From NCBI RefSeq assembly GCF_017353515.1, contig NZ_JAFMPY010000035.1:1-40092 (forward strand): a stretch of DNA of 40,092 bases, given 5' to 3'. This document shows, one piece after another, positions 1 through 40,092 of the stretch (position 1 is its first letter; every line of letters begins with the position of its first letter). Origin of the DNA: Jiella sonneratiae. Lineage in GTDB: Bacteria; Pseudomonadota; Alphaproteobacteria; Rhizobiales; Rhizobiaceae. Under the pieces are notes generated by a model. The model was not told the DNA's origin, made no database searches, and was given only the letters and a program-made list of their open reading frames with translations. Made by a program: the position numbers and the translations under genes.

Positions 1-588
1 AAGGGAACCGGGCTCGGCCTGTCGATGGTCCACGGCTTCGCGGCGCAGTCGGGCGGGCGCTTCGCGCTCGAGAGCCAGCCCGGCGCCGGCACCACCGCCG
101 AGATCTGGCTGCCGGTCGCCGCCGCTGCGCGCGAGCTGAGGGCGCCGCAGACGCCGGCGCCGCGACAGCCGGTCTCGAGCCCGGCCCTGACGATCCTCGC
201 GGTCGACGACGACGCCCTGGTGCTGATGGGCACGACGGCGATCCTCGAAGACCTCGGCCATCGGGTTCTGGAAGCCTCGTCCGGGACGAAGGCCCTCGAG
301 ATACTGGAGGACGAGCGGGTCGATGTGGTCGTCACCGACCAGGCGATGCCCAACATGACCGGGCTTCAGCTGATCGCCCGGATCCGCGAGCGGCATCCCG
401 CGATGCCGGTCATCCTGGCCAGCGGCTATGCCGACCTTCCGGCGAGCGCCGAGCGGGACGTCCAGCGGCTGTCGAAGCCGTTCTCCGAACGCCAGCTCGC
501 GGAGGCGATCGCCGCGTCGCTGGCGACGGCCAAGGCCAGCAACGTGACGTTCCTCAGCAAGGAAAGAATGCGCCGCGACACTGTCTGA
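1..588 (+). CDS. Hybrid sensor histidine kinase, C-terminal part (HATPase end + receiver)
   Basis: The 5' end lies outside the window; 195 residues are visible. The first codons read KGTGLGLSMV, the G2 box of a histidine-kinase ATPase domain. That domain ends near residue 38, followed by a Pro/Ala linker and a receiver domain (about 61-175) with the acidic pocket AVDDD, a phospho-acceptor Asp in VVVTDQAMP (fragment residue 113) and the conserved Lys in LSKPF. This order is typical of PAS-type hybrid kinases in which the receiver is fused to the kinase end. The sensor part cannot be seen, so its signal is unknown. It converges on the aminotransferase gene, with 52 bases between the two stops. 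The family call is secure; any link to the neighbouring catabolic genes is a guess. Confidence 0.9.
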   Translation, partial: KGTGLGLSMVHGFAAQSGGRFALESQPGAGTTAEIWLPVAAAARELRAPQTPAPRQPVSSPALTILAVDDDALVLMGTTAILEDLGHRVLEASSGTKALEILEDERVDVVVTDQAMPNMTGLQLIARIRERHPAMPVILASGYADLPASAERDVQRLSKPFSERQLAEAIAASLATAKASNVTFLSKERMRRDTV

Positions 589-594
589 GGATCG

Positions 595-619
595 GGCGGC
601 GGAACGTTGCCGCCGTTCC
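595..619. terminator. Possible bidirectional terminator hairpin
   Basis: Two overlapping, mutually exclusive stems lie between convergent stops: GGCGGC (595-600) with GCCGCC (609-614), and GGAACG (601-606) with CGTTCC (614-619). There is no T-run on either side, so Rho-independent activity is uncertain. The position between convergent genes is the main support. Confidence 0.3.
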
Positions 620-640
620 CTGTCGCTGCGAGGGCGTCGG

Positions 641-2008
641 CTACAGCTCCGCCGCGACGTCGTCGAGCGCGTGCCTCAGGCGCGCGAACATCTCCCTGGT
701 CTCGGCCTCGGTGATGATCTGCGGCGGCGAGAGCGCGATGCGGTTGCCGATCAGCCGGGTGATGAGGCCGTGTCCGCGCGTCGCCGCGTCGAGCCGCGGC
801 ATCACGTTGAGGCGCGGATCGTGCAGCGCCTTGCTGGCCTTGTCGGCGACGATCTCGACCGCGCCGATCAGGCCGACGCCGCCGGACGCGCCGACGAGGG
901 GATGGTCTTCCAGCTCGGCGAACCCCTGCAGGAACGTCGGCTCGATCGCCTTCACATGCCCGACGAGATCCATTTCCTCGTAGATCGTCAGGACTTCCGA
1001 GGCGACCGCGCAGGCGACGGGATGCCCCGAATAGGTATAGCCGTGGGTGAAGCTTCCGAAGCGGTCGCTCTGTTCCAGCATCGCCTCGAACACCCGGTCG
1101 GCGATGATCACCGCCGAGATCGGGATGACGGCCGCCGACAGCGCCTTGGCCGAGCAGATGAGATCCGGGCGGATGCCGTAGGTCTGGCTGCCCCACATCT
1201 CGCCGGTGCGCCCGAAGCCGCAGATCACCTCGTCGGCGACGAACAGGATGCCGTATCTGTCGAGAACCGCCTGGACCTTCTGGAAATAGCCGGCCGGCGG
1301 CGTGATGACGCCGCCCGAACCCATCACCGGCTCCGCCCAGAAGGCCGCGACCGTCTCCGGCCCCTCCTTCAGGATCAGGGCTTCGATCTCCTCGGCGAGA
1401 CGGGTCGAGAACGCCTCCTCGCTTTCGCCGGGCTCGGCGAGGCGGTAGTGATAGGGCTGCGTGACGTAGAGAAAGCCCTCGAAGGGCAGCCCGAAGCCCT
1501 GGTGGAAATTGTCCTTGGCCGTCAGGCAGGAGGTCAGCGTTCCGGTGCCGTGATAGGCCTGGCGCCGGGAGATGATCTTGCGCCGCTGCGGCTCGCCCCT
1601 GGCATGCCAGTAATACCAGACCAGCTTGATCGCCGTGTCGTTCGCTTCGGTGCCGGAGGACTGCAGCAGCACCTTGTCCATGCCTTCCGGGGCGATCGCG
1701 GCGAGCTTGGCCGAAAGCACCCCGGCGGCCGGCGTGCCCGAGCCGCGGAAGTTATGGTAGTAGCCGATCTCGGTGATGGCCTTCCGCGCCACCTCGGCGA
1801 GACGCTCGCTGCCGAAGCCGAGCGACGCGCACCACAGCGCCGCGGCGCCTTCGATATATTCCTTGCCCTCGTCGTCATAGACGTGGATGCCGCTGCCGCG
1901 CACGAACATCGTCGGCCCGAGGGCGAGATGGGCGCGCAGATTGGTATGCGGGTGCACCTGATGCGCGGCGTCGAGGGACGCAGCGGAATCGCGATTGGAA
2001 ATGTGCAT
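641..2008 (-). CDS. Class III (omega) aminotransferase, PLP-dependent
   Basis: 455 aa, the normal length for omega-amino acid:pyruvate or putrescine/GABA aminotransferases. These move the terminal amino group of an amine or omega-amino acid to pyruvate or 2-oxoglutarate and leave an aldehyde. Visible family marks: the phosphate-binding SSGTEAND (117-124), the cofactor-binding Asp259 in FVADEVICGFGRTG, and the Schiff-base Lys288 in CSAKALSAA. The protein is soluble with no signal peptide, so it is cytoplasmic. It is transcribed away from the aldehyde dehydrogenase gene at 2492, which would oxidise the aldehyde formed. The shared 483-bp region between them carries a repeat and candidate promoters. 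The start ATG at 2008 has only a weak, distant AGGA. Enzyme class is certain; the true amine substrate is not known. Confidence 0.93.
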   Translation of the reverse strand: MHISNRDSAASLDAAHQVHPHTNLRAHLALGPTMFVRGSGIHVYDDEGKEYIEGAAALWCASLGFGSERLAEVARKAITEIGYYHNFRGSGTPAAGVLSAKLAAIAPEGMDKVLLQSSGTEANDTAIKLVWYYWHARGEPQRRKIISRRQAYHGTGTLTSCLTAKDNFHQGFGLPFEGFLYVTQPYHYRLAEPGESEEAFSTRLAEEIEALILKEGPETVAAFWAEPVMGSGGVITPPAGYFQKVQAVLDRYGILFVADEVICGFGRTGEMWGSQTYGIRPDLICSAKALSAAVIPISAVIIADRVFEAMLEQSDRFGSFTHGYTYSGHPVACAVASEVLTIYEEMDLVGHVKAIEPTFLQGFAELEDHPLVGASGGVGLIGAVEIVADKASKALHDPRLNVMPRLDAATRGHGLITRLIGNRIALSPPQIITEAETREMFARLRHALDDVAAEL

Positions 2009-2054
2009 GGGTTGCGGCTCGTCCTGGGGAATGCCGGAAGAAGCGGGGACCGGT

Positions 2055-2072
2055 CATTTCGTAGAATAGAAT
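2055..2072 (-). promoter_or_regulatory. Candidate operator, copy A (ATTCTAnTC motif)
   Basis: On the minus strand this reads ATTCTATTCTACGAAATG, 47-64 bases before the aminotransferase start. It matches 14 of 18 positions of the copy before the aldehyde dehydrogenase (2375-2392) and 11 of 18 of the copy before the ABC operon (5147-5164). A TTGACG hexamer lies upstream on the same strand (2113 to 2108), but no convincing -10 stands at the right distance. Binding by the IclR protein encoded at 15813 is inference. Confidence 0.35.
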
Positions 2073-2190
2073 GCCATTGCTCCCAACAGAATTCATTTCG
2101 TCGCCCTCGTCAAGCGGGAAGACGCCGGCCTCGCCCTGGATGCGCCTGCCGCTTCAGCCGTGGGCACGGTCGGCCGACGGCCCTGGCCAC

Positions 2191-2291
2191 TGATACGAGA
2201 TCCGCTCGATCAGAGCGGGGCTCGTATCAAGCCCGCGCGGCGAATGAGCGTCTTTGTTTCCGGCATCACGACGTGATCTGCCGGAAACCGT
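2191..2291. repeat. 101-bp double-hairpin intergenic repeat, copy 1
   Basis: This element is repeated at 17832-17932 with the same length and 6 mismatches over 101 bases. The first half folds as TGATACGAG...CTCGTATCA (9-bp arms) enclosing CCGCTC...GAGCGG. The second half folds as GTTTCCGGC...GCCGGAAAC (9-bp arms), here enclosing ATCAC gac GTGAT. Several mismatches fall in loops. This copy lies between divergent genes, so it is unlikely to be just a terminator here. It resembles bacterial REP/RIME-type palindromic elements, but I cannot name the family. Confidence 0.85.
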
Positions 2292-2353
2292 CTGAGTTCA
2301 TGCTTGTCCGGGGTTCGTCGCAGCGAAATTCGCGGCCGCGCCGCCGCGGGCGC

Positions 2354-2382
2354 TTGAATTTCGCCGGCGACAGTATTCTAAT
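2354..2382 (+). promoter_or_regulatory. Candidate sigma-70 promoter for aldehyde dehydrogenase gene
   Basis: TTGAAT (2354-2359), a 17-base spacer, then TCTAAT (2377-2382), 4/6 and 5/6 matches to the consensus. It lies in an AT-richer patch about 110 bases before the ATG at 2492. The -10 element sits inside the ATTCTAATC motif, so a protein bound there would block the promoter. Confidence 0.45.
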
Positions 2383-2392
2383 CGTCAAAATG
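2375..2392 (+). promoter_or_regulatory. Candidate operator, copy B (ATTCTAnTC motif)
   Basis: Reads ATTCTAATCGTCAAAATG and overlaps the -10 of the candidate promoter for the aldehyde dehydrogenase gene. It shares ATTCTA, TC at positions 8-9, C at 12 and AAATG at the end with copy A before the aminotransferase. Regulation by the nearby IclR protein is inferred from this sharing only. Confidence 0.35.
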
Positions 2393-2491
2393 GCGTTTCA
2401 TCTGTTGGAACGATAGGGATCCCCGGTCCCTCGCCGGGAGCGCCGGGCGTTCCCGGCTTCAACGCCCGAAGGCCGCTACGAAGGACATCCC

Positions 2492-3973
2492 ATGGGTCTG
2501 GAGACACTCGCGAACTTCATCGACGGCGCGTTCTGCCCGCCCGTCGGCGGCGCCTATTTCGAAACCGACGATCCCTTCACCGCCGAAGCCTGGGGCCTGA
2601 TCCCCCGGTCGGGCGCGGAAGACGTCGACAGGGCCGTCGCCGCCGCGCGCCGGGCCTTCCGGGAGGGGGCATGGCCGGCGATGACGCCCGGCCAGAGGGG
2701 CGCGGCACTGCACCGGATCGCCGAGGCGATCGCCGAGAACGCGGAGGAACTCGCCCGGATCGAGGTCCGCGACAACGGCAAGACCTACAAGGAGATGCTG
2801 GCGCAGGTGAAGCGGATTCCGGACTGGTACCGGTTCTTCGGCGGTCTGGCCGACAAGATCACCGGCGCCGTCCTGCCTTCGGACAAGCCCGGCCACATGA
2901 ACTACCTCACCCGCGAGCCGCTCGGCGTGATCGCGATGGTGACGCCCTGGAACTCGCCGCTGATGCTGCTCGCCTGGAAGCTGGCGCCGGCGCTCGCGGC
3001 CGGCAACACGGCGGTGGTCAAGCCCTCGGAATTCACCTCCGCCTCGGCCCTGCGGTTTGCCGAGCTCGTGGCGGCGACCGGCCTGCCGTCCGGGGTGCTC
3101 AACGTCGTGACCGGCCTCGGCTCCGAGGCAGGGGCGGCCCTCGTCGGGCATCGCGACGTCGCCAAGGTCGCGTTCACCGGCGGCGTCGGCGGCGGGTGCT
3201 CCGTCTATTCCGCCGCCGCGGTGGGCCTCAAGCCCGTCAGCCTCGAACTCGGCGGCAAGTCCCCGAACATCGTCTTCGAGGACGCCGATCTGGAAATGGC
3301 CGCCCGCGGCGTCGTCGCCGGCATTTTCGGGTCGGGCGGCCAGAGCTGCGTCGCCGGCTCGCGCCTCCTCGTGCAGCGCGGCATCCACGACCGGCTGGTC
3401 GCCCGGATCGTCGAACTTACCGGAAAAATCAGGCTCGGCGATCCGATGTCGCCCGACACCGACATCGGCCCGGTCGCCACCCGCCCGCAGTTCGAGCGGA
3501 TCATGACCTGCATCGGCTGGGCCAAGGAGGACGGTGCCGCCGTCGCGACGGGAGGCTCGCAGGTTCCGGATCCGAGCGGCGGACGAGCCCTCTTCGTCGC
3601 GCCGACGATCTTCACCGGCGTCAGAAACGACATGCGGATCGCGCAGGAAGAGGTCTTCGGGCCGGTGCTGTGCGTCATCCCCTTCGACGACGAGGCCGAG
3701 GCGGTGGCGATCGCCAACGATACGAGGTTCGGGCTCGGGGCGGGGCTCTGGACCCGCGACGTCGCGCGGGTCCATCGCGTCGCCGCGCGGCTTGAGGCGG
3801 GGACGGTCTGGGTCAACACCTACAAGATCACCTCGCATCTGTCGCCCTTCGGCGGCTACAAGGCCTCCGGCCTCGGCCGCGAGGGGGGCATGGAGATGAT
3901 CGGGGGCTATCTCCAGACCAAGAGCGTCTGGCTCAACCTGACCGACGAGGTCGCCTACGGTTTTCCGCTCTAG
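2492..3973 (+). CDS. NAD(P)-dependent aldehyde dehydrogenase
   Basis: 493 aa, standard length for the ALDH superfamily, which oxidises an aldehyde to the acid with NAD(P)+. The visible catalytic set is complete: Asn154 in TPWNSP, Lys177 in VVKPSE, general base Glu252 in LELGGKSPN and nucleophile Cys286 in GSGGQSCVAGS. The later EEVFGPV and SPFGGYKASGLGRE blocks are also present. There is no signal peptide. GAAGGA (2480-2485) stands six bases before the ATG. It diverges from the aminotransferase gene and is followed after 124 bases by a hydroxyacid dehydrogenase, so it probably handles the aldehyde released by the aminotransferase or by the DAO-type oxidoreductase of the island. The natural aldehyde is unknown; closest well-known types would be betaine-, aminobutyraldehyde- or succinate-semialdehyde dehydrogenases. 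Confidence 0.94.
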   Translation: MGLETLANFIDGAFCPPVGGAYFETDDPFTAEAWGLIPRSGAEDVDRAVAAARRAFREGAWPAMTPGQRGAALHRIAEAIAENAEELARIEVRDNGKTYKEMLAQVKRIPDWYRFFGGLADKITGAVLPSDKPGHMNYLTREPLGVIAMVTPWNSPLMLLAWKLAPALAAGNTAVVKPSEFTSASALRFAELVAATGLPSGVLNVVTGLGSEAGAALVGHRDVAKVAFTGGVGGGCSVYSAAAVGLKPVSLELGGKSPNIVFEDADLEMAARGVVAGIFGSGGQSCVAGSRLLVQRGIHDRLVARIVELTGKIRLGDPMSPDTDIGPVATRPQFERIMTCIGWAKEDGAAVATGGSQVPDPSGGRALFVAPTIFTGVRNDMRIAQEEVFGPVLCVIPFDDEAEAVAIANDTRFGLGAGLWTRDVARVHRVAARLEAGTVWVNTYKITSHLSPFGGYKASGLGREGGMEMIGGYLQTKSVWLNLTDEVAYGFPL

Positions 3974-4097
3974 TGGATCGAATTTGACGTTCGAGTCCCG
4001 CTCGGGAGAGGCGTCGTCCCGAATGTCACATCACGGATTTGAAGCGTGACCTTTCGATTCCGGCATGGGCCGATCGGTCATCACGGAGCGGAAGAAA

Positions 4098-5093
4098 ATG
4101 CCGGATCCGGACCATGAGGAGCGCGGCAGGATGCCGGATGGGCCGAACCGGCCCGGCCCGGTCATCGTCAACCAGATCGATGCCGCTTTCTCCCGGGTGC
4201 TGGCCGGCCATCGCAGCCGGCCGCGGGTGATCGAGCATTTCGATGCCGAACGGCCGTGGACGCTTCCGGAAAGCGCCGAGATCCTCGTCACCAGAGCCAT
4301 GGGCGCCTGGCGGTCGACGCCGGGCGACTGGACGCCCCCGCCGCGGCTCGCCTGGGTGCAGACCTATTCGGCCGGGGTCGACATCTATCCGCCAGCCCTC
4401 ATGGCCGGCAGGCTCGTCACCTGCGGGCGCGGCCTCACCTCCCCGCAGATCGCCGAATACGTCCTCGCCGCCATCCTGAGGTTCGAGAAGCGGCTGGACG
4501 AGGTCCGCGCCCGCTCTCCCGCCGACTGGATAGATCGGGAGATCGGGGCGATCGAGGGCAAGTGCCTGGGCCTTCTCGGCTACGGCTCGATCGGCCGCGA
4601 GGTCGCGAGGCGGGCCGCCGCCTTCGGCATGGAGATCCGCGTCTGCCGCAACGGCCCCTGGACGTCGGACGACCCCATCGTCCGGCCCTGCGCGAGCCCT
4701 GCGGAACTGGTCGCGCTGGCCGACCATCTCGTCCTCGCGGTCCCTTCGACGCCGGCGACCCGCGGGATGGTCGATGCGGGGCTGCTCGGCCAAGCGAGGC
4801 CGGGCCTTCATCTCGTCAACGTCTCGCGCGGTGCCGTTCTCGACCACGACGCGTTGCTCGCGGCGATCGACGCCGGCCGCATCGCCGGCGCGACGCTCGA
4901 CGTGACGGCGCCCGAGCCGCTGCCCGCCGGTCACCCGCTCTGGACCCGGCCGGGCGTGCTACTCACGCCGCATCTTTCGTTCAAGGGCGGCCGCGAGGCG
5001 GAGCGCTTCGCCGCGAGGGTCACGGCGAATATCGACGCCTATCTCGCCTCGGCGCCGATGCAGGATCTCGTCGATCAGAGACGCGGCTACTGA
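4098..5093 (+). CDS. D-2-hydroxyacid dehydrogenase family, NAD-binding
   Basis: 331 aa from the chosen start. The family reversibly reduces 2-oxo acids to D-2-hydroxy acids with NAD(P)H. Seen: the Rossmann motif GLLGYGSIGRE (158-168), the catalytic Arg244 in NVSRGAV, Glu273 in APEPLPAGHPLW and His292 in LLTPHLSF, the usual Arg-Glu-His triad. An earlier in-frame ATG exists at 4065, but only the one at 4098 has a good ribosome site (GGAG about nine bases upstream), so I start there. The preceding gene is the aldehyde dehydrogenase on the same strand. The 3' side has a GGCGG...CCGCC inverted repeat just before the ABC promoter. The substrate is not predictable; glyoxylate/hydroxypyruvate-type or a pathway-specific keto acid are options. 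Confidence 0.88.
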   Translation: MPDPDHEERGRMPDGPNRPGPVIVNQIDAAFSRVLAGHRSRPRVIEHFDAERPWTLPESAEILVTRAMGAWRSTPGDWTPPPRLAWVQTYSAGVDIYPPALMAGRLVTCGRGLTSPQIAEYVLAAILRFEKRLDEVRARSPADWIDREIGAIEGKCLGLLGYGSIGREVARRAAAFGMEIRVCRNGPWTSDDPIVRPCASPAELVALADHLVLAVPSTPATRGMVDAGLLGQARPGLHLVNVSRGAVLDHDALLAAIDAGRIAGATLDVTAPEPLPAGHPLWTRPGVLLTPHLSFKGGREAERFAARVTANIDAYLASAPMQDLVDQRRGY

Positions 5094-5119
5094 TCGGCGG
5101 ATCGGGCCCCGCCGGCTGC

Positions 5120-5148
5120 TTGACTCACTTTGCGTGAGCGGCTAGCAT
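5120..5148 (+). promoter_or_regulatory. Candidate sigma-70 promoter of the ABC/DAO/molybdoenzyme operon
   Basis: TTGACT (5120-5125), 17 bases, then TAGCAT (5143-5148): 5/6 and 4/6 to the consensus at ideal spacing. It lies about 130 bases before the ATG of the solute-binding protein in an AT-rich patch. The ATTCTACTC motif starts inside the -10. Confidence 0.5.
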
Positions 5149-5164
5149 TCTACTCTGTAGCAAG
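5147..5164 (+). promoter_or_regulatory. Candidate operator, copy C (ATTCTAnTC motif)
   Basis: Reads ATTCTACTCTGTAGCAAG and overlaps the -10 and probable start of transcription of the ABC operon. It shares the ATTCTAnTCT core with copy A. TAGC stands on both sides of the core. Common control of aminotransferase, aldehyde dehydrogenase and transporter by one regulator would explain the three copies. Confidence 0.35.
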
Positions 5165-5279
5165 TCATTCCAATAGATAGAACAACGTGTGTCGACGGCC
5201 AGCGGGCTTCGGGCGGCAGACGAATGCTCGTGACGTCGGGCAGAGCGGCTTCGACGTGCGGCCAACACGGAGAGTGGAA

Positions 5280-6446
5280 ATGGCGCAGGACGACATGAAG
5301 ACCGGGACGGCACTCGTCGGCGAAGCGGCGCGCCGGTTTTCCCGAAGAATTCTCTTGAAGAACGCCGCCGCGCTCGGCGTCGCGGCAGCTTCGGGCCCGC
5401 TCTACGTCAAGCGCGCCTTCGCGAGCTCGGGCGAGCTCAACATCCTCTGCTGGACGGACGAACTGCCCGATCCGGTTCTCAGCGACTTCAAGGCGGCGAC
5501 GGGCATCACCGTCAAGAAGACGCCCTTCTCCTCGAACGAGGAGCAGATCAACAAGATGCAGGCGACGCTCGGCCAGGGCTTCGACCTCTGCATGCCGTCG
5601 TTCAACCGCGCCAAGGACTTCCAGTTTCTCGAGGTGCTGAAGCCCTTCGACGAATCCAGGATCGATGCCTCCGCCTACCTGCCGTCGCTCCTGAAGGCCT
5701 CGTCCGATCTGTGGACCTGGGACGGGCTCTACCATCTGCCGCATGTCTGGGGCACCGAGGCGCTGGCCTGGAACACCGACGCGAACAAGCTGACCTATGC
5801 CGATTCCAGCTACGGGCTCCTGTGGGATCCGAAATATGCCGGCAAGGTGGAGATGCGCACCTATTCCGGCCTGCTCGGGCTGGGTCTTTGGATGGACGCG
5901 ACCGGCAAGCTGTCGACCAATCGCATGCTCGACAGCTACAAGGACGAAGCGACCATGCGGAAGATCTACGACGAGCTGACCGCCTATGCGGTCGCCCACA
6001 AGAGCCAGATCAGGCAGTTCTGGGACAGCACCGACAGCATCCAGGCCGGCTTCCGCGAGAATGGCTGCACGATGGGCCAGACCTGGGACGGTCCGGTCAA
6101 GGCGATGATCAAGAACGGCGAGCCGATGGTGTTCATGGCGCCCAAGGAAGGGGCGCTGACCTGGATGGACGGCTTCGCTCTTTCGACCGCCGCCGAGAAT
6201 CTCGACGAGGTCTATGCCTTCCTCGACTACATCGAAAAGCCCGAGGTGGCCGGCAAGATCGCCGCCTTGTCGAATTACAACGCGGTGATCAAGGGCGCCG
6301 ACGCCTTCGTCCCGGAGGCCGACAAGAAGCTGTTCCGCGCTTCCTATCCCGAAGACTCGCTGGACAAGCTCTGGTGGTATCCGCCGGCTCCCGCCTGGTT
6401 CAACGCCATCCGCAACCAATATGCCGAGAAGTTTCAGGCGGCCTGA
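5280..6446 (+). CDS. ABC transporter periplasmic substrate-binding protein, polyamine (PotD/PotF) type, Tat-exported
   Basis: 388 aa. The N-terminus has a twin-arginine signal: SRRILLK (21-27), a hydrophobic stretch (AAALGVAAASG) and a likely cut after AFA near residue 48. Mature protein begins GELNILCWTD, the typical first beta strand of spermidine/putrescine-type binding proteins, and later WGTEALAWN and the hinge segments of this fold are present. GGAGAG (5269-5274) stands five bases before the ATG; a longer open frame upstream lacks such a site. It is the first gene of the operon, followed by ATPase and two permeases. Tat export suggests folding in the cytoplasm before secretion, which is less usual for polyamine-binding proteins. 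Substrate is probably a cationic or amine-containing compound, by family only. Confidence 0.92.
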   Translation: MAQDDMKTGTALVGEAARRFSRRILLKNAAALGVAAASGPLYVKRAFASSGELNILCWTDELPDPVLSDFKAATGITVKKTPFSSNEEQINKMQATLGQGFDLCMPSFNRAKDFQFLEVLKPFDESRIDASAYLPSLLKASSDLWTWDGLYHLPHVWGTEALAWNTDANKLTYADSSYGLLWDPKYAGKVEMRTYSGLLGLGLWMDATGKLSTNRMLDSYKDEATMRKIYDELTAYAVAHKSQIRQFWDSTDSIQAGFRENGCTMGQTWDGPVKAMIKNGEPMVFMAPKEGALTWMDGFALSTAAENLDEVYAFLDYIEKPEVAGKIAALSNYNAVIKGADAFVPEADKKLFRASYPEDSLDKLWWYPPAPAWFNAIRNQYAEKFQAA

Positions 6447-6447
6447 T

Positions 6448-6462
6448 CGCGGCGAAGCCGCG
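6448..6462 (+). other. Short GC hairpin after solute-binding protein gene
   Basis: CGCGGC gaa GCCGCG, a 6-bp stem with a triloop, starts just after the stop codon and precedes the much stronger hairpin at 6470. Together they form two consecutive stems in the 170-base gap before the ATPase gene. Confidence 0.5.
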
Positions 6463-6469
6463 CGCGACG

Positions 6470-6508
6470 GCCCGGGACCGGGGCGCCGGGGCCGCCCCGG
6501 TCCCGGGC
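6470..6508 (+). terminator. Strong intercistronic hairpin (attenuator or mRNA-stabilising stem)
   Basis: GCCCGGGACCGGGG (6470-6483) pairs perfectly with CCCCGGTCCCGGGC (6495-6508), a 14-bp all-but-continuous G:C stem with an 11-base loop, 24 bases after the binding-protein stop. No T-run follows, so it is more likely to protect the upstream message or cause partial termination than to end the operon. In ABC operons such stems commonly let the binding protein be made in excess of the membrane parts. Confidence 0.65.
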
Positions 6509-6616
6509 GCGGCCTTCGCGCAGGCGGCACCGTGCCTGTCTCGCCTTTTGCCGATCCCGCAAAGCCGGTTTCATTCGCACTGCTGAGGCGGACACCGCCG
6601 AGGGGCTGAAGCTTAG

Positions 6617-7705
6617 ATGGCATTGACGACTGCAGTCGAGTTCGAACGGGTCAGGGTCGACTTCGGCCCCTTCACGGCGGTTCACGAGACCGACCTGGAG
6701 ATCGGCAGCGGAGAATTCTTCTCCTTCCTCGGTCCCTCCGGATGCGGCAAGACCACGCTGCTGCGGGCGATTTCGGGTTTCGTCGAACCCAGCTCGGGCC
6801 GGATCCGCATCGGCGGCGCCGACATGGCCGGCGTCGGACCGAACAAGCGCCCGACGGCGCTGATCTTCCAGAATCTCGCACTGTTTCCGATGATGTCGGT
6901 GGCCGAGAACGTCGGCTACGGCCTGCGCGTCCGCGGCGTGGCGCGGGGGGTGCGGCAGGAGAAGGTCGGGCGGCTGCTCGACCAGGTCGCCCTCAGCCAG
7001 CACGCCGACAAGAAGGTCAGCGAACTATCCGGCGGCCAGCGCCAGCGCGTGGCGATCGCAAGGGCGCTCGCCGTCGAGCCGAAGGTGCTGCTCCTCGACG
7101 AGCCGCTTTCGGCTCTCGACCTGAAGCTGCGCCAGCACATGCGCCGCGAGCTGCGGGAGATCCAGCAGCGCGTCGGCATCACCTTCATCTACATCACCCA
7201 CGATCAGGGCGAGGCGCTGACCATGTCCGACCGGATCGCCGTGATGAATGCCGGCCGGATCGAGCAGGTCGGCGACGGGCGGACGATCTACGCCCATCCG
7301 CAGACGCCCTTCGTCGCCTCCTTCGTCGGCGAGACCAACGCGATCCACGGCCGGGTCGCCTCGGTGTCCGGCGAGCTCGCCACCGTCGACACGCCGCTCG
7401 GCCCGCTCACCGGGCGCAACATACGCCACCTGTCGCCGGGCGCGACGGCGACGCTCTTCGTCCGGCCCGAACTCGTCCGGCTCAGCGCCGCCGAAGGCGA
7501 CTGCAGCATCCACGGAACGCTCAGCGAGATGGCCTTCGAAGGCAGCATGACGCATCTGACGCTGCGCACGCCCACCGACACCCGGATCGCCGCCATGCTG
7601 GTCGCCGCCGATCTCAGCCGGTTGCCGGGCGAGGGCGCGCCGCTGACCGCGTCCTTCACGCCGGCGAGCGCGGTGGTCCTGCCGGAAGCGGCGCAAGCGG
7701 CATGA
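6617..7705 (+). CDS. ABC transporter ATP-binding protein, PotA/PotG type
   Basis: 362 aa. Walker A GPSGCGKT (39-46), Q-loop Gln85 in IFQNLALFP, signature LSGGQRQR (137-144), Walker B VLLLDEPLSALD (157-168) and switch His195 in YITHDQGEA are all intact. The last part (about 290-350) looks like the TOBE regulatory domain found in polyamine and sugar importers. It powers import through the two permeases that follow. Its stop overlaps the ATG of the first permease by four bases (ATGA), which shows translational coupling. An AGGGG lies about eleven bases before the ATG. Confidence 0.95.
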   Translation: MALTTAVEFERVRVDFGPFTAVHETDLEIGSGEFFSFLGPSGCGKTTLLRAISGFVEPSSGRIRIGGADMAGVGPNKRPTALIFQNLALFPMMSVAENVGYGLRVRGVARGVRQEKVGRLLDQVALSQHADKKVSELSGGQRQRVAIARALAVEPKVLLLDEPLSALDLKLRQHMRRELREIQQRVGITFIYITHDQGEALTMSDRIAVMNAGRIEQVGDGRTIYAHPQTPFVASFVGETNAIHGRVASVSGELATVDTPLGPLTGRNIRHLSPGATATLFVRPELVRLSAAEGDCSIHGTLSEMAFEGSMTHLTLRTPTDTRIAAMLVAADLSRLPGEGAPLTASFTPASAVVLPEAAQAA

Positions 7706-8706
7706 GCAACATCGAAGTCACCTTCGTCTCCACCGCGCTGCTCCTGACGGCGTTCCTGCTGACCGTCCGGTTCGACCGTCGGCCGGGGGAAAAGCGCCTC
7801 GGCTTCTTCCGGCGCAACGGCCTCGTCGTCGGGCTCTATCTGATCCTCTGCGTCGCCTTCTGGTGCATCGTGACCTTCGTCATGCCGATGGTCTACATGG
7901 TGGACCTGTCCTTCCACCCGAAACTGCCGCCCTCCATGGCCGGCGGGCCGGAGGACGTCTTCACGCTGGTCAACTACCGCATGCTGCTCTTCGGCAGCCC
8001 GACGAGCACCGACGAATGGAACTGGCTGCATCTGCGCAGCTTCTTCGGCACGATCGGCATCTCGATCGCCCTGACCTTCTTCAATTTCGCGGTGAGCTAT
8101 CCGATCGCCTACTACATGGCGCAGTCGGCGTCGGTCTCGCGGCTCAGGGTGATCGTGCTGCTGCTGATCATTCCCTACTGGGTGAACGACATCCTGCGGG
8201 CCTTCGCCTTCCGCATCCTGCTGTCCTACAGCGGCTTCATGAACAGCCTGCTGATCTGGCTGGGGATCACCGACACGCCGGTCGACTTCATCGGGGCGAA
8301 TGTCGCGCTCTATCTCGCGCTGGTCTATTCGAACTTGCTGATCATGATCTTCCCGCTCTACAACGCGATCGAGGCGCAGGATCACAACCAGATCGAGGCG
8401 GCACGCGATCTCGGCGCCTCCTGGTGGCACATCCACCTCTTCGTGGTAATGCCGCACGCCAAGCCCGGCATCGCCTCGGGCATGACCCTCTCCTTCATGC
8501 TGATGGCCGGCGCGATCGCCACGCCGCTCGTCCTCGCCGGGCCGCACTCCCTGTGGTTCACCCCGATCATCTACGACCGCTTCTACCAGCTGTTCGACTG
8601 GCCGCAGGGCGCGGCCTATGCCATCGCGCTTCTCCTCGCGTGCATCCTCTTCGTCCTCGGCGTCATGAAGATCACCGGGTTGAAACTCGGGGAGATCACC
8701 AAGTGA
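7702..8706 (+). CDS. ABC transporter permease, PotB/PotH type
   Basis: 334 aa integral membrane protein. It begins with one extra N-terminal hydrophobic segment (about 8-21), then a second at about 40-65, and four or five more within the BPD_transp_1 domain. The EAA loop that contacts the ATPase is EAARDLGASWWHIHLFVVMP. The motif LLIIPYWVNDILRAFAF before the loop is typical of PotB/PotH proteins. The start ATG overlaps the stop of the ATPase gene (ATGA), and its stop overlaps the GTG of the second permease (GTGA). The extra first helix makes it slightly longer than E. coli PotB. Confidence 0.93.
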   Translation: MSNIEVTFVSTALLLTAFLLTVRFDRRPGEKRLGFFRRNGLVVGLYLILCVAFWCIVTFVMPMVYMVDLSFHPKLPPSMAGGPEDVFTLVNYRMLLFGSPTSTDEWNWLHLRSFFGTIGISIALTFFNFAVSYPIAYYMAQSASVSRLRVIVLLLIIPYWVNDILRAFAFRILLSYSGFMNSLLIWLGITDTPVDFIGANVALYLALVYSNLLIMIFPLYNAIEAQDHNQIEAARDLGASWWHIHLFVVMPHAKPGIASGMTLSFMLMAGAIATPLVLAGPHSLWFTPIIYDRFYQLFDWPQGAAYAIALLLACILFVLGVMKITGLKLGEITK

Positions 8707-9575
8707 CCGGCCGTCTGCTCAACCGCGCGATCGTCTGGCTGTATTTCCTCTCCTTCTTCGCCTTCCTGCTCGGGCCGCTGCTGGTCATGGGCGTCTCGGC
8801 CTTCAACACCTCGACCTATCCGCGGGTCTGGCCGATCGAGGGCGTGACCCTGCACTGGTTCGAGGCGCTGGCGAGCGACGGCCCGCTGCTCGAAGGGCTG
8901 CGCACCAGCGTGGTGATCGGCTTCTTCGTGGTGGTGCTCTCGGTGCCGCTCGGCCTTGCCGGCGCCGTCGTCATGACCCAGCTCTTCCGCTCGGCCAGGT
9001 CGTTCTATTACTTCGTCGCGGTCGCGCCGGTCCTGACCCCGGGCATCATCATCGGCATCGCCACCGTCGTCTTCTGGCGGGACTTTTCCGGCTTCGCGCA
9101 TCTGCGCGGCACTCTCTACAACGGCACCGTCCTGACGGTGCTGGCGCAGTCCAGCTTCATCTCGTCCTACTGCATGCTGATCATCATGGCGCGGCTCCAG
9201 CGCTTCGATCTCGATCAGGAGGAGGCCGCCCTCGACCTCGGCGCCTCCTATTCGCAGGTCTTCCGCCACGTGCTCCTGCCGTTCCTGCGGCCGGCCCTCC
9301 TGTCTTCGGCGGTGCTGGCCTTCCTCACCTCCTTCGAGAACTACAACGCCACCACCTTCGCCATCCTGGCCGACAAGACCATGACGACCGTGCTCGCCGC
9401 GCGCGTGCGCACCGGCACCTCGCCGACGATCAGCGCGCTGGCCACCGTCATCGTCTGCCTGACGATCCTCGCGACGCTGCTCTTCGAATGGGTGAAGCGC
9501 CGCGACGACCGCCGCCGCAACGCCCGCCTGTCCGCCGCGCGGGCGGAAGAGGCTGCGGAACTGGCAACTCCGTAA
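8703..9575 (+). CDS. ABC transporter permease, PotC/PotI type
   Basis: 290 aa with about six membrane helices. The start is a GTG in the overlap GTGA with the first permease; no other start fits the N-terminal helix LYFLSFFAFLLGPLLVMG. The EAA loop reads EEAALDLGASYSQVFRHVLLP, and the following FLTSFENYNATTFA is typical of PotC/PotI. It completes a binding protein-ATPase-two permease importer. The C-terminus is a basic, Arg-rich cytoplasmic tail. 37 bases separate it from the oxidoreductase gene, so the operon probably continues. Confidence 0.93.
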   Translation: MTGRLLNRAIVWLYFLSFFAFLLGPLLVMGVSAFNTSTYPRVWPIEGVTLHWFEALASDGPLLEGLRTSVVIGFFVVVLSVPLGLAGAVVMTQLFRSARSFYYFVAVAPVLTPGIIIGIATVVFWRDFSGFAHLRGTLYNGTVLTVLAQSSFISSYCMLIIMARLQRFDLDQEEAALDLGASYSQVFRHVLLPFLRPALLSSAVLAFLTSFENYNATTFAILADKTMTTVLAARVRTGTSPTISALATVIVCLTILATLLFEWVKRRDDRRRNARLSAARAEEAAELATP

Positions 9576-9612
9576 CGGCCCCAGGGATACGTCTCGAACG
9601 AAAGGAAGCCCC

Positions 9613-10941
9613 GTGTCGCCTCGCCTCGAGAGCGTCCGCTCAGCAAGCGTTCCGCCGAAGACCGCCGACGTCGTCGTCGTCGGCGCCGGCATCGTCGGCG
9701 TCTCGGCGGCCCTGACGCTGGCCGAGCGCGGCAGTTCGGTCGTCGTCGTGGAGAAGGGCGTCGTCGCCGGAGAGCAGTCGAGCCGCAATTGGGGCTGGTG
9801 CCGCGAGCAGCTGCGCGCGCTGCCCGAACTGCCGCTGGCGATGCGCTCCATGCAGCTCTGGCGCGGCATGAGCGCCAGGATCGGGGGCGATTCCGGCTAC
9901 CGCGAGACCGGCATGATGGTCGTCAGCAAGGACGAGGAGGAGGTCGAGAGGTGGCGTGCCTGGCTCGATGCGACCGCCGCCTGCGGCCTTCAGGGCGGCA
10001 TCCTGTCGGCCGCCGAGACGAGGAGCATGCTGCCGGGCACCGCCGAGACCTGGATCGCGGCGATCCATTCGCCGACGGACGGCTGGGCCGAGCCGTCGAT
10101 GGCGACGCCGGCCATGGCCCGCGGGGCGCAGAAGAAGGGCGCCGTCATCGTCGAGAACTGCGCCGTCCGCGGCTGGGAGACGGAGGCCGGGCGCGTCGCC
10201 CGCGTCGTCACCGAGAAGGGCACGATCCGGGCGGGCTCGGTGCTGGTGGCGGGCGGCGCCTGGTCGGCGATGCTGCTGCGCCGCATGGGCGCGGCCTTCC
10301 CGCAGTCCGGCGTCTATGCGAGCGCCTTCCGGACGGAAGCCGCGCCTGAGGTCTATGCCGGCGGCGTCGGCAGTCCGCGCTTCTCCTTCCGGCGGCGCAT
10401 CGACGGCGGCTATACGATCGGCATGCGTGGCAGGGGCCGGGTCGATCTCACCCCGATGGGCCTCATGCGGGCCCGCCAGTTCATGCCGCTGTTCTTCCGG
10501 CGCAAGGGCGAGCTGACGCTCGGCCTCGGCCGCTCCTTCTTCGAGGGGCCCTTCGCCCTGCGGCGGTGGCGGCTCGACGGGCGCTCGCCCTTCGAGGCGC
10601 AGCGGATCCTCGATCCCGCGCCGGATCCCGCGCTGGTCGAAGCCGGCATGGCCGCATTCCGCGCGGCCTATCCGGCAATGGCGGAGATCGGCGTCAAGGA
10701 GAGCTGGGGCGGCCTGATCGACGCGACACCCGACATGGTGCCGGTGATCGGCCCGGTGCCCGATCGGCCGGGCGTCTTCCTCGCCAGCGGCTTCAGCGGC
10801 CACGGCTTCGCGCTCGGGCCGGGCGCCGGCTGGCTCGCCGCCATGCAGATCCTCGGCGAAGCGCCGGGCATCGACGACCGCCCCTTCCGCTTTTCCCGCT
10901 ACGACGAGGGACAGCCGCATCCGGCTCATCACTGGATATGA
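9613..10941 (+). CDS. FAD-dependent oxidoreductase, DAO (glycine/D-amino acid oxidase) family
   Basis: 442 aa. The FAD-binding Rossmann motif VVVGAGIVG (21-29) ends in Glu47 (VVVVEKG), the residue that binds the FAD ribose. EQSSRNWGWCREQ follows, a variant seen in a DAO subfamily with Cys/Trp near the flavin. The C-terminal GVFLASGFSGHGFALGPG closes the FAD site. Such enzymes oxidise C-N bonds of amino acids or secondary amines to imines, then oxo products plus ammonia or amine. The start is GTG at 9613 with AAAGGAAG (9601-9608). It sits directly behind the importer and before two molybdoenzymes on the same strand, so it most likely acts on the imported compound in the cytoplasm. Substrate unknown. 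Confidence 0.9.
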   Translation: MSPRLESVRSASVPPKTADVVVVGAGIVGVSAALTLAERGSSVVVVEKGVVAGEQSSRNWGWCREQLRALPELPLAMRSMQLWRGMSARIGGDSGYRETGMMVVSKDEEEVERWRAWLDATAACGLQGGILSAAETRSMLPGTAETWIAAIHSPTDGWAEPSMATPAMARGAQKKGAVIVENCAVRGWETEAGRVARVVTEKGTIRAGSVLVAGGAWSAMLLRRMGAAFPQSGVYASAFRTEAAPEVYAGGVGSPRFSFRRRIDGGYTIGMRGRGRVDLTPMGLMRARQFMPLFFRRKGELTLGLGRSFFEGPFALRRWRLDGRSPFEAQRILDPAPDPALVEAGMAAFRAAYPAMAEIGVKESWGGLIDATPDMVPVIGPVPDRPGVFLASGFSGHGFALGPGAGWLAAMQILGEAPGIDDRPFRFSRYDEGQPHPAHHWI

Positions 10942-10969
10942 ACGCGGCGGGACGGCACGGGCGACGACC

Positions 10970-13312
10970 ATGACACGCTTTCGTCAGCACAGCAGCCACT
11001 GGGGCGCGTTCACGGCGCGGATGCGGGACGGGCGGCTGGAGCTGAAGCCCTTCGACCGGGATCCCGACCCCTCGCCGCTTCTGGCCAACCTTGCGGCGGC
11101 GATCGACCATCCGGCCCGGTTGCGGCGGCCGCTGGTCCGTCGCGGCTGGCTCGACGACGGGCCGGGGCCGGATCCCCGCCGCGGCAGCGACGGCTATGTC
11201 GAGATGGACTGGGACGGAGCGCTCGCGCTGACGGCGGCCGAACTCCGCCGGCTCGGCGCCGGCCCGGACCTGCCGCAGGCAGGCGCCCTGCCCGGCGCGC
11301 AGGTCTTCGGCGGATCCTACGGCTGGGCCTCCGCCGGCCGCTTCCATCACGCCCAGAGCCAGGTCCACCGCTTCCTCAACACCGTCTTCGGCGGCTATGT
11401 CGGGAGCGTCGACACCTATTCGACCGGCGCGGGTTCGGTCATCCTGTCGCTGGTCTGGGGTCCCTCGCCGGTGCTGACCCGCGACCACCCCACCTGGCGC
11501 GAGCTGAAGGACGAGACCGAGCTCCTGATCGCCTTCGGCGGCCTGCCGCTGCGCAATCTCGCCATCAGCCCCGGCGGCAACAGCGAGCATGCCGCCCGGT
11601 CCGTGCTGGAGGCCGCCGCGAGGCGCGGCTGCCAATTCGTCTCGATCAGCCCGCTGGCCGACGACGTCGCCGACATCGGCGATCCCACCCGCCTTGCGCC
11701 CCGCCCGGCGACGGATACAGCGCTGATGCTGGGGATGGCGCATCGGCTGCATGCGACCGGCCGGGTGAACCGGGCCTATCTCGACCGCTACACCACGGGT
11801 TACGAGCGCTTCGAAGCCTATCTGACGGGCGCGGCCGACGGCGTCGCCAAGACGCCGGAATGGGCCGCCTCGATCTGCGGCATCTCGGCGAAGGACATCG
11901 CCGGCCTCGCCGACCGGGCCGCATCAAGGCGCACGCTCGTCACCGTCTCCTACGCCCTGCAGCGCGCCGAGAACGGCGAGCAGCCCGTCTGGATGGCCCT
12001 GACGCTCTCGGCGATGCTCGGCCAGGGCCACCTGCCGGGAGCCGGCTTCTGCTACGGGCTCGGATCGATCGGCAACATCGGCAAGGACAAGCTCGACGTG
12101 CCGCTGCCGACCTTTCCGCAAGGCCGCAACCGCGTCGCCGACTTCATTCCCGTCGCGCGGATATCCGATCTTCTGCTGAAACCGGGCGAGGCATACACCT
12201 ACAAAGGCGAGACGCGGCACTATGCCGACATCCGCCTCGTCTACTGGGCGGGCGGCAATCCGTTTCACCACCATCAGGATCTGGCGAAGCTGCGGGCGGC
12301 CTTCGCACGGCCCGACACCATCGTCATGCACGAGAGCGTCGCCACCGCATCGACGCGCCATGCCGACATCGTCTTTCCCGCGACGATCACCGCCGAGCGC
12401 GAGGATGTCGGCGCCGCCGCCAACGAGCCCTTCCTGTTCGCGATGGAGCCGCTCGTCGAACGCCCCGAAACGGCCGGCTGCGGCCCGCGCGACGACTACG
12501 ACCTCTTTTGCGCGCTGGCCGATCGCCTGGGTTGCGGTCCCGCCTTTTCCGAAGGGCGGAGTGCGGGAGAATGGCTCGCCGCGATGTACGAGCCGACGCG
12601 CGCCGCACTGGCGGCGCGCGGCCTCGCCGCGCCAGACTACGAAGCGTTTCGCGAGGGCGGGGTTCTCGCCCTGCCGCTGCGCGACGAGGAGGGCGCGATC
12701 CGCCGGTTCCATCGCGATCCGGCGGCCAACCCCTTGCAGACGCCGAGCGGCAGGATCGAGCTCTGGTCCGACGTCGTCGCCGCGGCCGGGCTGCCGGGCC
12801 ATCCGGCATGGCTGCCGCCCCGCGAGTGGCTCGGCGCGCCGCAGGCCGCGCGCCACCCGTTCCAGCTCGTCGCCAACCAGCCGGCCAACCGGCTGCACAG
12901 CCAGCTCGACTTCGGCGCCACCTCGATGGCGGGCAAGACCGCCGGCCGGGAGCCCGCGCGGCTCAATCCCGCCGATGCCGCGCGTCTCGAGATCGCCGCC
13001 GGCGACGTAATCCGGCTGTGGAACGACCGCGGCGGCGTCCTTGCCGCGGCCGCGGTCTCGGCGGCGATCGCCCCCGGCGTCGTACAGCTCGCCACCGGCG
13101 CGTGGTACGCGCCGGTCGACCTTCCGGGCGTCGGGCCGACCTGCGTCAACGGCAATCCGAACGCGGTGACGGCCGACATCGGCGCCTCCCCGCTCAGCCA
13201 GGGCTGCGCCGGCCAGCTTTCTCTGGTCTCGATCGAGAAATGGCGCGGCGCGGTTCCGCCGGTCGTTCCCCACGCCGCCTTCGCGGCCGCCGAGAGGAGC
13301 GATCCGGCATGA
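10970..13312 (+). CDS. Molybdopterin oxidoreductase, DMSO/TMAO/biotin-sulfoxide reductase type (paralogue A)
   Basis: 780 aa, the length of cytoplasmic BisC-like enzymes. There is no N-terminal Cys cluster for a 4Fe-4S centre and no Tat signal, so it is probably a cytoplasmic single-cofactor enzyme. The N-terminal SSHWG and the block FGGSYGWASAGRFHHAQ (113-129) are diagnostic; Tyr117 and Trp119 match the active-site Tyr and Trp of DMSO reductase. TYSTGAG supplies the Mo-ligand Ser151. WAGGNPFHHHQDL and the C-terminal SPLSQGCAGQ pterin-binding parts are also present. Known relatives reduce S-oxides or N-oxides. Compared with the next gene, the segment after the Mo-ligand (VILSLVWG) departs from the usual PHVVGT. 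It overlaps the next gene by ATGA. Confidence 0.92.
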   Translation: MTRFRQHSSHWGAFTARMRDGRLELKPFDRDPDPSPLLANLAAAIDHPARLRRPLVRRGWLDDGPGPDPRRGSDGYVEMDWDGALALTAAELRRLGAGPDLPQAGALPGAQVFGGSYGWASAGRFHHAQSQVHRFLNTVFGGYVGSVDTYSTGAGSVILSLVWGPSPVLTRDHPTWRELKDETELLIAFGGLPLRNLAISPGGNSEHAARSVLEAAARRGCQFVSISPLADDVADIGDPTRLAPRPATDTALMLGMAHRLHATGRVNRAYLDRYTTGYERFEAYLTGAADGVAKTPEWAASICGISAKDIAGLADRAASRRTLVTVSYALQRAENGEQPVWMALTLSAMLGQGHLPGAGFCYGLGSIGNIGKDKLDVPLPTFPQGRNRVADFIPVARISDLLLKPGEAYTYKGETRHYADIRLVYWAGGNPFHHHQDLAKLRAAFARPDTIVMHESVATASTRHADIVFPATITAEREDVGAAANEPFLFAMEPLVERPETAGCGPRDDYDLFCALADRLGCGPAFSEGRSAGEWLAAMYEPTRAALAARGLAAPDYEAFREGGVLALPLRDEEGAIRRFHRDPAANPLQTPSGRIELWSDVVAAAGLPGHPAWLPPREWLGAPQAARHPFQLVANQPANRLHSQLDFGATSMAGKTAGREPARLNPADAARLEIAAGDVIRLWNDRGGVLAAAAVSAAIAPGVVQLATGAWYAPVDLPGVGPTCVNGNPNAVTADIGASPLSQGCAGQLSLVSIEKWRGAVPPVVPHAAFAAAERSDPA

Positions 13313-15690
13313 GCGACATCCGCTATTCGGCCGCGCACTGGGGCATCTACGAGATCGAGGCCGGGCCCGAGGGCCCGCGGCTTCTGCCGATGCGCGAGGA
13401 TCCGGACGCCTCGCCGATCGGGCTCCACCAGCTCGCGCCGGAACTTTCGGCCATGCGGGTGCGCCGCCCCGCCGTCCGCCGGAGCTTTCTCGACCACGGT
13501 CCCGGCGCCCGGACCGAACTGCGCGGCAAGGAGCCCTTCGTCGAAATCTCCTGGGACGAGGCCATCCGGCTGGTCGCGGAGGAGCTGACGCGGGTGCGCG
13601 CCCGCCATGGCAACGAGGCGATCTTCGGCGGCTCCTACGGCTGGGCCTCGGCCGGGCGCTTCCATCACGCCCAGAGCCAGATCCACCGCTTCCTCAACTC
13701 TATCGGCGGCTACGTCGCCCACCGCGACAGCTACTCGCTCGGCGCGGCGCGGGTGGTGCTTCCGCATGTCGTCGGCACGATGGACGAGCTGATGAAGAGC
13801 CACACCTCCTGGGACGTGCTGGCCGACCACTGCGAACTCTTCGTCAGCTTCGGCGGCGTGCCGGCGAAGAACGCCCAGATCAGCCAGGCCGGGGCCGGGC
13901 GCCACCGGCTGCGCGCGGCGCTCGAAAGAATGGCGCGCGCCGGATGCCAGTTCGTCAACGTCTCTCCGCTCGCCTCCGGCATCGAGACCGGCGGCCCGGT
14001 CGAATGGCTTGCCGCCCGGCCGGGCTCGGACACGGCGCTGATGCTGGGGCTGGCCTTCGAGATCCACGCAAGCGGGCTGCACGACCGCGAATTCCTGTCG
14101 CGCTACTGCGTCGGCTGGGAGCGCTTCGAGCCCTATCTGACCGGCGCTTCGGACGGCCAGCCGAAGTCGGCCGACTGGGCGGCGGAGCTCACCGGCCTTG
14201 CCGCCGGGCGGATCCGGGACCTGGCGCGACGCATGGGCGAAAAACGCACCATGATCAACGCCGCCTGGTCGCTGCAGCGGGCCGACCATGGCGAGCAGCC
14301 CTTCTGGATGCTGGTGACGCTCGCTGCGATGCTCGGCCAGATCGGGCTGCCGGGCGGCGGCTTCGGCCTCGGCTATGGCTGCGAGAATTCGATCGGCAGC
14401 GCTCACGCCCGGCTGTCGGGCCCGACGCTGCCGCAGGGGCGAAATGCCGTGCAGGCCTTCATCCCGGTGGCGCGGATCGCCGACATGCTGGAAAGGCCGG
14501 GCGACGGCTTCGCCTATGACGGCGGGCATTACCGCTATCCGGACATCCGGCTGATCTACTGGGCCGGCGGCAATCCCTTCCACCATCACCAGGATCTCGG
14601 GCGGCTGGAACGCGCCTGGCAAAAGCCCGAGACGATCGTGGTGCACGAGCCGTTCTGGACGCCGACCGCCCGGCGCGCCGACATCGTCCTGCCGGTGACG
14701 ACGCCGACCGAGCGCGAGGACATCAGCTATGCGACGCTCGAAGGCTATCTCGTGGCGTCGCGGCCCGTCTCGCCGCCGCTCGGCGCGGCGCTGGACGACT
14801 ACGAGATCTTTCGCCGCATCGCCGCCCATCTGGACGTCGAGGATGCTTTCTCGGAGGGACGCGACACGGAAGCCTGGCTGCGGCACCTTTATGACGGCAT
14901 GCGCCGGCGATGGGCGGATGCCGGCGTGGCGCTTCCCGACTTCGACGGATTCCGGGCCGTCGGCCGGATCGACCTTTCGAGCCACGACGAGCCGGAACGC
15001 ATCTGCCTCGAAGCGTTCCGCGCCGATCCGGCCGCTGCGCCGCTGCCGACGCCGTCCGGGCGGATCGAGATCCACAGCGAGACCGTCGCGGGCTTCGCCC
15101 TGGCCGATTGCCCGGGCCATCCGGTCTGGCTGCCGCCGGCCGAATGGCTGGGCGCCGAGCTTGCCGCCCGCTATCCGCTGCATCTGATCTCCGACCAGCC
15201 CGAGCGCCGGCTGCACAGCCAGCTGGACCCCTCGCCGCACAGCCGGTCCGGCAAGATCGCGGGACGCGAGCCGGTCACCATGCATCCCGCCGACGCCGCG
15301 GCCCGCGGCCTCAACGACGGCGAGGTCGTCGAACTCTTCAACGACCGCGGCGGCTGCCTGGCGGGCCTGCGTCTCTCCGAGGCGGCGATGCCCGGCGTGG
15401 TGCGGCTCGCGACCGGCGCCTGGTTCGATCCCGATCCCGAAACCGGACGGGACCGGCACGGCAATCCCAACGTCCTGACCGCCGATCGCCCGGCCTCGTC
15501 GCTGAGCCAGGGCTGTGCGGCCCAGAGCTGCCTCGTCGAGATCAGGCGGCCGCCGGAGACGCCGGGCCCGCCCCGCCCCTTCGTCCTGCCCGAATTGATC
15601 GCCGCGGCCGCGCCGGGCGAAGGCGCGGACCCCGAGCGCAGCGAAGCCGGGAGAAACGATCGTTCGGACGCCGCGGGACAGCCGCCGTGA
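13309..15690 (+). CDS. Molybdopterin oxidoreductase, DMSO/TMAO/biotin-sulfoxide reductase type (paralogue B)
   Basis: 793 aa paralogue of the preceding gene, translationally coupled by a 4-bp ATGA overlap. Active-site Tyr110 and Trp112 in GGSYGWASAGRFHH and the Mo-ligand Ser143 in SYSLGAARVV are present, followed by the orthodox PHVVGTMDELM. RTMINAAWSLQRADHGEQPFWM and LGQIGLPGGGFGLGYG follow DMSO reductase very closely. No Fe-S cysteines and no Tat signal are seen. Two overlapping members of the same family in one operon are unusual: they could form a heteromeric enzyme or treat two substrates or stereoisomers, for example R- and S-sulfoxides. The ATG at 13309 is the only start consistent with the coupling; a long open frame continues upstream but only overlaps paralogue A. 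Confidence 0.92.
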   Translation: MSDIRYSAAHWGIYEIEAGPEGPRLLPMREDPDASPIGLHQLAPELSAMRVRRPAVRRSFLDHGPGARTELRGKEPFVEISWDEAIRLVAEELTRVRARHGNEAIFGGSYGWASAGRFHHAQSQIHRFLNSIGGYVAHRDSYSLGAARVVLPHVVGTMDELMKSHTSWDVLADHCELFVSFGGVPAKNAQISQAGAGRHRLRAALERMARAGCQFVNVSPLASGIETGGPVEWLAARPGSDTALMLGLAFEIHASGLHDREFLSRYCVGWERFEPYLTGASDGQPKSADWAAELTGLAAGRIRDLARRMGEKRTMINAAWSLQRADHGEQPFWMLVTLAAMLGQIGLPGGGFGLGYGCENSIGSAHARLSGPTLPQGRNAVQAFIPVARIADMLERPGDGFAYDGGHYRYPDIRLIYWAGGNPFHHHQDLGRLERAWQKPETIVVHEPFWTPTARRADIVLPVTTPTEREDISYATLEGYLVASRPVSPPLGAALDDYEIFRRIAAHLDVEDAFSEGRDTEAWLRHLYDGMRRRWADAGVALPDFDGFRAVGRIDLSSHDEPERICLEAFRADPAAAPLPTPSGRIEIHSETVAGFALADCPGHPVWLPPAEWLGAELAARYPLHLISDQPERRLHSQLDPSPHSRSGKIAGREPVTMHPADAAARGLNDGEVVELFNDRGGCLAGLRLSEAAMPGVVRLATGAWFDPDPETGRDRHGNPNVLTADRPASSLSQGCAAQSCLVEIRRPPETPGPPRPFVLPELIAAAAPGEGADPERSEAGRNDRSDAAGQPP

Positions 15691-15694
15691 GGAG

Positions 15695-15708
15695 GGTGCC
15701 CGGGCACC
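15695..15708. promoter_or_regulatory. 14-bp perfect palindrome before the IclR gene
   Basis: GGTGCCCGGGCACC is its own reverse complement. It lies four bases after the paralogue B stop and about 105 bases before the IclR start. With no loop it is a poor terminator but a possible dimer binding site. It is not found at the other promoters of the island, so autoregulation would be the only reason to link it to IclR. Confidence 0.3.
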
Positions 15709-15812
15709 ATGCCCGGAGCCCCTCCCCCTTTCCGGATCGGGGGGCCCGCCGAGCGATCCCGCCGTTGCGCGATCGGTCGGCGAACCATAATTACCATGCG
15801 AACAATCACCGG

Positions 15813-16571
15813 ATGCAAAACGACGCGATGCTGGAAAACCCGCCGAAACTCAAGACCAAAGGCGTCGAAGCCGTCGACAAGGCTCTTCGGATCTTGAGTC
15901 TGTTCGGGTCGGGCAATCCGGTTCTGTCGCTCGGCGAGATCAGCGAGCGCAGCGGCCTCGTCAAGAGTTCCGCCCTGCGGCTGTTGATCTCCCTGCAGAA
16001 TGCCGGGTTCATCGCCATGACCGAAGACCGGCGATACACGATCGGCGTGGAGATGTTCCGGATCGGACGGGTATACCAGCAGAGCTTCCAGCTCGAGGCT
16101 CTGGTCCGCCCCGTCCTGCAGAACATCGTGCGCCAGACCGGCGAGAGCGGCTCCTACTTTCGCCGCGAGGGCGACCGCAGGGTATGCCTCTATCGCGAAG
16201 ACAGCGACCAGCCGCTCCGCGAGCACGTGATCGAGGGCGAAGCGGTGGAGATCGGCAAGGGCGCCGCCGGCCACGTCTTCAAGGAGTTCGGGCAATTCAG
16301 CGGCGACGTTCCGATCGCGCCGGAGGTTCTCGCGAGGCTCCCCATCGTCGTGCTCGGCGAGCGCGGTCCCGACATCGCCGGAATTTCCGCCCCGGTCTAT
16401 GCGTTCAACCAGGGCATGATCGGCGCCATCGCCCTGTCGGGGCCGCGAAGCCGCTTCGTCCAGGAGCGGATGGACGGTCTCAAGCACCTGGTGCTGCAGT
16501 CGGCGAGCCAGCTCAGCGGCGCCTTGCGCTCGAACTTCTACCAGCGCCTCGCCGTCCCGGAAAATTCCTGA
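15813..16571 (+). CDS. IclR-family transcriptional regulator
   Basis: 252 aa. The N-terminal winged helix-turn-helix (about 18-75) reads VDKALRILSLF...LSLGEISERSGLVKSSALRLL, then the IclR effector-binding domain (about 85-245) with EAVEIGKGAAGHV and GISAPVYAFNQGMIGAIALSG. IclR proteins bind small metabolites and usually control adjacent catabolic genes. It follows the molybdoenzyme gene by 122 bases on the same strand and is closed by a strong terminator, so it is the natural candidate regulator of the island. The ATG at 15813 is preceded only by ACCGG; a second ATG at 15828 is possible. Effector and operator are unknown; the ATTCTAnTC motif is a candidate. Confidence 0.92.
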   Translation: MQNDAMLENPPKLKTKGVEAVDKALRILSLFGSGNPVLSLGEISERSGLVKSSALRLLISLQNAGFIAMTEDRRYTIGVEMFRIGRVYQQSFQLEALVRPVLQNIVRQTGESGSYFRREGDRRVCLYREDSDQPLREHVIEGEAVEIGKGAAGHVFKEFGQFSGDVPIAPEVLARLPIVVLGERGPDIAGISAPVYAFNQGMIGAIALSGPRSRFVQERMDGLKHLVLQSASQLSGALRSNFYQRLAVPENS

Positions 16572-16603
16572 CGCCATTGATCCCGAAGACGCTGCGCAGC
16601 ATT

Positions 16604-16643
16604 GCCGGGCAGGGTCCACGACCGCTGCCTGCCCGGCCGTTTT
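16604..16643 (+). terminator. Rho-independent terminator after the IclR gene
   Basis: GCCGGGCAGG (16604-16613) pairs perfectly with CCTGCCCGGC (16628-16637), followed after two bases by TTTT (16640-16643). It lies 33 bases after the IclR stop and closes the catabolic island. Confidence 0.75.
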
Positions 16644-16808
16644 CTCGCGCGAGACCCGCATCCTCCGGCATCGGCTGATGCCGTTCTGCAACAGCGGCGG
16701 CGCTCTCGTCGTCCGGCGGCCGCCGTGGTGCCGGCGGCCCTGCGATCGGGAAGCTTTCCCTGCCTTACGAAATATATGGTCGGCCAATCGTTCGGTGGGG
16801 AGGGAACC

Positions 16809-17834
16809 ATGGGATTTCGTTCGTGCGGGCGGATGGGTCTCGTTGCATTGTCGGCGCTTCTGTCGTCGGTCGCCATGCCGGCCGTGCCGGCTTTCGCGGA
16901 TGACGACGACAACGAGGCGGAGCGCGTCGAGACCGAGGACATCTTCGGCTTCACCGAGGGCGCGGACACCGGCGAGGCCGGCGAGCGCGAACTTGCCATC
17001 TCGCTGGAGACGCGCTTCGGCAAGGGACGCTTCTTCTCGGAAGAACCCGAGGACGAAGACCTCGCCGTGCTCCTGGCGCCGGCGGAGCAGCCGGACGACG
17101 GTCCGACGCGCTTCGTTTCCGCGACGGTGACGGCGGAAGCCGAATACGCCCTCACCGACCGGCTGAAGATCGGCGCGGAAATCGCCGGCGTCAGGTTCCG
17201 CCAGTCGAACGTCTTCGACCCGGGCGATTTTTCCAGCGGCGGGCTCGGGGGACTGGCCGGCGAGGTGAAATACCGCCTCCTCGACCGGTCGCAATCGCCG
17301 ATCGGTCTCGCGCTCGCCGGCGAGGTCGAGTGGAGCCGGTTCGACGAGGTGGAAGGCGAGCGCGAGGACAGCCTCTCGGCCGGTCTGTCGGTGATGGCCG
17401 ACGTCGAACTCGTCCCCGACCGGCTGTTTGCGGCGGTAAACCTCGTCTACGAGCCGGAATGGAGCATCGGCGGCGGTGACGATCCGCAGGAGGCAGAGGA
17501 AGAGGAGGAGGACGAAGGCTCCGGCCGGGAATCGTCCTTCGAGGCTTCGGGCGCCCTTTCGGTCAGGGTCGCCGACGGTCTCTTCCTCGGCGGCGAGCTG
17601 CGCTACCTCGTCGCCGGCGAAGGCCTCGCCTTCGAGAAGGTGAATGGCTCGGCGCTCTATCTCGGTCCGAGCCTCACCGCCTTTCTCGGCGAGGGCGCCC
17701 ATCTGAAGGCCGCCTGGTCGACGCAGGTCGCCGGATGGATCGACGGCGACGACGACGAGGACGACGGCGGCGGGCTCGATCTCCGCGACTTCGAGCGCAA
17801 CCGCCTGCTGGTCTCGGTCGGCTTCGAATTCTGA
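16809..17834 (+). CDS. Exported acidic protein, probable outer-membrane beta-barrel
   Basis: 341 aa. Residues 1-30 form a Sec signal peptide with likely cleavage at VPAFA before DDDDNEAE. The mature protein is strongly acidic, with an Asp/Glu-rich loop (EAEEEEEDE, near residue 230). Its later part alternates short polar/aromatic strands (EVKYRLLDRS, LALAGEVEWSRF, LFAAVNLVYEPEWS, LFLGGELRYLVAG) and ends in a Phe (LLVSVGFEF), the usual beta-barrel assembly signal of outer-membrane proteins. GGGGAGGG (16797-16804) precedes the ATG. I do not recognise a named family. The acidic, Asp-rich character could suit cation binding or a marine or saline habitat. It stands alone between two terminator-like structures, so it is probably a single-gene unit. 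Confidence 0.75.
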   Translation: MGFRSCGRMGLVALSALLSSVAMPAVPAFADDDDNEAERVETEDIFGFTEGADTGEAGERELAISLETRFGKGRFFSEEPEDEDLAVLLAPAEQPDDGPTRFVSATVTAEAEYALTDRLKIGAEIAGVRFRQSNVFDPGDFSSGGLGGLAGEVKYRLLDRSQSPIGLALAGEVEWSRFDEVEGEREDSLSAGLSVMADVELVPDRLFAAVNLVYEPEWSIGGGDDPQEAEEEEEDEGSGRESSFEASGALSVRVADGLFLGGELRYLVAGEGLAFEKVNGSALYLGPSLTAFLGEGAHLKAAWSTQVAGWIDGDDDEDDGGGLDLRDFERNRLLVSVGFEF

Positions 17835-17932
17835 TACGAGATCCGCTCGAACAGAGCGGGGCTCGTATCAAGCCCGCGCTGCGAAGGAGCGTCTTTGTTT
17901 CCGGCGTCAGGAAGTGATCTGCCGGAAACCGT
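17832..17932. repeat. 101-bp double-hairpin intergenic repeat, copy 2
   Basis: Same element as at 2191-2291, 95 of 101 bases identical. Here its first three bases TGA are the stop codon of the outer-membrane-like gene, so the first hairpin (TGATACGAG...CTCGTATCA) begins exactly at the stop. It probably acts as the transcript end or a 3' stabiliser here. In the second hairpin, loop changes (GTCAG...TGAT) still allow partial pairing through a G-T pair. Confidence 0.85.
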
Positions 17933-17953
17933 ATGACGAGGCCCCCGCGGGCC

Positions 17954-17981
17954 GGGCCGGCAGCGTTCTGCCTGCCGGTCC
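17954..17981 (+). terminator. GC-rich hairpin after repeat copy 2
   Basis: GGGCCGGCAG (17954-17963) pairs with CTGCCGGTCC (17972-17981), 10 bp with one G-T pair and an 8-base loop. No T-run follows. It may add to termination before the REC-EAL gene. Confidence 0.4.
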
Positions 17982-18031
17982 GACCCGGTCGGCGCGGCCC
18001 GACCGCAATCCGCCCTGATCATCATCCCGGT

Positions 18032-18046
18032 AACGAAGTTTTCGTT
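18032..18046. promoter_or_regulatory. Inverted repeat before the REC-EAL gene
   Basis: AACGAA gtt TTCGTT, a 15-bp dyad, lies 30-44 bases before the ATG at 18076. Its size and AT-richer content suit an operator, but no other copy was seen and no binding protein can be named. Confidence 0.3.
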
Positions 18047-18075
18047 TCGGCGTGGCATCAAGGGGGCGGAGGCCG

Positions 18076-19263
18076 ATGGTGACAACACGTCATATCCTGA
18101 TCGTCGACGACGACCCGATCTTCACTGCCGTCGCAGAGAGCGTCATTCGTTCGGCGGGATGCCATCGCACGTCCGTTGCCGCCGACGGCAGAGAGGGCCT
18201 GGCATTGCTCGCGGCGGCCGAGCCGCCCGTCGACGTGGTGCTGCTCGACCTCAACATGCCGAATCTCGACGGCCTCGCCTATCTGCGTGCGCTCGGCGAG
18301 CGGGGCTATCGCGGCGCCGTCATCATCTCCAGCGGCGAATCCGGTGCGATCGTCGATGCGGCGCGCCAGCTCGGCCGCATGCTCGGCCTCCAGGTCTGCG
18401 GCGCCCTCGGCAAGCCGCTGCGTCGGGAGGCCTTCCTCGCCGAGCTCGCGGCCTGCGAGGCCGCCCTTTGCGAGACCGCCGCGGCGGCGGAAAGCCTCGC
18501 CGCGCCGCAGGCCGTGCAAGGCGAGATCGTCCCGCATTTCCAGCCGCAGATCGCCCTCGGCGACGGCCGGCTCGTCGGCCTGGAGGCCCTGGTTCGCCTG
18601 AAAACCCCCGACGGCCGCCTGCTCGGGCCGCCGGCCGTCTTCCATGCCGGCGTCCGCGATGCCGACCTGCCGATGCTGACACTGTCGATCGCCGACCGTG
18701 CGATGGCCGAGGCGGCGCGATGGCGCGCCGAGGGCCACGGACGCCGGCTGTCGATCAATCTCGACGCCCGGACCCTCGATGCCGCCGGCTTCCAGACCGA
18801 TCTCCTGCGCCTTGTGGAAAGGCACGGGCTGGAACCGGGATCGGTGGTGTTCGAGCTGACGGAGACGGCGCTGCCGAAGTCGCTCACCGGCCTCGTCGAA
18901 CAGCTCACGCGGATGCGCATGGCCGGTTTCGGCCTGTCGCTCGACGACTACGGGACGGGAACGGCGAACTACGCCCTGCTCCGCCTCTGCCCGTTCAGCG
19001 AGCTGAAGATCGACAAGTCCATCGTCCAGTCCGCCGCCCTCGACCGGGTCTCGCGCCTCTTCCTCATGTCCTCGGTCGCCATGGCCTCCGATCTCGGCAT
19101 GGAGGTCGTCGCCGAAGGTGTCGAGACGCGCGAACAGCTGACGATGGTGGAAGCGGCCGGCGTGTCGATCGTGCAGGGCTTCATCTATTCTCCCGCGGTG
19201 CGGGCCGACCTCGCCTTTCCGAAGAGCACCTGGAGCTTCGAACCGATGCGCTCGACGGGTTGA
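18076..19263 (+). CDS. Response regulator with EAL c-di-GMP phosphodiesterase domain
   Basis: 395 aa. An N-terminal receiver (about 5-125) has acidic residues DDDP (11-14), phospho-acceptor Asp58 in VVLLDLNMP, and Lys113 in LGKP. The EAL domain (about 148-385) has the residues needed for c-di-GMP hydrolysis: Glu170 of EAL, Asn228 (INLD), Glu260 (ELTET), Asp290-Asp291 (DDYGTG), Lys311 (KID), Glu347/Glu350 (EGVE) and Gln367 (QGF). It therefore looks catalytically able. The ATG at 18076 follows GGGGGCGGAGG; an in-frame ATG at 18052 lacks such a site. The hybrid kinase gene begins five bases after its stop, so the kinase is very probably its partner, and phosphorylation would change c-di-GMP levels. 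Confidence 0.93.
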   Translation: MVTTRHILIVDDDPIFTAVAESVIRSAGCHRTSVAADGREGLALLAAAEPPVDVVLLDLNMPNLDGLAYLRALGERGYRGAVIISSGESGAIVDAARQLGRMLGLQVCGALGKPLRREAFLAELAACEAALCETAAAAESLAAPQAVQGEIVPHFQPQIALGDGRLVGLEALVRLKTPDGRLLGPPAVFHAGVRDADLPMLTLSIADRAMAEAARWRAEGHGRRLSINLDARTLDAAGFQTDLLRLVERHGLEPGSVVFELTETALPKSLTGLVEQLTRMRMAGFGLSLDDYGTGTANYALLRLCPFSELKIDKSIVQSAALDRVSRLFLMSSVAMASDLGMEVVAEGVETREQLTMVEAAGVSIVQGFIYSPAVRADLAFPKSTWSFEPMRSTG

Positions 19264-19268
19264 CGGCG

Positions 19269-22064
19269 ATGCGGCGGGACGGTCCGGCATCCGAGGCGGC
19301 CAGACGCCTGGTGCCCTGGCGAACGCTCGGCTTCCGCCTGTCGCTGGTCGTCGTCGTGGCGGTGATCCTCGCCGTCGGCTGCACCGTCGGTTTCTTCCTC
19401 GTCCAGGATTTCCGCCAGACCGTCGAGGCCGAACGCAGCCGGCTGCGCAGTTCGGCCGCCGCCTTCGCGGCCGCTTCCTCGGCGGCCGTCGCCGCGAAAG
19501 ACCGGCGCGGCGTGCTGCAGGTGATCCGCGGCATCCGCGGGCTGGCGCATGTCGACTATGCCGACGTCACGACGCCGGACGGCCGCCCGCTCGCCGAGAT
19601 CGGCACGGCCGAGTCGCTGGTGAGTTCCGACAGAAGCCTCGGGACGGACGGCCTGCTGGCGATCTTCCTCGCCGACACGATCTCCGACCGCGTCGAGATC
19701 CGCGACGGCGGCGGGACGGTCGGCTGGCTGTCGATCCATGCCGACGTCGGCTGGCTGCGCGAGCGCTTCTGGAACGGCCTCCTGATCACCGTCCTGTTCT
19801 GTGCGAGCGTCCTCGTCCTCGCCGTCGCCGCCGCCTGGTGGCTGATCGCCAGGATCGTCCGGCCGCTGCGCAGCCTTGCCGACGAATTCACCAGCATCGG
19901 CCTGAAGTCCGATCTGTCCAAGCGTCTCGCCGCGTCCTCGAAGGACGAGGTCGGCGTCCTGTCCTCTGCCTTCAACGACATGTTCGCGCGGATCGAGGAA
20001 CGCGACCTGTTGCTCCGGAGGCATCGCGAGACGCTGGAGGAGACGGTCCTCGAACGCACCGCCGAGATGCGCGCCGCCAAGGAGGAAGCCGAAGAGGCCA
20101 ATGCGGCGAAATCGGAATTCCTCGCCACCGTCAGCCACGAGATCCGCACGCCGATGAGCGGCATGCTGGTGATGGCGGAAATGCTGTCGAAGGCGCCCCT
20201 CGCCGAGCAGCCGAGCCGCTATGCCGAGATCATCCTGAGATCCGGCCGCGGCATGCTGAACATCCTCAACGACATCCTGGATCTCTCGAAGATCGAGGCG
20301 GGACGCCTGGAACTCGAGGCGATCCCGCTCGCGATCGACACGCTCGTCGAGGACGTGGCCAGCCTCTTTGCCGAGCGGGCCCGGGAAAAGTCCCTGTCGA
20401 TCGCGCTTCTCGTCGCCGCCGACGTGCCGCAGGAGATCGTCGGCGATCCGGTGCGGATCAGCCAGGTGCTCACCAATCTCGTCAACAACGGGCTGAAATT
20501 CACCCAGACCGGCGGCGTGACCGTCGAGGTCAGGTGCCTCTCGCCCCTCTCGGGCGGTTCGAGGCAAAGGCTCGGCTTCTTCGTCAGGGATACCGGGATC
20601 GGCATTCCGGCGGAAAGGCTCGACCGGCTGTTCAGCCGCTTCAGCCAGGCCGATTCGACGATCGCCCGGAAATTCGGCGGCACCGGCCTCGGCCTCGCGA
20701 TCTCGCGGCAGCTGGTCGAGGCGATGGGCGGCACCATCCGGGCGACGAGCGAGGAACGGGTCGGTTCGTGCTTCTCGTTCGAGATCGACGTCGCGGTCGC
20801 GCGGCCGGCGACGGCTGCGGCCGGTCTCGACGATCGCAGGATCCTGCTCCTCGACGACGATCCCCTCACCCGGGCGGCGGCGGCGGCGATGCTGGCCGAG
20901 CGTGGCGCCACCGTCCTCGATTCCAGCCTCGATGACGTCGCGGCCGACGATGCGGCCGCCTGCGACCTCGTGCTCGCCTCCGGCGCGGCGCTGCGCCGGC
21001 ACCGTGCGGTCGCGGCGCTCGGGCCGCGCTGCCCGGTGGTGCGGCTTCGCGCCGACGGGCCGGGGGCCGAAGCCGGCCCGAAGACGGGGCCCGAAACCGG
21101 TCTCGACGGCGAGATCGCGCTGCCGCTCAGACGCTGCGACGTCGCCCGCCTCGCCGAGTGTCTGCGCGCCGGCGATTTTTCGCCGCTGCGTCCCTCGGAC
21201 GCCGGGCGGGTCGTCACGCAGGAAGTCGGACATCCGGATCTCAAGGTTCTGGTGGTCGACGACGGGGCGGTCAACCGCGAGGTCCTGAAGGAGGCGCTCG
21301 CCAGCTTCTCGGTCGCGGCGGCGCTTGCCGAGAGCGGCACGGACGCGCTGCGTCTCGCCGAAACCACCGCCTACGACGTCGTCTTCATGGACTGCTCGAT
21401 GCCCGGGATGGACGGCTACGAGGCGACCCGCCGGATGCGCCGGCTGGAGGCCCGCATCGCCCGTCCGCGCGCGCTGATCGTCGCGCTGACGGCCCACGGG
21501 CGGGACGTCGACGCCGACGGCTGGCGGTCCGCGGGCATGGACGCCTACCTCACCAAGCCGTTCACGGTCGCCGAGATCGGTGCGGTGCTCGCAGCGGCAG
21601 GCCGGCCGCCCGCGGCGGCGGAGAGCGCGGACGAGACGCGCGACCCCCGCCAAGCCTCGGCACCGAACCATGATACGCACCCGGCATGGCGCGACATGCC
21701 GGTCCTCGACGGCGAGACCGTGGCGATGCTCAAGGAACTCTCCGATCGGCACGGCGCGGAATTCCTCGGCCGGATCGTCGGCCTGTTCGAAAGCAACGCG
21801 CCGCAAGCCTTGGCTGACCTTCGGGAGGCTGATGGCGATTACGCCGAGACGGCACGTCTCGCCCATGCCCTGAAGTCGATGTGCGGCAGCGCCGGCGCCG
21901 GACGGGCGGCGGCGATCGCGGCGGCGATGGAGGCATCGGCAAAGGCCGAAGAAACGGTCGCGGCCGAACTCTACGGCGCGCTGGAGACGGCACTCGAAGA
22001 ATCGCGGCGGCAGCTTGCCGCTCTCGTCCCCCCGCCCCCGGCTTCCGCCGCGCGCCTCGGCTGA
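19269..22064 (+). CDS. Hybrid sensor histidine kinase (HAMP-HisKA-HATPase-pseudoREC-REC-HPt)
   Basis: 931 aa, BarA/TorS-like layout. Membrane helices near 24-45 and 171-194 enclose a periplasmic sensor of about 125 residues, followed by HAMP (195-248), a coiled coil, HisKA with His290 in ATVSHEIRTPMSG, and HATPase with DTGIGIP and GGTGLGLAIS. A first receiver-like segment (about 524-635) keeps LLLDDDP, but the phospho-Asp position reads VLAS and the Lys position reads LPL, so it cannot be phosphorylated normally. The second receiver (about 658-775) is complete: Asp664-665, Asp708 in FMDCSMPGMDGYEA, Thr741, Lys763. An HPt domain has His866 in AHALKSMCGSAG. It follows the REC-EAL gene by five bases, giving a full phosphorelay to that output. 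The signal is unknown. Confidence 0.92.
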   Translation: MRRDGPASEAARRLVPWRTLGFRLSLVVVVAVILAVGCTVGFFLVQDFRQTVEAERSRLRSSAAAFAAASSAAVAAKDRRGVLQVIRGIRGLAHVDYADVTTPDGRPLAEIGTAESLVSSDRSLGTDGLLAIFLADTISDRVEIRDGGGTVGWLSIHADVGWLRERFWNGLLITVLFCASVLVLAVAAAWWLIARIVRPLRSLADEFTSIGLKSDLSKRLAASSKDEVGVLSSAFNDMFARIEERDLLLRRHRETLEETVLERTAEMRAAKEEAEEANAAKSEFLATVSHEIRTPMSGMLVMAEMLSKAPLAEQPSRYAEIILRSGRGMLNILNDILDLSKIEAGRLELEAIPLAIDTLVEDVASLFAERAREKSLSIALLVAADVPQEIVGDPVRISQVLTNLVNNGLKFTQTGGVTVEVRCLSPLSGGSRQRLGFFVRDTGIGIPAERLDRLFSRFSQADSTIARKFGGTGLGLAISRQLVEAMGGTIRATSEERVGSCFSFEIDVAVARPATAAAGLDDRRILLLDDDPLTRAAAAAMLAERGATVLDSSLDDVAADDAAACDLVLASGAALRRHRAVAALGPRCPVVRLRADGPGAEAGPKTGPETGLDGEIALPLRRCDVARLAECLRAGDFSPLRPSDAGRVVTQEVGHPDLKVLVVDDGAVNREVLKEALASFSVAAALAESGTDALRLAETTAYDVVFMDCSMPGMDGYEATRRMRRLEARIARPRALIVALTAHGRDVDADGWRSAGMDAYLTKPFTVAEIGAVLAAAGRPPAAAESADETRDPRQASAPNHDTHPAWRDMPVLDGETVAMLKELSDRHGAEFLGRIVGLFESNAPQALADLREADGDYAETARLAHALKSMCGSAGAGRAAAIAAAMEASAKAEETVAAELYGALETALEESRRQLAALVPPPPASAARLG

Positions 22065-22203
22065 AGCGCCGGCCGGGCCGGGGCCTGCCGCAGGCTCGGT
22101 CCCTCGATTTCGAACATAATCAGTGAGCGTTTCTTAAGCAGTTGAATTAGCCCGCCTTTATGACTTTTTCGGCTAGTGATGGGTGAGAAAGAGACCCTTT
22201 GCG

Positions 22204-23550
22204 ATGCCGAACCTTCTTCGATCGTTCATCACCTGCCGGCGCGGCAATTTCGCCATGCTGACCGCCCTCGCGATGCCGCTCATGCTGATGGCCATGGGCG
22301 GGGTCGTGAACTATTCCGTCGCTTTTTCCGCCCAGACCCGGCTGCAATCGGCCGCCGATTCCGCCTCGCTCGGCGGCGCGCGCGAGCTCTATCTCGCCAA
22401 CACCCGGCCGGAAATTCTCCAGAGCACCATCGAATCCATGGTCGCCATGAGCCTGGGGGACGAGGCGAAAGGCGTGGTGACGAACGTTTCCTTCGGAACG
22501 CCCACCACGGACACCGCCGCCAAGGCCGAGGTCCTGACCGAGGTGACGGTCGAACTGTCGATGGACCTCCAGCCGGCCTTTCCGGTGCCCGGTATCGACG
22601 AGACGATTCGCACGATCAGCGCGCTCGCCACGGCGCGCGTCTCGGGCGGCGGGCGGATATGCATGATCGCCCTCGCAGCCACCGGCAACAAGAGCGTCGA
22701 CATGTCCGGCGACGGAAAGATCATCGCCGACACCTGCGCCGTCTATTCCAATTCGGTCGCCAAGAACGGCGTTTCGGTGATGCAGGCGGCGAAGCTTTCC
22801 AGCGAGTTGACCTGTTCGGCGGGCGGCTTTGCCGGACCGGAGGCGAACTACGCGCCGCTGCCGCTCACCGACTGCCCGGGCGTCAAGGACCCGCTCGTCT
22901 CCCGGCCCTACGAAGCGCCGGCCCACTGCGACGACGAAAAGCTGACGATCAAGGATACCAACCGCAATCTCTTTCCCGGCATCTATTGCGGCGGCGTCAA
23001 GCTCACCGACAATGCCAACGTCGTGCTGCTTCCCGGCACCTACACCTTCTGGGACGGGGCGCTGAAGGTCGAAAAGGGCGCGAGGCTGACCGGCGAGGAC
23101 GTCAGCCTGGTCTTCGTCGGGGACAAGGCCGGGCTGGAGATCAAGAACGACACCGAGATCGCGCTGTCGGCCGCCAAGACCGGCGTCATGGCGGGGATCC
23201 TGATCTATGCCGACCGCGATGCCGCCAAGGCGCGCAAGTTCAAGATCGAGAGCCGGAACGCCCGCAAGATGGTGGGCACGATCTACGTCCCCAACGACAA
23301 GCTGACGATCGGCGGCGACAAGGACGGCGACGGCCAGTGCGACCCCGACCCGATCACCGGCCTCGTCGAGGGGCTGCTCGGCTGCGACGCCGAGGTGGGC
23401 CAGTATTCCGAATGGACGGCGATCGTGGCGAAGGAGGTCGAGGTGACGTCCGGCGTCAAGCTGGTCCTCAATACCGATTACGAGGGGTCGACGGTGCCCG
23501 TTCCCGCCGGCGTCGGCCCGGTCGGCCGCAACATCGCGCTTTCCCGTTAG
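22204..23550 (+). CDS. TadE/TadG-like pilus-assembly family protein with repetitive beta C-terminal region
   Basis: 448 aa. The N-terminus RRGNFAMLTALAMPLMLMAMGG...RLQSAADSASLGGAREL (about 14-62) is the TadE/G signature: a basic end, one membrane helix and the LQ-AADSA block. The rest is outside the membrane. About 240-350 shows regularly spaced hydrophobic steps (GIYCGGVKLTDNANVVLLPGTYTF, then ARLTGEDVSLVFVG), as in the beta-helix-like part of many rhizobial TadG proteins, with paired cysteines. ATG at 22204 is chosen; an in-frame GTG at 22183 lacks a ribosome site, and GAGAAAGAG is a modest one for 22204. No other tad/flp gene lies nearby, so it is an orphan here. Role in Flp pilus or surface attachment is by family only. 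Confidence 0.83.
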   Translation: MPNLLRSFITCRRGNFAMLTALAMPLMLMAMGGVVNYSVAFSAQTRLQSAADSASLGGARELYLANTRPEILQSTIESMVAMSLGDEAKGVVTNVSFGTPTTDTAAKAEVLTEVTVELSMDLQPAFPVPGIDETIRTISALATARVSGGGRICMIALAATGNKSVDMSGDGKIIADTCAVYSNSVAKNGVSVMQAAKLSSELTCSAGGFAGPEANYAPLPLTDCPGVKDPLVSRPYEAPAHCDDEKLTIKDTNRNLFPGIYCGGVKLTDNANVVLLPGTYTFWDGALKVEKGARLTGEDVSLVFVGDKAGLEIKNDTEIALSAAKTGVMAGILIYADRDAAKARKFKIESRNARKMVGTIYVPNDKLTIGGDKDGDGQCDPDPITGLVEGLLGCDAEVGQYSEWTAIVAKEVEVTSGVKLVLNTDYEGSTVPVPAGVGPVGRNIALSR

Positions 23551-23551
23551 T

Positions 23552-23626
23552 CAGATAACAGTCATCTCGCTCGGACAAACGGTTTCGAGCTGAAGTTGCA
23601 ATTAAATGTCCTGTTATCTGCAATTA
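23552..23626. promoter_or_regulatory. AT-rich region with 10-bp inverted repeat and 8-bp direct repeats
   Basis: CAGATAACAG (23552-23561) and CTGTTATCTG (23611-23620) are perfect inverted repeats 49 bases apart. TGCAATTA occurs at 23597-23604 and 23619-23626, start-to-start 22 bp, two helical turns. The patch is far more AT-rich than its surroundings and precedes the chemoreceptor gene by about 135 bases. It looks like a multi-site regulatory region, or a long-loop terminator of the TadG-like gene. Confidence 0.45.
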
Positions 23627-23691
23627 GAGACGAAATTATACTTCCAGCTATCGGTTCAATATTTCGTGTGATGCCCTAGCGGTTTCCGATT

Positions 23692-23706
23692 TTAACGGTT
23701 GGTTAC
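23692..23706 (+). promoter_or_regulatory. Imperfect CtrA-like box before chemoreceptor gene
   Basis: TTAA-CGGTTGG-TTAC matches the CtrA consensus TTAA-N7-TTAA at 7 of 8 defined bases and lies about 53 bases before the ATG at 23759. CtrA controls motility and chemotaxis genes in many alphaproteobacteria. Chance occurrence is possible. Confidence 0.35.
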
Positions 23707-23758
23707 GCTCTGTAAGCCAGACTTGCGACCAAGAAAATCTCCGATGGAGGGAAAACCG

Positions 23759-25528
23759 ATGCACGGACTGTTCAACACGCACGCGGCCGCGGCGATGAGC
23801 GCGATCGGCAAGTCGCTTGCGATGATCGAGTTCAAGCCCGACGGCACGATCCTGACGGCCAACGAGAATTTCTGCGCCGCCATGGGCTACGATCTCGACG
23901 AGATCGTCGGCCGGCACCATGCGATGTTCGTCGACCCGGCATTCGCCGCGAGCGCCGAATACGCCGCCTTCTGGGAAAAGCTTTCCCGCGGTGAGTACGA
24001 TACCGGCCAGTACAAGCGCTTCGGCAAGGGCGGCCGCGAGGTGTGGATCGAGGCGTCCTACAATCCGGTGTTCCACGGTCGCAAGATGACCAAGGTGCTC
24101 AAGCTGGCGACCGACATCACGGCGGTGAAGCTCGCCGCCGCCGAGAACCGCGGCAAGATCGAGGCCCTGTCCCGCTCGCAGGCGGTGATCGAGTTCAAGC
24201 CCGACGGCACCATCGTCACCGCGAACGAGAACTTCTGCGCCACCATGGGCTACCGGCTGGAGGACATCGTCGGCCGCCACCATTCGATGTTCGTCGAGCC
24301 CGGTTTCGCGGCGAGCGAGGAATATCGCGGCTTCTGGGCGAAGCTCGCCCGCGGCGAGTTCGTCTCGGACGAGTTCGAACGGGTCGGCAAGGGCGGCAGG
24401 AAGGTCTACATCCAGGCCTCCTACAATCCGATCTTCGACATGAACGGCCGGGTGGTGAAGGTGGTGAAGTTCGCCACCGACGTCACTGGCCGGGTCGTCG
24501 CGGTCAACACTCTGGCGGACGGGCTGGGCCGGATGGCCGACGGCGACGTCGGGCAGAGGCTGACCGAGCCGTTCATTCCGAGCCTCGACAGGCTGCGCCT
24601 CGACTTCAACACCTCGGTCGCGGTCCTCGGCGAGGCTTTGACGTCGGTCTCCCAGACCGCCGACTCGATCCGCTCGGCGACCGAGGAGATCCGCATCGCC
24701 TCGGACGATCTCGCCCGCCGCACCGAGCAGCAGGCGGCGTCGGTCGAGGAGACCTCCGCGGCGATCGAAGAGCTGAACGGAACCGTCAGGGCCTCGGCGG
24801 TCCGCGCCGAAGAAGCCGGCGTCAAGGTCTCTGCGACGAAGAGCGAGGCCGAACATTCCGGCGCGGTGGTCGACCGTGCCGTCACCGCGATGACCGCCAT
24901 CGAGGGGTCTTCGCACCAGATCTCGAAGATCATCGGCGTCATCGACGAGATCGCCTTCCAGACCAACCTGCTGGCGCTGAATGCCGGCGTCGAGGCGGCG
25001 CGGGCCGGCGAGGCCGGCAGGGGCTTTGCCGTCGTCGCTTCGGAGGTCCGCGGCCTCGCCCAGCGCTCGGCCGAGGCGGCCAAGGAGATCAAGGGCCTGA
25101 TCCATGCATCCAGCCGCCAGGTGGAGGAGGGCGTCATGCTCGTCCGCGAGACCGGCAAGGCGCTGCGCGAGATCGTCGCCCGCGTCCAGACGATCGACGC
25201 GGATGTCGGCGCCATCGTCGAGGCGGCACGCCAGCAGGCGACCGGGCTTTCCGAGATCGCGAGAGCCGTCGGCTCGATCGACGAAGGCACCCAGCAGAAC
25301 GCCACGATGGTCGAGGAATCGACGGCCGCCTGCCACAATCTGGTGGAGCAGATGCGCGACCTGCGGAGCCTGCTCTCCCGCTTCTCTTTGGGCGACGCGA
25401 CGGCCGGGGATGCGGCCGGGAGCGGCGTGCGGGACCTCGTCGCAGGCGTCGGTGCGCGTGACGTGCAGGCGAGCCTCGGCGCCGCCTTTCGCCAGCGGAC
25501 CGGCCCGCGCCTCACCCGGGTGAAGTGA
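23759..25528 (+). CDS. Soluble methyl-accepting chemotaxis protein with two tandem PAS domains
   Basis: 589 aa, no membrane helix, so a cytoplasmic chemoreceptor. PAS1 (about 20-122) and PAS2 (about 143-244) are close copies: both contain [25 protein letters not shown] or EDIVGRHH, and ASYNP. A HAMP-like linker (245-300) leads to the MCP signalling domain, whose hairpin tip [20 protein letters not shown] (397-416) is fully conserved for CheA/CheW binding. There is no C-terminal WxxF tether. The ATG at 23759 is preceded by GGAGG seven bases away; an in-frame ATG at 23744 overlaps that site and is less likely. PAS domains of this type often bind heme or FAD (Aer/HemAT-like energy sensing), but no heme- or flavin-specific residue could be confirmed. 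Confidence 0.92.
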
Positions 25529-25680
25529 GGCGTGCCGAAGGTCGGGCGGGCCATGCCGCCGGGGCTCGTCGCGGCATCGTCGCGGCGGGCCGGAGCCCCC
25601 GATGCCGACGATCCGCGGAGCGGCGGACACCAAATCATAACCGCGTCGCCTTAGACAGAAGCTGAGAGACATCGTCCCAA

Positions 25681-26805
25681 GTGGTAAGTCCTGCTTTGAA
25701 CCCCTTTGCGACCTTCCTGCTCAGCCTGCTCAACGATCTCGGCATCTTCGCGCTGATGACCCTCGCCTATGGCTTCGTCCTGCGCCGCAGCCCCTATGGT
25801 CCGGTCCGCAGTGCGGCGATCGGCTGCCTGTTCGGGCTCGGCGCGGCGGTGGCGATGGCCGACACGCCGGATCTCGGCTCCGGCACCTTCGTCGACGCGA
25901 GGGGGGTCGCGCTGATCCTCGCCGGGCCCTTCGGCGGCGCGATCGCGGCAGTCCTGACCATGGTGATCGCGGTGGCGGGGCGCGTGGCTCTCGGGGGCGG
26001 CAACGCGGCCATCGGCGTCGCGACCACCGTCGCGCTGTCGGCGATGGGGCTCGCCTATGCCCGTCTGCGCCTGTCGGGCGCCCGCCCGCACAGAACGACG
26101 CAGTTCCTGACCCTCGGCCTGCTCTCCTGCCTTCCGAACGCCGTGATGGTCGGCATACCCGGCCATGTCGGCGCGACGATGCTGGGCTTCCTCCTGCCGG
26201 TCGTGGTCACCAAGATGGTCGGCGTCCTCGTCCTCGGGCATTCCCTCGCGGCGACGCGCCAGGCGGTCATCGCGACGCTCAGGCTCGAGGAACAGGCCTT
26301 CGTCGATCCGCTGACGGGACTGCCCAACCGCCGCAGCCTCGAGCGCAGCAGCATGCGGATCATCGACGACGCCGCGCGCAGCAAGCGCCCGGTCGCCGCC
26401 CTCGTCATCGACATCGACCATTTCAAGCGGGTCAACGACCGGTTCGGCCACGACGTCGGCGATGCCGTTCTGAAGGCCGTCGCGGCGACGGTGGTGACCA
26501 ATCTGCGGGCCGGCGACGCCATCGCCCGCTACGGCGGCGAGGAGATCGTCGCGGTGATGCCGCGCACCAGCCTCGACGAGGCCCGGCGCGTCGCCGAGCG
26601 CATCCGCGGCGCCATCGCCCGCGAGGTGTTCGACGAGGAGGCCGATATCGGCGGCGTCACCGCCAGCATCGGCGTCGCCGTCCGCTCCGGTCCGGAGCTC
26701 AGCTTCAAGATCTTGTTCAAGGCGGCCGACGAGGCGCTCTACCGGGCGAAGGAACTCGGGCGCAACCGGGTCGAAGTGGCCGCGCCGCTGGCGCTGGCGG
26801 CCTGA
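25681..26805 (+). CDS. Membrane diguanylate cyclase (5TM sensor + GGDEF)
   Basis: 374 aa. Residues 1-195 form five to six helices with the block FVDARGVALILAGPFGGAIAA...GRVALGGGNAAIG, characteristic of the LytS/YhcK 5TM receptor domain. The GGDEF domain (about 205-370) contains DPLTGLPNRRSLE, metal-binding DIDHFK, and the active site GGEEI (285-289), where the usual last Phe is Ile. The inhibitory RxxD site is present (Arg276-Asp279), five residues before the active site, so product feedback is likely. It makes c-di-GMP from GTP. The start GTG at 25681 is the only good candidate; the ribosome site is weak (GAGAG). It lies 152 bases after the chemoreceptor gene, possibly in its own unit. Confidence 0.92.
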   Translation: MVSPALNPFATFLLSLLNDLGIFALMTLAYGFVLRRSPYGPVRSAAIGCLFGLGAAVAMADTPDLGSGTFVDARGVALILAGPFGGAIAAVLTMVIAVAGRVALGGGNAAIGVATTVALSAMGLAYARLRLSGARPHRTTQFLTLGLLSCLPNAVMVGIPGHVGATMLGFLLPVVVTKMVGVLVLGHSLAATRQAVIATLRLEEQAFVDPLTGLPNRRSLERSSMRIIDDAARSKRPVAALVIDIDHFKRVNDRFGHDVGDAVLKAVAATVVTNLRAGDAIARYGGEEIVAVMPRTSLDEARRVAERIRGAIAREVFDEEADIGGVTASIGVAVRSGPELSFKILFKAADEALYRAKELGRNRVEVAAPLALAA

Positions 26806-26916
26806 CGAGGGACGGGCCGCCCTCGTCGCGTCGCCGGCATCCTCGCCATGGGTGCCCCTGCCGCGATGCGCCCGGCTTTGCCGCGGGGTGACCCCACGAA
26901 GCGTCGCCGACGGCAC

Positions 26917-26951
26917 TTGCCCTCAAGCCATTGCCCTCAAGCCATTGCCCT
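26917..26951 (+). repeat. 14-bp tandem repeat, 2.5 copies
   Basis: TTGCCCTCAAGCCA occurs at 26917-26930 and 26931-26944, followed by TTGCCCT (26945-26951). No gene covers it. Copies are identical, which suggests recent slippage. The rest of the gap from 26806 to 27057 holds no supported gene. Confidence 0.85.
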
Positions 26952-27057
26952 GGGGTCGCCGTGTCGCAGGGGTGCACAGAAAGCGGCGCCTCGCGGCGGC
27001 CGACGTCTCTGGTCCTTCCACTGCCGGGTCAATCGTCAATCGGGAAGGATCAAGACA

Positions 27058-27129
27058 ATGGCACCGCTCGTCCAGATCGCCAACGCCAAGCGCTTCCTCA
27101 TCACCCGGCCGCTGCAGCCGGGCCGCTGA
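27058..27129 (+). CDS. Possible 23-aa small protein or leader peptide
   Basis: An ATG with a strong ribosome site (GGAAGGA at 27043-27049, eight bases upstream) opens a 23-codon frame. 21 of the 22 codons after the ATG end in G or C, as in real genes of this genome. The peptide starts MAPLVQIANAKRF and ends RPLQPGR; it is cationic (one Lys, three Arg) with no acidic residue. A GCCGCTG...CAGCGGC stem (27122-27148) overlaps its stop. No plus-strand gene follows, so it is not an obvious attenuator leader; it may be a free small protein or the coding part of a dual-function RNA. I do not recognise it. Confidence 0.45.
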   Translation: MAPLVQIANAKRFLITRPLQPGR

Positions 27130-27148
27130 GGCCGCCCGCCGCAGCGGC
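27122..27148 (+). terminator. Hairpin at the end of the 23-aa ORF
   Basis: GCCGCTG (27122-27128) pairs with CAGCGGC (27142-27148), 7 bp with a 13-base loop. It includes the first two bases of the stop codon. No T-run follows. Confidence 0.35.
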
Positions 27149-27187
27149 TCTGCACCGCCCACGGCAATCACATTCCCTCGCTGCCGC

Positions 27188-27210
27188 GAGCCCGTCCCCG
27201 GGGCGGGCTC
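27188..27210 (-). terminator. Hairpin at the end of the 60-aa membrane protein gene
   Basis: GAGCCCG (27188-27194) pairs with CGGGCTC (27204-27210), with a CCCCGGGG-containing loop that can extend the stem. The stop codon (27209-27211 on the minus strand) lies within one arm. No T-run follows in either direction. Confidence 0.4.
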
Positions 27211-27391
27211 AGAGGCCGAGGACCGCCAGGAAAGCCTCGATCACCGTCGCGCCGCCGATCGGCGCGATCACCAGCGTCACCACGAAGGCGGCGATCGACC
27301 AGAGGAGCATCTTCTCCTCGCGGTCCGTGAGGCTCCTGCGGGGCCTCTCGGGCTCGATCGGTGTCCAGGAATTCTTCTCGTCGAGATACAT
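27209..27391 (-). CDS. Small single- or double-span membrane protein, unknown function
   Basis: 60 aa. The first half is polar (MYLDEKNSWTPIEPERPRRS, then LTDREEK), and the second half is hydrophobic: MLLWSIAAFVVTLVIAPIG and GATVIEAFLAVLGL. This suggests one membrane helix plus a second short one, with the charged part in the cytoplasm. The frame has the expected GC-rich third positions. There is no clear ribosome site before the ATG. It lies downstream of ftsK on the same strand, 178 bases after the ftsK stop, so it may be transcribed separately. I do not recognise a family with certainty. Confidence 0.6.
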   Translation of the reverse strand: MYLDEKNSWTPIEPERPRRSLTDREEKMLLWSIAAFVVTLVIAPIGGATVIEAFLAVLGL

Positions 27392-27569
27392 GGCGGCGGC
27401 CCGAGCATCGTCTCGCGGCGCGGCGGCCGCCCGTGTCCGGCGCCGTCGCAGTTGATCCCGGATGAAAATCTAGCGGGCGCCCTGCCCTCGCCAATGGCCC
27501 GCCGGACTGTCGGGCGACGGGGCGGCCGCCCGCCGCCGCCGCCTCTGCCGCTGCCTCTGCCGCGCGGGG

Positions 27570-30533
27570 TCAGGACATCTCGTCTTCGGTCGGCACCAGG
27601 ATCTCGCGCTTGCCGGCGTGGTTGGCCGGGCCGACGATCCCCTCCTTCTCCATCTTCTCGATGATCGAGGCGGCGCGGTTGTAGCCGATGCCGAGCCGGC
27701 GCTGGATGTAGGAGGTGGAGGCCTTGCCGTCCCGCAGCACCACGGCGACCGCCTGGTCGTAGGGATCGTCGGCGTCGTCGCCGCCGCCCGCTGCGCCGCC
27801 GGCCGCACTGCCGCTGGAAGAGCCGCCGGAGGACCCGCCCTCCTCGTCCTCGTCCTCGAGGATCGCGTCGAGATAGTCCGGCACGCCCTGCGACTTCAGG
27901 TGATTGACGATCGCCTCGACCTCCGGGTCGTCGACGAAGGGCCCGTGGACGCGCTGGATGCGGCCGCCGCCGGCCATGAACAGCATGTCGCCCATGCCGA
28001 GCAGCTGCTCGGCGCCCTGCTCGCCGAGGATGGTGCGCGAGTCGATCTTCGACGTCACCTGGAAGGAGATGCGGGTCGGGAAGTTCGCCTTGATCGTGCC
28101 GGTGATGACGTCGACCGACGGGCGCTGAGTCGCCATGATGACGTGGATGCCGGCGGCTCGGGCCATCTGGGCGAGGCGCTGGACGGCGCCCTCGATGTCC
28201 TTGCCGGCGACCATCATCAGGTCGGCCATCTCGTCGATGATGACGACGATGTAGGGCAACGGCTCGAGGTCGAATTCCTCGGTCTCGAAGATCGGCTCGC
28301 CGGTCTCGCGGTCGAAGCCGGTCTGGACGGTGCGCGACATCGTCTCGCCGCGTTCCATCGCCTGTTTGACGCGGGAGTTGAAGCCGTCGATGTTGCGGAC
28401 GCCCACCTTCGACATCTTGCGGTAGCGGTCCTCCATCTCGCGGACCGTCCATTTCAGCGCGACGACGGCCTTCTTCGGGTCGGTGACGACCGGTGAGAGG
28501 AGATGCGGGATGCCGTCGTAGATCGAGAGCTCCAGCATCTTCGGGTCGATCATGATCAGCCGGCATTCCGCCGGGGTGAACCGGTAGAGCAGCGACAGGA
28601 TCATCGTGTTGATCGACACGGATTTACCCGAACCCGTGGTGCCGGCGACGAGAAGATGCGGCATCTTGGCGAGGTCGGCGATCACCGCCTCGCCGCCGAT
28701 GGTCTTGCCGAGGACGAGCGGCAGCTTGCCCTTGTTCTGGGCGAAGGCCTCCGAGGCGATCATCTCGCGATAGTAGACGGTCTCGCGCCGCTGGTTCGGC
28801 AGCTCGATGCCGATGGCGTTCTTGCCGGGGATGACGGCGACGCGGGCGGCGATCGCCGACATCGAGCGGGCGATGTCGTCGGCAAGGCCGATGACGCGCG
28901 AGGACTTGATGCCCGGCGCCGGCTCGAGCTCGTAGAGCGTGACGACCGGGCCGGGGCGGACCTCGATGATCTCGCCCTTGACGCCGAAGTCCTCGAGCAC
29001 GCCCTCGAGCAGCCGGGCGTTCTCCTGCAGCGCCTCCGGCGACATCGAGGTGTCGCGGCCGGTCGCCTTGGGGGGCGAGAGGAACTCGATCGACGGCAGT
29101 TCGAAGGTCTTCGAATCGACCACATGCATCGGCTGCGGCGCCGACTTCATGGCGACGGCGCGGCCGGAGCCGGTGCGCAGCCGCTGCTGGTCGGCGCTGA
29201 CCGTGCGCTGCTGCGGCACGACCCGCGCGGTGCCTTCGCCGCCGGCCGGCGCCCGCTGGGGTGCGGGCTGCGGCGCGGCCGGGCGCTGGCGCTCGCCGGC
29301 CGGGCCCATCGCCGGCTCCCGGCGCTCGCCGCCGCGGCGGTCCTGCTCGTCGCGCTGGCCACCGCGCCGGCCGGGAAAGGCGACGATGTTGCCGGAAAGG
29401 AGCCCGCGCCAGCCGCCGGCCTCCTGGGCGCCCTCGCCCCTGCCGGTGACCCTGTCGTCCGGGTCGAGCGACATCTCGCCGTCGCGGGCGGGGGTCTCGT
29501 CGAGCGAGCCGAAGGACGCGGCAGCGGCGATCTCGTCGTCGAAGCCGCCCGGCTCGACGGCCGTGCCGAAGTCGTCCTCCACTGCGGTCGCCTCGGCGAA
29601 GGCGGCATGCTGCGGCTCCTGCCAGGGGGTCTCGGCGCCGGCCTGCCAGTCGGCCTCGCCGTCGGCGTCCTCGTCGTCCTGCCAGTCGGTCGGGTCGACG
29701 AAGCGGTTGCCGTCGGTGACCGGCATCTGCACCCGGATGGTGCGGCCGGCCCGCCCGACAGGGGCCGGCGGCGGCGCGAAGGCCGCATCGTCGTCCTCGT
29801 CCCGCCAGCCGTCGAAATTGTCGCCGAAGTCCGGCTCCTTCTGGACGCGGCGCTGTTCGCTGCGGCGCTGCCAGGCGGCCTTGGCGGAATAGAAGGTGTG
29901 CGCCGCAGCCCCCAGGAGAAGCTGCAGGCGGCCTTCGCCGTCCTCGTCCTCGTCGAGCTTGCGCTTCTCGGCGCGGCTCGGATAGCGGCCGATCAGGGCG
30001 GCGCCGTGGAGATAGAGATAGGTCGCCGGCACCGCGAGGATCGCCGCGAGGCCGATCGCCACGAGGCCGCTCGGATAGCCGCCGAACAGCGAGGCGGGAA
30101 TCTTCAGGACGAGATCGCCCGTGACGCCGCCGATGCCGATCGGCAGCGGCCAGGTCGCCGGCGGCTCGAGGCAGCCGAGCGCCGCGCAGGCGAGCGCGAC
30201 GCCGCCGACGGCGAACCAGCCGCGCTTCCAGATGAAGTCGACGCCGCGCCCGGCGATCAGCCGCAGCGCCCAGATCACCGGCAGGCCGATGACCAGCGTC
30301 GCGCCGATGCCGAAGACCTGCATTATCAGGTCGGCGACGATCGCCCCGGTCGCGCCGGCGGCGTTCTCGATCATGTTCTGGTTCGACTGGCTGAGCGAGG
30401 GATCGGTCACCGTCCAGGTCGCACAGGCAAGGCCGAGATAGGCCGCCAGAACAAGAAGAAGAGTGGCACTCACCCACTCCATACCGCGCCGAAATAGGGA
30501 AGTCTCGTCTGCGCCGACCGCCACGTACGCCAT
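27570..30533 (-). CDS. ftsK: DNA translocase FtsK
   Basis: 987 aa from the chosen ATG. Four N-terminal membrane helices (within about 18-175) anchor it at the division septum. A long acidic, Ala/Pro-rich linker (about 190-460) follows, then the alpha/beta motor domain with Walker A GTTGSGKS (631-638) and Walker [12 protein letters not shown] (Asp767). The C-terminal gamma winged-helix domain (about 920-985) contains DQAVAVVL...[16 protein letters not shown] and would read KOPS-type sequences to direct chromosome dimer resolution. A longer frame opens with TTG at 30602; I prefer the ATG at 30533 ([10 protein letters not shown]) because it places the CtrA-like boxes upstream in promoter position. 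Separate 60-aa gene downstream, GMC operon upstream. Confidence 0.95.
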
Positions 30534-30618
30534 CACCCGACCCGCTGTGATTTCTCGGCGATCCGCCGGCCTCTTGCCGGCCTCGCCCACACTTTTGGGC
30601 AAGTTAGCGGCCGCGGGT

Positions 30619-30650
30619 TAAGGCGCCCTTAAGATTAAGGCACCGTTAGC
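30619..30650 (-). promoter_or_regulatory. CtrA-like boxes upstream of ftsK
   Basis: TTAA-GGCGCCC-TTAA (30619-30633) is a perfect TTAA-N7-TTAA. It overlaps in function with TTAA-GGCACCG-TTAG (30636-30650), one base off. They lie 86-117 bases before the ftsK ATG in an AT-richer patch. CtrA is the alphaproteobacterial cell-cycle regulator; control of a septal translocase by it would make sense. No CtrA gene is in the window. Confidence 0.5.
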
Positions 30651-30734
30651 AAAACCGCCTGCCGGCGCCGCCGCCGGGGTCGGCAGGCTGCGGGAGGCCG
30701 TCGGAAAGCTTGCCCGAAAAGGCAGACGCGATAA

Positions 30735-30760
30735 GGCCCGGCCGCCGTTTCGGCCAGGCC
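30735..30760 (-). terminator. Hairpin after the GMC dehydrogenase operon
   Basis: GGCC-c-GGCCG (30735-30744) pairs with CGGCC-a-GGCC (30751-30760), 9 bp with one C-A mismatch and a 6-base loop. It lies 70 bases after the GMC stop on the minus strand. T-run is weak. Confidence 0.45.
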
Positions 30761-30829
30761 CCGGATACGCGCCGGGTGGGCGCCGAGTGAGCGCCCCGTC
30801 CCGGTCCGGACAGAGCCGCAGCAAGCGCC

Positions 30830-32398
30830 TCAGAGTTCGCCGCGCGACATCCGCCCGGCGATGTGGTCGGCCTGGCGCAGCGCCAGAGCGACGATGGTCA
30901 GCGTCGGGTTCTCGGCCGCCCCGGTGGTGAACTGCGAGCCGTCGGAGACGAAGAGATTTGCGACGTCGTGGGCCTGGCCGAACCTGTTGACGACGCCGTC
31001 CTCCGGCTTCTCGCTCATCCGGTTGGTGCCGAGATTGTGGGTCGAGGGATAGGGCGGCGTCTCGATCACCCGCACCGCGCCGACCGCGTCGTAGATCGCC
31101 TTGCCCTGCCCGTAGGCGTGCTTGCGCATCGCCGTGTCGTTCTCGTGGTCGTCGAAATGGACGTCGGGGATCGGCATGCCGTGCTCGTCGGTCTCGTCGG
31201 AGAGCGTGACGCGGTTTTCCGCCCGCGGCATGTCCTCGCCGACGATCCACATGCCCGCCATGTTGCGGTAGTTGTCCATGGCGCTGGAAAAGTCCCGGCC
31301 CCATTTGCCGGGGTCGAGGAAGGCCGCCATGAAAGGCAGGCCGAGCGACAGCGTCTCGAACTCGTAGCCGCCGACGAAGCCGCGGCCGGGGTCGTGCCGC
31401 GCCTCGTCGCGGATGATGCCGGCCATGGTGGTGCCGCGATACATGTGAACGGGCTTTTCGAAGATGCCGTAGACCGAGCCGGTGGTGTGGCGCATGTAGT
31501 TGCGCCCGACCTGGCCGGAGGAGTTGGCGAGACCGTCCGGAAACTTCGAGGAGTGGGAGTTGAGGAGCAGCCGCGGGCTCTCGATCGAGTTGCCGGCGAC
31601 GGCGACGATGCGGGCCTTCTGGCGCTGCTCTCGGCCCTCCTTGTCGGCATAGACGACGCCGGTCACCTTGCCGGCGGCGTCGTGCTCGATGCGCAGCACC
31701 ATGCATTCCGGCCGCACCTCGAGCTTGCCGGTCGCCTCGCCCTTGGGGATCTCGGCGACGAGCGTCGACCATTTGGCGCCCGACTTGCAGCCCTGGAAGC
31801 AGAAGCCGATCTGCAGGCAGGAGGAGCGGTCGTCCCGCGGCACGGAGTTGATCGCCATGCGGCCGGTATGGACTTCCTTGTAGCCGATCTTCTTGGCGCC
31901 GGCCTCCATGACCTTGAAGTTGTTGTTGCCGGGAAGGCCCGGCAGGCCGTTGGTGCGGGTGACGCCCATCCGCCCCTCGGCCTTGGCGTACCAGGGCTCC
32001 ATCTCCGTCAGGTCGATCGGCCAGTCCATGAGGCTCGCCCCGGCGACGTCGCCGTAATGGGTCTTCGTCTTGAACTCGTGCTCCTGGAAGCGCAGCGAGG
32101 CGCCGGCCCAGTGCACGGTCGAGCCGCCGACCGACTTGACGATCCAGGCCGGCAGGTTGGGGAAGTCCTTCGACACCCGCCAGTCGCCGGAGGTGCGGCG
32201 CTTGTCCTTCCAGGCGAGCTGGGAGAACGAATCCCATTCGTCGTTGATGAAGTCCCAGGTCTCGTGGCGGGCGCCCGCCTCGAGGATCACCGTGTCGATG
32301 CCCTTCAGCGCGAGCTGCGTGCCGAGCGTGCCGCCGCCCGCGCCCGAGCCGACGATGACGACGACGCCGTCGTCGTTCAGATCGTATGGTGCTGCCAT
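30830..32398 (-). CDS. GMC-family FAD dehydrogenase (gluconate/sorbitol dehydrogenase large-subunit type)
   Basis: 522 aa. The FAD motif VVIVGSGAGGGTLG (13-26) ends with Glu40 in VILEAG, and the C-terminal GMC block (DGSQFTTGAAENPTLTIVALALR) is intact. SSCLQIGFCFQGCKSGAK and STHNLGTNRM follow the gluconate 2-dehydrogenase / 2-keto-gluconate dehydrogenase group. It oxidises a sugar, sugar acid or alcohol. It has no signal of its own; the Tat signal of the small subunit encoded just upstream (32507-33034) would carry both across the membrane, as known for this family. GGGAGGAAC precedes the ATG. No cytochrome c subunit gene is adjacent, so its electron acceptor is not apparent. Confidence 0.92.
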   Translation of the reverse strand: MAAPYDLNDDGVVVIVGSGAGGGTLGTQLALKGIDTVILEAGARHETWDFINDEWDSFSQLAWKDKRRTSGDWRVSKDFPNLPAWIVKSVGGSTVHWAGASLRFQEHEFKTKTHYGDVAGASLMDWPIDLTEMEPWYAKAEGRMGVTRTNGLPGLPGNNNFKVMEAGAKKIGYKEVHTGRMAINSVPRDDRSSCLQIGFCFQGCKSGAKWSTLVAEIPKGEATGKLEVRPECMVLRIEHDAAGKVTGVVYADKEGREQRQKARIVAVAGNSIESPRLLLNSHSSKFPDGLANSSGQVGRNYMRHTTGSVYGIFEKPVHMYRGTTMAGIIRDEARHDPGRGFVGGYEFETLSLGLPFMAAFLDPGKWGRDFSSAMDNYRNMAGMWIVGEDMPRAENRVTLSDETDEHGMPIPDVHFDDHENDTAMRKHAYGQGKAIYDAVGAVRVIETPPYPSTHNLGTNRMSEKPEDGVVNRFGQAHDVANLFVSDGSQFTTGAAENPTLTIVALALRQADHIAGRMSRGEL

Positions 32399-32506
32399 GT
32401 TTGTTCCTCCCGAGGCGATCGCCGGCGCCGCCGCCTCCTCGCGGCCGGCCGCCTGCCTCCAATCATTCGGTCCATTCGAGATGCCGGCCTCGGCGGCCGG
32501 GGGCGG

Positions 32507-33034
32507 TCAGACCCAGTCGAGGTCGTTGAAGCCGCGATCGATGTAGCCGCCCTGGTCGGCGGAGGCGCCCTCGTAGCCGAAGACCGGCCAGAGATCCTTC
32601 TGGTTGTAGAGCCCGACCACGAGGTTCGAGCGGACCTTCTGGAAGAACGGGTCCTCGGCCATGGCCTCGAGGATCGCCGCCCGGTCGGCCTCGTTGGCGA
32701 GCGAGGCGTAGTCGCTGCCGCCCTTGTCGCCCGCCGCCTTGTTCAGCTTCGCGACGCCGTCCTCCAGGAGGGCGAGGTCGGCCTCGGACGAGCGCGCCGC
32801 CTCGTCGAGGATCTCCACCGCCTTGGCGTAGGAGGCGTCCTTCAGTGCGTCGTGCGGATAGCAGTCGCGCGACATCTGGACGAGCGCGGCGAAGGTCTCC
32901 GGCTTGGTGGATCGCGGCATCTGCGCCCAGGCGTCGCCGACGACGAGGCCGGAGGGCATGATCGTCATGGCGAGCAGGCCGGCGCCGGCCTTCAGGAAGC
33001 CGCGCCTGTCGGTCGCAAGGGTCGACTGTCTCAT
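32507..33034 (-). CDS. Gluconate 2-dehydrogenase subunit 3 family protein, Tat-exported
   Basis: 175 aa. The N-terminus has a clear twin-arginine signal: TDRRGFLKAGA (8-18), hydrophobic core, cleavage after AWA near residue 37. The remainder is helical and matches the small chaperone-like subunit of membrane gluconate/fructose dehydrogenases (ALVQMSRDCYPHD, DPFFQKVRSNLVVGLYN, PVFGYEGASADQGGY). It partners the GMC flavoprotein downstream. The start at 33034 follows GGGAGG ten bases upstream; an in-frame ATG at 33052 lacks a ribosome site. The gap to the GMC gene is 108 bases, same strand. Confidence 0.9.
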   Translation of the reverse strand: MRQSTLATDRRGFLKAGAGLLAMTIMPSGLVVGDAWAQMPRSTKPETFAALVQMSRDCYPHDALKDASYAKAVEILDEAARSSEADLALLEDGVAKLNKAAGDKGGSDYASLANEADRAAILEAMAEDPFFQKVRSNLVVGLYNQKDLWPVFGYEGASADQGGYIDRGFNDLDWV

Positions 33035-33113
33035 CTTGGCATTTCCTCCCATTGTCGCTTGTCGGCCGTCCTTCCCGCCGCGCGCCCTCCTCGCGCGCCG
33101 CGGAACGGCGGCG

Positions 33114-33509
33114 TCACTGGAACCGGCCGCCGCGCTCCAGCACCTCGATCTTGTAGCCGTCCGGATCCTCGATGAAGAAGAAGCGGCCGAGCGGCCTGCC
33201 CTCGTGGCTGATTTCCTTGATGTCCTTCGGCGACAGACCGGCCTCCCGCATCCTCGCGTGCTCGCCGGCAAGGTCTTCGACCGACACGGCGACGTGGCCG
33301 TAGCCGTTGCCGAGGTCGTAGGGCTCGCTCTGCCCCTTGTTCACGGTGAGTTCCAGCTCGTGCCCGGTCTCGGCATTCGACAGGTAGACCAGGGTGAAGC
33401 CCTCGAAGTCGAAGCGGCCGGCGAGCGTCAGGCCGAAGGCCCTTTCGTAGAAGTCGCGCGAGCGCGTCTCGTCGAGGACGCGGATCATCGTGTGGATCAA
33501 CTTGGCCAA
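33114..33509 (-). CDS. gloA: Lactoylglutathione lyase (glyoxalase I)
   Basis: 131 aa, normal length. It turns the hemithioacetal of methylglyoxal and glutathione into S-lactoylglutathione. The four metal ligands are present: His6 (IHTMIRV), Glu53 (ELELTV), His72 (GHVAVSV) and Glu122 (KIEVLE), as in the E. coli Ni/Co type. The N-terminal RVLDETRSRDFYERAFGL block is also standard. It lies 79 bases upstream of the Tat subunit gene on the same strand and may share the transcript, although the functions are not obviously linked. Confidence 0.95.
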   Translation of the reverse strand: MAKLIHTMIRVLDETRSRDFYERAFGLTLAGRFDFEGFTLVYLSNAETGHELELTVNKGQSEPYDLGNGYGHVAVSVEDLAGEHARMREAGLSPKDIKEISHEGRPLGRFFFIEDPDGYKIEVLERGGRFQ

Positions 33510-33745
33510 TCATGCACCCGTTCGTCCTGCCCGCATGGCTGCGGGGCCTTTCGTCGACGGGCGGTCGGGGGGCGAGCGGCGGCATTGCCGGCCGGCGATG
33601 CCGGCGCGAACGGTCAGGCCCTTCCTCCGCTTGCCGGCCGTGTCCGCCAGTTTGGAACGACTCTAGGCTCGATCCGCCGGGAGGGGGTAGTATGATAATA
33701 ACACGGCGCGATTTCTCGGCCCGCAGCCGCGCGCCGCCGGGCCGG

Positions 33746-34117
33746 TCAGCCGGCGGGCAGCCGGTCGCCGAGCGGGCGGGACGGCCGTTCCCCGCGGCCC
33801 GCGGGCGCGGTCTTCGCCGCCATCGGCCAGGGGCGCGCCGCGTCGTCGCTCCGCTTTGCCGATCGCTCCAGATGGATCAGGCAGGTGCAGCGCAGCAGCG
33901 AGGTGAAGTTGCGCGCCTCGCCGTGCAGGCCCAGCACCTCGTCGTGCAGCGTCGTCAGGAACTTCGGCAGGGTCATGTCCTGCTCTTCGGCGAGGTCCTC
34001 GAGGATGTCCCAGAAGGCTGCCTCGAGCCGGATCGACGTCGCATGGCCGGAGAGCCGCACCGACCGCGTCTCGCTGTCGTATTTTTCCAGGGGAATGCCT
34101 GCGAAGAGCTGGCACAT
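33746..34117 (-). CDS. Ribbon-helix-helix (RHH_4-type) protein
   Basis: 123 aa. Residues 1-86 match the RHH_4 family common in alphaproteobacteria: MCQLFAGIP, RSVRLSGHATSIRLEAAFWDILEDLA (ribbon and first helix), LPKFLTTLHDEV and NFTSLLRCTCLIHL. The last 37 residues are Pro/Arg/Ala-rich and probably disordered. AGGAAAG (about nine bases upstream) supports the ATG at 34117. RHH folds usually bind DNA as dimers; the target is unknown. An antisense frame with a strong ribosome site overlaps its end (see findings). Confidence 0.85.
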   Translation of the reverse strand: MCQLFAGIPLEKYDSETRSVRLSGHATSIRLEAAFWDILEDLAEEQDMTLPKFLTTLHDEVLGLHGEARNFTSLLRCTCLIHLERSAKRSDDAARPWPMAAKTAPAGRGERPSRPLGDRLPAG

Positions 34118-34224
34118 CGCGATCGACTTTCCTGACGTGACCTGAAGGCGAGTTAAGTCGCAATCGCGCCGTCTGGCAAGGCGGACGAGGAGCGCGGGGG
34201 CGATACGCCGCGGCGGAGTCGGCG

Positions 34225-35502
34225 TCAGCCGTGCAGCTTCAGCTGCGCGCCCTTGGCCGGCGAGATCAGGTCGGCGAAGATCGCGACGCCGCCGCGCAGC
34301 GGCCCGAGCAGCGTCCACTGGTGGCGCCGCTGCAGGCTCTTGTAGGCGGCGTTGGCGAATTCGCCCTTCACCAGGATGTCGTGCCGGCGGCCGAAGCCGA
34401 TCTGGCCGACAGAGCCCGCCCGCGCCAGCGACAGGAGGCGGCCGCGGTCGCCGTAGACGAAGGGCTCCGGCTCGTCGCCGCGGATGAGCGCCGGGATCGC
34501 GGTCGCGAGATATTCGGCCTGCTGGCTGGCGCATTGCGCCGTCGGGGGCAGCGGCGCGCCGGCGCCCTCCGGCGTCAGGCTCGCCGCGTCCCCGAACACC
34601 TGAACGGCCGGATCGACGCTCGAGCGCAGGCGGTCGTCGACGCGAATGCGGCCCTTTCCATCGACGTCGAAATCCGCGAGTTCGCAAAGGCGGGGATTGC
34701 CGACGAGGCCCGCCGCCCAGACGACGATGTCGGCGGGATGGCGGGTGCCGTCGGCGTTAACGATGCCGTCCGCCTCCACCGCGGCGACCTTGGCACCCGT
34801 CAGGGTGTCGATCCGAAGCGCCGCGAGCCGCTCCTCGACGTTCGAGCGCAAAGTGTCGTCGGCGCCGGGCATCAGCTGCGGCGCAGCCTCGGCGAGGAGG
34901 ATCTGGAGGATGTCGCGGCCGCCGCGATGCTTCGCCCCGAAGAAGCCGCTCTCGACCTGGCGCAGATGCGCGGCGAGCTCGGTGCCCGTCGCTCCGGAGC
35001 CGACGATGACGACGCGCGCCGCGCGGCCTGTCTCGCGGGCCGAGATCATCAGGGCGACGAAGCGCGCGCGGAACCGGTCGGCGTCCGCCCGTTCGTCGAG
35101 GCGGATGGCGTGTTCGGCGACGCCCGTCGTGCCGAAGTCGGGCGTCACGCCGCCCAGCGCCACGACGAGACGGTCGTAGGACAGCCGGCGCGGCGCGGCG
35201 CCGCCCCCGTCCGGCGCGGCCGGGCCGGTGAGCCCGACGCGCTTTTCCGCCCGGTCGATCGCGACCACGTCGCCCTGCTCGAAGTCGAAGCCGCGCATGC
35301 GCGCCAGCATGTAGTAGCTGAGGTCGGAGAGGGTGGAATCGATCGTCCCGGCGGCGAATTCGTGCAGCCGCGGCTTCCACAGATGCGAGGGCTGGCGGTC
35401 GACCAGCGTGACCGCGAGATCCGGCCGGCCGCCCAGCCGCGCCGCGAGCTCCGCGCCCCCCGCGCCGCCGCCGAGGATCGTCAGGCGGGTGCGCCCGGCC
35501 AT
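34225..35502 (-). CDS. Type II NADH dehydrogenase-like NAD(P)/FAD oxidoreductase
   Basis: 425 aa. Two Rossmann dinucleotide motifs are visible: ILGGGAGGAELAARLG (9-24, FAD) with SHLWKPRLHEFAAGTID, and ARVVIVGSGATGTELAAHL (about 162-180, NADH). VVWAAGLVGNP and FGDAASL follow, as in NDH-2. The C-terminal helices that bind the membrane surface fit (KSLQRRHQWTLLGPLRGGVAIFADL). It would pass electrons from NADH to quinone without pumping protons. The DUF3096 small protein gene lies just upstream with a 15-base gap, so the two are probably co-transcribed. The Fumarate-like TAQCASQQAEYLA block is typical. Confidence 0.9.
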   Translation of the reverse strand: MAGRTRLTILGGGAGGAELAARLGGRPDLAVTLVDRQPSHLWKPRLHEFAAGTIDSTLSDLSYYMLARMRGFDFEQGDVVAIDRAEKRVGLTGPAAPDGGGAAPRRLSYDRLVVALGGVTPDFGTTGVAEHAIRLDERADADRFRARFVALMISARETGRAARVVIVGSGATGTELAAHLRQVESGFFGAKHRGGRDILQILLAEAAPQLMPGADDTLRSNVEERLAALRIDTLTGAKVAAVEADGIVNADGTRHPADIVVWAAGLVGNPRLCELADFDVDGKGRIRVDDRLRSSVDPAVQVFGDAASLTPEGAGAPLPPTAQCASQQAEYLATAIPALIRGDEPEPFVYGDRGRLLSLARAGSVGQIGFGRRHDILVKGEFANAAYKSLQRRHQWTLLGPLRGGVAIFADLISPAKGAQLKLHG

Positions 35503-35517
35503 CGCCGCGGCGCTCTT

Positions 35518-35664
35518 CTAGGTATGGATGAGGTTGGGGAACAGGCCCATCAGGCCGACGATGATCAGATAGACCGCGACGATGATGTTGAGGAGCCGCG
35601 GAACGACGAGGATGAGGATGCCGGCGACGAGGGCGACGGCCGGCTGGATGGCGATGATTTGCAT
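35518..35664 (-). CDS. DUF3096 small membrane protein
   Basis: 48 aa: MQIIAIQPAVALVAGILILV, a Pro-Arg turn (VPRLLN), then IIVAVYLIIVGLMGLFPN. This two-helix pattern with the central PRLLN is characteristic of DUF3096. GGAGAG stands eight bases before the ATG. The stop is 15 bases before the start of the NDH-2 gene, so it heads that unit. Function is unknown for the family; the arrangement here would fit a membrane anchor or modulator of the dehydrogenase. Confidence 0.85.
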   Translation of the reverse strand: MQIIAIQPAVALVAGILILVVPRLLNIIVAVYLIIVGLMGLFPNLIHT

Positions 35665-35693
35665 GGCACGCTCTCCGATTGGCGGGGGTAGTT

Positions 35694-35741
35694 AGAGCAT
35701 GATCCCGAAAAGTGGGCACCGCTCTTCGGAAAAGATCATGC
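35694..35741. repeat. Hyphomicrobiales-type intergenic palindromic repeat
   Basis: GCATGATC (35697-35704) and GATCATGC (35734-35741) are perfect arms enclosing CCGAA...TTCGG, in the sequence AGAGCATGATCCCGAAAAG. This closely matches a dispersed element common in Hyphomicrobiales chromosomes. The typical continuation (GAGCGGGATGAC) follows to about 35790. The stretch 35665-36004 otherwise contains a hairpin and no supported gene. Confidence 0.75.
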
Positions 35742-35910
35742 GCAGACCGGAAGATGGAGCGGGATGACGGGCAAAGCGCATCCTGTCCGGGGCTGGCGGG
35801 GCGGGTTCGACGGTCGGTCCCGCACGACGCCGATCTTTCGTCGAATGTCGCAAGAGGGCCGCCGGGGCGATCCCCCCGATCGGGCGGGCAGGCCACCGCC
35901 GGAACGGTTT

Positions 35911-35934
35911 CGGGGGCAGCCATGGCCGCCCCCG
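35911..35934 (-). terminator. Hairpin after the CHASE3-like chemoreceptor gene
   Basis: CGGGGGC (35911-35917) pairs with GCCCCCG (35928-35934), with an inner GCC...GGC pair and one mismatch. It lies 71 bases after the chemoreceptor stop on the minus strand. There is no T-run. Confidence 0.4.
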
Positions 35935-36004
35935 GTGTCATCTCGTCTCTTGCGCCGCCGCGACGCCGCGCCGCGGCGTCCCCGTCCGCCGATCGGCGGG
36001 CGGC

Positions 36005-37948
36005 TCAGAACTCTTCCCAGCTCTCTTCGGCCGCGGCCGGCTTGCGGGCCGCGCCGCCCGAACCGCCGGCCTTGAGCTGCGGCACGGGGCGGGCCGCCGC
36101 CGGCCGGGGGGCAGGCGCAGCGGTTGCGCCGGCGCGCCTTGCGGGGGCGGCCGCCTGCTTCCGCGCCGCGGTCTTGAAGCGGGTGACGGTGTCGGCGAGG
36201 CCTTCGGTCTCCTTGGCCACCGTCTGGGCCGCCGCCGTCGTCTGCTCGACCATCGCGGCGTTCTGCTGGGTTACCTTGTCCATCTGGTCGGCGGCGCCCG
36301 ACACTTCGCGCAGGCTCGTCGCCTGTTCGCGGGCGTTGTCGGCGATCTCGGCGATCACCTCGGCCATCCCGGCGACCTCCGCGACGATCTCGTCGAGGCT
36401 CCTGCCGGAGGCGGTGACCAGCTCGACGCCGCGGCCGACATGTTCGGACGACGCGTTGATCAGGCTCTTGATCTCCTTGGCCGCTTCGGCGGAGCGCTGG
36501 GCGAGCGCCCGCACTTCCTGGGCGACCACCGCGAAGCCCTTGCCGGCCTCGCCCGCCCGCGCCGCCTCGACGCCGGCGTTGAGGGCGAGGAGGTTGGTCT
36601 GGAAGGCGATCTCGTCGATGACGCCGATGATCTGGTTGATCTGCTGCGACGAGCCCTCGATGGCGGTCATCGCCGTCACCGCCTCGGCGACGATCTCGCC
36701 GCCCTTCTGGGCCTTGATGCGGGCCGAGTTCGCGGTGTTGCGGGCGGTGCCGGCGCCTTCCGCGGTGCGGTTGACGCCGCTCGTCACCTCGCCGAGGGCC
36801 GCGACGGTCTCTTCCAGGCTCGCCGCCTGCTGCTCGGTGCGATGGGCGAGGTCGTTGGAGGCGACGGTGATCTCGGAGAGCCCCGCCCGGATCGCCCCGA
36901 CGGTCTCGACCACCCGGCCGATGGCGCTTTCCAGCTCCTCCACCGAGCCGTTGAACTTCGCCCGGATCGGCTCGAATTCCGGCGCCACCTTGCCGGTCAT
37001 GCGCACGGTCAGGTCGCCGGTCGACAGCCGGTCGAAGCTCTGATCGACGACGCCCATGAATTCGCGCAGGTCCTCGGCCTTGGCGTGTTCCAGATCGGCC
37101 TGGCGCTGGCGCGCCGCCTCCTGGTCGGTGCGCGCGGCCTCGGCCTCGCGCTGCAGATCGTCCTGGCGCAGCGCGGCGAGCTTGAACACCTCGACGGCGG
37201 CGGCCATCTGGCCGACCTCGTCGCCGCGGCCCTGGGCCGGGACCTCGATGCTCTTGTCGCCGGCCGCGAGCCGGCGCATCGCCGCGGTCATCTCGTTGAT
37301 CGGCCGGATGATGTTCTTGGCGAGCATCACCCCGAGCGACAGGGCGGCGACGGCGATGGCGACGAGCGCGATGACGATGGCGTTGCGCGACAGCGTGATC
37401 GACGCCTGCTCGGCGCTCGCGGCGGTCGCGGAGGCCTCGCGCGCGCCGTCCCGTTCGGCGTCGAGCGCGTTCTCGATCGGCTCGATGAACTGGTCGGCCT
37501 TGCCCGACTTGAAGATCGCCAGGGCCTGGGGATAGGTGGCCTCCGAGCGCGCCCCGGCGATGACCGGATCGGCGATCTCGCTCTGCCAGGCGGCCATGGC
37601 GGTCTTCACGCTGTCGTATAGTGCCGCGAACCCGCTGTCCGGGCCGGCGAGCTGGTTCAGCTTGTCCAGCGCCGTCAGGAAGCTCTTGTAGTGCTCCTTG
37701 ACCCGGCCGGAGAAATACTCGTCGCGGGTGATCATGAAGCCGCGCAGCGAGTTTTCCTGGCGCGCCAGGGAGAAGCGCGCGTCGATGGCCGCGTCGGAGA
37801 CGGCGGTGCGATGGTCCTTGACGGCCGCGGCGGTCGCGATGCTGCTCGTCGTCCAGAAGATCGTCGCGCCCATGGCCAGCGCCAGGAACGAGAGGAAGCC
37901 GAGCGTGAGTGCCAGCTTTCGCGAAATCGTCATGTTTTTCGGGTGCAT
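36005..37948 (-). CDS. Transmembrane methyl-accepting chemotaxis protein (CHASE3-like sensor)
   Basis: 647 aa. Helices at about 10-33 and 190-212 enclose a periplasmic all-helical sensor of about 155 residues ([26 protein letters not shown] is the CHASE3-like start). HAMP follows, then a coiled linker, a second HAMP-like segment, and the MCP signalling domain with [21 protein letters not shown] Pro/Ala-rich flexible arm ends in ESWEEF, a W-x-x-F tether like the CheR/CheB-binding pentapeptide. GGAGAA seven bases before supports the ATG at 37948. Its 3' part is nearly the same as that of the truncated receptor at 39445. Confidence 0.93.
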
Positions 37949-38407
37949 CGCCGCATTCTCCAGCCGATCTGTACCAAGTGTCGGGTTCGGACCGGTCTGT
38001 TGTGGGAGAAATTGGTGAATTAAGGCTTATCGCCGTGGGAATTTCGCGTCAGCCGCAACAATGCGTTAAATATAAGACGAGCAAACGATACCCGTTTCTG
38101 ACGGAAGCTCCGAAGTATTTTCAGCCTCGTGTTGGTATTTTCCCGGTTGCAGAAAGCTGTCCCAACAGCTCGTGCGCCTGCCGCTGCAGGACGCAACGGA
38201 ACGGCGACACCGGCAGCGGCGGCCGTAAGGCAGGCGGCGCAGGCAAAGGGGCGGCGAGGCGGGCCTGCCGCCGGCGATGCGCCGCGACGATTGCCGCAAC
38301 GCCATCTGCGGAAGATGACGGCCCGCCGGGCGTCGTCGACCTCCGCGGCGCGGCGGCGCGGCGGCGCGGCGGCCGCAAGACCGCGCCCCCGGCCGCCCAT
38401 CGCCCGC
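37949..38407. other. Gene-free intergenic region
   Basis: 459 bases between the chemoreceptor start and the dehydrogenase stop. The first 200 bases are clearly AT-richer (TTAAATATAAGA near 38070), probably promoter DNA of the chemoreceptor; TATATT on the minus strand could be a -10, but no -35 fits. The other part is GC-rich with simple CGGCGGCGCGG runs. No frame shows family similarity. Confidence 0.5.
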
Positions 38408-39187
38408 TCAGGCCATGTACCAGCCGTGGCTCGGCACGATCGACTGCCCGGTCAGGGCGTTCGACTTGAAGCTCGCGAGGAACAGCGCGACCTCGGCGAC
38501 GTCCTCCATGGTGGTGAAGGTCTGGTCGACAGTCTCGCCGAGCATGATCCTGTTGACGACCTCCTCTTCGGAAATCCCGAGATTCTCCGCCTGTTCGGGA
38601 ATCTGCTTCTCGACGAGGGGGGTCTTCACGAAGCCGGGGCAGATGGTGTTCGACCGGACGCCATGCTTGGCGCCCTCCTTGGCCATCACCCGGGCAAGGC
38701 CCAGAATGCCGTGCTTGGCCGCCACATAGGCGGTCTTCAGCGCCGAAGGCTCGTGGCTGTGCACCGAGCCCATATAGATCAGCGAGCCGGATTTCTGCGG
38801 ATACATGTGCTTGACGCAGGCCTTCGTGAGCAGAAACGAGCCGTCGAGATGGATCGTCACCAGCTTGCGGAACTCCGCATAGGGAAATTCCTCGATCGGA
38901 TGGACGATCTGGATGCCGGCATTCGACACCATGGTGTCGATCCGGCCGAAATGCTCGGCGACCCTGTCGACGCCGCGGTTCACCGCCGCTTCGTCGGTGA
39001 CGTCCATGGAAACGGCGATCGCCTCGCCGCCTTTGGCCTTCAGTTCGGCGGCGACCTTCTCGGCCCCCTCCATGTCGATGTCGCAGATCGCGATCCTGCC
39101 GCCCTCGCGCGCGAAGGTCTCGGCGATGGTCCTGCCGATTCCCGAGCTCGCGCCGGTGACGACGGCGACGTTTCCTTGAAGTTGCAT
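38408..39187 (-). CDS. bdhA: 3-hydroxybutyrate dehydrogenase, SDR family
   Basis: 259 aa. NAD motif TGASSGIG (11-18), SNAGIQ (88-93), and the active site with YxxxK (Tyr154, Lys158) in [15 protein letters not shown] after the Ser in [33 protein letters not shown] and the C-terminal [15 protein letters not shown] follow the known bacterial D-3-hydroxybutyrate dehydrogenases almost word for word. It oxidises 3-hydroxybutyrate to acetoacetate, typically in polyhydroxybutyrate turnover. The start at 39187 follows AAGGA; an upstream in-frame ATG would add a poorly conserved tail. Both neighbours are chemoreceptor genes on the same strand. Confidence 0.92.
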
Positions 39188-39331
39188 GGCTGGCCGTCCT
39201 TTGCTGTTCGCTCCTGCAGCAAATGGACGCGGGCCGCCGGTCGCCAAGGCGTCGCGGCACGCTCATTGGGAAGTTTGCTGCATTGCGCGAGCGCGGGAGG
39301 CGCATTGCTTCCGGGGGATGCAAGAGCGCGC

Positions 39332-39349
39332 GCCGGTGGCGGCACCGGC
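39332..39349 (-). terminator. Hairpin between second chemoreceptor gene and bdhA
   Basis: GCCGGTG (39332-39338) pairs with CACCGGC (39343-39349), a 7-bp stem with GCGG loop, and GCGCG...CGCGC outside it with a small offset. It lies 95 bases after the stop of the minus-strand chemoreceptor gene. No T-run. Confidence 0.4.
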
Positions 39350-39444
39350 ACGCGCTGAGCTTTCGCGAGGCCGCCGAGCGCCTCCAGATCGGCTGGGTCG
39401 AACCGGTGCGGCCAAATCCGGCCCGACCCGAGCCGGCCGAAGGC

Positions 39445-40092
<648 letters not shown>

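Follow-up and report, generated by a model that had tools for sequence, protein, structure and literature searches.

We propose that the eleven genes at 641-16571 of the window (the whole 40,092-nucleotide stretch of DNA that was analysed) constitute a single catabolic regulon, with its own IclR-type protein as the probable regulator. The compound degraded would be of amino-acid type and probably contain sulfur; its S-oxide (or N-oxide) form would first be reduced and then deaminated. We give this combined reading about an even chance of being correct. The island itself is rare and patchily distributed, and it probably imports and degrades an amino-acid-like compound.

All eleven genes are open frames with at least one Pfam match each above the curated cut-off, confirming in full the gene list of an earlier note on this DNA. 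The enzyme genes encode a class III aminotransferase, an aldehyde dehydrogenase, a D-2-hydroxyacid dehydrogenase, a DAO flavoenzyme and two BisC-type molybdoenzymes, and the other genes a four-gene PotD-type importer and an IclR regulator. The aminotransferase gene lies on the minus strand and the remaining ten on the plus strand. The start and signal of the binding protein were read by eye from the sequence. The features are as follows:

641-2008, minus strand: AT, class III (omega) aminotransferase, PRK06105 subfamily (PF00202, 281.1 bits)
2053-2095: two-box operator-like element in front of AT (27.4 and 25.8 bits on the two strands)
2372-2414: two-box operator-like element in front of ALDH-HADH (30.2 and 23.1 bits)
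2492-3973, plus strand: ALDH, aldehyde dehydrogenase (PF00171, 571.8 bits)
4065-5093, plus strand: HADH, D-2-hydroxyacid dehydrogenase (PF02826, 150.7 bits)
5145-5186: two-box operator-like element in front of the importer operon (40.7 and 25.2 bits; top place in 40 kb)
5280-6446, plus strand: SBP, PotD-type binding protein with a twin-arginine-like signal, SRRILLK (PF13416, 73.3 bits)
6617-7705, plus strand: ABC importer ATPase (PF00005, PF08402)
7702-8706, plus strand: ABC importer permease 1 (PF00528)
8703-9575, plus strand: ABC importer permease 2 (PF00528)
9613-10941, plus strand: DAO-family flavoenzyme, L-amino acid deaminase-like (PF01266, 241.5 bits; PDB 5fjm, E 8.2e-69)
10970-13312, plus strand: Mo1, BisC-type molybdoenzyme (PF00384, PF01568, PF18364)
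13309-15690, plus strand: Mo2, BisC-type molybdoenzyme (PF00384, PF01568)
about 15813-16571, plus strand: IclR-type regulator (PF09339, 50.2 bits; PF01614, 39.4 bits; both over cut-off)
about 16604-16644, plus strand: GC-rich stem-loop and T-run, possible terminator

The short gaps (170 bp after SBP, 37 bp before DAO, 28 bp before Mo1) and overlaps (4 bp between Mo1 and Mo2) from SBP to Mo2 are compatible with a single transcript. The terminator said earlier to close the island survives only in part: a 10-pair stem followed by TTTTCT is present, but the stem-loop is no more stable than shuffled sequences (z -0.8) and is not listed by the consensus scan, so that a terminator here is plausible only. 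Base composition gives no sign of foreign origin (GC 0.688 in the island and 0.691 in the rest of the window), and among the island genes none specific to sulfur metabolism was noticed.

Co-regulation is suggested by a two-box operator-like profile that was trained on five other islands only and scanned over the 40 kb window. Its three top places precede AT, ALDH and SBP; the next match reaches 10.1 bits, and the maximum in 60 simulated windows, which preserve neighbour frequencies only, is 14.8 bits. The two-box layout had been noticed by eye in the window and the islands before the profile test. Two of 80 BisC loci used as controls (L156, L159) reach 28 bits, above the AT site. The best place in Palleronia (13.5 bits) is at chance level, and the Thioclava plasmid L184, which carries a gene of Mo2 type, has no such element (best 6.4 bits). 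An earlier pattern, GYATTCTAHTCT with two mismatches allowed, gives 6 window matches against 2.6 expected, and 6 of 100 shuffles reach 6; this single pattern is weak alone, and the strong signal comes from the two-box profile only. A weak sigma-70-like promoter at 5120-5148 overlaps the importer-operon element, but a single such site is no more than chance would give (0.7 expected). The three strong operator-like places make the island look like a single regulon whose long operon includes both molybdoenzymes. Judging by co-occurrence, the island IclR, which shares 53-65% identity with the IclR of six other islands, probably acts on this element.

The gene set recurs in Rhizobium rhizogenes OV677, where Mo1 and Mo2 likewise follow DAO. 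The island at locus L092 agrees with the window in set and order except for the position of IclR and an extra AbrB gene. Identity to L092 is 67% for Mo1, 72% for Mo2 and 66/67% for DAO/SBP, so that the molybdoenzymes have diverged to a similar degree as DAO and SBP, and ALDH is 77% identical to both L092 and L099. Gene content differs among islands, as it might if unrelated catabolic genes adjoined by chance, but the order kept in L092 and the common operator-like elements make this highly improbable. The grouping is not chance, because the same set with both molybdoenzymes occurs in R. rhizogenes OV677 and one element stands before three transcription units; the same two observations make the proposed island look co-regulated.

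The molybdoenzymes are the variable part of the other islands. None adjoins 4 of the 7 (L091, L099, L100, L101; two are near-identical) and 2 of the 7 carry only the second (Mo2) type, which argues that the pair is dispensable and that the core pathway needs no molybdoenzyme locally. HADH is retained in L092, L099, L100, L101 and Palleronia; the last also has AT, IclR, ALDH, Mo2 and an AbrB gene, its importer differs, and no DAO was seen within the stretch read. Hydantoinase A/B genes adjoin the gene set in Halotalea and Palleronia. For SBP, the family search (394 genomes, E 1e-90 or better) gave 44% as the best foreign identity, and at E 1e-120 or better the best was 54% in the class search (385 genomes) and 55% in the phylum search (398). 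With ALDH as query, the 385 genomes of the class search gave no match at E 1e-190 or better outside the own genome. Scattered homologues, which the earlier note named as grounds for refutation, were not seen in the carriers found, but the 9 congeners searched all lack the island, none of them having a close SBP (best 37%). The ORF adjoining the island downstream has no match in any of 9 congeners (cut-off E 1e-30), and the contig's left end recurs on contig C75.

The nature of the substrate can be approached through the importer and the flavoenzyme. Of the named models, those of Pot proteins come closest to SBP and the permeases and also rank among the best for the ATPase. SBP also keeps Trp293 and Asp295 (numbered from codon 5286), which we take to match amine-site residues of PotD/PotF. 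These features would suit the polyamine-type substrate suggested earlier, with polyamine breakdown following import and the molybdoenzymes as neighbours that share no substrate. SBP nevertheless falls far below the PotD/PotF equivalog cut-offs (81.0 bits against 636, and 78.8 against 582), the acidic pair of the PotD-type site, presumably involved in amine binding, is replaced according to the alignment, and no glutamylputrescine-type model reaches its cut-off among the matches listed for ten island proteins. The structure prediction for SBP has a pLDDT of 44.3, too low to interpret.

DAO has as its closest solved relative the Proteus L-amino acid deaminase (LAAD; 5fjm, 5hxw). Its Arg272, kept in all 6 rows from islands and in none of 3 aligned paralogues, aligns with LAAD Arg315/316, for which PMC5651824 reports a role in binding the substrate carboxylate. 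Of the other pocket residues reported there (Tyr97, Gln99, Gln278, Ser313 and Trp438), none of the five is kept in DAO by alignment (chain offset 17). The FAD motif starts near residue 19, so DAO has no N-terminal Tat/membrane stretch like that of the Proteus enzyme. An SBP lacking part of the polyamine site, together with a LAAD-like DAO that has the carboxylate arginine, makes the substrate probably an amino acid. Polyamine was therefore dropped as the leading idea, and we regard the polyamine reading as quite unlikely. A general DAO-BisC partnership across the taxonomic order was also considered and rejected: 3 of 80 unselected BisC loci have a DAO against about 1.2 expected (P 0.12), a rough expectation based on the own genome's four close copies.

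In both molybdoenzymes the Mo-pterin domains score above cut-off (PF00384 and PF01568) and the YGW and Ser positions of DMSO reductase are kept, with YGW and YS(T/L) aligned in each, which upholds their earlier placement among relatives of BisC-like S/N-oxide reductases. We assume that these positions, the serine as ligand, have the same roles as in DMSO reductase. Neither protein reaches the curated TIGR00509 cut-off (777.9 and 905.9 bits against 1017.55). By family and residues, Mo1 and Mo2 would reduce an S- or N-oxide. No signal peptide was seen in either, and BisC is a cytosolic enzyme. The two belong to separate deep clades, each alongside its counterpart from L092, which rules out a recent tandem duplication as the origin of the pair.

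The genomic context of molybdoenzyme, HADH and SBP relatives leans towards organosulfur metabolism. One Mo1 relative has sfnG and msuE within 6 kb, some HADH relatives occur with sseA and bisC and others with cysteine dioxygenase and rhodanese, and a Cys/Met lyase family is found at 9 of 80 BisC loci, where 1.37 would be expected. In L118 and L120, xsc lies close to relatives of SBP that are only 52-54% identical to it; at L094-L096 and L124 no sulfur context was seen by eye. This context, and the fact that no N-oxide-specific gene was noticed, count against a substrate that is not a sulfoxide but an N-oxide, a hydroxylamine or an N-hydroxylated amino compound, the first two being candidates of the earlier note. 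That substrate class, which we consider unlikely, draws on a family that includes N-oxide reductases and on TorA-type matches.

On the regulon reading, the PotD-type importer would take up an amino-acid-type compound and Mo1 and Mo2, taken as cytosolic, would reduce its S-oxide form (an N-oxide being less likely). The LAAD-like flavoenzyme may then convert the amino acid to a 2-keto acid, which HADH could interconvert with the hydroxy acid, and the omega-aminotransferase and ALDH would turn a terminal amine or aldehyde into a carboxylate. The molybdoenzymes would thereby widen the core pathway to an oxidised form and be losable; their target is probably the oxidised island compound, most likely sulfur-oxidised. 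Reduction before deamination, as first suggested, is an order compatible with the data. Against the regulon reading as a whole speak the four islands without an adjoining molybdoenzyme, the Palleronia stretch in which no DAO was seen, the lack of a recognisable sulfur-specific island gene, the five changed LAAD pocket residues, the low identity of the SBP relatives near xsc, the loci showing no sulfur context, and the absence of a clear enrichment of DAO beside BisC genes in general.

The four islands without an adjoining molybdoenzyme would also be expected if the core degraded a plain amino acid, an omega-amino acid or a lactam and the molybdoenzymes repaired methionine or biotin sulfoxide formed by flavoenzyme peroxide or stress, substrates for which BisC-type enzymes are known. 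The nearest solved structures of AT, which are class III/omega-transaminases, would fit such a core, as would the hydantoinase A/B genes of Halotalea and Palleronia. We find this explanation rather doubtful, since Mo1 and Mo2 lie within the long operon behind a common element in two distant islands and since Palleronia, in which no DAO was seen, still has Mo2 together with AT, ALDH and HADH. AT scores 586.8 bits with NF004767 (cut-off 517), which places it in the PRK06105 subfamily, and its closest solved chain is 6tb0 (E 5.7e-131); none of the 25 NCBIfam matches listed for ALDH reaches its cut-off.

A more specific version of the regulon reading is equally tentative. It would be a new route for chiral amino-acid sulfoxides, in which Mo1 and Mo2 each reduce one epimer in the cytosol, the LAAD-like enzyme then yields the 2-keto acid, while import, reduction and degradation answer jointly to a single regulator. 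BisC-type enzymes are mostly treated as repair or respiratory enzymes; if this route were true, they would here be neither, serving carbon/nitrogen catabolism instead. Regulon membership makes the physiological substrate directly searchable, as the operator inducer and the SBP ligand would name the compound.

Among the open-licence PMC papers listed we recognised no description of this gene set, and the likenesses to known systems are partial. Like the Pseudomonas jessenii caprolactam pathway (PMC6061476), the island combines an omega-aminotransferase with aldehyde oxidation, and the hydantoinase A/B genes of the Halotalea and Palleronia variants extend the likeness. Unlike that pathway, the eleven window proteins include no hydantoinase (two-subunit lactamase) Pfam match, and the island has DAO and molybdoenzymes, 'molybd' occurring 0 times in the main text of PMC6061476. 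Taurine/N-acetyltaurine degradation (xsc, tpa, naa; PMC4334477) resembles the island in that SBP relatives lie near xsc; the island itself is without xsc and its aminotransferase is of another subfamily (PRK06105). With PotABCD and PotFGHI it shares the importer architecture and the Trp/Asp of the amine site, while its SBP is without the acidic pair by alignment and misses the equivalog cut-offs. DAO likewise has the carboxylate-binding arginine of Proteus L-amino acid deaminase but differs in the five other pocket residues. Mo1 and Mo2 show full-length homology to BisC/DMSO reductase-type S/N-oxide reductases (TIGR00509; Rhodobacter DMSO reductase, TorA), with the Mo-pterin domains, YGW and Ser in common. 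Unlike those systems, the eleven island genes include no electron-transfer partner gene, and two divergent members stand in one catabolic operon with an importer and a deaminase. What sets the island apart is two BisC-type enzymes inside an apparent catabolic regulon, which distant bacteria share together with its operator-like element.

What is new here is a conserved island (641-16571), an operator-like element and an optional molybdoenzyme pair. Pfam and NCBIfam scans of ten island proteins, together with a Pfam scan of the IclR regulator, bore out the gene list and family names of the earlier note. Apart from IclR, the genes form three groups:

minus strand, standing alone: class III aminotransferase (AT)
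plus strand, single unit: aldehyde dehydrogenase (ALDH) and D-2-hydroxyacid dehydrogenase (HADH)
plus strand, second unit: PotD-type binding protein (SBP), ATPase, two permeases, L-amino acid deaminase-like flavoenzyme (DAO) and two BisC-type molybdoenzymes (Mo1, Mo2)

Genes of the second unit overlap or lie at most 37 bases apart, except for 170 bases after SBP, and IclR starts 122 bases beyond Mo2. A four-base overlap is found both between Mo1 and Mo2 of the window and between their Rhizobium rhizogenes counterparts. Read by eye, neither window protein carries a signal peptide, and both are therefore taken as cytosolic. The contig's left end holds an ORF (25-588) whose protein is 97% identical to the beginning of contig C75 in this genome; the window's contig therefore ends in a repeat. 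None of nine congeners had a match at or below E 1e-30 to the ORF adjoining the island (16602-17834).

A pattern-based scan of genome contigs from 84,980 species with SBP as query gave eight loci, three at 64-70%, and a plasmid search gave three further records above 60%. The islands compared were:

R. rhizogenes OV677 (L092): AT, AbrB-type membrane gene, ALDH, HADH, IclR, importer, DAO, Mo1, Mo2
Pseudooceanicola (L091): core, without HADH match; no molybdoenzyme in the stretch examined
Neorhizobium (L099): core; no molybdoenzyme in the stretch examined
Thioclava plasmids (L100, L101): core; no molybdoenzyme in the stretch examined
Halotalea alkalilenta, a gammaproteobacterium (L093): importer, DAO, IclR, ALDH (55%), Mo2-type gene (60%), hydantoinase A and B
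Palleronia (L183/L190): AT 71%, IclR 44%, ALDH 67%, HADH 46%, Mo2 66%, AbrB gene

The R. rhizogenes IclR gene separates HADH from the importer, as against its end position in the window. No AT or HADH match was found in the Halotalea stretch, and Palleronia has an amino-acid-type importer and hydantoinase A/B with no annotated DAO. Most proteins of the two Thioclava plasmids are 98-100% alike, and both strains carry a Mo2-type gene (65%) on a separate plasmid, adjoining an ALDH and an LLM-type gene (L184).

In or beside the seven other islands, both molybdoenzymes occur once, Mo2 only twice and neither four times. The R. rhizogenes and Neorhizobium islands are close kin (AT 86%, DAO 78%), with molybdoenzymes only in the former; the DAO of the window shares about 66% identity with either. 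As the divergence of Mo1 and Mo2 is similar to that of the core genes, the simplest history would be an old pair lost in Neorhizobium. In a molybdoenzyme tree (97 rows, quick method), Mo1 groups with R. rhizogenes Mo1 (support 100) within a 23-row clade, and Mo2 groups elsewhere with R. rhizogenes Mo2 (98), adjoining Palleronia and Thioclava (100); L152_15855 forms a very long branch. A tandem BisC-type pair at another locus (L085, 8690-13223), unlike the window's, consists of sisters in the tree and probably reflects recent duplication. The SBP gene reads as two pieces in Neorhizobium (L099, 13001-14145, no gene annotated) and one Thioclava plasmid (L101, 13001-14144), which may be decay or sequencing error, and as one piece in L100.

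A similar AT-rich element lies upstream of AT, ALDH and SBP (spacers read by eye); a short pattern by itself is a weak signal. We then trained a 42-column profile on the sequence upstream of SBP in five other islands (L091, L092, L093, L099, L100), excluding the window sequence. Its six top matches in the window fall at three operator-like places:

2054, both strands, 27.4 bits
2372, both strands, 30.2 bits
5145, both strands, 40.7 bits

The fourth-best place reaches only 10.1 bits, the top score among 60 windows simulated to preserve neighbour frequencies was 14.8, and the median best score in 80 control loci was 11.65, two of these loci reaching 28. In L091, L092, L099 and L100 the profile also detects the aminotransferase/AbrB promoter regions, which lie outside the training set, at 26.9 to 38.4 bits. 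The element fits the island's IclR, a link inferred from co-occurrence. In another recurring BisC neighbourhood (L138, L140, L144, L147-L150) a regulator of IclR type (tested with Pfam for L138) is accompanied by a class II aldolase gene (tested with Pfam for L149). Palindromic matches scoring about 20 bits, at 16198 in L138 and at 15921 in L140, are similar to the element of the island.

The proposed order of steps, reduction first and deamination after, holds up, and our best guess at the substrate is an amino-acid sulfoxide. We saw no sulfur gene among those of the island. Two loci whose SBPs are 54 and 52% identical (L118, L120) encode a sulfoacetaldehyde acetyltransferase over the TIGR03457 cut-off, and L122 has a gene of that enzyme's Pfam type at the same place; L094-L096 and L124, inspected by eye, had no sulfur context. 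One Mo1 relative (54%), encoded by a Rhizobium plasmid, lies less than 6 kb from sfnG and msuE, near two LLM monooxygenase genes; the surroundings of two other Mo1 relatives are less clear, one having LLM genes and msuE, and several plasmid Mo2 relatives are without a clear sulfur neighbour. HADH relatives at E 1e-50 or better occur in seven plasmid records, four of them islands; the others contain:

record 1: cysteine dioxygenase and rhodanese
record 2: mercaptopyruvate sulfurtransferase and bisC
record 3, unannotated: luciferase-type monooxygenase and NMT1-type binding protein

We took 80 BisC loci from the top of a match list in which 265 of 297 genomes were represented, excluding weaker and fragmentary places. 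Nine of these loci contain a Cys/Met-lyase family gene, where 1.37 would be expected at the density of 305 such genes per 339.2 Mb in the same 63 genomes (Poisson 1.4e-5; 0.003 with each of six families counted once); the two counts differ in profiles and thresholds. BisC-type genes of L063, L065, L066 and L070 lie near a Cys/Met-lyase gene (over the TIGR01324 cystathionine beta-lyase cut-off in L063) and a gene for a DctM-type TRAP transporter (tested with Pfam in L066), those of L063, L065 and L070 also near a hydroxyacid dehydrogenase-like gene; this neighbourhood may represent a cluster for sulfoxides of sulfur amino acids.

Mo1 and Mo2 align nearly full length with DMSO reductase and keep its YGW and Ser positions. 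Both fall below the curated TIGR00509 cut-off and are thus, by sequence, relatives rather than certified members of the S/N-oxide reductases. The best solved relatives of DAO are the Proteus L-amino acid deaminases, and PMC5651824 reports that Arg315/316 of L-amino acid deaminase holds the substrate carboxylate. Arg272 of DAO aligns with this residue and is present in six of six island rows and none of three aligned paralogues. At five more of the listed pocket positions the residues differ, and the specificity of DAO is therefore not that of the Proteus enzyme. SBP retains a Trp and an Asp matching the Pot amine site and, by alignment, lacks an acidic pair. The polyamine element of the earlier note was not borne out: the acidic pair absent from the SBP alignment and the retained carboxylate arginine of DAO suggest, short of proof, an amino-acid-like ligand rather than a polyamine.
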